DNA from: Crambe crambe
Lineage: Eukaryota > Porifera > Demospongiae > Poecilosclerida > Crambeidae
DNA: 64,000 bases
Reading direction: 5' to 3'
NCBI GenBank assembly: GCA_963924555.1
Contig: OZ004584.1
Coordinates: 8,439,753 to 8,503,752, forward strand
Within the stretch, counting starts at the first letter, position 1. The number at the start of each line of letters is the position of its first letter. This document shows positions 1-64,000 of this stretch, piece after piece. The notes below the pieces were generated by a model that worked only from the letters and a program-made list of their open reading frames with translations, did no database searches and had not been told where the DNA came from. The translations under genes were made by a program, and so were the position numbers.

Positions 1-3000
1 TACCTCGTAGTACTTTGGTTGGGAGATGAGGGTGATGGTGTCACGATCAGCTCCAAATCGAAACTGCACTCGGTTCTTCTTGATGCCTTCTTCAATCAAC
101 TTGAGTGAGCTCTGCCCGACTAAGTTGGCAATGGCAGCAGGAAAGACCCCAAGGGGTACAAAACCACATTCGTATCGAATCAAGATAGAGGCAGGAAGGA
201 GTTGGTTGGAATCAATCTTTTGAAAGTCACTCAGTTCTTCACTGCTCACATTCTCAAGGATGCAGGGCATCAGGTAGACCTTTGAACTCTGTGAAGGATC
301 AGACTGGACTATGGGAGCTATGATGTTGAGATGCTCCAGCAGCTTCACCAGTTGGAGTAAGGGAATGTGATCTTTCTTGATGGCCGCCAAAGAATCTTGT
401 AAATTTTTCACTTCAAAGTACTGGAAGTCTTCTTCACGTTCTTCAGGACTTTTTCCTTTTGTCCAGATATGACGATACTTGAAAAGTGCTGCTGCTATGT
501 CTTTGAAGGGGATGAAGTCCAAACGTTCGTCTCTTGTTTCTTGCTCCTTTAAAGCTTCCTTCACATCTTCAAATGAAAACTGTCCAGTTTTCCGGAATTT
601 TTCCCGAGCTGCCCTCTTCACTTTGCCGAATTTGAAAGTGTTGACGATCATGTTGGTCACACTGTCGAATACGATTTGTACGTCACAAATGACAGTGTCT
701 TCAAGCTCAGGAACGTCAGGGAAGTACATCAAGACTCCAGCGTAATGGTGAAGGAACCACAAGGCCACTTTAGTTTCCTTTGGGGACATGCCAAACTGCC
801 AAGCTAGTTCCATGCAGTACTCCAGGCTCAGCATTCTCAGCACTTGTTTGCGAAGACAGAGACTGAATATGAGCCAAGCTGCTGGAATGGGGATCTTCTT
901 GAAGTGGTGCCGAATGTGATCCTGAAGGAATTTGTGAATGGAATCCACCTCTTCCTTACCTCCTGTCTTGTTGTCGACTGCAAGGACCAACTGATCCTTC
1001 TCGGCAAACTCAATGAGACCTTCTTTATAGAAGCTAGTGTTCGTGATGGTACTTTTCAGCTCATCGTCGAATTTCTTGATCTCTTCTTTGCTCACCTTGT
1101 CTTTGTGAGTAGCGACTATGAAAGCTACTGAATTGGATGATGGCTGAACAAACTTGGCTGCTGGATTGAGGTCAGAGATGTCTCCACCTAAAGTGTTATC
1201 AGGACAAGTGCGACAGCAAGCAACGGCAGACAGGGCTTGGAGTATCATCTCCTCCACGGTGTACGTCGATTCCACCGGTATGGTGGACTCACCTGTCGAT
1301 GGATCCAGGTACGATATGCTATAGCGACTCTTGAGATCGTCAATGAGTTTGCAGAAGATCAGGTACAGGGAAGGACCCATTACGAGAGCTGGTAGCATGT
1401 CCATGAACTCTGGCTGGCCTCCAGTGTCTTCCATCTTGACGAGAGCAGTGTATTTGAGTGTATACTTGATCACCTCCCAATCCTTGGAAGCCATTGCCTT
1501 CGTCAACATGTCGTTTATGTCGAATGCAAAGTTGATATCGGCTGGACCGTTATAAGCTGATTCTTCCTGCTGGGGCTCAACCTCTACTGGTAGCCCTGAC
1601 TCCTCTGCATCTTCCATGGGGACATTTGGTTGAATAGAGCCGACACTCGTGCTTGCAGAATTGAACTGAGACTGGGTCTCCGTTGCCTGAGGTGGTGGGC
1701 CCTCTGGCGTGATTAAGAGTGATCTATCCACTGATGGTTCAGACACTACAACGGAGTTCGTTTCATAGAAGAACTGGAGGAGCATGCGTGCTTCGTCTGA
1801 AAGACCTTGGAGAGATGACCAATTCTCTGAAGATATCACAGCTGTACTGCTAGAGAGACTTCTAATGATGACTTGTCTGGATTCGATTGTTCCCGTGCTA
1901 GGCTGCTCTGCCTCTCCAGCTGAGCTGATGTCTGCGATCTCTCCCGTCAGGCGGCGACGCATTGAAGTCTTTCCCAAACGAGGAGCACCAACAAAGAGGA
2001 ACTTGAGGAAATACATGTCTAAAGACCCTCGTGTGGCAAGAATCTGTCGGTAGGCAGCAATGTAACCTCCAGTGGGACCTGACCAATAGAAAATAGTCAT
2101 CATTAATATTAATATGTCCATCACATGGTACAACCTCCTGACCCTTAGCAACCTTGATTGATTCAGAGGAAGTGGGCAGACCACAGTGGTCTATTTTGGA
2201 CATAAATTATCAGCCATGCTCCACTCACCAGAGAGGTAGTCCTCAATCTGCACACTCAGTTCTTTCAGCTCAAGTATTTTCAATATACCAAACAATGACG
2301 TCCAGGTTGGAGGAAGACGACTCTTTCCTGGAGATTGCCATTGGCTGATCACAATTTCAACAGCTTGAGCAGGATCAGACACAAGACGATGTTCCAAAGT
2401 GATCCCAGCAGCTTGTATCAGTTTAGTGTAGACCTTTGCCAGTGACGTGACCACCTGGATTCCTACTCCCTCCAGTCTAGAGAGAGCACTCATGCTGAAT
2501 TGACTCTCGGGGTTGAATGGGGTCACTGGGAATGGGATAAATTACAAAGCAGTTAAATTGGGACCTCCAGAGTATTTAAGAATTGTTGGGATGGACCATT
2601 TTGATTTTGTGATACTATTACATCATCATGACATAATCAATTATTTGGGCAGAATTCAGTAGTCACCTTTCAATGATGCCTTGAACACCCTGTTACTCCA
2701 TTTAGATGCACCCCATCCCCCTAACACCACCAATTCTCCTGTGGGGAGGACAATAGTAGCAGTGTTACGTAACCCTATAGGCAAATTCCCCACATGTAAC
2801 CAGGAGAGGGTGTGGGGTGAGTAGGCACAGATCGTAGAGGAAAGGGTACTAAAAAGATATCCTCCAGTAGATATCAGCTGATTTGCAAATGATGAAGGAG
2901 AGGAAAAGCCGAGATAAATCTGTAACTCACTCCACAAACCACTGGAGTGTGACATTTCTTGAGTATGGTCTTCATTAAGGAGTGACTCCAACTTGCAGTG

Positions 3001-5875
3001 AAATACTGAGAGACCCTGTTCATAGCCACCCATCAAATACAGTCTTCCTTTATGGAGAGTGGATTTCAAACGACTGCATGCTTTAGGTAGAGGTTGAACA
3101 GACGACCACTCATTGTCTTTGAGTATCTCCACTACATTCACATAAAATACTCCACTTGCTGTACCACCTGATACCACCAAACATTCGGGACTTCCAGTGT
3201 TCAATGCTGATGAATAATAACGACTAGTTGGCATTGGTGGCAGTGATAGTTGCCAGTTCATTTCTCCTTTAAGTGTCCATAGTTTATTTGTAGCCATACG
3301 AGTATCAGGTTCCATTCCACCAACAAGCACCACCTGAGAGTGGTAGGTGGTGAGGCCATAATGACAGGTGGGTGTGGTCACTTGTGACCATGAGTTCAAA
3401 TCAGTGGAGGAGATAAACAGTGAGGCATCACTTTCCCATGATGATGTGTACCCTCCTATATATATCTTGTCCTGCAGTAGCACACATTGGGCATCATGCA
3501 TACCCACTGGTAGTGGAGTGCACTCTGCCCAGTCAAGTGAGGCTAGGGGATGGAGGATGTTAACCTGTAGAGGTATAGTAGAGAATAGTTACCTTGCATA
3601 ACAGGGGGTCGTCTTTGACATAATGGAGGGACAGAATAGAGGGCCTGCACATGGAGGTGTGTCACATATAAGGGGCGTGGTTGTCTGCCATCTTAGAGAG
3701 CAGAGAATGTATAGACTCATTGCAGTTTCAGTAACATTATTGGACTTGTCTGTATATTACCAGCACACCACCACCATGTTGGAGGTAGTCTCCTGCCCCT
3801 TCTCCATGAGACTACAGTGGAACCTCCCAATAATGGACACTCCAAATAAAGCACACCTCTCTGTAAAGGACACTTGTTGCTGTCCCACCATAGTACTTTG
3901 TGTATTAAATGACCTCTGAATAAAGGTCACCTCTCTATAAAGGACAATTTCAACTTGTCTGTTATTTGGAGACTCCACTGTATGTTGGAGGTACAAGGTA
4001 GAGGAGAAATTGTACTAGTTTACATGTTAGGAGGTGGTTAAGTGTTTGTTTTCATAATTATTGCAACTAGTTGATTGTAAGAACTTATAATGCTGTTAGT
4101 TATCCTGTTCTTTGCAAGGGAGAAAACAAGTCTATAGCAATAGCAGTGTACTTTCTTCATCATCTTAGATCCACCCCTCTAGTCATAGGTGTAGTGCTGG
4201 GTCAGACAGGTCAGATTGATATAAGCCAACACATCTTTCACATCCTGATGGTCTTGAATGGTCCACTAATGTGGTTTACATTACTTCAGTCCTAGTGAAT
4301 TAGTTTACCGACACCTCCCAGATTCTTCATACCACTCAGGTTACAGGTATCATGGGGGAGAGCCTGACTAGCGAGACTATTTGTCTGACCAATGCACAAA
4401 ATACTGCTATACCTCTGTAGTGTGTGACAGTTTTATGAATGGCACATTAATGTGGAATATGAGAGGAATAAAGGAGGATAGCACAACTGATGGAGAGATA
4501 AGTTCATGGTGGACAACCATGCCATCTTACAAGCAATCATTCAAGCATAGCACTGGCAAGTTGTCAGAAGAAAGAGCAGAGGCTACGGTTTTGATAATGG
4601 CATTACTAGTAATTCCTCTTTGGTGGATCTTTCACAAGAATGGTCGCCATCTATGTGACACGCCCCCTGCTCCTCGTGCAGGTTCTCCATTCTTCATGTA
4701 CTGTGTGTGACACACACCTAAACACTGAGATGGCGAATTTTTAACCCTTGAGACAGACACTGGCACAAGTAGGTGACAGGCTTGGGTAAACTGAGCTTAC
4801 TGAGAGCTTAGTCTTGGGTACGAGGCTAACTGAGAGCTCTGCTAATAAATGAAGTAATGCCTCTTGCTGTTTATATCTGTTGTCAGCTTTAGCAAGGGTC
4901 AAGGGTCACATTCCTTGGATTGTAGTGCCACCAGATCAAACCAGGACTTACTTTATTCTATCTGGACCCCACCCTTTGTCGGCTGTGGATGGACCTTCAG
5001 TTGAAGTCTACCCTTGAAAAAGTGTTAGTGAGAATAGGGAAGTGCTCAGTGTTGTTGAGGAGAGACTTGTGATTGATGTGCATTTGACCAGCATGTGAAG
5101 TTTGTAGTGGTACAAGATGAAGCTGCTACAAATGTTAAAGGAACTGCTACAAACATTCAAGATGGTTTCTCAGAGGATTGAATTTACCAGAAAGCTTGAA
5201 ATTGACAGCCACTTATTATCTCATTGTTGTAGGAGAGTCTATTGTGGACTAGTGAGATATATAATTCATTCTAGTGCAGTCTTGGATCTTGTCAACTAGT
5301 CTGGCCCAGCTTTTCTTTTTTTGGGGGAGGGGGAAGAAAAGTGGTCTGGGAGCTCTAGCATCAACTACTTGTGATGCCCGAGTTTTCTCTCAAATAAACG
5401 TGTGTTGAATAATTTTCCGAAGCCAGTCGGTAGAATTGTGAACACATTGCCCTTGTAAATCGCTGATACAACTTCCAGCTGTTCAGGCTTCAGGCCAGAT
5501 ATTCCTAGCTCTTCAAGCACAGCTCTCAGTGACTTCTCCATAGTTCTGGAATGAGTTGTGAGTGTGTCTCGCCAACATTATACTACTTCACGTGACTGAA
5601 TAGAGCAATCTGATTGGCATGCAACTATAGCTGCGTGCACGGGCATTACAAGTAGTTGATGCTAGAGCCACCAGACCATTTTTCTTCCCCATCCTCCCAA
5701 AAGAAGAAAAGCTGGGCTGGTGACACCAGACTACTTGTCCACCTCCCATCTGCCACTGTTTACCCATCTATGTTCATGCAAGGTGGGATGTAATTTACTG
5801 CCCACACACACATCCAGGAAGTTAAGTTTGGATGGCCTCATCTAGTACAAGTCATACCTTCTCCTGTCCCTCCAT
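1..5875 (-). CDS. G1: Kelch - death-like - Roc/COR GTPase gene (3' end off window)
   Basis: Exons read on the minus strand: first coding exon 5858-5875 (inferred), Kelch 2667-3564, death-like 2229-2525, GTPase 1-2078 running off the left edge. All junctions keep frame (0, 1, 1). The Kelch exon has six strand ends of the IYIGG / VVLVGG type, as expected for a six-bladed propeller. The GTPase exon has a P-loop GAPRLGKT, a G3 motif DTGGQPEF and a G4 motif ATHKDKV, followed by a COR-like region. It belongs to the longer 'type B' GTPase shared with G7, with an insertion of about 60 residues in the COR region; its last 300 bases resemble the other subtype. A role as an intracellular recognition/death-signalling protein is inferred from the domains. 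The 5' end is weak: the promoter block of the sister genes is missing and an extra piece of Kelch sequence lies at 5886-6000. Confidence 0.75.
3565..5298 (-). other. 5' intron of G1
   Basis: This stretch separates the Kelch exon from the presumed first exon. A possible upstream splice donor (TGCAAG/GTAACT on the minus strand, at 3592/3593) is conserved in all units. In G1 about 8 bases are missing just upstream of it relative to the sisters, so it is probably non-coding. The stretch contains one MITE (3813-3982). An open frame of 109 codons at 4381-4710 (+) has no recognisable domain and no conserved counterpart, so I do not call it a gene. Confidence 0.5.
3813..3982. mobile_element. MITE, TACAGTGGA-ended
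   Basis: The ends read TACAGTGGAACCTCC and, inverted, TACAGTGGAGTCTCC, so the terminal inverted repeats are about 25 bases, imperfect, and include a likely TA target duplication. The element is about 170 bp with no coding capacity. Copies lie at the same place in the sister units, so insertion predates the gene duplications. Confidence 0.75.
5299..5730. mobile_element. TIR element carrying a RecQ-like helicase fragment
   Basis: Two inverted arms of about 80-90 bases (5299-5379 and 5635-5728, sharing AGCATCAACTACTTGT and CCCAGCTTTTCTT) flank a spacer. On the minus strand, 5400-5530 reads LGISGLKPEQLEVVSAIYKGN followed by LPTGFGK. These resemble the Q motif and Walker A motif of RecQ-family helicases. 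A 2-base insertion near the initiator ATG at 5541-5543 breaks the frame, and the frame stops soon after the Walker motif. This looks like a non-autonomous element carrying a captured or residual helicase N-terminus. Confidence 0.6.
5858..5875 (-). CDS. G1 first coding exon (short)
   Basis: ATG followed by five codons (MEGQEK) and a GTATG donor, ending in phase 0, which matches the phase-0 start of the Kelch exon. The same 18-nt exon is found upstream of the Kelch exon in G3, G5, G6 and G7. In G1 the conserved sequence upstream of it stops at about 5886, where a Kelch-exon fragment begins. Confidence 0.55.
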
Positions 5876-5885
5876 CAGACTCTCA

Positions 5886-6000
5886 GTAGTGGAGTGCACT
5901 CTGCCCAGTCAAGTAAGGCAAGGGGGTGGAGCCTGTAGAAGTACAGCGAGAATAGTTATCTGGCTGCACACATTCAAAGCAGGGGGTCTTAGACATAAGT
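5886..6000 (-). pseudogene. fragment of a Kelch exon 5' end
   Basis: The minus strand reads SLDWAECTP, like the start of the Kelch exons, followed upstream by sequence like their preceding intron and by the AGGGGGTC motif near 5984. It stops abruptly against the G1 first exon. This is a rearrangement scar that displaced the usual promoter block. Confidence 0.6.
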
Positions 6001-6737
6001 GGAAACTACTTTAATGATCAGGAGATCACAAACGCAAATAGACCTCTAGCTACATTGATCCACGCTATCTGTCCCTAGCTAGTCTCGTCTATATCACATA
6101 CCTCCTCCCGATCTCTACATTCCTCTAGCTCTTCCGCCGATCATGGATCTCTAGCTCTAGCTCGCGCTCTCTTATAGACCGGGCACTCTTTTGACGCATG
6201 CGTAGATAATTAGTTATCGTCTGGTCAGGTAAAGGGTCGTCACTGCATCAACAATTACAAAGACAGTACAACCACGTAACTTGACGCCCACGCACTAGAA
6301 CAGCAGTATAGTACTGCATAGATATAATTACAGTCAGAGAAATCTCCACTGATTGGCTCGCCCGTTTCCAGTCCGGAACTGGACCAGGTGAGCATGTAGT
6401 CTCGCGGGCCAGACCTTCCCGCGAGACTAGTGAGCATGGATGAACCCGCCAGGAATAAACTTGATTCGGATCCAAATATCCTCACAAGTTTTGATGATAA
6501 AAAGATTAGCAGTTTGTTCATTAGTTACTCAGAGCACTAGTAGAGAGAAACATATCTATGGTTATGGCTTACCCATAATAATTATGGCAAATAACGGAAG
6601 CTCCACCCTAATCACACCCCTTCTTTTCTTCTAGGAGGTGTGGCACATGACATTGCTCTACATATTATCCCTTCAGGCAATGGTTCTCTATTAGTGGGTG
6701 TGATATATAATATCACATGACATTGGTTTTCCTTTAG
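6001..6737. other. intergenic spacer with small palindrome
   Basis: No supported gene. At 6397-6429 there is a perfect 12-base palindrome pair (TAGTCTCGCGGG ... CCCGCGAGACTA) with a 9-base loop, typical of fused MITE ends. GC-rich text with GACGCATGCG at about 6192-6201 could be promoter debris. Confidence 0.4.
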
Positions 6738-9221
6738 GATGGTTCTCCTCTGGAAAAGGTGCACCAACACCGACAAATGGGCAGGGCTGACAGTGACCCT
6801 CCTGTTGTCTGTGTTGGCAGGAGTGTTGGGCTCCAGTACACAGTTTGGTTACAACACAGGTGTCATCAGCAACCCAAAACAGGTCAGGCAAAATAAACTC
6901 GCCTTAGACTGTCCTCGGTCTCTTCACATGTTAGTCAAGTCAAGGCTGACTCACTCACTACGGCACACATTATGACACCCTCTCTTTTGTTACCTAGGTG
7001 ATACGAGACTCCTTTGCCGATAACTCCTTTAGTGAGCCAGCAATGACCGTTGCCATGTCGATATATGCCATTGGTGGAATGATAGGAGCTCTTGCAGCTG
7101 GCATAGTAGCAGACTGGATTGGCAGGTCAGGAGAGAGAGAATGGTCATGTGACTGACAACCTGACCACTTCTCAGAATCTATTCAATGTGGGCATTATTA
7201 CCTTGTTCTAATTCTCTACCACTATATATTCTTACCATGGTCTCTATATAGACAGGTTCCATCATGACATACTTTTCTCTCTTTTTTCCTCCTAGAAAGT
7301 ACACAATGCTGTTGAACAACACTGTGATCATTGCTGGGGTCATATTTGAGTCCTTTGCTTTCCATCCAGTCATGTTCATCATTGGACGCATCCTGGTCGG
7401 CATCAACTCAGGTAATGGTTGCTAAGGGTAACAAAAGGGTAGCATTACATTATATGAAGATAGTGTTCCTGAGATATTGTATCCCCTCCAAATCCCCTCC
7501 TCAGGGCACAGTCATCGTTCCTATGTACATCTCAGAGATATCTCCAGTGAATCTGAGAGGATCCATGGGAGTCTGTCATCAAATGGCCGTTGTCTCCACC
7601 ATCCTCTTCTCCCAGATCCTAGGAATAAGAACAGTCAGTAATTAATGCTACCTTTAGGTCATGTGATGGTCATAGCCTCGATGCTACCTCTGTCATGTGA
7701 TATATATAACCTTGTGCTCAGTCTTACGATGCCTTCCCTATGCTAACTCTGTCATGTGGTAGACATGCATATAACTCATGCATGTCATGTGATGTGCCTT
7801 TCATTGTCATGTGGGATCCTTATCATGTGATCACCATGTGACTATTATGTGATTTTGAACCCGTGCAGATTCTTGGCAGACTGGATTCAGAGTTTTATGG
7901 TTGGAGGATTTTGTTTGCCCTAACTCATATTCTCTGCCTTCCAGTTGGCATTGTTACCATGGTTACCACAGAGCCCTAAATATCTGTTCGTCAAATGCAA
8001 AAAAGTAGAAGCAGCTATCCATGGCAAATGCGAAATTGTGATTGGCATAATTCTAGCTCTGAAGCGCTTGTGAGGAAATGCTGATATCAACCAGGAGCTA
8101 CAGCTAATGAGAGTGAGTCTAGTGATCATGTGACCTGCTATTAATGTCACATGACTATAATGATATATAGTACTATGAATTGAAGGAACTTGAGTGTCCA
8201 AGAATGAAGGTCACACTGATTCAGTTTGACAAGATTCCTCACTTGTTTCGAGCTTTGTGCATAAGTATCATGCTGCACTTGTCATAACAGCTGAGTGGCA
8301 TCAATGGAGGATAGTTTATTGTGGTAAGAACGAAAGTCAGTTTAACAAGATTCCTCACTTATTTCGAGCTTTGTGCATAAGTATCATGCTGCACTTGTCA
8401 CAACAGCTGAGTGGCATCAATGGAGGATAGTTTATTGTGGTGGATACCCTTTACCAGATGTTTCTGCATACCCACAGCTCTTGTATTATAGTAATAACAT
8501 CTTCCAAGCAGCTGGTCTGTCTGCTCATGATGCTGCATGGTATAGCAACAGTCGTGTCTGTAGGTGTGGTCCTTGTCATAGTAACATTCATAACAGTAAG
8601 TTTGTTTTTTGTTGTTTTTTTGACCAATCTGACCTTAGACCCCTGCAGGTCATCCTAGTGGAGTTGCTAGGGCAACGCACACTCATCCTGTATAGGAGGC
8701 ATGACCATCTCCCTTACCGTCCTCACCAGTATGTTCTGCTTCCAGGTAAGGTAACCATGGATACAACTAAGTTGAACTAACAGCTAGCCCAATTAACACA
8801 AGACATCTTACCAATCCCCCCAATAAAGGCATGATAGTTTTAAAGTATAAACTTTGAGTTGACACATGGTATGTATTAGCTCTTATTTTCGTTCGTTTAT
8901 TCCTCAGGATGGTCTCTATGGCAACTTGAAAAGTGATGAGGAGGCAGTGTGTCCCGTGACAGTGCCTGCTGTTCTGCTGGTCATGAGCAGTTTAGGAACA
9001 GTCGCTTTCTTTGCACTTGGCCCAGGTAATATGGAATCATCCTTCAGTTTAAACACAGATTTCCTCTTTATTTGTGATTGATTACAGGGGGCATCCCTTG
9101 GTTGATGGTGTCGGAGCTCTTCATGCAAGAGGCACGCCCTATAGCAGTAACCGTAGCAACCATAATGAATTGGATGGCCAATTTTGCTGTGGGATTCTTC
9201 TTTCCTTTCATACTGGTAAAT
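6738..9221 (+). pseudogene. decayed SLC2/GLUT-type sugar transporter
   Basis: Recognisable exons on the plus strand include 6738-6882 (FGYNTGVI, first helix), 6998-7125 (IYAIGGMIGALAAG), 7296-7411 (GRILVGINSG), 7505-7633 (YISEISPVNLRG), 7869-8112 (LPWLPQSPKYLF), a QLSGIN helix 7 region near 8402-8425, TM8-9 at about 8649-8744, 8909-9026 and 9089-9214 (PWLMVSELF, RPIAVTVATIMNW). These are signature motifs of facilitative hexose transporters. Lesions: a one-base shift near 7943, an in-frame TGA at 8072 where CGA is expected (KRL-stop-GNADINQE), a tandem duplication of about 95 bases around the helix 7 exon (8226-8322 and 8343-8441), a shift near 8540 and another near 8683. No last exon is visible. 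Splice sites remain good, so decay is fairly recent. Confidence 0.82.
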
Positions 9222-9289
9222 CATTAATTTAAATTTTCAAAACATTTTGAGCCACTGATCAAATATCAAGAATTACTTGGACCTGATCA

Positions 9290-9356
9290 ATAGTTACCTT
9301 TTAATGATGCCTTGAATGTCCACCAGTTCTCCTGTGGGGAGGACAATAGTAGCAGA
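9290..9356 (-). pseudogene. fragment of a Kelch exon 3' end
   Basis: The sequence matches the 3' end of the Kelch exons (TAGT-ACCTTT-AATGATGCCTTGAA and CCTGTGGGGAGGACAATAGTAGCAG) with internal deletions. It lies immediately after the transporter pseudogene, so the transporter's missing last exon was probably replaced by array DNA. Confidence 0.65.
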
Positions 9357-9417
9357 CCCTCAAATATCTGGATGGTGTCAGTTCTGCATTAATTAAGTGG
9401 GTATGACCTAATAGGAT

Positions 9418-9627
9418 GTGTGCTCCGTGGTCAAACCACACCCACCCTCAAGTGCTGAAATGGACATGATGGTATCATCGGAACATTTCTATCAAGCCGT
9501 CCTAATGTGTGACCTACAGACACAAATCAAGCCACTCAGAATTGAGGAGTCTGGTGATGAGAGTCCCAAGAGAAACCAACCAGTTTATGAAGTGTTCACA
9601 CAAAGTCCACACACCTCTCAAAAGTAA
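9418..9627 (+). other. unrecognised short open frame
   Basis: An open frame of 69 codons ending in TAA, charged and without membrane segments. It follows the decayed transporter and precedes the dynamitin-like fragment on the same strand. It could be a tail exon of either. I recognise no motif and found no second copy. Confidence 0.2.
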
Positions 9628-9684
9628 GCAATTACCTATGGATTATGGGGGTGTGGTTTCCTTTCATGTGATCTAGCTTATAGC

Positions 9685-10133
9685 AGCTCTCAGGTAGTCT
9701 CAGCCCAGCCCCCACCTGGAAAGGAGAGGGGTCTGGTGACTATGGGCATAAATCTTGGTTTTGCTGACTCAGCTGTAGTCCTATCACCATTTCTTTGTGA
9801 ACCAGTATAATACTCAGGGTCCGATATAGTGATGCAGTGGAAAGGCAATGTGACTCATGGCATTATGTATACCCAAAATATGAAAATTCCCTCTAGCTAG
9901 TTTGCCAGTACCATGGATCGAAGCTTACCCTGCTTGTCACTAGCACTGCAACTAGTCCCTAGATCTGCACAAATCAGCTTCCAGTCACCTGCTAGCTAGC
10001 GATCTAGCTTGCAGGGGTGGGGGTGGGGCTCGACATTCGCTGTGCACATAGCTGAGTCAGCAAAACCAAGATTTATGCCCATAGTCACCCTCTCTCCTTT
10101 CCGGGTGGGGGCTGAACCGAGACTACTCTCAGG
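9685..10133. mobile_element. TIR element with ~85-base arms
   Basis: Arm 9685-9774 and arm 10050-10133 are inverted copies (shared text includes GACTATGGGCATAAATCTTG and GGTTTTGCTGACTCAGCT). The 275-base interior has no open frame of note. Confidence 0.75.
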
Positions 10134-10208
10134 AAGCCTTCCCTACTTTATGTACTACTGATTGTGGTGGGTGTGGTTTCCTGTCATGTGATCCTTCTGG
10201 ATGGAAGT

Positions 10209-10318
10209 ATATATAATCAGAGGAGGTCCGACATCCGGGTGTCAATATGCATATCAGCAAAATAGCATCACATGGTGAGTATTGACACCCAGGTGTCGGA
10301 CCTCCTCTGATATATAAT
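10209..10318. mobile_element. short hairpin MITE
   Basis: Inverted arms 10209-10248 and 10279-10318 (AGAGGAGGTCCGACA / TGTCGGACCTCCTCT) flank about 30 bases. The element could form a long RNA hairpin if transcribed. It lies immediately upstream of the first visible exon of the dynamitin-like fragment. Confidence 0.75.
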
Positions 10319-10342
10319 AATTGTGTTGTATATTTTCTTCAG

Positions 10343-11180
10343 TTGAGTGAAGTGGAGAAGAGGTTGGTCCAGTTAGAGTCACTAGTGGGTGATGAGGAAC
10401 AGACAGTGGTAAGTTATCACCTACACATTACATATACAGTCTTCACTTCAGTCACTCAGTAAAGAGAAGACTCTTTCTGTAAGTCACATGATTTTTAATT
10501 GAGATCACATGATCTCAATTCTTTTCACCTTCAATCGGCAGTATTGAACCTCCAGGGTCGAGTGGCTCCTCTGGATCCTGACCACATAACATCCATCAGT
10601 GCCCAACTGCAGGTCAGTCAGTTACAACTTTTCTTATAAATGAGTCCATCCCTGCTAAGTCCAAGGCAGACACACTGGAATCTCCATGTGTTGTATCCTT
10701 CTTTTCCTCTTTCAGGGACTACTGTTTGGAGCAGGTGGAAGCAAAAGAACTGAAGACCCAGAGAAGTCTGCACGAGTAAGCACAAATGTCTCCATGATTC
10801 AGAGAATGATAAGTCCTTTACTTCACTGTCTGTTTTTTGGTTTCTGAAGCACTGGAGACAGTCAGTCGCTTGGCCAGTGTAGCTCCTCTGATTCCAGATC
10901 TTGTGGAACGTCTCCACACCCTGAACGACCTACACAAGAGGGCTGCCCAGTTTGCTGGGTCAGTGGCATACATCTCTGACAGTCAAGACCAACTCTCCAA
11001 GTAAACCACCAAGTTACAATCTCTACTCAGTCAGGTCTGTTAGGGTGTGTTAACTAAGCAAATAATATTTCCTGCCCATCCCATCAGGTACAACTGTCAC
11101 TTCAAAAGAACATGTCCACACTTCATTCCGAGTTTGCAAATCTTGGATCCAGAATAGAATCATTACAGACCAAATCTTAA
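10343..11180 (+). pseudogene. dynamitin (DCTN2)-like 3' fragment
   Basis: Exons 10343-10408, 10542-10612, 10716-10775, 10850-11034 and 11088-11180. They spell a coiled-coil protein with SEVEKRLVQLES, LASVAPLIPDLVERLHTLNDL and ENMS-like NMSTLHSEFANLGSRIESL, in the order of the C-terminal half of the dynactin p50 subunit. Dynamitin links dynactin to cargo and forms the shoulder of the complex. Signs of decay: a TAA at 11002-11004 in the middle of the fourth exon, and a phase mismatch between the first two exons. The N-terminal half is not visible upstream. The call rests on memory of the family pattern. Confidence 0.6.
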
Positions 11181-11441
11181 TTTAATTATAATGTACTATA
11201 CAAACTCATTGGGAATGAAATAATGTGATTGATTTGTCCATCCAATGAGCATTACTATGTGCATAAAGACTGCTCATTCTGTTGTGACTGCTAAAGTAGA
11301 CTACATGAACAGTTTTGCCCTCCACAATCAGTGCTAGGGGAACAGTGGGTGTGGCTAGAGGTAGAAGCCTCATTCATACTTGGAGACGTGCTGGCAACAT
11401 CTGTAGAAGATGATCACCACTAGATACATGCAATATCAAGG
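11181..11441. other. spacer with degraded Ser/Thr cassette
   Basis: The AT-rich tail after the dynamitin-like fragment is followed at 11325-11415 by a shortened, internally deleted copy of the 135-bp Ser/Thr-rich cassette exon that follows the death-domain exons elsewhere. No intact gene. Confidence 0.5.
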
Positions 11442-14426
11442 TCATCTTAATTCCTCACATTTCTTCCTCAACACTTCACAGATGGCCTCAGCAGACTGAG
11501 TGTGTCCAGCCTTCACACACACCTCCAGCAAGTTCCCATAGGTGGCTGCATGGCCACACCTCTCCTTCCACCTCCTCAGTGCCTCTCGTCTATTAGTCAA
11601 ACAGATCAGTGATTAGGTTCAAACTAGACTCTCAGAGATTTTCCCTTGTGCAAGGGGAGGGGGAGGGGAGAGACGTTAAATCGTATCCTTATTTCTCAGA
11701 AAAAAGGGTTTGTTGAGAATAATCTAAGCATTGGGAGGACAGGTCTTCCCCCACCATAATAACAATTTCCATGAGAACACTCACCTCTGCAGTGCAGGTT
11801 CATTCTGATACTTCTTCTTGATGTCACTAATGTCAGTGGCAGTCAGTCCCAGAGGAGCAGAGAGCTTCTCCTCCCAGTCCAGTGAGTGGTCCGCTATCTC
11901 ATTCAGGTCCCTGTCCACTCCCCCATGGCCCCAGTCCAACTGCCGCTCCAGGTGGGGGCATGCATCCACTGGGAGACGTGAGAGGTAGGATTGGCAATCT
12001 GGTCCTGTGGCATGTAGTTACAGTGTAGAGTGGATCCATGGAGGACAATGGGACTCACACTAACCTGAGGGGAGAACTGGGTCAGGTCCATTCATACCAC
12101 TTCCATCTCCAGTCATGGGCTACAGTAGTACAATGAGATGAGTAAGTGATACAATATGATCAACCTCTCACCTCTCCAAACCACACTAAGTGCTTCTCCT
12201 TCATTTCCACAGGCTGAGGATCTTTTATGTCCAACAGACAGTGCATTAGGTGAGGAGAGGTCTCACCACCCTTCACGATGCACAGATGGTCCATCTCAGG
12301 GTGCGTGGGACACTTGAAGGACACATTGTGCTCCATGCAAGAAGCATAGTTTGTTCTTGAGGTGACTGTTTGAAGAGAAGACTCTACAATCTTTCGTACT
12401 TCAACACAAACTTCATGCAGTGGGGTTTTAGCGCTCAGAAGTCGAGTGATTCGTACTTCATAGTGTTTTGGTCGGGAGATGAGGGTGACCAGATCAGCAT
12501 CACATCCATAACGAAACTGGACTCGATTCTTCTTGATTCCTCGTTGGATCAAGGTAAGTGAGCTGTGGCCGACAAGGTTGGCTGCTGCAGCTGGGAAGAT
12601 GCCAAGTGGTACAAAACCACACTTGTATAGGATCAGGACAGAAGCTGACAAGAGAGGGTTTGAGTCATGTCCTTGGAATGTGTCCAGTTCTTCACTTGTT
12701 ACATTCTGAAGGACACAAGGCATCAGATAGGTCACCTCTGAACTCTTAGTCTGAGAAGAACTGCAGGGATAGGACTGAGTGATGGGAGCAATGATGTTGA
12801 GGTGTTCCAGCAGCTTCACCAGTTGCTCCAGGGGTATGTAGTCTCCTGAAACAAGACTTCTTCTGATGTCCTCCAGGGAGAACTGTCCTGTTTCCTTGAA
12901 TCTCTCAGAAGCAGCCACACCCATTCGACCGAACTTAAATGCATTGATGATCAGATTGGTCACACTATCGAAAACTATTTGAATGTTACAAATGACTGTT
13001 TCCTTTAACTCAGGTAGGTTGGGGAAGTACATCAGGACTCCGGCATGGTGGTGGAGGAACCACAGAGCTGTCTTTGTATCAGCAGCTGTCATGCCAAGCC
13101 TCTCAGCAAGTTCCAGACAACTATGCAGACTGGCTATTCTCTTGTCTCTCTTTCGCAGGCAGAGACTCAGCATCAGCCATGCAGCTGGGATGCGAAGCTT
13201 CTTGAAGTGCTTCTGCAAACCTTTCTCCAGAAAGGTACGAATCTCTCTGACTTCATCTGCTCCCCCCGTCATGTTGTTTATGGGGAGTACCATCCTGCCT
13301 TCAGAGGAAAACTGAACCAGATCGTCCCTGAAAAAATCGGTAGATCGAATCGTACGTTGTAATTTTTCATCGAATCTGTCGATCTCCTCTTCAGATACTT
13401 TATCTTTATGTGTCCCGATTATGTATGCAACAGATTTGGAAGAAGCTAAAAGCTCGTCCAATTTGGAATCAGAGGCTTCTTCGTTACTCTCTTGTGAGCT
13501 GTATGACTTGAAGCAAGCAATACTGGATAGAGCTGAGAGAAGGACTTCTTCCACAGTATAGGTGGACTCGACTGGCAAGGTGGACTCGCCTGATGGACTG
13601 AGGAAGGAGATAGTGTAACTTTTCTGGAGGTCACCGATCAACTTACAAAATAAAAGGTAAAGGCCAGGACCGATGGTGAGTGCTGGGAGCATATCCATCA
13701 GCTCGGGATGGCCCCCTGTGTCTTCCATGTTCAGTAGTGCTGCATCCTTGAAGAGATGCTTCACATGACTCCAATTCTTGGTACTCATGGCATTACGGAA
13801 CAAGTCGGCCATTTCCTCCACATCAGGAAATGAAGTTCTACCTCTTACCATCCGTGGAGGAGGTTTGGAGAAAAGATCAGACTTTTTCTCAGAAGAAGGT
13901 ACCTCTGGTGACTTAAGATTGGCATTGGAAAGCTTGGACCTATGCACTTCTTGAGTAGAAGGTGTTATATCATGAATGCTGTCCTGCACGTCAGAGACTA
14001 GAGTACTGTCGCCTCTTTTAAACAGTGGAGGAGGGTCAGATAAAAGAACAAACTTTTTTTCTCTCCTTTTTTTCTTTTTTTCTGGTGACTTGGTCCTATG
14101 TTGAAAAATCTGCTGGTAGAATAACTCCAGGAACATGTGTGCCTCATCTGTGAGGTTTTCAGCCACTAACCAATCTGTTTGCGTCACCATGGCTGTAGTG
14201 CAGGAGAGGTTCTTGATGATCACTCGTCCTGACTCAACTGCACCCGTACTAGGCTGCTCTGCCTCTCCAGCTGAAGCGATGTCTATGATCTCTCCAGTCA
14301 GGCGGCGACGGGCTGTTGTCTTTCCCAAACGAGGACCTCCAACGAAAGCCATTTTGACAAAGAACATTTCTATGGATTCTTTTGTGGCAAGGATTTGGCG
14401 GTACGCATTCAAATACTCAGATTTGC
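11442..14426 (-). CDS. G2: Roc/COR GTPase plus C-terminal death domain, no Kelch
   Basis: Exons: GTPase 12172-14426 (phase 1 to 0, 751 codons), linker 12065-12119, death domain part 1 11785-12004, part 2 11442-11589 ending in TGA. The GTPase has GGPRLGKT, DTGGHPEL and GTHKDKV motifs; a region of about 130 residues between P-loop and G3 carries a Lys-rich insertion (EKKKKRREKK) absent in the sisters. The death domain reads ADHSLDWEEKL ... LRRWKER ... AEAICEVL. There is no Kelch or death-like exon upstream: sequence matching the intron before the GTPase exon runs straight into the last exon of G3 at about 14755. G2 is therefore either an orphan or an alternative second GTPase-death block of G3. 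Confidence 0.8.
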
Positions 14427-14755
14427 CTGATGGAATAAGAGTTCAGTTTCTAACACAGATGTGTTGTATGAGAAGAGTACAGTTCTTTTAAATAATGCAC
14501 ACCTGGCTGATCACACAGTTAGGACTTTAGAGGGTCTGGAAATGCATGATTTATTCCACAAACCTAACGAGGTTTAATGAACTTATCTTTTAAGGGGGTG
14601 GGGGAATTAGCCTCCCCTGGAACCCTGCTATATAATTTATATGGGTCAAACATAGTAAAGAGTGTATTCCAAAGAGTCTATTTTTATTTATCTCCCCAAC
14701 AACTTTTCTAGATGAATGTCTATGATACCCACACAACACACTTTTGTACGAACTC
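14427..14755 (-). other. fused intron / 3' flank between G2 and G3
   Basis: The sequence is collinear with the intron between the death-like and GTPase exons of G3 (17728-18129) until about 14755. There it switches to the 3' end of the G3 death-domain exon. This marks the duplication breakpoint that removed the Kelch and death-like exons from G2. Confidence 0.7.
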
Positions 14756-17700
14756 TCATCTTAAATCCTCACATTTCTTCCTCAACACTTCACAGATGGC
14801 CTCAGCAGACTGAGTGTGTCCAGCCTTCACACACACCTCCAGCAAGTTCCCATAGGTGGCTGCAAGGCCATGCCTCTCCTTCCACCTCCTCAGTGCCTCT
14901 CGTCTATTAGTCAAACAGATCAGTGATACACACTAGACTCAGTTAGAGGGGGAGATTTGTCCTCATGCAACTGGGGAGGTTTCTCGGGTGAAATGTTTGT
15001 TGGGACCATCAATCCAAACATTGGGAGGATATCTTGGGCTTCCCCCACCATAGCCATGAGAAGCCAGAGAACACTCACCTCTGCAGTGCAGGTTCATTCT
15101 GATACTTCTTCTTGATGTCACTAATGTCAGTGGCAGTCAGTCCCAGAGGAGCAGAGAGCTTCTCCTCCCAGTCCAGTGAGTGGTCCGCTATCTCATTCAG
15201 GTCCTTGTCCACTCCCCCATGGCCCCAGTCCAACTGCCGCTCCAAGTGGGGGCGTGCATCCACTGGGAGACGTGAGAGGTAGGATTGGTAATCTGGTCCT
15301 GTGGCATGTAGTTACAGTGTAAAGTGGATCCATGGAGGACAATGGGACTCACACTAACCTGAGGGGAGAACTGGGTCAGGTCCATTCACACCACTTCCAT
15401 CTCCAGTCATGGGCTACAGTAGTACAATGTGAACTAAAGTCATGCACATTGCATATATTAAGGGATATTTCTCTATATAATACACACCATACCATATGCG
15501 CATTCAGGGCAAGGTACTTGCTACAATTTACTTACCTTCCCAAACCACACCAAATGTTGGCTTTGCATTTTCACTGGTTTACGATTTTCAGGATCCCTGA
15601 GGCAGTCCATTATGCGAGGATGAGTCTCTTCACTGTCCACAACGCATAAGTGGTCCCTTCCAGGGTGAGAGGGACATTCAAAGGAGAGTTGGTAGCTCAC
15701 AGAAAAGGCATAGTTCATACGAGAGGTGACTGTTTTTAGTGTATGCTCAACAATCTCTCGGATGTCATTACACACCTCATGTGTTGGGGTCTCGGCAAAC
15801 GTTTCTCTCTTGATGGATACCTCGTAGTACTTTGGTTGGGAGATGAGGGTGATGGTGTCACGATCAGCTCCAAATCGAAACTGCACTCTGTTCTTCTTGA
15901 TACCCTTTTCGATCAACTTGAGTTTGTGTAAGCTCTGCCCGACTAAGTTGGCAATGGTGGCAGGAAAGACCCCAAGGGGTACAAAACCACATTCGTATCG
16001 AATCAAGAGAGAGGCAGGAAGGAGTTGGTTGGAACCATTCTTTCGAAAGTCACACAGTTCTTCATTGCTCACATTCTCAAGGACACAGGGCATTAGGTAG
16101 ATCTTTGAACTCTGTGAAGGACTGGGATCAGACTGGACTATGGGAGCTATGATGTTGAGGTATTCCAACAGCTTCACCAGTTGCTCCAGGGGTATGTAAT
16201 CTCCTGAAATACCGACAATACTTCTTCTGATGTCCTCCAGGGAGAACTGTCCCGTTTTCCTAAACTTCTCAGAGGCAGCAACACCCATTCGACCGAACTT
16301 AAATGCATTGATGATCAGATTGGTCACACTATCGAAAACAATTTGAATGTTACAAATAACTGTTTCCTTTAACTCAGGTAGGTTGGGGAAGTACATCAGG
16401 ACTCCGGCATGGTGGTGGAGGAACCACAGAGCTGTCTTTGTATCAGCAGCTGTCATGCCAAGCCTCTCAGCAAGTTGCAAGCAACTCTGCAGACTGGTTA
16501 TTCTCTTGTCTCTCTTTCGCAGGCAGAGACTCAGCATCAGCCATGCAGCTGGGATGCGAAGCTTCCTAAAGTGCTTCTGCAAACCTTTCTCCAGAAAGGT
16601 ACGAATCTCTCTGACTTCATCTGCTCCCCCCGTCAAGTTGTTTATGGGGAGTACCATCCTACCTTCAGAGGAAAACTGGACCAGATCGTCCCTGAAGAAA
16701 TCGGTAGATCGAATTGTACGTTGCAGTTTTTGATCGAATTTGTTGATCTCCTCTTCAGACACTTTATCTTTATGTGTCCCGATTATGTATGCAACAGATT
16801 TGGAAGAAGAAGCTAAAAGCTCGTCCAATTTGGAATCAGAGGCCCCTTTGTTACTCTCTTGTGAGCTGTATGACTTGAAGCAAGAAATACTGGATAGAGC
16901 TGAGAGAAGGACTTCTTCCACAGTATAGGTGGACTCGACCGGCAAGGTGGACTCACCCGATGGACTGAGGAAGGAGATAGTATAACTTTTCTGGAGGTCA
17001 TCGATCAACTTACAAAATAAAAGGTAAAGGGCAGGACCGATGGTGAGTGCTGGGAGCATGTCCATCAGCTCGGGATGGCCCCCTGTGTCTTCCATGTTCA
17101 GTAGTGCTGCATCTTTGAAGAGCTGCTTCATATGACTCCAATTCTTGGCACTCAAGGCATTACGAAACAAGTCAGCCATTTCCTTTACATCAGAGTGTAG
17201 AGTACTGCTATCTCGTTCAATCAGTGCAGGAGGGTCAGATAAAAAATCAGATTTTTTCTTAGAAGAAGGTACCTCTGGTGACTTAAGATTGGTATAGGAA
17301 AGCTTGGTCCTATGTATTTCTTGAGTAGAAGGTGTTTCATCATGAATGGTGGACCCATCACTCACACTTTCTTCATTGGAGTTGATACTGGATGTTTTCT
17401 GTTGAAAAATCTTCTCATAGAAGTACTGCAGGAACATGTGTGCCTCGTCCGTGAGGTCTTCGGCTACTAACCAATCTGTTTGTGTCACCATGGCTGTAGT
17501 GCAGGAGAGGTTCCTGATGATCACTCGTCCTGACTCAACTGCACCCGTACTAGGCTGCTCTGCCTCTCCAGCTGAAGTGATGTCTGTGATCTCTCCAGTC
17601 AGGCGGCGACGGGTCGTTGTCTTTCCCAAACGAGGACCTCCAACGAAAGCCATTTTGACAAAGAGCATTTCTATGGATTCTTGTGTGGCAAGGATTCGGC

Positions 17701-20700
17701 GGTACACATTCAAATACTCAGATTTGCCTGAAGGGATAAGAGAGAGTTCAGCTTCTCATGCGGATGTCTTATATGAGAAGAGTACAGTTCTTTTAAATAA
17801 TGCACACCTGGCTGATCACGCACTGTTACAGTTACGACTTTAGAGGGTCTGAAAGTGCCTAATTTATTCCACTATCTGAACCTTAACTTTAGGAGGTTTA
17901 GTCAACTTATCTCAAATAGCATTTTTAAAAAGGGGTGGGGTGGGGATTTGCCTCCCCCGGAACCTGCTATGTGATTTATATGGTCTAACACAGTAAAGAG
18001 TGTATTCCAAAGAGTGCATAAGTTAGCACATTAAGATAGGATATTGTCTCCCCCACAACTTTTCTAGATGAAGGTCTGGGAATTGGATGATACCTACACA
18101 ATACACCTTTGTGTGAAATCTCTACTCACCAGTGAGGTAGTCCTCAATCTGCACACTCAGTTCATTCAGTTCAAGTTTCTTCAATACATCAAACAGAGAC
18201 GTCCAGGTTGGAGAAAGACGACTCTTTCCTGGAGATTTCCATTGGCTGATCACTATTTCAACAGATTTAACAGGATCAGACAGAAGTTGACGCAGGTCAA
18301 TCCAACTACTCAAATTGATTCCAGCAGCTTTTACCAGTTCAGTGTTGACCTTTGCCAGTGACGTGACCACCTGGATTCCTACTCCCTCCAGTCTAGAGAG
18401 AGCACTCATGCTGAATTGACTCTCGGGGTTGAATGGGGTCACTGGGAATGGGATAAATTACAAAGCAGTTAAATTGGGACCTCCAGAGTATTTAAGAATT
18501 GTTGGGATGGACCATTTTGATCTTGTGATACTATTACATCATCATGACATAATTCTTTGGGCAGAATTCAGTAGTCACCTTTCAATGATGCCTTGAACAC
18601 CCTGTTACTCCTATTAGATGTACTCACACCCCCCAACACCACCAATTCTCCTGTGGGGAGGACAATAGTAGCAGTGTTATGTAACTCCATAGGCAATTTC
18701 CCCACATGTAACCAGGAGAGGGTGTGGGGGGAGTAGGCACAGATCTCAGAGGAACAGACAGAGGAATAGGCACCACTAAGCATTCCTCCAGTAGCTATCA
18801 GCTGATTTGCAAATGATGAAGGAGAGGAATTTTCAAGATGAATCTGTAACTCACTCCACAAACCACTGGAGTGTGACATTTCTTGAGTATGGTCTTCATT
18901 AAGGAGTGACTCCAACTTGCAGTGAAATACTGAGGGACCCTGTCCCCAGCCACCCATCAAATACAGTCTTCCTTTATGGAGAGTGGATTTCAAACCACTG
19001 CATGCTTTAGGTAGAGGTTGAACAGACGACCACTCATTGTCTTTGAGTATCTCCACTACATTCACTTTATTCCCTCCACTTGCTGTACCACCTGATACCA
19101 CCAAACATTCGGGACTTCCATTGTTCAATGCTGATGAAAAACAACGACTAGTTGGCATTGGTGGCAGTGATGGTTGCCAGTTCGTTCCTCCTTTAAGTGT
19201 CCATAGTTTATTTGTAGTCATATCAGGAATATGTTTCATTCCACCAACAAGCACCACCTGAGAGTGGTAGGTGGTGAGACCATACCAACAGGTGGGTGTG
19301 GACACTTGTGACCATGAGTTCAAATCAGTGGAGGAGATAAACAGTAAGGCATTACTTGATGCGAACCCTCCTCCTATATATATCTTATCCTGCAGTAGCA
19401 CACATTGGGCATCCCATATACGCACTGGTAGTGGAGTGCACTCTGCCCAGTCAAGTGAGGCTAGGGGGTGGAGGATGTCAACCTGTAGAGGTATAGTAGA
19501 GAATAGTTACCTTGCACACATGCACAACAGGGGGGCGTCTTTGACATAATAGAGCTAGGGCCCGCACATGGAGGTGTGTCACATAAAAGGGGCATATTGT
19601 CTGCCATTTTAGAGAGCAGAGAATGTATAGACTCATTGCAGTTTCAGTAACATTATTGGACTTGTCTGTATATTACCAGCACACAACCACCATGTTGGAG
19701 GTAGTCTCCTGCCCCTTCTTCGGCCATGAGACTACAGTGGAACCTCCGAATAATGGACACTCCAATTAAAGCACACCTCTCTGTAAAGGACACTTGTTGC
19801 TGTCCCACCATAGTACTTTGTGTATTAAATGACCTCTGAATAAAGGTCACCTCTCTATAAAGGACAATTTCAACTTGTCTGTTATTTGGAGACTCCACTG
19901 TATGTTGGAGGTACAAGGTAGAGGAGAATGTACTAGTTGGCAAGCGAGCGAAGCCCCACACTAATGCGATATTTATATGTTACACGTACGTCACTCAAAA
20001 TGCGCATGCGCTTACGCATGCGCATGAAATAGCTACTAAGCAACGTCATAATAAGCAATCATTTTCTTTAAGCTTGAAGTTGAAACACTATTGTAGCAAG
20101 TATTATGGAACCCAGAGAACCAGAAAACAAGCGAAGGAGGGCCCCAGAACACCCTCTAGAAACTGACCAGCAAAGAAGAGCGAGACCTCATGAAAGAAAT
20201 GAAAGAGAAGGAGAACAGAGTCAAAGGAAGAGAGAAAAACAAGACTAGCAAAGAAATGTGACAGATAGAGGGAATCTACAGAGTCAGCAGAAGATAATGC
20301 TGCAAGAGCAGAGCAAATGAGAGCCAGAAGGAGAGCAGAGTCAGAGCTGCCAGATTAGAGCATATGAGGGCTCATTATTTGAGAGACTAGCTACTGAGTC
20401 TGAACAGGAGTGGTAGCCTGGGTTCAGAGAAGACACTCTAATGCTAACTGGGAATGCACCAAGTCAGTTAACAACCTGAATAGCTAGATATCGAAAGTCA
20501 CTGTTGGGGCTATATAATCATAAGTGAGGAAGGAGCACATTGAAATGACCACTGGCTGCTTGCTCGCCCAACTAATGCTATACGAGCATCTCTAGTTTAC
20601 ATGTTAGGAGGTGGTTAAGTGTTTGTTTTCATAATTATTGCAACTAGTTGATTGTAAGAACTTATAATGCTGTTAGTTATCTGTTCTTTGCAAGGGAGAA

Positions 20701-23173
20701 AACAAGCCTATAGCAATAGCAGTGTACTTTCATCATCTTAGACCCACCCCTCTATCTGTTTACAAGCCAATTGTACTTGTGTGGAAATTTATGAAGGGCA
20801 GAAGCTGGAGTATGAGAGGGATAAAGGTAAGTGTAGAGGATCCTGAGGCCCTCTCCCCCTTTTCTTCCTAAGGTAGGATTTGATAACTTGTGCTTTCGTA
20901 TGCCTTCAAAATTGTACAATCTCTAAGAGACATCGTTGAGCATGGTCACAGATGTGATTGTTAAAGGAAATAACAGTTAGTATGCACTGAGTTATCTAAT
21001 GTGTGACACTTGAAAGTTCACAGTGCAATGTACAGTGCAATACAGATGTGTCATGTATACTAGATAGGCTTTGGCACATTATGCTGGCATAATTTTGGGG
21101 TAGGTTCTATCATTATCATTATGATTAATAGGTAATGATATCTTCATCCAGCTCATCTGTGACTGAGCTTGATCTGGTCCAACTTAGCATCCTAGATAAG
21201 TAAAACCACACCCCCAAGCACCCGACCCTTTGCCTCCATTCATGCAGGTGATCCCACAATGCCCTACCAGTCCTACCACTAGACATGGGGCTAATATGCT
21301 GGCATGGAATAATTAAATAGGGATTCACTGGCATAGCAACATAAGAGGCTAAATAAACAGACTGCAGTCATTATTTTGCTTTGCTCCCAATGAGTTTATA
21401 GCAATAGCAGTGTACTAGCTTTCATCATCTTAGACCCTAGCGTCGTCCCCAGGTTCTCGCGCACGCACGGAAGGGGGGAGGGGAAGAAAGAGAGCCTGGT
21501 ACACACTGACTGCGCATGCTCAGGTTTTTCACAGAAATCTGTGAATTTTGTATTCTTCCGTAATTCTTCAGTTCATTCACGTACAAATGCGTAATATAAA
21601 TGATATGATTGATTCATAATGTCTACAATGGAGTGTCTAGTGTTCCTAGTGCTAGTAGTAATGCTAGTTTGAAGAAGACGGACTTGAAAGGTTAGGTTTT
21701 AGCGATCTCTCCTTGAAGGATGAGCAGCATCTGTCGATCAGAGCCGTTTACGAAGGAAACAGCATATTCTTACAGGCTTTGGGAAGAGCCTATTTTATAA
21801 AATACTCCCTTTTGTGATGGAACACCGTATAACCAACATGACGCTTCCAAGAGCTACGCTGTACTGGTAGTTTCTCCCCTGATAGATTGGTAGATCGAAT
21901 AATCCATTTCCAATTGTAGCACATTGTAGCATCATCGCGCATGCATCATAATTAGATAACGCGCCGGGCGGCAGAAGTCGCACGTGATAAAATTTACGAT
22001 CACTGTGTACCAGGCTCTCTTTCTTCCCCTCCCCTCTTCCATGGCGCACAAAATTTTTTTCTGGGTCAGAAAAAAAGAGAGCATTTTAGCTCCATGCCTA
22101 ATCATGAGGTATACAAGTGGCTAGTCTCATCACTATGAATTTCATCTCAGATAAGGAGATAGTGTGTTAATGATATACATCATTTGGGTCGATCTATAAT
22201 GCCAATAATCATTGTCATCATGACTTTCTTATTTTCTATGGTAACTTCCAAACAAACAAATCTGATGCTATAGCAACACAAACACTCTTCAGACGAACAA
22301 ATAACTTATTGAGGAACTGGTTCTGGGGGGATGAGGACAATAATTAGAAAACTTGTGGATCCAATGGGTCATAGAACTGTACATAGAGTTCACCACTCAT
22401 GGCTACCACTTACTACAGACCTGCCCATCAAGCTAACATGGGTCCTCCAAAAAATCCCCACACCCACACCACACTCCCCATCAAGTGCGTGTGCTGTGTG
22501 TGCCCCAAGTCCTGCAACCACACCTATCTAAACATCCTGGATCCAACCCTGATTCTTGCTGCTTCATCAGATACAAGGATATCATTCCCCTGTAAATTAG
22601 CTACATGAAAACTACATACCTCCTCCATCACACTTCCAGTTCCTCTTAGAATGAGTCGACTCCAAGACTAACACCAGTGTGCATCTGCTGAACTATGTAT
22701 GGGTGGACCACTTCCACAAGGTGATGCAGTGCTGAGGAATCTGGAATGCAATACAGAGGTTTTCAGGTTGGTTGACACTGCAGAATTTAAGACCATTGCA
22801 TTTGTATGACAGATTATTTTGACTGATCTAATAACATGTTATTTCCAACTCCACACTCTCTCCTACCCAAGGATACAATTTGGAGGGGGAGGGACCCTCC
22901 ATATCATGGAGAAAATTCACTATCATAATGTATCCCTTACAGGGGAATACGACCCCTACCCTAAGTCCAAATATTCTACAGATCCCACAATCACATAGAT
23001 GTCCACATACACACACTCTCTGGATGGCAGCAAGATAATATTAAACCACTGTGAACTACACACATGGAAGTAGCAGCATCATGTGATGCTTTAGCACAGT
23101 CAACAGACCAGAGTTTCACAGCTAGTAAATTTGGCCAGCTAGCTTTTATACATACCTTCTCCTGTCCCTCCAT
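14756..23173 (-). CDS. G3: Kelch - death-like - Roc/COR GTPase - death domain gene
   Basis: Exons: first 23156-23173 (MEGQEK), Kelch 18579-19482, death-like 18130-18441, GTPase 15536-17727 (730 codons), linker 15359-15413 (PMTGDGSGMNGPD), death domain 15079-15298 and 14756-14903 (TGA). Every junction keeps frame. The Kelch part has six GG strand ends. The death-like exon has the ..ISQW..PTWTSLFDVL..L pattern. The GTPase motifs are GGPRLGKT (residues ~25-32), DTGGHPEL (~209) and GTHKDKV (~312), followed by a COR-like half. The C-terminal death domain should recruit downstream adaptors. The position where the sisters have VGM in the Kelch exon is VRI here, so the start must be upstream, which supports the short first exon. 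The 3.7-kb first intron holds two large insertions. Confidence 0.85.
19733..19902. mobile_element. MITE, TACAGTGGA-ended (G3 copy)
   Basis: Orthologous in position to the MITE at 3813-3982, with the same ends and interior. It lies in the first intron of G3. Confidence 0.75.
19938..20596. mobile_element. 659-bp insertion with CTAGT target duplication
   Basis: Sister units read ...TTGTACTAGTTTACATG... without interruption. Here that site is split, with CTAGT on both sides (19933-19937 and 20592-20596). The ends are only weakly inverted (TTGGCAAGCGAGC / TTGGGCGAGCAAGC). Inside, 20105-20400 (+) is a broken, very basic open frame starting MEPREPENKRRR with RMRARRRAESE-like text. That resembles the leader of large transposon proteins, but I cannot assign the family. 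Confidence 0.6.
21454..22050. mobile_element. TIR element, ~600 bp
   Basis: Arms 21464-21510 and 22000-22048 are inverted copies (GGGGAAGAAAGAGAGCCTGG and its complement). The interior has no domain I recognise. It lies in the first intron of G3. Confidence 0.65.
22051..23155 (-). other. 5' intron of G3 with a possible alternative first exon
   Basis: A conserved short stretch (about 22620-22700) reads on the minus strand GTG ATG GAG GAG followed by a GTATG donor. It also ends in phase 0 and recurs near 35.9, 40.4, 53.4 and 61.7 kb, so it may be a second start exon (MEE). Next to it, 22540-22605 reads GNDILVSDEAARIRVGS in phase after that donor. Function unknown. The rest shows no supported gene. 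Confidence 0.35.
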
Positions 23174-23224
23174 CAGATTCTTCCTCAATCTTTCATTATG
23201 ACTCCAAGAGACCCGCCCTTCTTT

Positions 23225-23270
23225 TCCACCCACTATTTATCACGTGATACTTTGAGCATGCGCATTGAAA
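23225..23270 (-). promoter_or_regulatory. promoter block of G3
   Basis: On the minus strand the order is GCGCATGC (NRF1-like, about 23256-23265), CACGTG E-box (23241-23246) and a TATA-like ATAAATAG (23232-23239), 60-80 bases upstream of the ATG at 23173. The same block precedes G5, G6 and G7. Confidence 0.6.
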
Positions 23271-23768
23271 CATACATAGCACTTTGACCTTTTTAGAGAT
23301 GTAGTGCAATTACATTAGAGGCAACTGCTACCAACAAAATAGCACTTTTACGATTGAAGTCTTTCTCTGCATTGCTGTTGGGTCCATGCATCCTGTGAAA
23401 ATAATAACATAACAATACATCATGTAGTTGTTAAGTTAGGAAGAACTTACAGAAGAAACCGAACATCATAGTGGAGAAAATCAGTAGAGTCATCAACATT
23501 AAGCATACACATTTTCTTGACCAATACCAGGACTTGTCTGTGGGTGAACAAAATCATGATTATCTGGTTTCATAACAAGACTTCTTATTGAGAGCAAAGG
23601 GGCAAGACTGTGATCATCATGGAGGAGGCTTCCCTATGAATGTTCTGAGATTATTTTTGGTGCAGTCTGAGTTTTAATGACTATAGGAACCCAACACAAG
23701 CACAAACATAAATATTGACTGTAGCTATAATTGCACTCACCCCCACTAGGGAGTGGACCAAGTGGTTT
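23271..23768 (-). other. 3' tail exons of the neighbouring unit
   Basis: Two conserved pieces: an 87-base candidate exon 23451-23537 between CACCCACAG and GTAAGTTC, and a candidate last exon ending at 23392 after TTTTCACAG. One frame gives a soluble sequence (STDFLHYDV) continuing into MHGPNSNAEKDFN; another gives a hydrophobic stretch (LMLMTLLIFSTMMF). The soluble frame joins both exons in phase. Four copies occur in the window. Real use is unproven. Confidence 0.35.
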
Positions 23769-24058
23769 CTAACGTTGGAGAGTGAGGACCAACTGTTCAT
23801 GTCCAAGGTCTTCCAGGACCTCTCTGATAGTGGCCCAGGTGGGAGGAGGTTGCTCTCTGGACAGCCACACTTTAAACATGGCCTTCATGCATTGGAAAGA
23901 GGAGGGGCCATGACAGGACTCCACCTCTTCAAGTTCCTCCTCCTGCAGGTCCAGGAACAACCCCACATCCCTCCACTCGTCACTGATCCCTCGCAATTTC
24001 TTGCACAGGTCTCTCAGACTGGGTCGTTCCTCCAGGTAATTAGTGGGTGTGGTCAAGC
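23769..24058 (-). CDS. death-domain cassette type 3
   Basis: The acceptor CATCCAG/GC gives phase 1 entry, and the open frame ends at TAG 23769-23771. The encoded domain of about 90 residues reads RPSLRDLCKKLRGISDEWRD ... EEVESCHG ... WLSREQPPPTWATIREVLEDL, a clear death-domain pattern with W in helix 1 and PPTW before helix 5. The preceding Ser/Thr exon (24141-24275) leaves phase 1 and fits. A second, almost identical copy is at 62878-63167. It would be the 3' end of an alternative transcript of the G4/G5 region. Confidence 0.65.
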
Positions 24059-24140
24059 CTGGATGGTGTGAGTTGATGTAGTTGAGATTAAAGTGGACAT
24101 TCGTGACATGTGTAGATGACATGACCACTTGGAGACTCAC

Positions 24141-24275
24141 TGGATTGAGGTGCTGATTGAGGTCCTCTCATATGTCCTCCACCATCAGTGTTAGGGGAAC
24201 AGTGTGTTTGACTAGAGGTAGAAGCCTCACTCGTACTCAAAGATGTCTTGGGTGTCTTGGACGTGCTGGCAACAT
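24141..24275 (-). CDS. Ser/Thr-rich cassette exon (135 bp)
   Basis: CTACAG acceptor and GTGAGT donor, 135 bases, phase 1 to 1. It encodes VASTSKTPKTSLSTSEAS followed by a Pro/Gly/Ser-rich tail, likely a flexible spacer. It occurs downstream of the death-domain stop, so it can only be used if the type 1 death-domain exons are skipped. The same length and phase recur in four other copies. Confidence 0.55.
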
Positions 24276-24316
24276 CTGTAGGAGATGATCACCACTAGAT
24301 ACATGCAATATCAAGG

Positions 24317-26384
24317 TCATCTTAATTCCTCACATTTCTTCCTCAACACTTCACAGATGACCTCAGCAGACTGAGTATGTCCATCCTTCACACACACCTC
24401 CAGCAAGTTCCCATAGGTGGCTGCAAGGCCACTCCTCTCCTTCCACCTCCTCAGTGCCTCTCGTCTATTAGTCAAACAGATCAGTGATTCACACTGGACT
24501 CTCAGTTAGAGGGGGAGATTGGTCCTTATGCAAGGGGGGGAGAGACTAAACATATCTCTTCCCTCACCATAATAACCACTTCCATGGGAAGCCAGAGAAC
24601 ACCAAGTGATCTAACACTCACCTCTGCAGTGCAGGTTCATTCTGATACTTCTTGATGTCACTAATATCAGTGGTAGTCAGTCTCAGAGGAACAGAGAGCT
24701 TCTCCTCCCAGTCCAGTGAGTGGTCCGCTATCTCATTCAGGTCCCCGTCAACTCCTCCATGGTCCAAGTCCAACTGCCACTCCAAGAGGGGGTGTGCATT
24801 CACTGGGAGACGTGAGAGGTAGGATTGGTAATCTGGTTCTGTGACATGTAGTTGCAGTGTAGAGTGTGGTGGAGCCTTAAGTGTGGAAGGTGTATCAGCT
24901 CCTCCATTATCTAGAGTATGGCATGTGCCATTAACCATAACACAGAAAAGTTAAATGGCTTACCTCTAACAATAATATTGAAACTGAGTTCTTGGTCCAG
25001 TCCTTCCACTTTCAATTTAATAGAGTTTGAACGTTCATTTGCTAGATCAGGACCAGTTGGAAGATATTGCACTGTACATCTTGGAGGATAATCAGGACAC
25101 TCTGAAACTTCCCAATCTAACTCTTCAGGTAGATGAATGTTTCTTTTTAAGATCTATAGCAGGAGAGAAGAATTATTGGATGTATGCCTTGCATAGATGG
25201 CTACATATAAGCAGAGTGACCTTAGCAGGTTCTTTGTCAAATTTTATTTCCCATCCATTTGTTGGGACTTCAGAAAGAATGATTTCATCTGATATCAGCC
25301 GAGTGGTGGCTGTGGTCACTTCCCATTTCCCTTTCATCACAGTTTTATCACAATGCTATGCACACAAAGATGGAGGGAAATATGTTAGTAGCCCACAAAA
25401 GTATCCAGTTATTCTGTAATGCAAGAACCTGCTATACTTCATCCTCACTTACCTCTGTGTATACGGTATGGTAGAGACAGGTACAGAATACTGATAAGTT
25501 TTGAGACAAACTTTTGTATAATCTTGCAGAGTAATAGAAATTGTTTGCTGAAAAAATCATTAAAGAAAGTGAAAGTAGCAACTATAAAAGCACATCATAT
25601 TTACCTTCGGATGTTTTTCTTTTCGCTGCTCCTATTAAACAAAAATGTGATAGTTTAATTTCTCCCACGTGGTTCGTTGTTTTGAACATCCCCTTGGCCC
25701 CCTTTATTTCCTTGAAGACAAACACTGGACGAGAATCCCTGTATTTAGGAGTGAAACTGGCTGAGAGGAACACCATGTCATCACAGTCCTCCTCACTCTC
25801 CAGACTGGCATAATGGTGGATCTTGACTGTTACAGCTTTCTGAAATTTCACCCTCCTGCTGGGTTGGATCAAGTAAGCTGGACTAGCTGGTTCATAATCC
25901 TCAGGTAACTCAAACGGTCCACTCAAGCAGGTACGGACAGTTACTATAAGAGATTCCTTGAACTTTGAATCATCATCAGGGATGAGCAACTCTATTCCAG
26001 TGCCTTTGAGACTAACTTCTCTTTTGAATGTAATTTCTTCTTGTACGATTGGTTCCTGATGAAATGCTATCCCACGGCTTTGGCTTGGACTGAAGTCCGA
26101 GACATTTTCTGCACACAATTAATAATCAAGCACATGCCATAGACTTCAGCATCCACTCCCACTCACCATGAGATCCGCTCTTTTGTCTTGGCAAATAGGA
26201 GACCAGCTCACTGAGTGTTGCTACAAGTTAAAGAAACAAATTGAGACACTGAAGTGTGTGTTTCAAAACAGTGGAGTTGTCAACATTGGCTGTTGACCTA
26301 CTCACCTTCTTCAATTTTGGAAGCAATATCTCTTTGTCCAACAGGTTCTTGGGCAATAGAGTCCCCTCCACTGTCAGTCAGAGG
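24317..26384 (-). CDS. G4: ZU5 - UPA - death domain block
   Basis: Exons: 26306-26384 (PLTDSGGDS, phase 0 in), 26167-26220, ZU5 25605-26108, 25453-25490, 25221-25355, 24964-25153, death domain 24622-24910 and 24317-24464 (TGA). All phases agree. The ZU5 exon shows the family pattern with LLIPDDDS and a strand-rich body. The following exons (KWEVTTATTRLISDEI, IHLPEELDWEV, SFNIIVR) fit a UPA domain by position and strand character. ZU5-UPA-death is the module of UNC5, PIDD and ankyrin-type proteins. There is no start codon of its own; the first exon begins in phase 0 exactly as the linker after a GTPase exon does, and a GTPase-exon tail remnant lies just upstream. It is probably an alternative C-terminus of G5 or a 5'-truncated gene. 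Confidence 0.72.
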
Positions 26385-26562
26385 CTATAAAATATAGAGA
26401 AGAGCAATCCTATTTTTACAAGTATAACATGAGACACATTATTGGTCACTTTAAACTAATGTATTGCTCATTATACATGACGGTCAGTATGTACTCTATA
26501 TAATACACACCAGATCCTTAGTACGCCATAAATTATAGGTAAGGTATTTGATATTTAGTTTA

Positions 26563-26610
26563 GCAAACCACACCAAATGTTGCCTTTGCATATAAACTGG
26601 CTCAGGTTCA
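26563..26610 (-). pseudogene. remnant of a GTPase exon 3' end
   Basis: The minus strand reads EPEPVYMQRQHLVWFAK, matching the last residues of the GTPase exons, but the donor is lost (GCTAAACTAAAT instead of GGGAAG/GTAAGT). Upstream it is fused to a Ser/Thr cassette fragment (about 26611-26675). Confidence 0.75.
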
Positions 26611-26697
26611 CTCATACTCAAAGGTGTCTTGGGTGTCTTGGACGTGCTGGCAACATCTGCAGGAGATGACCACCACTAGATACATGCAATATCAAGG

Positions 26698-27321
26698 TCA
26701 TCTTAATTCCTCACATTTCTTCCTCAGCACTTCACAGATGGCCTCAGCAGACTGAGTGTGTCCAGCCTTCACACACACCTCCAGCAAGTTCCCATAAGTG
26801 GCTGCAAGACCATGCCTCTCCTTCCACCTCCTCAGTGCCTCTCGTCTATTGGTCAAAGAGATTAGTGATTCATGCTGGACTCTCAGTTAGTGGGGAGATT
26901 TGTCCTCATGCAAGGTAAGGGGAGAGACGTCAAATGGAATATCTAAACATGATATCTTAGGCTTCCCCCACCATAGTAACCATTCCATGAGAAGCCAGAG
27001 AACACTCACCTCTGGAGTTGAGGTTCATTCTGATACTTCTTCTTGATGTCACTAATGTCAGTGGCAGTCAGTCCCAGAGGAACAGAGAGCTTCTCCTCCC
27101 AGTCCAGTGAGTGGTCCGCTATCTCATTAAGGTCCCTGTCCACTCCCCCATGGCCCCAGTCCAACTGCCACTCCAAGTGGGGACGCGCATTCACTGGGAG
27201 ACGTGAGAGGTAGGATTGGTAATCTGGTCCTGTGGCATGTAGTTACAGTGTAGAGTGCACACTAACCTGAGGGGAGAACTGGGTCAGGTCCATTCACACC
27301 ACTTCCATCTCCAGTCATGGG
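26698..27321 (-). CDS. extra death-domain cassette, copy 1
   Basis: Linker 27267-27321, death domain part 1 27010-27229 and part 2 26698-26845 with TGA, lengths 55, 220 and 148 as in the complete genes. There is no GTPase exon of its own, so it can only be used by splicing from the G5 GTPase exon. The domain is intact. Confidence 0.6.
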
Positions 27322-27479
27322 CTACAGTAGTACAATGTGAACTAAAGTCATGCACATTGCATATATTAAGGGACATTAATACACTACTCTATATTTGTTT
27401 CCACTCAGTTCCACTGACCTGATAGAAATATAATCCCTTCACTAGTGAAAATCAAATGGCAACTGAGAGATTAACTCAC

Positions 27480-27553
27480 ATGTTGTCCAGCACTTGATGG
27501 GGAAGTCCCTAATTGATTGGTTGCTGGGAGTGGAGTAACACGACAGTGGAGAC
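27480..27553 (-). CDS. linker cassette exon (74 bp), copy 1
   Basis: Acceptor ATAAG and donor GTGAGT, 74 bases, phase 1 to 0, encoding VTPLPATNQLGTSPSS. The next downstream piece (VSGTEWKQ, 27402-27418) is truncated and runs into a stop, so in this copy the route ends in a short tail. Confidence 0.5.
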
Positions 27554-27630
27554 CTTATGAGAAGAAAGAAGTAACGTGTTGCAAGTGAACATTCATGATG
27601 TGTGGTCATCATGAACACTTGGAGACTCAC

Positions 27631-27765
27631 TGGATTGAGGTGCTGATTGAGGTCCTCTCATAAGTCCTCCACCATCAGTGCTAGGGGAACAGTGGGTGTG
27701 GCTAGAGGTAAAAGCCTCACTAATAATCAAAGATGTCTTGGGTGTCTTGGATGTGCTGGCAACAT
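27631..27765 (-). CDS. Ser/Thr-rich cassette exon, copy 2
   Basis: 135 bases, phase 1 to 1, open, with the same splice signals as the exon at 24141-24275. Confidence 0.5.
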
Positions 27766-27806
27766 CTGTAGGAGATGATCACCACTAGATACATGCAATA
27801 TCAAGG

Positions 27807-28430
27807 TCATCTTAATTCCTCACATTTCTTCCTCAGCACTTCACAGATGGCCTCAGCAGACTGAGTGTGTCCAGCCTTCACACACACCTCCAGCAAGTTC
27901 CCATAAGTGGCTGCAAGACCATGCCTCTCCTTCCACCTCCTCAGTGCCTCTCGTCTATTGGTCAAAGAGATTAGTGATTCATGCTGGACTCTCAGTTAGT
28001 GGGGAGATTTGTCCTCATGCAAGGTAAGGGGAGAGACGTCAAATGGAATATCTAAACATGATATCTTAGGCTTCCCCCACCATAGTAACCATTCCATGAG
28101 AAGCCAGAGAACACTCACCTCTGGAGTTGAGGTTCATTCTGATACTTCTTCTTGATGTCACTAATGTCAGTGGCAGTCAGTCCCAGAGGAACAGAGAGCT
28201 TCTCCTCCCAGTCCAGTGAGTGGTCCGCTATCTCATTAAGGTCCCTGTCCACTCCCCCATGGCCCCAGTCCAACTGCCACTCCAAGTGGGGACGCGCATT
28301 CACTGGGAGACGTGAGAGGTAGGATTGGTAATCTGGTCCTGTGGCATGTAGTTACAGTGTAGAGTGCACACTAACCTGAGGGGAGAACTGGGTCAGGTCC
28401 ATTCACACCACTTCCATCTCCAGTCATGGG
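27807..28430 (-). CDS. extra death-domain cassette, copy 2
   Basis: Linker 28376-28430, death domain 28119-28338 and 27807-27954. It is the tandem duplicate of the set at 26698-27321 and remains intact. Confidence 0.6.
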
Positions 28431-28588
28431 CTACAGTAGTACAATGTGAACTAAAGTCATGCACATTGCATATATTAAGGGACATTAATACACTACTCTA
28501 TATTTGTTTCCACTCAGTTCCACTGACCTGATAGAAATATAATCCCTTCACTAGTGAAAATCAAATGGCAACTGAGAGATTAACTCAC

Positions 28589-28662
28589 ATGTTGTCCAGC
28601 ACTTGATGGGGAAGTCCCTAATTGATTGGTTGCTGGGAGTGGAGTAACACGACAGTGGAGAC
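28589..28662 (-). CDS. linker cassette exon (74 bp), copy 2
   Basis: Tandem duplicate of 27480-27553, with phase 1 to 0 preserved. Confidence 0.5.
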
Positions 28663-28739
28663 CTTATGAGAAGAAAGAAGTAACATGTTGCAAGTGAACA
28701 TTCATGATGTGTGGTCATCATGAACACTTGGAGACTCAC

Positions 28740-28874
28740 TGGATTGAGGTGCTGATTGAGGTCCTCTCATAAGTCCTCCACCATCAGTGCTAGGGGAACA
28801 GTGGGTGTGGCTAGAGGTAAAAGCCTCACTAATAATCAAAGATGTCTTGGGTGTCTTGGATGTGCTGGCAACAT
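28740..28874 (-). CDS. Ser/Thr-rich cassette exon, copy 3
   Basis: 135 bases, phase 1 to 1, open; tandem duplicate of 27631-27765. Confidence 0.5.
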
Positions 28875-28915
28875 CTGTAGGAGATGATCACCACTAGATA
28901 CATGCAATATCAAGG

Positions 28916-31900
28916 TCATCTTAATTCCTCACATTTCTTCCTCAACACTTCACAGATGGCCTCAGCAGACTGAGTGTGTCCAGCCTTCACACACACCTCC
29001 AGCAAGTTCCCATAAATGGCTGCAAGGCCACACCTCTCCTTCCATCTTCTCAGTGCCTCTCGTCTATTGGTCAAACAGATCAGTGATTCATGCTGGACTC
29101 TCAGTTGGGGGTTGACACATGAACCATTTCAAGTATTTGCAAAGTAATTCAAGGCCAAATGGTGAAAGTTCAACATTACACATGGATATGTGGTCACAGG
29201 TGTATAGTCACTGGAGAAAGAGTGACCTTGAAAGCATAAAGAACACTGTGAAGTGACAATGTGTACAAAACCAAGACCACATTTTTTCTTTGTTTAGTTG
29301 GTGGGAGGGAATAAATAGAATCCTAATTAACCTCCTCTCAAAATAGTTGATCCCCACCCCCAAAAAGAGGCAATATCCAGGCCTCACCTCTGCAGTGCAG
29401 GTTCATTCTGATACTTCTTCTTGATGTCACTAATGTCAGTGGCAGTCAGTCGCAGAGGAACAGAGAGCTTCTCCCAGTCCAGTGAGTGGTCCGCTATCTC
29501 ATTCAGGTCCCTGTCAACTCCCCCATGGTCCAAGTCCAACTGCCACTCCAAGAGGGGCCGTGCATTCACTGGGAGACGTGAGAGGTAGGATTGGTAATCT
29601 GGTCCTGTGGCATGTAGTTGCAATGTGGAGTTGATCCATGGAGGACAGGGACTACTCACACTAACCTGAGGGGAGAACTGGGTCAGGTCCATTCACACCA
29701 CTTCCATCTCCAGTCATGGGCTACAGTAGTACAATGTGAACTAAAGTCATGCACATTGCATATATTAAGGGACATTAATACACTACTCTATATAATGCAC
29801 ACCATACCATACCATATGCACACTTCAGGGCAAGGTACTTGCTACAATTTACTTACCTTTCCAAACCAAACCAAATGTTGACTTTGCATATAAACTGGTT
29901 CAAGATTTTCGGGATTTTTAAGGCAAACCATGATGTGAGGAGAAGTCTCTCCACTGTCCACAACGCACAAGTGGTCTCTTCCAGGGTGAGAGGGACACTC
30001 AAAGGAGAGTTGGTAGCTCACAGAAAAGCCATAGTTCATACGAGAGATGACTGTCTTCAGTGTACACTCGATGATCTCTCGAATGGCATGACACACCTCG
30101 TGTGTTGGGGTCTTGGTGATCGGTAGTCTCTTGATGGATACCTCGTAGTACTTTGGTTGGGAGATGAGGGTGATGGTGTCATAATCAGTTCCAAATCGAA
30201 ACTGCACTTGGTTCTTCTTGATGCCTTCTTCGATCAACTTGAGTTTGTGTAAGCTCTGCCCGACTAAGTTGGCAATGGTGGCAGGAAAGACCCCAAGGGG
30301 TACAAAACCACATTCGTATCGAATCAAGAGAGAGGCAGGAAGGAGTTGGTTGGAACCATTCTTTCGAAAGTCACACAGTTCTTCATTGCTCACATTCTCA
30401 AGGACACAGGGCATTAGGTAGATCTTTGAACTCTGTGAAGGACTGGGATCAGACTGGACTATGGGAGCTATGATGTTGAGGTATTCCAACAGTTTCACCA
30501 GTTGCTCCAGGGGTATGTAATCTCCTGAAATACCGACAATACTTCTTCTGATGTCCTCCAGGGAGAACTGTCCCGTTTTCCTAAACTTCTCAGAGGCAGC
30601 AACACCCATTCGACCGAACTTAAATGCATTGATGATCAGATTGGTCACACTATCGAAAACAATTTGAATGTTACAAATAACTGTTTCCTTCAACTCAGGT
30701 AGGTTGGGGAAGTACATCAGGACTCCGGCATGGTGGTGGAGGAACCACAAAGCTGTCTTTGTATCAGCAGCTGTCATGCCAAGCCTCTCAGCAAGTTCCA
30801 GACAACTCTGCAGACTGGCTATTCTCTTGTCTCTCTTTCGCAGGCAGAGACTCAGCATCAGCCATGCAGCTGGGATGCGAAGCTTCCTAAAGTGGTTCTG
30901 CAAACCTTTCTCCAGAAAGGTACGAATCTCTCTGACTTCATCTGCTCCCCCCGTCAAGTTGTTTATGGGGAGTACCATCCTACCTTCAGAGGAAAACTGG
31001 ACCAGATCGTCCCTGAAGAAATCGGTAGATCGAATTATACGTTGCAGTTTTTGATCGAATTTGTTGATCTCCTCTTCAGACACTTTATCTTTATGTGTCC
31101 CGATTATGTATGCAACAGATTTGGAAGAAGAAGCTAAAAGCTCGTCCAATTTGGAATCAGAGGCCCCTTCGTTACTCTCTTGTGAGCTGTACGACTTGAA
31201 GCAAGAAATACTGGATAGAGCTGAGAGAAGGACTTCTTCCACAGTATAGGTGGACTCGACCGGCAAGGTGGACTCACCCGATGGACTGAGGAAGGAGATA
31301 GTGTAACTTTTCTGGAGGTCATCGATCAACTTACAAAATAAAAGGTAAAGGCCAGGACCGATGGTGAGTGCTGGGAGCATGTCCATCAGCTCGGGATGGC
31401 CCCCTGTGTCTTCCATGTTCAGTAGTGCTGCATCTTTGAAGAGCTGCTTCATATGACTCCAATTCTTGGCACTCAAGGCATTACGAAACAAGTCAGCCAT
31501 TTCCTTTACATCAGAGTGTAGAGTACTGCTATCTCGTTCAATCAGTGCAGGAGGGTCAGATAAAAAATCAGATTTTTTCTCAGAAGAAGGTACCTCTGGT
31601 GACTTAAGATTGGTATAGGAAAGCTTGGTCCTATGTATTTTTTGAGTAGAAGGTATTTCATCATGAATGGTGGACCCATCACTCACACTTTCTTCATTGG
31701 AGTTGATACTGGATGTTTTCTGTTGAAAAATCTTCTCATAGAAGTACTGCAGGAACATGTGTGCCTCGTCCGTGAGGTTTTCGGCTACTAACCAATCTGT
31801 TTGTGTCACCATGGCTGTAGTGCAGGAGAGGTTCCTGATGATCACTCGTCCTGACTCAACTGCACCCGTACTAGGCTGCTCTGCCTCTCCAGCTGAAGTG

Positions 31901-34900
31901 ATGTCTGTAATCTCTCCAGTCAGGCGGCGACGGGTCGTTGTCTTTCCCAAACGAGGACCTCCAACGAAAGCCATTTTGACAAAGAGCATTTCTATGGATT
32001 CTTGTGTGGCAAGGATTCGGCGGTACGCATTCAAATACTCAGATTTGCCTGAAGGGATAAGAGAGAGTTCAGTTTCTAATACGGATGTCTTATATGAGAA
32101 GAGTACAGTTCTTTTAAATAATGCACACCTGGCTGATCACGCACTGTTACAGTTACGACTTTAGAGGGTCTGAAAGTGCCTAATTTATTCCACTATCTGA
32201 ACCTTAACTTTAGGAGGTTTAGTCAACTTATCTCAAATAGCATTTTTAAAAGGGGGTGGGGGTGGGGATTTGCCTCCCCTAGAACCTGCTATGTGATTTA
32301 TATGGTCTAACACAGTAAAGAGTGTATTCCAAAGAGTGCATAAGTTAGCACATTAAGATAGGATATTGTCTCCCCCACAACTTTTCTAGATGAAGGTCTG
32401 GGAATTGGATGATACCTACACAATACACCTTTGTATGAAATCTCCACTCACCAGAGAGGTAGTCCTCAATCTGCACACTCAGTTCATTCAGTTCGAGTTT
32501 CTTCAATACATCAAACAGAGACGTCCAGGTTGGAGGAAGACGACTCTTTCCTGGAGATTTCCATTGGCTGATCACTATTTCAACAGATTTAACAGGATCA
32601 GACAGAAGTTGACGCAGGTCAGTCCAACTCAAATTGATTCCAGCAGCTTTTGTCAGTTCAGTGTTGACCTTTGCCAGTGACGTGACCACCTGGATTCCTA
32701 CTCCCTCCAGTCTAGAGAGAGCACTCATGCTGAATTGACTCTCGGGGTTGAATGGGGTCACTGGGAATGGGATAAATTACAAAGCAGTTAAATTGGGACC
32801 TCCAGAGTATTTAAGAATTGTTGGGATGGACCATTTTGATCTTGTGATACTATTACATCATCATGACATAATCAATTATTTGGGCAGAATTCAGTAGTCA
32901 CCTTTCAATGATGCCTTGAATACCCTGCGACTCCAATTTACAACATACCCCCCTAACACCACCAATTCTCCTGTGGGTAGGACAATAGTAGCAGTGCCAC
33001 ACAACTCTATAGGAGAATTCCCCACGTATAACCAGGAGAGGGTGTGGGGGGAGTAGGCACAGATCTCAGAGGAATTGCCACTAAGCTCTCCTCCAGTAAA
33101 TATCAGCTGATTTGCAAATGATGAAGGAGAGGAACGTCTGAGATGAATCTGTAACTCACTCCACAAACCACTGGAGTGTGACATTTCTTGAGTATAGTCT
33201 TCATTAAGGAGTGACTCCAACTTGCAGTGAAATACTGAGTGACCCTGTCCATCGCCACCCATCAAATATAGTCTTCCTTTATGGATAGTGGATTTCAAAT
33301 GACTGCATGCTTTAGGTAGAGGTTGAACAGACGACCACTCATTGTCTTTGAGTACCTCCACTACATTCATATAAGCCTCTTCATATACTCTACCACCTGA
33401 TACCACCAAACATTCGGGACTTCCAGTGTTCAATGCTGATGAATGATAACGACTAGTTGGCATTGGTGGCAGTGATGGTTGCCAGTTCGTTCCTCCTTTA
33501 AGTGTCCATAGTTTATTTGTAGATATACGAGTATTAGGTTCCCTTCCACCAACAAGCACCACCTGAGAGTGGTAGGTGGCGAGGCCATAATAACAGGTGG
33601 GTGTGGTCACTTGTGACCAGGAGTTCAAATCAGTGGAGGAGATAAACAGTGAGGAAACACTTTCCAGTGATAATGTGGCCCCTCCTCCTAAATATATCGT
33701 GTTCTGCAGTAGCACACATTGGGCACGATACATACCCACTGGTAGTCGAGTGCACTCTGTCCAGTCAAGTGAGACTAGGGGGTGGAGGATGTCAACCTGT
33801 AGAGGTATAGTAGAGAATACCATATGGGTAGATATTTTCGAGGAATTAAAATTTTGTGAATATCAGTACCGAGCTAGATTATAAAAATTTCGAGGATTTT
33901 AATTTCGCTTCGCATGCACTGCAATATATCGCTCGCGCGCAGTGTAAAGCATATGTGGTGCACCGGTGATCGTGAGCAGCTGGAAGGATGACCAGTTTTA
34001 GTTACCCTTCAATGGTTAGGGAATTTCACGTCTATAGGAAGCTTCATATGGCAAAGTTCTGCTGTTCTGGAAGCAAAGTTCTGAAGCGAAGATGTAGAGA
34101 GCCATCTGGAAAGATCGAGGTCAAGTACTCCGTAATTACTAATTAATAGGTTATTGAATGTTTAAAATTTCGTGAAATGCAAAGTGACCGTGAAAACCAC
34201 GAAATTAAAATCCCTCGAAAATATCTACCCATATACGGTAGTTACCTTGCACACATGCACAACAGGGGGCCGTCTTTGACATAATGGAGGGACAGAATAG
34301 AGGGCCTACACATGGAGGTGTGTCACATAAAAGGGGCGTGGTTGTCTGCCATCTTAGAGAGCAGAGAATGTATTGCAGTTTCAGTAACATTATTGGACTT
34401 GTCTGTATATTACCAGCACACAACCACCATGTTGGAGGTAGTCTCCTGCCCCTTCTCCATGAGACTACAGTGGAACCTCCCAATAATGGACACTCCAAAT
34501 AAAGCACACCTCTCTGTAAAGGACACTTGTTGCTGTCCCACCATAGTACTTTGTGTATTAAATGACCTCTGAATAAAGGTCACCTCTCTATAAAGGACAA
34601 TTTCAACTTGTCTGTTATTTGAAGACTCCACTGTATGTTGGAGGTACAAGGTAGAGGAGAAATTGTACTAGTTTACATGTTAGGAGGTGGTTAAGTGTTT
34701 GTTTTCATAATTATTGCAACTAGTTGATTGTAAGAACTTATAATGCTGTTAGTTATCCTGTTCTTTGCAAGGGAGAAAACAAGTCTATAGCAATAGCAGT
34801 GTACTTTCATCATCTTAGACCCCTCCATCTGTTTATAAGCCATGCGTGCTTGTGTGGGGAAAAAAAAACAGTTTTATGAAGGACATAAGGTGGAGTATGA

Positions 34901-36512
34901 GAGAGATAAAAGGGATTCTACATAACTGATGGAGAGAGCTTATGGTAGACAACCACACCCCTCTTGCATGACACACCCCATAATGATCACTTAAATAAAT
35001 GTTAGCAGCATCAGTTATGTTCCAGTCCATCTGTGACTGATCTTGATCTGGTCAAACTTAAAACCGCACTCGACCCTTTGCCTCCATTCATGACACAATG
35101 TCCTACCAGTCCTACCACTAGACATGGGGCTAATACGCTGGCATGGAATAATTAAATAGGGATTCACTGGCATAGCAACATAAGAGGCTAAACAGAATAA
35201 AACAAAATATACAGGCTGCAGTCATTGCTTAATTGCAAAATTACATCTTAAATGCTACACACAGTTCTAATGTACTCTTTCAGGACATTTTGATATATTT
35301 TTTTAATGTTGAGAATAATGGACTAGCATAATTTTGAGCATAATAGGCACTCCCTGGCATCAGGCATAATGCTGGCAAATAGTAAGTAGAGTTCCTATGC
35401 ACGCAGTGCAGGCAATCCTTCAAAGGTCAAGATAACTATTAATGCTCCAAAACTTCCTTTTGCAGCTCTGAAAAGTACTAGTCTTGGAATGTGCATTATC
35501 AATCTTAACCAGATCAATCCTTATAAAGTTATCACTCCTACTCCAACACAACTGCCACTGACTAGTCATGTGTACAATTTGTGACTTACTGACTCATAAA
35601 AATTAATCTATATACAATTAATGGACTTCTTGACTTTGTTTTTCAATATAACTTGAGCATAATTTCGAGCATGATTGGTAGCTTTTTCAGGAATTGCTCA
35701 AAGCATAATAGGTAAAAAAGCAAGCCTATTTCAGATTACCACTTACTACAGACCTGCCAATCAAGTCCTCCAAAACATCCCCACACCCACACACATTCCC
35801 ACCAAGTGCGTGTGCTGTGTGTGCCCCTAGTCCTGCAACCACACCTATCTAAACATCCTGGATCCAACCCTGATTCTTGCTGCTTCATCAGATACAAGGA
35901 TATCATTCCCCTGTAATTTAGTTACATGAAAACTCCATACCTCTTCCATCAAACTTCAAGTTCCTCTTAGAATGAGCCAGCTCAGAGACTAACACTAGTC
36001 TGCATCTGATGAACTATGTATGGGTGGACCACTTCCGCAAGGTGATGCTGTGCTGAGGAACCTGAAATGCAATACAGAGGCTTTCACAAAATTTGCCAAC
36101 AGGTGCAGAATTAGATTTGTGCTCACTAAAAATAAATTAAGACCATTGCATTTGTATGATAGATTATTTTGGCTGATCTAGTGACATGTTATTTCCAGCC
36201 CCACACTCTCTCCTACTCAAAGATACAATTTGGAGGCTTCATACCATGGAGAAAATGTATCTCTTACCATGACATACAGGTGAATAGGACCCCCACCCTA
36301 CTCCACAGATCCCACAATCACATAGATGTCCAAATACACACTCTCTGGATGGCAGCAAGATAATATCAAACCACTGTCAACTACATCAGCAGCATCATGT
36401 GATGCTTTAGAGTGATCCATCACTTTATGCATTGGCACAGTCAACAGACCAGTTTAACTGCTAGTAAATTTAGCCAGCTAGCTTTCATCCATACCTTCTC
36501 CTGTCCCTCCAT
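28916..36512 (-). CDS. G5: Kelch - death-like - Roc/COR GTPase - death domain gene
   Basis: Exons: first 36495-36512 (MEGQEK), Kelch 32902-33796, death-like 32452-32760, GTPase 29857-32048 (730 codons), linker 29666-29720, death domain 29388-29604 (one codon shorter than in sisters) and 28916-29063. Phases agree throughout. The GTPase is nearly identical to that of G3 over most of its length, except the last ~80 residues, which match G6 and G7 (RLPITKTPTHEVC). Key motifs: GGPRLGKT 25-32, DTGGHPEL from 209, GTHKDKV 312-318. Downstream lie two more death-domain sets and the ZU5-UPA-death block, all enterable in phase from the GTPase exon. A MITE sits about 20 bases upstream of the Kelch acceptor. 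Confidence 0.85.
33820..34238. mobile_element. Tc1/mariner-type MITE with TA duplication
   Basis: The ends are CCATATGGGTAGATATTTTCG and inverted CCGTATATGGGTAGATATTT. TA flanks both sides (33818-33819, 34239-34240), and sister units show the empty site GAGAATAGTTACC. The insertion point is only about 20 bases upstream of the Kelch acceptor of G5, inside the usual pyrimidine/branch region. The interior has a short open frame starting MTSFSYPSMVREFHVY, unassigned. Confidence 0.8.
34466..34635. mobile_element. MITE, TACAGTGGA-ended (G5 copy)
   Basis: Same element and same position relative to the gene as 3813-3982. Its presence on both sides of the gene duplications shows it is older than they are. 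Confidence 0.75.
34636..36494 (-). other. 5' intron of G5
   Basis: Collinear and highly similar to 60364-62242 in G7, including the possible alternative first exon (ATGGAAGAG-like near 35.94 kb). No independent gene is supported. Confidence 0.55.
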
Positions 36513-36554
36513 CAAATTCTTCCTCGATCTTTCAAAGAAGGCGACCCGCCCTTC

Positions 36555-36602
36555 TTTCCCACCCACTATTTATCACGTGATACTTTGAGCATGCGCATTG
36601 AA
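36555..36602 (-). promoter_or_regulatory. promoter block of G5
   Basis: NRF1-like GCATGCGCA (36589-36597), CACGTG (36573-36578) and TATA-like ATAAATAG (36564-36571) in the same order and spacing as in G3, upstream of the ATG at 36512. Confidence 0.6.
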
Positions 36603-36639
36603 AATTGTACTTTGACCTTTTTAGAGAGGCAATTGCTAC

Positions 36640-36837
36640 CAACAAAATAGGAACTATAGTTCACTTTATGATTGAAGTCTTTCTCTGCATTGCTGTTGGG
36701 TCCATGCATCCTGTGAAAATAATAACAACAACATAACAATACATCATGTAGTTGTTAAGTTAGGAAGAACTTACAGAAGAAAATCAGTAGAGTCATCAAC
36801 ATTAAGTATACATTTCTTAACCAATACCAGGACTTGT
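36640..36837 (-). other. 3' tail exons, shortened copy
   Basis: Candidate exon 36775-36837 is 63 bases, 24 fewer than the sister copies, a frame-preserving loss. It is followed by the last-exon piece at about 36655-36713. Confidence 0.3.
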
Positions 36838-38264
36838 CTGTGGGTGAACAAAATCATAGTACCTGTGGTTTCATAACAAGACTTCTTATCGAGAGCAAAG
36901 GGGCAAGACTGTGATCACCATGGAGGGGGGTTTCCCAATGATTGTTCTGGGATTGTTTCTGGTGCGGTCTGAGTTTTAATGACTATAGGAACCCAACACA
37001 AGCACAAACATAAATATTGACTGTAGCTATAATTGCACTCACCCCCACTAGGGAGTGGACCAAGTGGTTTCTAACACACAACTAAGTTAACTGAGTACAA
37101 AAATATTCCTTCTAAATATCTAAATAAAAAGGTTATGAAGGGATGGCCTTAAATCTAGCTGGGTTGTGCTAAATACTGCAACTTCATATGAAGACAAGTC
37201 CCACAATTACCATAAACTTATTAATCAATTATGATGGGGAAGTCCCTAATTGATTGGCTGCTGGGAGTGGAGTGACATGAGAGTGGAGGTCATAATATTA
37301 AGAGAAGAAAGAAGTACCACTATGCTGTTAGTGGACATTCACAATGTGTGGTTACCTGATTGAGGTCCTCTCATATGTCCTCCACCATCAGTGCTAGGAG
37401 TACAGTGGGTGTGGCTAGAGGTAGAAGCCTCAAAGTGTCCTATACAACCAGTTATTAAAAGAATATTGTGATTGGTCATTGCTAGTCATGTGACATTACA
37501 ATTATAGTGCTCAAACTGACAATCCACAGTACTTGCATTTTATTAGTGATAATGGTCCTTTTTCAGTACAGAATGCAAATGCTCTCAGTCTGACACTTCA
37601 TGGTCTTGAAAAATGAGCTATTATGCTTCACACTTCAATTTCTACTTCATAAATATTTTACACTACACAGTGAGGACATCCCAAATCTATTGGTTGTTTC
37701 TAAGGCAACTCAGCTGGAACAATAAGGTAGGAGGTGGGCATGAAAAGGAAACAAACTATCATTAAATTTTATTCATTCCAGTTTCACTATAATAAACAAT
37801 TCTACTGCCTTTAAGCATTGTACCATTAGGGCAAGCAAAGAAAGCTGCTGGTTTTGAAAAATTGAGATTTTTTCTTAAAAATATGAATCAGGTAGGTAGG
37901 ACCCGAGAAATGACTAATCTACTCTATTTACTTACCAAAAACACCTCTGTTCTCCTCAGTGGGAAGGACCCTCTTAGTCCATCACAAACCCTTCTCTATG
38001 AATACACACTTGAACAACTCCCAATTGGTGAGGTGGACCCACTTCCTCTGGGTCTCCCCTATCCCACTCCAGCAACACCTGAAGATGAAGAGAGAAATGA
38101 GATTTAATCCTACGCAGAACACATGATAATACTCTGTCAAAACAGTCACCTTCTATGTACAATGGGCAGAACAATGGAATGGAACACCTTCTAAATCTCC
38201 CCCTATACACATATGTTATAAATGCATCATCAATGCAATGGAATCATCTCTTTTCTGTGTTCCA

Positions 38265-38496
38265 CTACCCATTGATCCACCACCACTACCCATTGATCCA
38301 CCACCACTACCTATTGATCTACCACCACTACCCATTGATCCACCACTACTACCCATTGATCTACCACCACTACCCATTGATCCACCACCACTACCCATTG
38401 ATCCACCACCACTACCCATTGATCCACCACCACTACCCATTGATCCACCACCACTACCCATTGATCCACCACCACTACCCATTGATCTACCACCCA
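38265..38496. repeat. 21-bp minisatellite (about 11 units)
   Basis: The repeat unit CCACTACCCATTGATCCACCA encodes PLPIDPP on the plus strand; third-unit variants carry CTACC. The frame stays open through the array and into NEVQLSLN. The paralogous array at 51188-51486 has about 14 more uniform units. Confidence 0.9.
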
Positions 38497-38747
38497 TTGA
38501 TTCACTTTCCAATGAGGTTCAACTCAGTTTGAATCATATTAATGAGACAGACTCACTTGTATGTGGGTGAGGACACTGTAGGAGAGAAGGGGCCCAGAAG
38601 CTCCTCCACTGACCGGCCAGCAGTGGTCAGCACCAGGCAGCTGCATCCCATCAGACTCATCCTGTAATGGCATAGACAAAATTAATGCATGCTCCTTCTG
38701 TGAGTACAAACAAACAAGTAAACCTGTTCAGAATACATACAGGCATT

Positions 38748-38750
<3 letters not shown>

Positions 38751-38799
<49 letters not shown>
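38751..38799. repeat. (CT)n microsatellite
   Basis: About 24 CT dinucleotides. The paralogous run at 51740-51768 is shorter. Confidence 0.9.
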
Positions 38800-38804
<5 letters not shown>

Positions 38805-40764
38805 TTCTCTGATAGCGTAATTAGCATTCCTCTTGCCCTGACATGCACTAACAAGAACCCACTCACACTTCAGAGAAAAAAATTAATTATGCAATCAGAA
38901 ACAACTACAGAGAAAGGACTGTAGAGTAAGGGAGGCACTAAAATTTAAAACAACACGACTTCATTGCTCCATTATAGAACCATCATCAATATGGCAGACC
39001 TTACATAGTACTATAGGATAGTGAATGGCCAACAACTATGGACCACCTTCAACACATCTGAGACTGATACACAATCTATTGGTTAAAAGATCGACCACAT
39101 GACCTGCCCTGGGGCCTGGGAGGTTAGGATCCTCATAATATGGTCCACACTGGTCAACCTTGGTCACTGGCAATTGATCAGAATTCATGTTAAGTTCTTC
39201 CCTCAAACATTTCTCCCTCCCTGAAGATTGAGCATTGATATTAGGGCACATTATTGGTGCATCAGAACTCCAAAAGAAGATGGATCATGCCAATATCAGT
39301 TCTGATATGGAACAATCCATCACTTTTATATCTGCTATACTGAAAGCGATGAGAAACGGCCTTCAAATTGAGACATGTGTTACAATAAAAAGAAATCTTA
39401 ATTTTAGCTCTCCTTCACAGCCCTCCTGTACGAGATCATCTTCCTTAATTATTAAAAGAGAAGATAAAGAATAGAAAAGAGGAAGAAGTGATCTGTGACC
39501 ATGGAGTGAGTGATGAGAGGTATCACATCATCAGACACACCCTTTACGATCATATCAAAGGGAAGTGTGATTTTGGACTACTGAGTGAAGTGTGCAATGC
39601 TTTGGTCACAACATATTTAGAGTTAAGGAGTCAAACATACAAAAAGTAAAAACAATCTCTGCCCGTCACATCTCAGCTCATGTATAAATATGTCCCCACC
39701 TCTTCCTTCACCCTTCTTCTTCAGTCCTGTGTCCACGAAAAACCAAAGGTAGGGTTCAATACAATCACATATATAGATTACCTTATGCAACCATGGACAG
39801 ACCTACCAGGTGACCAGCAACCACTAGTGAATGTGGCTACTGCAGCAGACATAGCCACTGTCCTTTCAAAGAATGGAGTTGCTACTATAAAAGGAGGCTA
39901 TGTAAATTTTGGTTTGATTTTATGTTGCAAGATCACTCTCTCTTGAGGAAAAACCATAACCTATTAAGGAACAGCCTCAAGTTTACACAACTGTTCCATC
40001 TTGGGCACACATAATTTTGGGGTATAGGTAATGATAACTTCCTGACTAGTTCTAAATATCAGTATGTTCCAGTCCATCTGTGACTGATCTTGATCTGGTC
40101 CAACTTAACATCCTAGATAAGTTACTTACTCTATACATGATTAACTGTGATGTCTAATGATGTCATGTTCCTCTCAATAAGTATTATACCACACCCCCAA
40201 ACACCCGACCCTTTGTCTCCATTCATGCAGGTCATCACACAATTACTACAGACCTGCCAATCAAGCTAACATGGGTCCTCCAAACAATCCCCCCCCACAC
40301 TCCCCCATCAAGTGCGTGTGCTGTGTGTGCCCCTAGTCCCGCAACGAGTCCAACCCTGATTCTTGCTCAGATACAAGGATATCATTCCCCTGTAAATTAG
40401 CTACATGAAAACTCCATACCTCCTCCATCACACTTCCAGTTCGTATTAGAATGGGCCGGGTCCGCGAGACTAACACTAACCTGCATAGATAATCATGGTG
40501 ACCAGATGGCAATTGGTATGGTCGGGCAAAGGGTTGCCACGAAGAAAGACTTGTATTGACGCCCGCGCGAAGCTTAATTGTGAATAAAAAATTAATAATA
40601 AGAAAATATTAATTCCTTTGTAAATCCATCCATTAAGAGTTTTGAAGTCCTACAGGACACACAATATCACAGTAGAATGAACAGTATCCACTTTCACTAT
40701 GTGCATAAAGACTCACCTATTGTAGCAAAATTAATGGTTGCACTTTCTAGTTCCAAGGACTTGA

Positions 40765-43700
40765 TCACTTATTCATGGTTGCTACAGGAGACAGACATCA
40801 GTAAACTACCCAGTAAACTAGCTAGTATAACACCTTACCTCTTGGGTGTGCTGTGGCTATCCTTTTGAACATTCCTCCATCAAGCTTCCTAACACCAGCT
40901 GCTAGTTGCCTCCAACTCGGTTTGCCATATTTGGCAGTGTTGTAATTCTGCTTCAACCACTCGGTAATGACATCAAACAGGCACCTGCTACAATTTCCAG
41001 AGTTATTCCTGCGGATGACCTCAATGGCACTGGTCTTCAGTCTGAGGTAAGTAGCAAGGGTGTCCCAACTGGCCGCCAAGTCCTCCACTTCATCCATCAC
41101 ATCTGCTATGTCTTCAGGATCTATTATCAATGCAACATTGACTCATTGTAAGTTTGAGGGAGATCTGATGACTCACCTAGTTCAGAATCATCTATCGTTT
41201 CAAGAACTTGTTTCCACTCGGTTCCATTGGTTGCTGGGAGTGGAGTAACATGAGAGTGGAGACCTAGAAATAATTAAGAATGAAATTATGTTGCAAGGAG
41301 ACAAGGAATTGTTTGCACTACCAGTACTGACCAGACTGAGGTGAGATAGGTCCACTTGTACCCTCTCCACTACTTTCAGTCAGAGGCTACAATGAAATAA
41401 GATATGCAATATGTTTACCAGTTATAACACGAGACTCATTATGAATATTGTAACGTCGGATTATCTTGGTCACTTTAGACTATATATCATGCTCACTAAG
41501 GTTCTCTACTCTATATAATGCACACCAAATCCTTACATCACGACTTCAGGGCAAAGTACTTGCTACAATTTACTTACTTTTCCAAACCAAACCAAATGCT
41601 GACTTTGCATATAAACTGGATCAGGTTCTTCGGGATTCTTGAGGCAGTCCATTATGTGAGGACAAGTCTCTTCACTGTCAACAACGCACAAGTGGTCTCT
41701 TCCAGGGTGGGAGGGACATTCAAAGGAGAGTTGGTAGCTCACAGAAAAGGCATAGTTCATATGAAAGGTGACTGTCTTCAGTGTATGCTCAATGATCTCT
41801 CTGATGGCATGACACACCTCGTGTGTTGGGGTCTTGGTGATCGGTAGTCTCTTGATGGATACCTCGTAGTACTTTGGTTGGGAGATGAGGGTGATGGTGT
41901 CACGATCAGCTCCGAATCGAAACTGCACTCGGTTCTTCTTGATGCCTTCCTTGATCAACTTGAGTTTGTGTGAGCTCTGCCCAACTAAGTTGGCAATGGT
42001 GGCAGGAAAGACCCCAAGGGGTACAAAACCACATTCGTATCGAATCAAGAGAGAGGCAGGAAGGAGTTGGTTGGAATCAAATTTTCGAAAGTCATTCAGT
42101 TCTTCACTGCTCACATTCTCAAGGACACAGGGCATCAGGTAGACCTTTGAACTCTGTGAAGGGTCAGACTGGACTATGGGAGCTATGATGTTGAGGTATT
42201 CCAGCAGCTTCACCAGTTGGCCCAGGGGTATATAATCTCCTGAAATACCAATAATACTTCCTCTGATATCTTCCAGGGAGAACTGTCCTGTTTTCCTAAA
42301 CCTCTCAGAGGCAGCCACGCCCATTCGACCGAACTTAAAAGCATTGATGATCAGATTGGTCACGCTATCAAAAACAATTTGAATGTTACAAATGACTGTT
42401 TCTTTTAACTCAGGTAGGTTGGGGAAGTACATCAGGACTCCGGCATGGTGGTGGAGGAACCACAGAGCTGTCTTTGTATCAGCAGCTGTCATGCCTAGCC
42501 TCTCAGCAAGTTGCAGGCAACTCTGCAGACTGGATATTCTCTTGTCTCTCTTTCGCAGGCAGAGACTCAGCATCAGCCATGCAGCTGGGATGCGAAGCTT
42601 CTTGAAGTGCTTCTGCAAACCTTTCTGGAGAAAGGTACGAATCTCTCTGATTTCGTCTGCTCCCCCCATCATGTTGTCTATGGGGAGTACCATCCTGCCT
42701 TCAGAGGAAAATTGGACCAGATCGTCCCTGAAGAAATCGGTAGATCGAATCGTACGTTGTAATTTTTCATCAAATTCGTCGATCTCCTCTTCAGACACTT
42801 TATCTTTATGTGTCCCGATTATGTATGCAACAGATTTAGAAGAAGCTAAAAGCTCGTCCAATTTGGAATCAGAGGCCCCTTCGTTACTCTCTTGTGAGCT
42901 GTATGACTTGAAGCAAGCAATACTGGATAGAACTGAGAGAAGGACTTCTTCCACAGTATAGGTGGACTCGACTGGCAAGGTGGACTCACCTGATGGACTG
43001 AGGAAGGAGATAGTGTAACTTTTCTGGAGGTCATCGATCAACTTACAAAATAAAAGGTAAGGACCGATGGCGAGTGCTGGGAGCATGTCCATCAGCTCGG
43101 GATGGCCCCCTGTGTCTTCCATGTTCAGTAGTGCTGCATCCTTGAAGAGCTGCTTCATATGACTCCAATTCTTGGCACTCATGGCACTACGGAACAAGTC
43201 GGCCATTTCCTCCACGTCAGAGAGTAGAGTACCACTACCTCTAAGTCTTTCCATCAGTGGTGGAGGGTTGGATAAATGATTAGACTTTTTCTCAGAAGAA
43301 GGTACCTCTGGTGACTTAAGATTGGTGTTGGAAAGTTCGGTCCTATGTATTTCTTGAGTAGAAGGTGTTTCATCATGAATGGTGGACCCATCACTCACAC
43401 TTTCTTCATTGGAGTTGATACTGGACGTTTTCTGTTGAAATATCTGCTGATAGAAGAACTGCAGGAACATGTGTGCCTCGTCTGTGAGGTTTTCAGCTGC
43501 TAACCAATCTGTTTGTGTCACCATGGCTGTAGTGCAGGAGAGGTTCCTGATGATCACTCGTCCTGACTCAACTGCACCCGTACTAGGCTGCTCTGCCTCT
43601 CCAGCTGAAGCGATGTCTGTGATCTCTCCAGTCAGGCGGCGACGGGTCGTTGTCTTTCCCAAACGAGGACCTCCAACGAAAGCCATTTTGACAAAGAGCA

Positions 43701-46700
43701 TTTCTATGGATTCTTGTGTAGCAAGGATTCGGCGGTATGCATTCAAGCAGTCAGTTTTGCCTGAGGGGATAAGAGAAATACATTCTAAAACAGATGTGCT
43801 ACAGCTCGAATGAGAAGAGTACTTTGAAGCAGTATTCTAAATAATGCACATCTGGCAGTGGGGGTGGGTGGGCCAGGGGGATTTACTTTCTCCCTTACTA
43901 GAACTTTGCCTCTCCATGGGACCTTGCTGTGTAGAGTGTATTCCAAAGGGTCGAGGTAAGAGATATTGTTTTCTAGATGAAGGTCTGGGAATTGGATGAT
44001 ACTTTGTATGGAATCTCTACTCACCAGTGAGGTAGTCTTCAATCTGCACACTCAGTTCAATCAGTTCAAGTTTCTTCAATACATTAAAGAGAGAAGTCCA
44101 GGTTGGAGGAAGACGACTCTTTCCTGGAGATTTCCATTGGCTGATCACAATTTCAACAGCTTTAGAACTATCAGACGGAAGTTGATGCCAGACAGTCCTG
44201 ATCCCAGCAGCTTGTATCAGTTTAGTGTGGACCTTTGCCAGTGACGTGACCACCTGGATTCCTACTCCCTCCAGTCTAGAGAGAGCACTCATGCTGAATC
44301 GACTCTCGGGGTTGAATGGGGTCACTGGGAATGGGATAAATCATAAATCAGTTAAATTGGGACCTCCAGAGTATTTAAGAATTGTTGGGATAGACCATTT
44401 TGATCTTGTGATACTATTACATCATCATGACATAATCAATTATTTGGACAGAATTCAGTAGTCACCTTTCAATGATGCCTTGAACACCCTGTTACTCTTT
44501 CTAGATACACCCCATCCCCCTAACACCACCAATTCTCCTGTGGGGAGGACAATAGTAGCAGTTCTACGTGACTTTATAGGCACATTCCCCACATGTAACC
44601 AGGAGAGGGTGTGGGGGGAGTAGGCACAGATCTCAGAGGAATGGACACCACTAAGCCATCCTCCAGTAGATATCAGCTGATTTGCAAATGATGAAGGAGA
44701 GGAAAGTTCTAGATGAGTCTGTAACTCACTCCACAAACCACTGGAGTGCGACATTTCTTGAGTATAGTTTTCATTAAGGAGTGACTCCAACTTGCAGTGA
44801 AATACTGAGGGACCCTGTTCATAGCCACCCATCAAATACAGTCTTCCTTTATGGAGAGTGGATTTCAAACAACTGCATGTTTTAGGTAGAGGTTGAACAG
44901 ACAACCACTCATTGTCTTTGAGTATCTCCACTACATTCATAAAACCCCCTTTAAAACCACCTGATACCACCAAACATTCGGGACTTCCAGTGTTCAATGC
45001 TGATGAATAAAGACGACTAGTTGGCATTGGTGGCAGTGATGGTTCCCAGTTCGTTCCTCCTTTAAGTGTCCATAGTTTATTTGTAGCCATATGAGTATCA
45101 GGTTCCTCTCCACCAACAAGCACCACCTGAGAGTGGTAGGTGGTGAGGCCATAAAAACGGGTGGGTGTGGTCACTTGTGACCATGAGTTCAAATCAGTGG
45201 AGGAGATAAACAGTGGGGCTTCACTTTCCCATGATGATGTGATCCCTCCTACATATATCTGGTCCTGCAGTAGCACACATTGGGCATCACACATACCCAC
45301 TTGTATTCGAGTGCACTTCACTGGTAGTGGAGTGCACTCTGCCCAGTCAAGTGAGGCTAGGGGGTGGAGGATGTCAACCTGTAGAGGTATAGTAGAGAAT
45401 AGTTACCTTGCACACATGCACAACAGGGGGTCGTCTTTGACATAATGGAGGGACAGAATAGAAGGCCTGCACATGGAGGTGTGTCACATAAAAGGGGCGT
45501 GGTTGTCTGCCATCTTAGATAGCAGAGAATGTATAGACTCATTGCAGTTTCAGTAACATTATTGGACTTGTCTGTATATTACCAGCACACCACCACCATG
45601 TTGGAGGTAGTCTCCTGCCCCTTCTCCATGAGACTACAGTGGAACCTCCCAATAATGGACACTCCAAATAAAGAGCACCTCTCGGTAAAGGACACTAATA
45701 ATTGTTGCTGTCCCACCATAGTACTTTGTGTATTAAATGACCTCTGAATACATTTAATGGTGCACTGTATGTAGTAACCCACCATGTCCACTTTTGTATG
45801 CCCTCAAAATTGTACAGACATCTTTGAAGTGACGTGCATGGTCACAGATGTGATTGTTACAGTCATTGGTTATATTTGACCTTGAAAGTTCACAGTGCAA
45901 TGTACGGTGCAATACAGATGTGTCAGGCTTTGGCATAATATGCTGGCATAATTTTGGGGTAGGTTCTAGCAGGTTTTAAATTTTGGTTACCGTATACGAG
46001 TTAATTTTGGCGGGAGTTTTATTTGGCGTTTATACCAAGGAAGGCTTTTGGCGGACATTTGTGTGGAAAAAGCTGGAATATGAGAGAGATAAAGGTAATT
46101 CTTATTAACTGATGAAGAGATTAGTACATGGCGGAAAACCATGCCCCTTTTATATGACACACCCCCTGCTCCTTGCACAGGCTCTCCATTCTTCAGAGCT
46201 GGATCCAGGGATGGTTGCAATCCTTCTTTTATTCCCAAGCTAGGCCTGTAGCTAAAATGGTGCATGTAGTGCCCCAGAATTTTTGACCACGCCCACTTAG
46301 CCTAGCCATGTCCATTTTTACTTGATTATTAATCTCGTGTTTCTGTTTGCCCTCAAAATTGTGTGCATTGCATTAGCTACAGCTACACTCAATCTCCAAG
46401 AGACATCTTTGAAGTGATGTTGGGCATGGTCACAGGTGTGATTGTTAAAGGGAATAAGAGTTAGTATGGCAGGGGTGGCACAACAGGTGCTGCTGATACG
46501 GTACCACTTTTATAACTGGTCAGGAAGAACCATAGCAGTTCTACAGTGCATGGACTACAGGCTTGCTATGTTAATTGGAAAATGCACAAGACAATAATAT
46601 CACTTACACACCCTCACTAAAGCTATGACAGTTTGTTTCATGTAAGAATAACAGACACAACATTTTGGAAATTTATTTTTCTTTCCCTTTCTTTAAAAAG

Positions 46701-47837
46701 TATTAAAATTAAGATGAAATAATCATACTGAGTTTTTCAAGGCTAGAGGCGCACCACATTTCAAGTGGTTGTGCCACCCCTGTATGCACTAATGTGTGGC
46801 CAAAGTACAGTACGTTGGAATTTTGGGTAATGATCACCAAAATAATGCTCATCCAGCATGACCACCATGAGGTCAGACTCACTCACTCTAAGGTCAGAGT
46901 TCAAACATGCACACCATAAAGCTCAAGCATTGAAATTTTAGTTGGCTGATCTAGTGAGCTCTAACCAAGGATACAATTTGGAGGGGGTGGGACCCTCCAT
47001 ACCACGGAGAAAATTCACTAGGGTAAAATGGGGTAATTCTGGTCACTCTTCATGACTGCTATTGTTTAGTCCATCGAAATCCAGAAGTTAAGCTTTTTCT
47101 CAGACAGCACCACAGTAATACAATTTATCCTCCAAAAAGATAGAGTGCAGGTTGAAATAATGTAGAATTAAAAACAATTTAAAGTGTGCAGCTAATAAAT
47201 TGACAAGATCAAATTTATGGGGTAATTCCAGTCGGCTTACAGTTAAAACTGTATAAAAGATTTATGAGGTTGAATTATTATTTGCACCTGTTCAGTTGTA
47301 ACTAAGTTCTATCAACCATTTGCAATGATTTAGATGATGAATTCATGTCAATTCCTGGCCTCTTTGCCCAGAACCTTGAGAGTTACTTCTCTGACAGTTC
47401 CAGACAAAGGTTAAAACCTAATATTTGCAAAATGTTTATTCACACACAATCGGTAAGGGGTCTGGTTTGAGACTAGTCTACTTACTAGGTCCTAGTGGCA
47501 ATATTTCCTGTGTCTGATCTTTAGCTACAAACTAAGTGTAGTTAATATAAAATTCTGAAGTCTTGACTAGTGAATAGGACCCCTACCCTGAGTCCAACTA
47601 TTCTATAGATCCCATAGATGTCAAATACACACTCTCTTTGGATGGCAGCAAGACAATGTTAAATACATGAAAGTAGTTAGTCTCGCCTAGCCTTTCCTTT
47701 TTGTCTGGCTAGGCTAGCATCATGTGATGCTTTAGAGTGATTCTTGCACTTAGGCATTGGCACAATCAACAGACCAGTTTAACAACTAGTAAATTTAGCT
47801 AGCTAGCTTTTATCCATACCTTCCCCTGTCCCTCCAT
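40765..47837 (-). CDS. G6: Kelch - death-like - Roc/COR GTPase - type 2 death domain gene
   Basis: Exons: first 47820-47837 (MEGQGK), Kelch 44466-45378, death-like 44025-44324, GTPase 41578-43760 (727 codons), linker 41332-41386 (PLTESSGEGTSGP, also 55 bp), merged linker 41177-41263, death domain 40839-41120, last 40765-40781 (ATMNK, TGA). Every junction keeps frame. The C-terminal domain is a different death-domain type (ASWDTLATYLRL ... WLKQNYN ... GKPSWRQLAAGV) from that of G2, G3 and G5. The 87-bp exon 41177-41263 equals two separate exons of G7 joined with loss of the intron. No type 1 death domain is present downstream, so this unit appears committed to type 2. GTPase motifs GGPRLGKT, DTGGHPEL, GTHKDKV are intact. 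Confidence 0.85.
45635..45748. mobile_element. MITE, TACAGTGGA-ended, truncated
   Basis: The left half of the MITE is present; the right end is replaced after CTCTGAATAC. This marks a deletion or recombination point in the first intron of G6. Confidence 0.65.
45749..47819 (-). other. 5' intron of G6, rearranged
   Basis: Partial match to the 5' introns of the other units, broken by insertions: a one-ended MITE fragment beginning TTACCGTATACGAGTTAATT at 45988 and a hAT-like element at 46470-46781. Sequence from about 46980 to 47700 shows no supported gene. Confidence 0.45.
46470..46781. mobile_element. hAT-like MITE
   Basis: The ends are CAGGGGTGGCACAAC and its inverted copy GTTGTGCCACCCCTG. 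The paralogous empty site near 20.98 kb reads GTTAGTATGCACT, so this is an insertion. TATG occurs at both flanks; the target duplication is imperfect. Confidence 0.7.
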
Positions 47838-47889
47838 CAGATTCTTCCTCGATCTTTCATTATAACTCCAGATCGCTTCTTTCCCATCA

Positions 47890-47935
47890 ACCAAATATCA
47901 CGTGGACTACTTTGAGCATGCGCATTGAAAAAAGA
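47890..47935 (-). promoter_or_regulatory. promoter block of G6
   Basis: NRF1-like GCATGCGCA (about 47916-47924) and CACGTG (47899-47904) are conserved; the spacer has changed (GGACTAC) and the TATA-like element is weaker (ATATTTGG on the minus strand). Confidence 0.5.
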
Positions 47936-48001
47936 TAGATTGTACTTTGACCTTTCTACTGTGTGGGGGTAGTGCAATTACAGAGGCAACAGAATAGGAA
48001 A

Positions 48002-48351
48002 CTATAGTTCACTTTTACGATTGCAGTCTTTCTCGCTCCACTTCATGTCTTTGATGAGTTCATGATAATCGGCTTTCTCCAAGCAGCTAATGAATGTTTG
48101 CAGCAACACTGGCTGCAATCCTTTGCCTTTTATCCATTGGATGAACACTTCATTCAATACGTTGACTACCGTTGATCTGTCCTTCTTTATGATTTTCATC
48201 TTGTCACCTGTATCATCTTCCAAGAGGCATATAACAAATTTCTCGTAGTCTGCCATTGCTGAAGCAAAGTCTATGGCTTTTCCAGTACAGGTGGGGAAGT
48301 GTCTGAGATCAAATAATTTTGGCTTGCCATCTGCAGTCATTTGAATAAGAG
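48002..48351 (-). CDS. orphan death-fold exon (type 4)
   Basis: A minus-strand open frame after a CATAG acceptor (48352-48353), ending NRKSEL and TAG. It encodes about 115 residues with alternating helices: ADYEKFVICLLEDD ... VLNEVFIQWIKGKG ... LLQTFISCLEKADYHELIKDM, a death-fold pattern different from types 1-3. The tail NRKSEL is shared with the short last exons at the same place in other units, so this exon looks like the fuller ancestral 3' end there. It sits between the 3' end of G7 (near 49.6 kb) and the promoter of G6, about 100 bases from the latter. Confidence 0.5.
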
Positions 48352-48744
48352 CTATGAATTACATGTGACTTATGTAGTTCTTGCTCTCTATCATCACATA
48401 ATTATTACTAGTTAGGCCATACCAATTTGATTATATGTTTCGCGGGCCCTACCTACCCAATTTTTTCACAAGTTTGAAATGAAAATGATAGTTTAGGGTC
48501 AAAGGTTAAGCCCTTGCCAACTCTCACCTGTCACCCAAAACGGCAAATATAGCTTGGCTCGTGACAGCTAAGTGAGCCAAACAACCTTCCACTAGGCAGG
48601 TGAACAAAAAACCCAAACTCACTCACCAAAGAGTAAATTTTTAATTAATTCATGTTATCATGATAATGAGAATCATCATCATTTTCATTTCTACCTACCG
48701 ACCCAATATCAAGAGCCAGTTCACCCGTGAAACAAAATCAAATA

Positions 48745-49257
48745 CTGTATAGCTGAAAAATTTCGAGGCTTATAATTTTTGTGATTTTCGTGAATGAATT
48801 GGGAATCATGTAAATTTATTCACGAAAAAAAAGATGCACGTGCACGCGTATTAAATTTGCTTTCCATATCGATAGACGCGACGCGACCACTATTGCTCAT
48901 ACATTATATTTTATATTCAAGTATTTGAAGCCCTTCCACCTCCAAAAGGACCGCTGGCCTTGAAAATACCTTCGTCATCAATACAGGCAGCGAACATAAA
49001 AGTAGAAGAAGCTTTATTATCCTTGGAGTCGTCGACAGCAGCTGGCAATAAAAAAACGTGGTTCATATCTCCCACGGAGAAAGTGAAGATCGGGAATTAC
49101 GCTCTTCAGCATGGATATACAGTTGCACTGAGACACTATAGAAAAGATTTTCCTGCCATTTGTTGAGTTCACGAAAAAATTTTCACGGAAATTTTTCTGG
49201 AGATAGAATTGACTGAATCACGAAACTTTTAAGCCTCGAAATTATCCAACTATATGG
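48745..49257. mobile_element. Tc1/mariner (pogo-like) deletion derivative
   Basis: The ends read CTGTATAGCTG..ATTTCGAGGCTTA and the inverted CCATATAGTTGGATAATTTCGAGGCTTA, with TA on both sides. The internal plus frame 48960-49166 contains FISPTEKVKIGNYALQHGY, resembling the N-terminal helix-turn-helix of pogo/Tigger-type transposases, then stops. This is a non-autonomous remnant of a coding element. Confidence 0.65.
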
Positions 49258-49676
49258 TAGGTATGGCCCTAGAACAGTGAGGAGTGAAATGATCTGATAA
49301 AATGTCAGACCATGGAAAGAGTTGATCAGCCATATATTATGATATGGCCTTTAATATGAGGTCAGACCAAAGCAAATCTTGATCAGACATTTGACCTTTT
49401 GACCCGGTAAATGGCCTATGGCAGACTGTTAAAATCCTCACCGCTAGAATGGGTTGCATGGATACAAAATGTTGTGCATTATTTAGAATTTCAGTCATTG
49501 AATAAGGTCCATATGAGATTGGGTTACTGTATCCCTAAGGAAATCATGCTAAACTCACTCAGTTTGTTAGGTGATGCTGGGAACACTGCATTGCCATTGG
49601 GTCCATGGATCCCTGTGAAAACCATAACAACAACATAACAATACATCATGTAGTTGTTAAGTTAGGAAGAACTTAC
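49258..49676 (-). other. 3' flank of G7
   Basis: Holds a degraded last-exon piece (ending near 49614, after TTTTCACAG, GGATCCATGGACCC) like those at 23392 and 62471. No other gene. Confidence 0.4.
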
Positions 49677-49763
49677 AGAAGAAACCAAACATCATAGTGG
49701 AGAAAATCAGTAGAGCCATCAGCATTAAGCATACACATTTTCTTGACCAATACCAGGACTTGT
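49677..49763 (-). other. 3' tail exon, copy C
   Basis: An 87-base candidate exon with intact acceptor and GTAAGTTC donor. Both the soluble and hydrophobic frames are open. Confidence 0.3.
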
Positions 49764-50009
49764 CTGTGGGTGAACAAAATCATAGTATCATCTGGTTTCA
49801 TAACAAGAGTTCTTATCGAGAGCAAAGGGGCAAGACTGTGATCACCATGGAGGGGGGTTTCCCAATGATAAATATTGAATGTTCTGGGATTGTTCCTGGT
49901 GCAGTCTGAGTTTTAATGACTATAGGAACCCAACACAAGCACAAACATAAATATTGACTGTAGCTATAATTGCACTCACCCCCACTAGGGAGTGGACCAA
50001 GTGGTTTCT

Positions 50010-51739
50010 AACACACAACTAAGTTAACTGAGTACAAAAATATTCCTTCTAAATATCTAAATAAAAAGGTTATGAAGGGATGGCCTTAAATCTAGCTGGG
50101 TTGTGTTAAATACTGCAACTTCATATGAAGACAAGTCCCACAATTACCATAAACTTATTAATCAATTATGATGGGGAAGTCCCTAATTGATTGGCTGCTG
50201 GGAGTGGAGTAACATGAGAGTGGAGGTCATAATATTAAGAGCAGAAAGAAGTACCACTATGTTGTTAGTGGACATTCACAATGTGTGGTTACCTGATTGA
50301 GGTCCTCTCATATGTCCTCCACCATCAGTGCTAGAAGTACAGTGGGTGTGGCTAGAGGTAGAAGCCTCACTCATACTCGAAGTGTCCTATAGGACCAGTT
50401 ATTAAAAGTGATGTCATAATATTGTGATTGGTCATTGCTAGTCATGTGACATTACAATGATAGTGTTCAAACTGACAATCCACAGTACTTGCATTTTATT
50501 AGTGATAATGGTCCTTTTTCAGTACAGAATGCAAATGCTCTCAGTCTGACACTTCATGGTCTTGAAAAATGAGCTATTATGCTTCACACTTCAATTTCTA
50601 CTTCATAAATATTTTACACTACACAGTAAGGACATCCTAAATCTATTGGTTGTTTCTTGGACAACTCAGCTGGAATAATAAGGTAGGAGGTGGGCATGAA
50701 AAGGAAACAAACTATCATTACCTACTGCCTTTGAGCATTGTACCATTAGGGCAAGCAAAAAAAGCTGCTGGTTTTGAAAAATTGAAATTTTTAAAAAATA
50801 TTTCAAATTGAATCAGGTAGGGCCCGAGAAATGACTAATCTACTCTATTTACTTACCAAAAACAGCTCTGTTTTCCTCAGTGTGAAGGACCCTCTTAGTC
50901 CATCACAAACCCTTCTCTATGTAAACACACTTGAACAATTGGTGAGGTGGACCCACTTCCTCTGGGTCTCCCCTATCCCTCCTCCCCCGTGCCACTCCAG
51001 CAACACCTGAAGATGAAGAGAGAAATGAGATTTAATCCTACGCAGAACACATGATAATACTCTGTCAAAACAGTCACCTTCTATGTACTGGGCAGAACAA
51101 TGGAATGGAACACCTTCTAAATCTCCCCCTATACACATATGTTATAAATGCATCATCAATGCAATGGAATCATCTCTTTTCTGTGTTCCACTACCCATTG
51201 ATCCACCACCACTACCCATTGATCCACCACCACTACCCATTGATCCACCACCACTACCCATTGATCCACCACCACTACCCATTGATCCACCACCACTACC
51301 CATTGATCCACCACCACTACCCATTGATCCACCACCACTACCCATTGATCCACCACCACTACCCATTGATCCACCACCACTACCCATTGATCCACCACCA
51401 CTACCCATTGATCCACCACCACTACCCATTGATCCACCACCACTACCCATTGATCCACCACCACTACCCATTGATCCACCACCCATTGATTCACTTTCCA
51501 ATGAGGTTCAACTCAGTTTGAATCGTATTAATGAGACAGACTCACTTGTATGTGGGTGAGGACACTGTAGGAGAGAAGGGGCCTAGAAGCTCCTCCACTG
51601 ACCGGCCAGCAGTGGTCAGCACCAGGCAGCTGCATCCCCATCAGACTCATCCTGTAATGGCATAGACAAAATTAATGCATGCTCGTTCTGTGAGTACAAA
51701 CAAACAAGTAAAACCTGTTCAGAATATATACAGGCATTG

Positions 51740-51773
<34 letters not shown>

Positions 51774-53726
51774 TTCTCTGATAGCATAATTAGCATTCCT
51801 CTTGCCCTGACATGCACTAACAAGAACCCACTCACACTTCAGAGAAAAAAATTAATTATGCAATCAGAAACAACTACAGAGAAAGGACTGTAGAGTAAGG
51901 GAGGCACTAAAATTTAAAACAACACGACTTCATTGCTCCATTATAGAACCATCATCAATATGGCAGACCTTACATAGTACTATAGGATAGTGAATGGCCA
52001 ACAACTATGGACCACCTTCAACACATCTGAGACTGATACACAATCTATTGGTTAAAAGATCGACCACATGACCTGCCCTGGGGCCTGGGAGGTTAGGATC
52101 CTCATAATATGGTCCACACTGGTCAACCTTGGTCACTGGCAATTGATCAGAATTCATGTTAAGTTCTTCCTTCAAACATTTCCCCCTCCCTGAAGATTGA
52201 GCATTGATATTAGGGCACATTATTGGTGCATCAGAACTCCAAAAGAAGATGGATCATGCCAATATCAGTTCTGATATGGAACAATCCATCACTTTTATAT
52301 CTGCTATACTGAAAGCGATGAGAAACGACCTTCAAATTGAGACATGTGTTACAATAAAAAGAAATCTTAATTTTAGCTCTCCTTCACAGCCCTCCTGTAC
52401 GAGATCATCTTCCTTAATTATTAAAAGAGAAGATAAAGAATAGAAAAGAGGAAGAAGTGATCTGTGACCATGGAGTGAGTGATGAGAGGTATCACATCAT
52501 CAGACACACCCTTTACGATCATATCAAAGGGAAGTGTGATTTTGGACTACTGAGTGAAGTGTGCAATGCTTTGGTCACAACATATTTAGAGTTAAGGAGT
52601 CAAACATACAAAAAGTAAAAACAATCTCTGCCCGTCACATCTCAGCTCATGTATAAATATGTCCCCACCTCTTCCTTCACCCTTCTTCAGTCCTGCGTCC
52701 ACGAAAAACCAAAGGTAGGGTTCAATACAATCACATATATAGATTACCTTATGCAACCATGGACAGACCTACCAGGTGACCAGCAACCACTAGTGAATGT
52801 GGCTACTGCAGCAGACATAGCTACTGTCCTTTCAAAGAATGGAGTTGCTACTATAAAAGGAGGCTATGTAAATTTTGGTTTGATTTCATGTTGCAAGATC
52901 ACTCTCTCTTGAGGAAAAACCATAATCTATTAAGGAACAGCCTCAAGTTTACACAACTGTTCCATCTTGGGCACGCATAATTTTGGGGTATAGGTAATGA
53001 TAACTTCCTGACTAGTTCTAAATATCAGTTATGTTCCAGTCCATCTGTGACTGATCTTGATCTGGTCCAACTTAACATCCTAGATAAGTTACTTACTCTA
53101 TACATGATTAACTGTGATGTCTAATGATGTCATGTTCCTCTCAATAAGTATTATACCACACCCCCAACCCTTTGTCTCCATTCATGCAGGTCATCACACA
53201 ATTACTACAGACCTGCCAATCAAGCTAACATGGGTCCTCCAAACAATCCCCACACACACACTCCATCAAGTGCGTGTGCTGTGTGGTCCCGCAACTAAAC
53301 CTCGATCTAAACATTATGGATCCATGTCTGATTTCTTGCTGCTTCATCAGATACAAGGATATCATTCCCCTGTAAATTAGCTACATGAAAACTCCATACC
53401 TCCTCCATCACACTTCCAGTTCGTATTAGAATCAGCCGGGTCCGCGAGACTAACACTAATCATGGTGACAAGTTGGCAATGGTCGGGTAAAGGGTTGCCA
53501 TCAAGAAAGACGTGTATTGACGCCCGCGCACGCAGCTTAATTGTGAATTAAAAAATTAATAATAAGAAAATTAATTCCTTTGTAAATCCATCCATTAAGA
53601 GTTTTGAAGTCCTACAGGACACACAATATCACAATAGAATGAACAGTATCCACTTTCACTATGTGCATAAAGACTTACCTATTGTAGCAAAATTAATGGT
53701 TGCACTTTCTAGTTCCAAGGACTTGA
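50010..53726. repeat. large duplicated block, right copy
   Basis: Second copy of 37080-40760, with the same short open frames (52204-52443 +, 52649-52912 +), the expanded minisatellite and shorter CT run. Death-domain type 3 is missing from both copies at the same point (…GTTTCTAAC joined to ACACAACTAAG), so that loss preceded the duplication. Confidence 0.6.
51188..51486. repeat. 21-bp minisatellite (about 14 units)
   Basis: The same unit as at 38265-38496 but more copies and almost no unit variants, as after recent homogenisation or expansion. Confidence 0.9.
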
Positions 53727-54193
53727 TCACTTATTCATGGTTGCTGCATGCAGGAGACAGACATCAGTAATACCCAGTAAACTAGCTAGTATAACACCTT
53801 ACCTCTTGGGTGTGCTGTGGCTATCCTTTTGAACATTCCTCCATCAAGCTTCCTAACACCAGCTGCTAGTTGCCTCCAACTTGGTTTGCAATATTTGGCA
53901 GTGTTGTAGTTCTGGTTTAACCATTGACTAATGGTGTTTAAAAGACAACGGAACCTGTCGGAGTTATTCCTGCGGATGTCCTCAATGACACTGGTCTTCA
54001 GTCTAAGGTAAATAGCAAGGTCATCCCAACTGGCCGCCAAGTCCTCCACTTCATCCATCACATCTGCTGTGTCTTCAGGATCTATTTATCAATGCAACAT
54101 TGACTCATTGTAAGTTTGAGGGGGTTCTGATGACTCACCTAGTTCAGAATCATCTATCATTTCAAGAACTTGTTTCCACTCAGTTCCACTGAC
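53727..54193 (-). CDS. G7 alternative 3' end: type 2 death domain
   Basis: Exons 54139-54193 (VSGTEWKQVLE, phase 0 to 1), 53803-54081 (death domain ASWDDLAIYLRL ... WLNQNYN ... KPSWRQLAAGV, phase 1 to 1) and 53727-53743 (ATMNK, TGA). All are intact. Preceded by the 74-bp linker (54255-54328) and Ser/Thr exon (54406-54540), this gives an in-phase route from the G7 linker that bypasses the type 1 death domain. Confidence 0.65.
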
Positions 54194-54254
54194 CTGATAG
54201 AAATATAATCCCTTCACTAGTGAAAATCAAAGGGCAACTGAGAGATTAACTCAC

Positions 54255-54328
54255 ATGTTGTCCAGCACTTGATGGGGAAGTCCCTAATTGATTGGTTACT
54301 GGGAGTGGAGTAACATGACAGTAGAGAC
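54255..54328 (-). CDS. linker cassette exon (74 bp), G7 copy
   Basis: Phase 1 to 0, encoding VTPLPVTNQLGTSPSS. It joins 54139-54193 in frame. In G6 the same two pieces are one exon. Confidence 0.55.
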
Positions 54329-54405
54329 CTTATGAGAAGAAAGAAGTAACATGTTGCAAGTGGACATTCATAATGTGTGGTCATCATGACCACTTAGAGA
54401 CTCAC

Positions 54406-54540
54406 CGGATTGAGGTGCTGATTGAGGTCCTCTCATATGTCCTCCACCATCAGTGCTAGGGGAACAGTGGGTGTTGCTAGAGGTAGAAGCCTCACTTGTA
54501 ATCAAAGATGTCTTGGGTGTCTTGGACGTGCTAGCAACAT
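54406..54540 (-). CDS. Ser/Thr-rich cassette exon, G7 copy
   Basis: 135 bases, phase 1 to 1, open. The donor is CCG/GTGAGT. Confidence 0.5.
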
Positions 54541-54581
54541 CTGTAGGAGATGATCACCACTAGATACATGCAATATCAAGG

Positions 54582-57500
54582 TCATCTTAATTCCTCACAT
54601 TTCTTCCTCAACACTTCACAGATGGCCTCAGCAGACTGAGTGTGTCCAGCCTTCACACACACCTCCAGCAAGTTCCCATAGGTGGCTGCAAGACCACGCC
54701 TCTCCTTCCACCTCTTCAGTGCCTCTCGTCTATAGGTCAAAGAGATCTCAGTTATTCACACTGGACTCTCAGTTAGAGGGGGGATAACACATGAAACCAT
54801 GAAAGCCATAAAAGCCAAAAAAAAGAGAGTATCATTTCAAGTGTTTGACTTGAGGTCACACTAAGTACATGTGAAGTACAAAAACAAGACCACATTTTTT
54901 GGTTGGTGGGAGGGAATAAATAGAATCCTAATAAATTAACAAATTAAACCTCCTCTCAAAATAGTTGATCCTCACCCCAAAAAGAGGCAATACCCAGGCC
55001 TCACCTCTGCAGTGCAGGTTCATTCTGATACTTCTTCTTGATGTCACTAATGTCAGTGGCAGTCAGTCCCAGAGGAACAGAGAGCTTCTCCTCCCAGTCC
55101 AGTGAGTGGTCTGCTATCTCATTCAGGTCCCTGTCCACTCCCCCATGGCCCCAGTCCAACTGCAACTCCAAGTGGGGGCGTGCATCTACTGGGAGACGTG
55201 AGAGGTAGGATTGGTAATCTGGTCCTGTGACATGTAGTTGCAATGTGGAGTGGATCCATGGAGGACAATGGGACTCACACTAACCTGAGGGGAGAACTGG
55301 GTCAGGTCCATTCACACCACTTCCATCTCCAGTCATGGGCTACAGTAGTACAATGAGAACTAAAGTCATGCACATTGCATATATTAAGGGACATTAATAC
55401 ACTACTCTATATAATGCACACCATACCATATGCACACTTCACGGCAAGGTACTTGCTACAATTTACTTACCTTTCCAAACCACACTAAATGCTGACTTTG
55501 CATATAAACTGGTTCAGGATTTTCGGGATTTTTAAGGCAAACCATGATGTGAGGGGAAGTCTCTCCACTGTCCACAACGCACAAGTGGTCTCTTCCAGGG
55601 TGAGAGGGACACTCGAAGGAGAGTTGGTAGCTCACAGAAAAGGCGTAGTTCATGCGAGAGGTGACTGTCTTCAGTGCACACTCAATGATCTCTCGGATGG
55701 CATGACACACCTCGTGTGTTGGGGTCTTGGTGATCGGTAGTCTCTTGATGGATACCTCATAGTACTTTGGTTGGGAGATGAGGGTGATGGTGTCATAATC
55801 AGTTCCAAATCGAAACTGCACTCTGTTCTTCTTGATGCCTTCTTCGATCAATTTGAATGAGCTCTGCCCGACTAAGTTGGCAATGGTGGCAGGAAAGACC
55901 CCAAGGGGTACAAAACCACATTCGTATCGAATCAAGAGAGAGGCTGGAAGGAGTTGGTTGGAATCATATTTTCGAAAGTCACTCAGTCCTTCACTGCTCA
56001 TATTCTCAAGGATGCAGGGCATCAGGTAGACCTTTGAACTCTGTGAAGGGTCAGACTGGACTATGGGAGCTATCATGTTGAGATATTCCAGCAGCTTCAC
56101 CAGTTGGAGTAAGGGAATGTGATCTTTCTTGATGGCCGCCAAAGAATCTTGCAACTCTTTCACTTCAAAGTACTTGATGTCTTCAGCACGTTCACTAGGA
56201 CTTTTCCCTTTTGTCCAGATATGACGATACTTGAAAAGTGCTGCTGCTATGTCTTTGAAGGGGATGAAGTCCAAACGTTCGTCTCTCGTTTCTTGTTCCT
56301 TTAAAGCTTCCTTCACATCTTCAAATGAAAACTGTCCAGTTTTCTGGAATTTTTCCTGAGCTGCCCTCTTCACTTTGCCATATTTGAATGTGTTGACAAT
56401 CATGTTGGTCACACTGTCGAATACGATTTGTACATCACAAATGACAGTGTCTTCCAGCTCAGGAACGTCAGGGAAGTACATCAAGACTCCAGCGTAGTGG
56501 TGCAGGAACCACAAGGCCACTTTAGTCTCCTTTGGGGACATGCCAAACTGCCAAGCTAGTTCCATGCAGTACTCCAGGCTCAGCATTCTCAGCACTTGTT
56601 TGCGAAGACAGAGACTGAACATGAGCCAAGCTGCTGGAATGGGGATCTTCTTGAAGTGGTGCCGAATGCGATCCTGAAGGAATTTGCGAATGGAATCCAC
56701 CTCTTCCTTACCTCCTGTCTTGTTGTCGACTGCAAGGACCAACTGATCCTCCTCGGCAAACTCAACGAGACCTTCTTTATAGAAGCTAGTATTCGTGATG
56801 GTACTTTTCAGCTCATTGTCAAATTTCTTGATCTCTTCTTTGCTCACCTTGTCTTTGTGAGTAGCGACTATGAAAGCTACTGAATTGGATGATGGCTGAA
56901 CCAACTTGGCTGCTGGATTGAGGTCAGAGATGTCTCCACCTAAAGTGTTGTCAGGACAAGTGCGACAGCAAGCAACGGCAGACAGGGCTTGGAGTATCAT
57001 CTCCTCCACGGTGTATGTCGATTCCACTGGTATGGTGGACTCACCTGTCGATGGATCCAGGCACGATATGCTATAGCGACTCTTGAGATCGTCGATGAGT
57101 TTGCAGAAGATCAGGTACAGGGAAGGACCCATTACGAGAGCTGGTAGCATGTCCATGAACTCTGGCTGACCTCCAGTGTCTTCCATCTTGATGAGAGCAG
57201 TGTATTTGAGCGTATACTTGATCACCTCCCAATCCTTGGAAGCCATTGCCTTCGTCAACATGTCGTTCATGTCGAATGCAAAGTTGATATCAGCTGGACC
57301 GTTATAAACTGATTCTTCCTGCTGGGGCTCAACCTCTACTGGTGGCTCTGACTCCTCTGCATCTTCCATGGGGACGATTGATTGAGTAGAGCCGACACTC
57401 GTGCTTGCAGAATTGAACCTAGACTGGGTCTCCATTGCCTGAGGTGGTGGGCCCTCTGGCGTGATTAAGAGTGATCTATCCACTGATGGTTCAGATGCTA

Positions 57501-60500
57501 CAATGGAGTTTGTTTCAAAGAAGAACTGGAGGAGCATGCGTGCTTCGTCTGAAAGACCTTGGAGAGATGACCAATTCTCTGCAGATATCACAGCAGTACT
57601 GCTAGAGAGACTTCTAATGATGACTTGTCTGGATTCGACCGTTCCCGTGCTAGGCTGCTCTGCCTCTCCAGCTGAGCTGATGTCTGCAATCTCTCCCGTC
57701 AGGCGGCGACGCATCGAAGTCTTTCCCAAACGAGGAGCACCAACAAAGAGGAACTTGAGGAAATACATGTCTAAAGACCCTCGTGTGGCAAGAATCTGTC
57801 GGTAGGCAGCAATGTAACCTCCAGTGGGACCTGACCAATAGAAAATAGTCATCATTAATATTAATATGTCCATCACATGGTACAACCTCCCGACCCTTAG
57901 CAACCTTGATTGATTCAGAGGAAGTGGGCAGACCACGGTGGTCTATTTTGGACATAAATTATCAGCCATGCTCCACTCACCAGAGAGGTAGTCCTCAATC
58001 TGCACACTCAGTTCTTTCAGCTCAAGTATTTTCAATATACCAAACAATGACGTCCAGGTTGGAGGAAGATGACTCTTTCCTGGAGATTCCCATTGGCTGA
58101 TCACAATTTCAACAGCTTGAGCAGGATCAGACACAAGACGATGCTCCAAAGTGATTCCAACAGCTTGTATCAGTTCAGTGTGGACCTTTGCCAGTGACGT
58201 GACCACCTGGATTCCTACTCCCTCCAGTCTAGAGAGAGCACTCATGCTGAATTGACTCTCGGGGTTGAATGGGGTCACTGGAATGGGATAAATTACAAAG
58301 CAGTTAAATTGGGACCTCCAGAGTATTTAAGAATTGTTGGGATGGACCATTTTGATCTTGTGATACTATTACATCATCATGACATAATCAATTATTTGGG
58401 CAGAATTCAGTAGTCACCTTTCAACGATGCCTTGAACACCCTCTTACTCGATCCAGATGCACCCCATCCCCCTAATACCACCAATTCTCCTGTGGGGAGG
58501 ACAATAGTAGCAGTGCTACTCAACCCTATAGGAAAATTCCCCACGTGTAACCAGGAGAGGGTGTGGGGGGAGTAGGCACAGATCTCAGAGGAACGGGCGC
58601 CCCCTCCAGTAGATATCAGCTGATTTGCAAATGATGAAGGAGAGGAAAATTCGAGATGAATCTGTAACTCACTCCACAAACCAATGGAGTGTGACATTTC
58701 TTGAGTATGGTCTTCATTAAGGAGTGACTCCAACTTGCAGTGAAATACTGAGGGACCCTGTCTCCAGCCACCCATCAAATACAGTCTTCCTTTATGGAGA
58801 GTGGATTTAAAACTACTGCATGCTTCAGGTAGAGGTTGAACAGATGACCACTCATTGTCTTTGAGTATCTCCACTACATTCACTTCATCCCCTCCACTTA
58901 CTCTACCACCTGATACCACCAAACATTCGGGACTTCCAGTGTTCAGTGCTGATGATGAATAGCGACTAGTTGGCATTGGTGGCAGTGATGGTTGCCAGTT
59001 CGTTTCTCCTTTAAGTGTCCATAGTTTATTTGTAGCCATATCAGTATCAGGTTCTTCTCCACCAACAAGCACCACCTGAGAGTGGTAGGTGGCGAGGCCA
59101 TAATAACGGGTGGGTGTGGTCACTTGTGACCATGAGTTCAAATCAGTGGAGGAGATAAACAGTAAGGCATCACTTTCCCATGATGATGTGTACCCTCCGA
59201 CATATATCTTGTCCTGCAGTAGCACACATTGGGCATAATACATACCCACTGGTAGTCGAGTGCACTCTGCCCAGTCAAGTGAGGCTAGGGGGTGGAGGAT
59301 GTCAACCTGTAGAGGTATAGTAGAGAATAGTTACCTTGCACACATGCACAACCTCCATTTTTTTTTGAATATCATTAAATTAGAGCATTCCAAAGTGTGT
59401 CAGAGCTTGCTAAGTAGTGAATCTGCCACTATGTATCTTTAGCACAGTTCCTCAAGTGTGCACTAAACATTTAGTGCACATAAAAAGTGTGCTTTAAAGC
59501 ACTCTATTCAGAGGATCTGATTGGTCAAAAGTCATGTGACCAGCACTAATACTCTCTTTCTGCCATCCAAAGCGTGTATTTAAAATGGTACATGGTCAAA
59601 AATTTTCTGGTGCACTACAGTGAGCTACAGGGAACAAATGGGGATAGCCTCGTACCCAGGCCCACTTTTTTCGCGGGGCAGTGGAAAAGCAAAGGTCCTG
59701 GTATAAGTTGCATGCACATGCGCTCCATCCCCCAGATTCGCTATACTTTCAGGCACGTCCGTTATACGAATCGTAATAAACATTACATCATCGTAATCTG
59801 AGTCAGCATGCAGTGCAGCTCTATAGCTAGCTAGATAGAGACTGTTCTGTCGTTTTGCTATTTCTCCACTAGATTCAACTCACTCCAGCGTTCTGTGCAA
59901 GCTGTTTATGAAAGAAGTTATTCGCTACCAACTGGTTAGTCTTAATAAGTCTTGGCTTGAGAGAGACAGTGCTGTTCTTGTGTGTTAGTTTATTTCACTG
60001 ATGTGGATAAGGTCTGGAGCCAGATCTTGCTAGCTAGCTTTAAGCTGATTGAGTGCGTGCGTGCTACATACGTTTTTATGATTACATTATGAAATTTTAC
60101 GTATTATTTTTCATGCGCATACAACTTATACCAGGCCCTTCGCTTTTCCATTGCCCCGCGAAAAAAATGGGCCTGGGTACGAGGTGGAGGTACTCTCTTG
60201 CCCCTTCTCCAGTGATGGACACTCCAAATAAAGCACACCTCTCTGTAAGGACACTTGTTGCTGTCCCACCATAGTACTTTGTGTATTGAATGACCTCTGA
60301 ATAAAGGTCACCTCTCTGTAAAGGACAATTTCAACTTGTCTGTTATTTGGAGACTCCACTGTATGTTGGAGGTACAAGGTAGAGGAGAAATTGTACTAGT
60401 TTACATGTTAGGAGGTGGTTAAGTGTTTGCTTTCATAATTATTGCAACTAGTTGATTGTAAGAACTTATAATGCTGTTAGTTATCCTGTTCTTTGCAAGG

Positions 60501-62260
60501 GAGAAAACAAGCCTATAGCAATAGCAGTGTACTTTCATTATCTTAGACCCCTCCATCTGTTTATAAGCCATGCGTGCTTGTGTGGGAAAAAAAAACAACA
60601 GTTTTATGAAGGACATAAGGTGGAGTATGAGAGAGATAAAAGGGATTCTACATAACTGATGGAGAGAGCTTATGGTAGACAACCACACCCCTCTTGCATG
60701 ACACACCCCATAATGATCACTTAAATAAATGTTAGCAGCATCAGTTATGTTCCAGTCCATCTGTGACTGATCTTGATCTGGTCAAACTTAAAACCGCACT
60801 CGACCCTTTGCCTCCATTCATGACACAATGTCCTACCAGCCCTACCACTAGACATGGGGCTAATACGCTGGCATGGAATAATTAAATAGGGATTCACTGG
60901 AATAGCAACATAAGAGGCTAAACAGAATAAAACAAAATATACAGGCTGCAGTCATTGCTTAATTGCACAATTACATCTTAAATGCTACACACAGTTCTAA
61001 TGTACTCTTTCAGGACATTTTGATATATTTTTTTAATGTTGAGAATAATGGACTAGCATAATTTGAGCATAATAGGTACTCCCTGGCATCAGGCATAATG
61101 CTGGCAAATAGTAAGTAGAGTTCCTATGCATGCAGTGCAGACAATCCTTCAAAGGTCAAGATAACTATTAATGCTCCAAAACTTCCTTTTGCAGCTCTGA
61201 AAAGTACTACTGTCTTGGAATGTACATTATCAATCTTAACCAGATCAATCCTTATAAAGTTATCACTCCTACTCCAACACAACTGCCACTGACTAGTCAT
61301 GTGTACAATTTGTGACTTACTGACTCATAAAAATTAATCTACAATTAATGGACTTCTTGACTTTGTTTTTCAATATAACTTGAGCATAATTTCGAGCATG
61401 ATTGGTAGCTTTTTCAGGAATTGCTCAAAGCATAATAGGTAAAAAAGCAAGCCTATTTCAGATTACCACTTACTACAAACCTGCCAATCAAGTCCTCCAA
61501 AACATCCCCACACCCACACACATTCCCACCAAGTGCGTGTGCTGTGTGTGCCCCTAGTCCTGCAACCACACCTATCTAAACATCCTGGATCCAACCCTGA
61601 TTCTTGCTGCTTCATCAGATACAAGGATATCATTCCCCTGTAATTTAGTTACATGAAAACTCCATACCTCTTCCATCAAACTTCAAGTTCCTCTTAGAAT
61701 GAGCCAGCTCAGAGACTAACACTAGTCTGCATCTGATGAACTATGTATGGTTGGACCACTTCCGCAAGGTGATGCTGTGCTGAGGAACCTGAAATGCAAT
61801 ACAGAGGTTTTCACAAAATTTGCCAACAGGTGCAGAATTAGATTTGTGCTCACTAAAAATAAATTAAGACCATTGCATTTGTATGATAGATTATTTTGGC
61901 TGATCTAATGACATGTTATTTCCAGCCCCACACTCTCTCCTACCCAAAGATACAATTTGGAGGCTTCATACCATGGAGAAAATGTATCTCTTACCATGAC
62001 ATACAGGTGAATAGGACCCCCACCCTACTCCACAGATCCCACAATCACATAGATGTCCAAATACACACACTCTCTGGATGGCAGCAAGATAATATTAAAC
62101 CACTGTCAACTACACACATGGAAGTAGCATCATCATGTGATGCTTTAGAGTGATCCATCACTTAGGGAGGCACTTTAGGCATTGGTAGTTAACAAATCAG
62201 TTTCACAGTTAGTAAATCTAGCCCGCTAGCTTTCATCCATACCTTCTCCTGTCCCTCCAT
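54582..62260 (-). CDS. G7: Kelch - death-like - Roc/COR GTPase - death domain gene
   Basis: Exons: first 62243-62260 (MEGQEK), Kelch 58418-59306, death-like 57981-58277, GTPase 55471-57830 (786 codons), linker 55285-55339, death domain 55005-55224 and 54582-54729 (TGA). All phases agree. The GTPase is type B: P-loop GAPRLGKT, G3 DTGGQPEF, G4 ATHKDKV, with an extra segment of about 60 residues in the COR region (KYRHIWTKGKSPSERAED). Its last ~250 residues switch to near identity with G5 and G6. From the Kelch exon to about 56.0 kb it is almost identical to G1 at a constant distance near 55.75 kb. An alternative 3' end with type 2 death domain lies downstream. Confidence 0.85.
59352..59647. other. 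unit-specific insertion in G7 first intron
   Basis: Starts where the sister units read CAACAGGGGG and ends at the TIR element. It contains a T run and an internal inverted TTTAGTGCACA motif near 59465-59480. No gene. Confidence 0.35.
59648..60184. mobile_element. TIR element, CCTCGTACCC-ended
   Basis: The terminal repeats CCTCGTACCCAGGCCCA and the inverted copy extend about 70 bases (59648-59720 and 60112-60184). The 390-base interior has no protein I recognise. It interrupts the conserved first-intron sequence and the left end of the neighbouring MITE. Confidence 0.8.
60208..60363. mobile_element. MITE, TACAGTGGA-ended, left end lost
   Basis: The right end and interior match the MITE at 3813-3982. 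The left ~20 bases are missing next to the 59648-60184 insertion. Confidence 0.65.
60364..62242 (-). other. 5' intron of G7
   Basis: Nearly identical to 34636-36494 of G5, with small indels. It contains the possible alternative first exon near 61.67 kb. No independent gene. Confidence 0.55.
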
Positions 62261-62295
62261 CAGATTCTTCCTCGATCTTTCATTCCAGAAGGCGA

Positions 62296-62345
62296 CCTGC
62301 CCTTGTAACTATTTATCACGTGATACTTTGAGCATGCGCATTGAA
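62296..62345 (-). promoter_or_regulatory. promoter block of G7
   Basis: GCATGCGCA (62333-62341), CACGTG (62317-62322) and ATAAATAG (about 62308-62315), as in G3 and G5, 45-80 bases from the ATG at 62260. Confidence 0.6.
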
Positions 62346-62399
62346 AAATACATTGTACTTTGACATTTTTTTAGAGAGCTAGAGGTATTGCAATTGCTA

Positions 62400-62624
62400 C
62401 CAACAAAATAGGAACTATAGTTCACTTTTACAATTGAAGTCTTTCTCTGCATTGCCATTGGGTCCATGCATCCTGTGAAAATCATGACAACAACATAACA
62501 ATACATCATGTAGTTGTTAAGTTAGGAAGAACTTAAAAGAAGAAACCAAATATCATAGTGGAGAAAATCAGTAGAGCCATCAGCATTAAGCATACACATT
62601 TTCTTGACTAATACCAGGACTTGT
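62400..62624 (-). other. 3' tail exons, copy D (donor lost)
   Basis: Last-exon piece ending at about 62471 (MHGPNGNAEKDFNC, KSEL, TAG) and the middle piece 62538-62624. Here the donor is TTAAGT instead of GTAAGT, and the hydrophobic frame has an internal TAG, so use of this pair is doubtful. Confidence 0.3.
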
Positions 62625-62877
62625 CTGTGGGTGAATAAAATCATAGTATCTGATGGATTATCTGGTTTCATAACAAGAGTTCTTATTGAGGGCTAAGGGG
62701 CAAGACTGTGATCACCATGGAGGGGGGTTTCCCTATGATAAATATTGAATGTTCTGGGATTGTTCCTGGTGCAGTCTGAGTTTTAATGACTATAGGAACC
62801 CAACACAAGCACAAACATAAATATTGACTGTAGCTATAATTGCACTCACCCCCACTAGGGAGTGGACCAAGTGGTTT

Positions 62878-63167
62878 CTAACGTTGGAGAGTGAGGACCA
62901 ACTGTTCATGTCCAAGGTCTTCCAGGACCTCTCTGATAGTGGCCCAGGTGGGAGGAGGTTGCTCTCTGGACAGCCACACTTTAAACATGGCCTTCATGCA
63001 TTGGAAAGAGGAGGGGCCATGACAGGACTCCACCTCTTCAAGTTCCTCCTCCTGCAGGTCCAGGAACAACCCCACATCCCTCCACTCGTCACTGATCCCT
63101 CGCAATTTCTTGCACAGGTCTCTCAGACTGGGTCGTTCCTCCGGGTAATTAGTGGGTGTGGTCAATC
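62878..63167 (-). CDS. death-domain cassette type 3, G8 copy
   Basis: Almost identical to 23769-24058, with the same phase 1 entry (acceptor CAG/GA) and TAG end. It reads SLRDLCKKLRGISDEWRD ... PPTWATIREVLEDL. It follows the Ser/Thr exon 63250-63384 in frame. It would be an alternative 3' end of the G8 transcript. Confidence 0.65.
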
Positions 63168-63249
63168 CTGGATGGTGTGAGTTGATGTAGTTGAGATTAA
63201 AGTGGACATTCGTGACATGTGTAGATGACATGACCACTTGGAGACTCAC

Positions 63250-63384
63250 TGGATTGAGGTGCTGATTGAGGTCCTCTCATATGTCCTCCACCATCAGTGC
63301 TAGGGGAACAGTGGGTGTGGCTAGAGGTAGAAGCCTCACTCGTACTCAAAGATGTCTTGGGTGTCTTGGACGTGCTGGCAACAT
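63250..63384 (-). CDS. Ser/Thr-rich cassette exon, G8 copy
   Basis: 135 bases, phase 1 to 1, open, with the same splice signals as the others. Confidence 0.5.
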
Positions 63385-63425
63385 CTGTAGGAGATGATCA
63401 CCACTAGATACATGCAATATCAAGG

Positions 63426-64000
63426 TCATCTTAATTCCTCACATTTCTTCCTCAACACTTCACAGATGACCTCAGCAGACTGAGTGTGTCCAGCCTTCAC
63501 ACACACCTCCAGCAAGTCCCCATAGGTGGCTGCAAGGCCACGCCTCTCCTTCCACCTCCTCAGTGCCTCTCGTCTATTAGTCAAACAGATCAGTGATTCA
63601 CACTGGACTTTCAGTTAGAGGGGGAGATTGGTCCTTATGCAAGGGGGGAGGGAGAGGGGAGAGACACTAAACATTTGGAGGATATCTCTTCCCTCACCAT
63701 AATAACCACTTCCATGGGAAGCCAGAGAACACCAAGTGATCTAACACTCACCTCTGCAGTGCAGGTTTATTATGATGCATGGTCTTGATGTCACTAATGT
63801 CAGTGGTAGTCAGTCCCAGAGGAACAGAGAGCTTCTCCTCCCAGTCCAGTGAGTGGTCCGCTATCTCATTCAGGTCCCTGTCCACTCCCCCATGGCCCCA
63901 GTCCAACTGCCGCTCCAAGTGGGGGCGTGCATCCACTGGGAGACGTGAGAGGTAGGATTGGTAATCTGGTCCTGTGGCATGTAGTTACAGTGTAGAGTGG
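63426..64000 (-). CDS. G8: C-terminal death domain of a further unit (5' part off window)
   Basis: Death domain part 1 63752-63971 and part 2 63426-63573 with TGA, lengths 220 and 148 as in G2, G3 and G7. Part 1 differs at its end (KTMHHNKPALQR instead of KKKYQNEPALQR). The rest of the gene should lie to the right of the window, continuing the array. Confidence 0.75.

Follow-up and report, generated by a model that had tools for sequence, protein, structure and literature searches.

Positive selection on the DA and BC loops of a Kelch propeller family in the sponge Crambe crambe, a candidate recognition repertoire beside GTPase and death-domain exons

Why should neighbouring genes of a sponge keep the framework of their Kelch propellers nearly invariant and differ at equivalent loops of every blade? 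The question is raised by a window of 64,000 nucleotides (the whole stretch of DNA that was analysed) from Crambe crambe, in which the initial annotation, made from the sequence alone, had placed the variation just before strand A and just after the conserved GG, and had proposed a diversifying recognition repertoire coupled to death domains and a GTPase. The loop strings that it quoted were correct on re-reading. The five Kelch exons of the window, each with an open frame, splice signals and a Pfam Kelch match, are:

58418..59306, minus strand: Kelch exon of G7, an internal exon encoding a six-bladed propeller
44466..45378, minus strand: Kelch exon of G6
32902..33796, minus strand: Kelch exon of G5
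18579..19482, minus strand: Kelch exon of G3
2667..3564, minus strand: Kelch exon of G1

The frame is uninterrupted in all five, and each is bordered by the same splice signals (acceptor ctctacag before GTT, donor gtgact after GAAAG). The four others are 81-88% identical to the first, and all five match Pfam Kelch families and carry six conserved GG pairs at the end of strand b, as expected of a Kelch beta-propeller. They belong to a family with at least 31 close copies in the genome, 24 of which lie within 283 kb (C6:8.39-8.68 Mb) at a spacing of 8.7-18.0 kb. Among the 30 copies compared there are 28 different face strings, and mean amino-acid identity is 0.943 across the framework but falls to 0.556 in the face. 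Just two pairs of these copies are protein-identical (L029/L030, which differ by one base, and L032/L033, which do not differ at any base), so assembly duplication cannot make the pattern and was ruled out as its source; one or both duplicate copies were left out of the site-model, blade-wise, fourfold-site, shuffle, PHI and allele-pair analyses. Excluded from every selection count were L052, at 71% and with one stop, and L039-L051, at 45-54% identity. Searches of open-access PMC yielded no description of a family of this sort, nor any paper on diversified Kelch genes of sponges.

Variation is concentrated in particular loops, much as the initial annotation had described. Across the 30 copies, 41 of the 42 columns with at least five residue types fall in the loops that precede strand A (DA) or follow GG (BC), here called the face, which make up 95 of 322 classified columns, with class boundaries hand-drawn from Kelch motif geometry after the alignment had been seen; the variable sites do not fall on the AB and CD loops. 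In published structures, as described in the portions of the sources consulted, DA and BC loops lie on one face of the propeller (PMC6650413, PMC6720452), and from these structures and the motif geometry we infer that the variable loops would form the substrate face. The twelve hypervariable loops of G7 are given below with their selected residues, all taken from one site-model run at a posterior of at least 0.95 for omega>1:

59235..59249, minus strand: DA loop of blade 1; G29, Y31, Y32
59163..59192, minus strand: BC loop of blade 1; Y47, S49, W51, D54, A55
59100..59108, minus strand: DA loop of blade 2; R75
59031..59057, minus strand: BC loop of blade 2; E92, P94, D97, A99
58956..58967, minus strand: DA loop of blade 3; S125
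58881..58904, minus strand: BC loop of blade 3, of varying length; R143, V144, G147, D148, E149
58806..58823, minus strand: DA loop of blade 4 (the CSxLKS site); S173
58749..58766, minus strand: BC loop of blade 4; W189, R190, P193
58638..58658, minus strand: DA loop of blade 5; E227, F228
58587..58601, minus strand: BC loop of blade 5, of varying length; G244, A245, R246
58515..58529, minus strand: DA loop of blade 6; G269, S271, S272
58446..58466, minus strand: BC loop of blade 6; W289, G290, A291, G293, S294

One selected position of G7, V44, lies in a strand beside a BC loop, and the 13-column insert of blade 4 is also variable, with omega about 1 and one selected site inside.

The face loops have been driven apart by positive selection while the framework was kept. 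Counted over the 30 copies, dN/dS is 2.61 (1.86-3.68) in the face, 0.43 in the strands and 0.59 (0.27-1.20) in the opposite AB/CD loops, and the gap between the face and the rest was matched by none of 2000 label shuffles and none of 303 circular mask shifts (28 copies). Neutral simulations passed through the same counter gave 0.67-0.85, so that the method is conservative. Alignment error was rejected as a cause, since the 62 gap-free face columns (judged on 26 rows) give the same omega (2.63). A fixed rule, set after alignment and left unadjusted, takes the 8 residues after GG and positions -20 to -13 from the second G; in codon alignments where in-frame stops were skipped (at most one per stretch) it gave a face omega of 2.32 (1.60-3.18) vs 0.56-0.62 elsewhere in the main family. 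The contrast is diluted because the rule took one false GG in each of three families (main, C12 and C13) and did not capture the first blade of C12. Site models (our own code, single tree) favored M2a over M1a with 2dlnL of 891, and 36 of the 39 codons (of 300) at P>=0.95 fall in the fixed DA/BC windows; in an earlier run, whose M0 fit stuck at its start value and whose M1a/M2a refit gave the same outcome, 38 of 40 selected codons were face codons. Because recombination inflates the site-model omega (9.5), the claim is carried by the counting results and by a blade-wise test with a separate tree for each blade, in which face omega was 4.1-8.7 in each of the six and omega=1 was rejected (p<1e-8). 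The initial annotation had staked its reading chiefly on loop codons exceeding a dN/dS of 1, and they do so by counting, in site models and in every blade taken separately.

Comparable signals occur in two other Kelch clusters of the genome. Selected sites fall in the DA/BC windows in 24 of 24 cases in cluster C13 and 12 of 14 in C12, with counted loop averages of 1.36 (0.99-1.95) and 1.02 (0.70-1.51), respectively, that are not clearly above 1. The C3 family, with a loop omega of 1.22 (0.87-1.72) under the GG rule, meets that rule in only two blades and was therefore left out of the site models. In the SH2-Kelch control cluster C5, loop omega is 0.50 and the fit to the blade profile is weak (rho 0.35, equalled by 0 of 43 circular shifts), so that loops are somewhat variable even there. 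In a second genome, 23 proteins on two contigs, among 120 of 200 matches listed, show a similar blade variability profile (rho 0.67, a value that one of 43 circular shifts also reached).

The propellers do not stand alone; other coding features of the window are:

55456..57942, minus strand: GTPase open frame of G7, with P-loop GAPRLGKTS, DTGG, THKD and a COR-A-like region
41563..43836, minus strand: GTPase open frame of G6 (motifs, sub-cut-off COR-A, omega)
29842..32136, minus strand: GTPase open frame of G5 (motifs, sub-cut-off COR-A, omega)
15521..17755, minus strand: GTPase open frame of G3 (motifs, sub-cut-off COR-A, omega)
12160..14442, minus strand: GTPase open frame of G2, with no Kelch exon directly upstream (open frame, Pfam scan)
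1..2190, minus strand: GTPase open frame of G1, cut by the window edge
57943..58326, minus strand: frame of G7 after the Kelch exon, perhaps a death-fold, delimited by stop codons and not by splice sites
26698..27242, minus strand: exon pair jointly encoding a Death domain (joined frame PF00531, E 8.9e-12)
62878..63276, minus strand: Death-domain open frame (PF00531, E 1e-6)

The G-motifs of a Roc domain (P-loop, DTGG, THKD) were read by eye in the GTPase frames, for which Pfam gave no Roc match; COR-A was matched in all five frames scanned at E 2e-6 to 5e-5 (23.8-28.0 bits, below the 35.3 cut-off), and phmmer found no PDB match up to E 0.01 for one GTPase frame. Omega across six GTPase copies is 0.33. 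PF00531 exceeded its cut-off in the joined exons and in 3 of 10 ORFs, which places a Death domain in the gene unit, and an exon of the same type as the first of the pair lies just downstream of the GTPase frames of G2, G3, G5 and G7. The frame at 57943..58326 has no Pfam match up to E 1 and a faint likeness (E 0.008) to a Pfam Death ORF; such a death-like frame follows the Kelch exon in 22 of 30 loci, with omega 0.55 over the 21 used. The coupling of Kelch exons to Death domains and a GTPase, as initially proposed, is thus supported by exon order, splice signals and the Pfam Death matches, and the three kinds of exon would make one protein.

Exchange between copies appears to accompany selection. 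G3 and G5 differ by 1.0-1.8% in the GTPase, 4.4% in the Kelch strands and 33% of bases in the face; G1 and G3 differ by 26-40% in the GTPase and 2.4% in the Kelch strands. In 20 of 29 genes the six blades have 5-6 different nearest neighbors, and these mosaic blades speak for sequence exchange among family members. The PHI test found 1 of 2000 permutations at or below the observed value for all codons and likewise for face codons; restricted to framework sites it did not indicate recombination (456 of 2000).

Taken as a whole, these genes quite probably form a multigene family of receptors with a Kelch sensor, a Roc-COR-like GTPase switch, a death-fold recruiter and a diversified face, and the receptors would probably be intracellular. 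The best reading is a germline-diversified recognition repertoire, possibly for immunity, that may work like the fungal HET-E/NWD receptors. The six-bladed propeller would sense the ligand, the GTPase would act as a switch in the manner of Roco or NLR proteins, and the death-fold domains would recruit a cell-death or inflammatory effector. Purifying selection, together with gene conversion or unequal crossing-over among copies, would keep the framework homogeneous while positive selection diversifies the DA and BC loops, twelve in all, and almost every gene would thereby offer a binding surface of its own on a shared chassis. The ligands may be non-self proteins, either effectors of microbes or allotypic proteins from other individuals.

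The comparison with fungi rests on HET-D, HET-E and HET-R of Podospora anserina (NWD/HNWD), in which, according to the sections consulted, codons of the d-a loop and b-c turn are under positive selection (PMC1805685) and the propeller is linked to a NACHT domain that binds nucleotides and to an effector of cell death (PMC2873952). As far as those sections go, both are beta-propeller families with a near-identical framework, exchange between members and selection at the same two loop sets. However, the fungal propellers are WD40, with near-identical tandem repeats in one gene, whereas the sponge propellers are Kelch, with six dissimilar blades and variation between genes; the fungal proteins carry NACHT and HET, the sponge genes a Roc-COR-like GTPase and Death; and the fungal function is established, that of the sponge family predicted. 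No NACHT/STAND switch as in NWD-like receptors, and no NACHT or LRR match, was found by Pfam in 20 scanned frames (frames rather than whole genes). Roco proteins (DAPK1, LRRK2, MASL1) are a possible parallel to the GTPase frames, in which putative Roc-like G motifs precede a candidate COR-A region; DAPK1 also has a Death domain, and some members are described as flanked by Kelch or WD40 (PMC6320773, in part); unlike them, the sponge frames scanned contain no kinase or LRR, the copies are tandem and the propeller is under diversifying selection. The NLR repertoires of Dysidea avara and Amphimedon are also large families of death-fold receptors but are NACHT-LRR, an architecture that Pfam did not detect in the 20 scanned frames, and Kelch does not appear in the available text of the Dysidea NLR paper (PMC12909245). 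In contrast to this family, conservation in Plasmodium K13 peaks at some of the DA and BC positions, according to the accessible part of that work (PMC6650413).

A special case of the recognition reading, in which the face is tuned to conspecific individuals and not to microbes, is possible, if unlikely. The closest analogue, HET-D/HET-E, serves allorecognition and shows selection at these two loop sets (PMC1805685, as excerpted), and contig 626771, which may represent another haplotype, individual or locus, carries at least four Kelch proteins among the matches listed, none above 87% to the copies compared. Proteins of other contigs also supply haplotype-like variants. Allele-like pairs at single loci, however, differ little: in five such pairs (truncated ends and indels excluded), 7 of 15 substitutions lie at the face, not clearly above its share of sites.

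It is less probable that the genes encode diversified adaptors for endogenous partners with no non-self role. BTB-Kelch adaptors (KEAP1, KLHL20, KLHL12) share the fold and bind host substrates through a surface of DA and BC loops (PMC6720452, in the part consulted), and the selected sites in the same windows of C13 and C12 would fit such a family. Yet specialised adaptors are expected under purifying selection, not with so many different faces; those faces differ even between genes whose GTPase exons are almost the same; and among Kelch proteins from other contigs, seven have no counterpart above 89% among the copies compared. Unlike in BTB-Kelch adaptors, no BTB domain was found in the 20 scanned frames (the upstream exon was not found).

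Two non-selective accounts were tested and judged unlikely from the loop omega, fourfold sites and neutral simulations. That loop hot spots or targeted cassette conversion produced the pattern with no selection on the protein is very improbable: pS in the face (0.117) is roughly double that in the strands (0.058), the blades are mosaic and serine codons of the AGY type are more frequent in the face (189/433) than in the strands (31/556), but hot spots would lift silent and replacement changes alike, conversion reshuffles variants and creates no replacement excess, fourfold-site diversity does not differ significantly between face (0.071, 0.033-0.118) and strands (0.047, 0.032-0.062), and face codon position 3 is half as variable as positions 1 and 2 (0.285/0.280/0.146 for positions 1/2/3). 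Relaxed constraint, with loops drifting freely and strands held by folding, is scarcely credible: although most length variation is found in the loops (the face holds 34 of the 53 gap-polymorphic columns) and C5 loops are somewhat more variable too, drift allows an omega of at most 1, the opposite-face loops and those of C5 stay well below the face, and face replacement divergence (0.27) is about 10 times that of the neighboring, mostly intronic stretch after the Kelch exon (0.025, or 2.5% across 22 loci).

What the locus offers is a fold of known ligand geometry with twelve named loops on which diversifying selection is strong. If the recognition reading is true, animals would have in this family an equivalent of the WD40 non-self receptors of fungi, selected at the same pair of loop sets, and Kelch propellers would join the scaffolds used in receptor diversification. 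The chances seem to us evenly balanced that early-branching animals use, independently of fungal NWD, a germline-encoded and combinatorially exchanged Kelch recognition system for non-self or allorecognition, with tens of receptors per genome, linked to GTPase/death-domain switches in one family and with protein-kinase exons close by in one or more sister clusters. How sponges and other antibody-less animals may discriminate many kinds of non-self becomes a directly testable question.

The window (C6:8439753–8503752) is part of a 143-Mb assembly and carries five Kelch exons, all on the minus strand with open reading frames, flanked by splice acceptor and donor signals and containing Kelch repeats detected with Pfam (5/5). 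When the Kelch exon of gene unit G7 was used as a query against the assembly, at least 31 long matches of at least 71% identity were recovered, a lower bound for the main family, whose copies are distributed as follows.

C6:8.39–8.68 Mb, 24 copies, spaced 8.7–18.0 kb
C6 8.17 Mb, 1 copy
C6 3.16–3.30 Mb, 5 copies
C12, 1 copy

Remoter relatives (45–54% identity) are dispersed over the assembly, and other Kelch clusters lie on contigs C13, C12, C5, C9, C3, and C14. Thirty of the 31 copies were aligned; the excluded copy has a stop codon. Two pairs of Kelch exons are identical in protein sequence (L029/L030 at C6:8404890 and 8484210, 79 kb apart; L032/L033 at C6:8429261 and 8578407, 149 kb apart), through either recent duplication or conversion.

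The initial annotation held that these propellers vary at loops within an almost invariant framework, and the loop strings it quoted are correct. With codons classed as face loops (DA, BC), strands, or opposite loops (AB, CD), pairwise dN/dS over the 30 copies was 2.61 (1.86–3.68) at the face, against 0.43 (0.30–0.63) in strands and 0.59 (0.27–1.20) in opposite loops. Since the classes were set from Kelch geometry only after the alignment had been viewed, the test was repeated with a fixed GG-anchored rule (eight residues after GG; positions −20 to −13 from the second G), giving 2.32 (1.60–3.18) at the face against 0.56 and 0.62. The observed face difference was matched by 0 of 2000 label shuffles and 0 of 303 mask slides; gap-free face columns gave 2.63, and neutral simulations with the same counter 0.67–0.85. 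Under the codon site model (M2a vs. M1a, 2ΔlnL 891), 39 of 300 codons reached P ≥ 0.95, 36 of them inside the fixed DA/BC windows; in an earlier fit, face codons made up 38 of 40 such codons. Because single-tree models can be misled by recombination, a separate tree was used to fit each blade, and face ω was 4.1–8.7 (p < 1e-8 for every blade) and 0.41–0.97 for the rest. The expectation that dN/dS would exceed 1 at loop codons therefore held pairwise, under the fixed rule, and blade by blade.

In the Kelch structures described, the substrate-binding face, at the bottom, is formed by BC and DA loops, whereas AB and CD loops lie at the top (PMC6650413, PMC6720452); by homology, the selected loops are placed on the putative substrate-binding face of the main-family propellers. 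Certain DA/BC positions of K13 are described as the most conserved of all, whereas the DA/BC loops are the least conserved part of the main family. Among residues at the 38 selected face sites, Arg (12%, vs. 1% in framework), Tyr, Asp, and Glu are enriched.

That the loops are a mutation hot spot is made unlikely by the following observations: fourfold-site divergence with matched first two bases (face 0.071, 0.033–0.118; strands 0.047, 0.032–0.062), diversity at codon positions 1/2/3 (face 0.285/0.280/0.146; strands 0.034/0.022/0.044), and the low mean difference (2.5%, 22 loci) of the adjoining ~134 bases 3′ of the Kelch exon, mostly intron. Non-Kelch exons of the same units evolve ordinarily, with ω 0.33 for the GTPase frame (six copies, one cut at the window edge) and 0.55 for the frame after Kelch (21 loci). 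AGY serine codons are enriched at the face (189/433, vs. 31/556 in strands), which recalls antibody CDRs and may be a simple consequence of variation.

Exchange between genes also left traces. Two classes of GTPase frame occur among the five Kelch units; they diverge by 40% in the first half, yet Kelch strands are 2–4% apart irrespective of the class alongside. Between units G3 and G5 the GTPase frame differs by 1.0–1.8%, the strands by 4.4%, and the face by 33%, a contrast to which both whole-exon replacement by conversion and new substitutions may contribute. Inter-blade distances correlate weakly (r −0.01 to 0.47), and when the nearest neighbour is taken blade by blade, 20 of 29 genes show five or six different ones over the six blades. 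On all codons, and likewise on face codons, 1 of 2000 permutations gave a PHI at or under that observed; with framework codons only, the figure was 456 of 2000, so that the PHI support for exchange derives from face sites.

The pattern recurs beyond the main family. Two contigs of a second genome hold at least 23 Kelch proteins among the matches listed (42–48% identity to the main family), 11 of them, on one contig, 76–86% alike, with best cross-contig matches of 80–88%. Relative to GG, their blade entropy peaks at −17 to −15 and +1 to +7, as that of the main family does, and the two profiles correlate with rho 0.67, a value that one of 43 circular shifts equalled. The C13 and C12 clusters, ~30% identical to the main family, gave profile rho of 0.72 and 0.62, and the control C5 cluster 0.35; no circular shift was equally good, which leaves a weak trace of the pattern even in the control. 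Site models found 24 positively selected sites in C13 (2ΔlnL 284; 24/24 in DA/BC windows) and 14 in C12 (2ΔlnL 156; 12/14), but the counted loop averages were only 1.36 (0.99–1.95) and 1.02 (0.70–1.51), against 0.34–0.47 elsewhere. Loop evolution is near-ordinary in the tandem SH2-Kelch cluster of C5 (L055, 1.41–1.65 Mb), with loop ω 0.50 and a weak site-model signal (2ΔlnL 17; four sites, two in windows). SH2 exons adjoin the C5 Kelch exons, and protein-kinase exons those of C12, C9, and C3; for C13, no neighbouring domain exon was found in the 10 kb examined. The tandem clusters beside kinase exons (L054, C12:712–813 kb; L058, C9:200–210 kb; L057, C3:7.22 Mb) show coiled-coil-like stretches by eye and are possible kinase-coiled coil-Kelch families.

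The putative coupling to a GTPase and death domains is suggested by the exon order in G7, listed below with a related exon pair elsewhere in the window.

58418–59306, minus strand, Kelch exon
57943–58326, minus strand, open frame
55456–57942, minus strand, GTPase frame
55001–55279, minus strand, death-like exon
26698–26886 and 27006–27242, death-like exon pair of the same type

The joined pair matches Pfam Death (E 8.9e-12). The GTPase frame has P-loop, DTGG, and THKD motifs and a COR-A match beneath the Pfam cut-off, and its relatives are abundant in public data (684 matches among 7999 scored candidates). An exon 5′ of Kelch must exist; it was looked for and not found. Elsewhere in the window are Death and ZU5 frames above the Pfam cut-off in a unit unlike the Kelch units (23769–26118); a GTPase frame (12160–14442) that lacks a Kelch exon directly 5′ and may be a degenerate gene or a further GTPase module belonging to G3; minisatellite-like arrays sharing one unit (38216–38518, 51142–51507), with frames reading PPLPID or GGGSMGS; and, by eye only, a helicase-like open frame (5365–5577, minus strand) and sugar-transporter-like fragments (6700–8800, plus strand).

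The closest working analogue is the fungal NWD family, for which positive selection at d-a loop codons 7 and 9 and b-c turn codons 25 and 27, accompanied by sequence exchange between members, is described (PMC1805685). Judged from the frames scanned, the main family is a member of neither the NLRs nor the NWDs, having no NACHT, a Kelch propeller, and a Roc-COR-like GTPase. Seven Kelch proteins of other contigs had no match above 89% among the copies compared, which hints at repertoires differing by haplotype or individual, but allele-like pairs differ little and show no clear face bias among 15 substitutions (7 at the face). The initial observation is confirmed, and its interpretation as a diversifying recognition repertoire is supported within the limits of sequence evidence; we read the main family as a putative receptor repertoire, with microbes or other individuals as its possible targets, in which the Kelch propeller would bind, the GTPase would switch, and the Death domains would signal.
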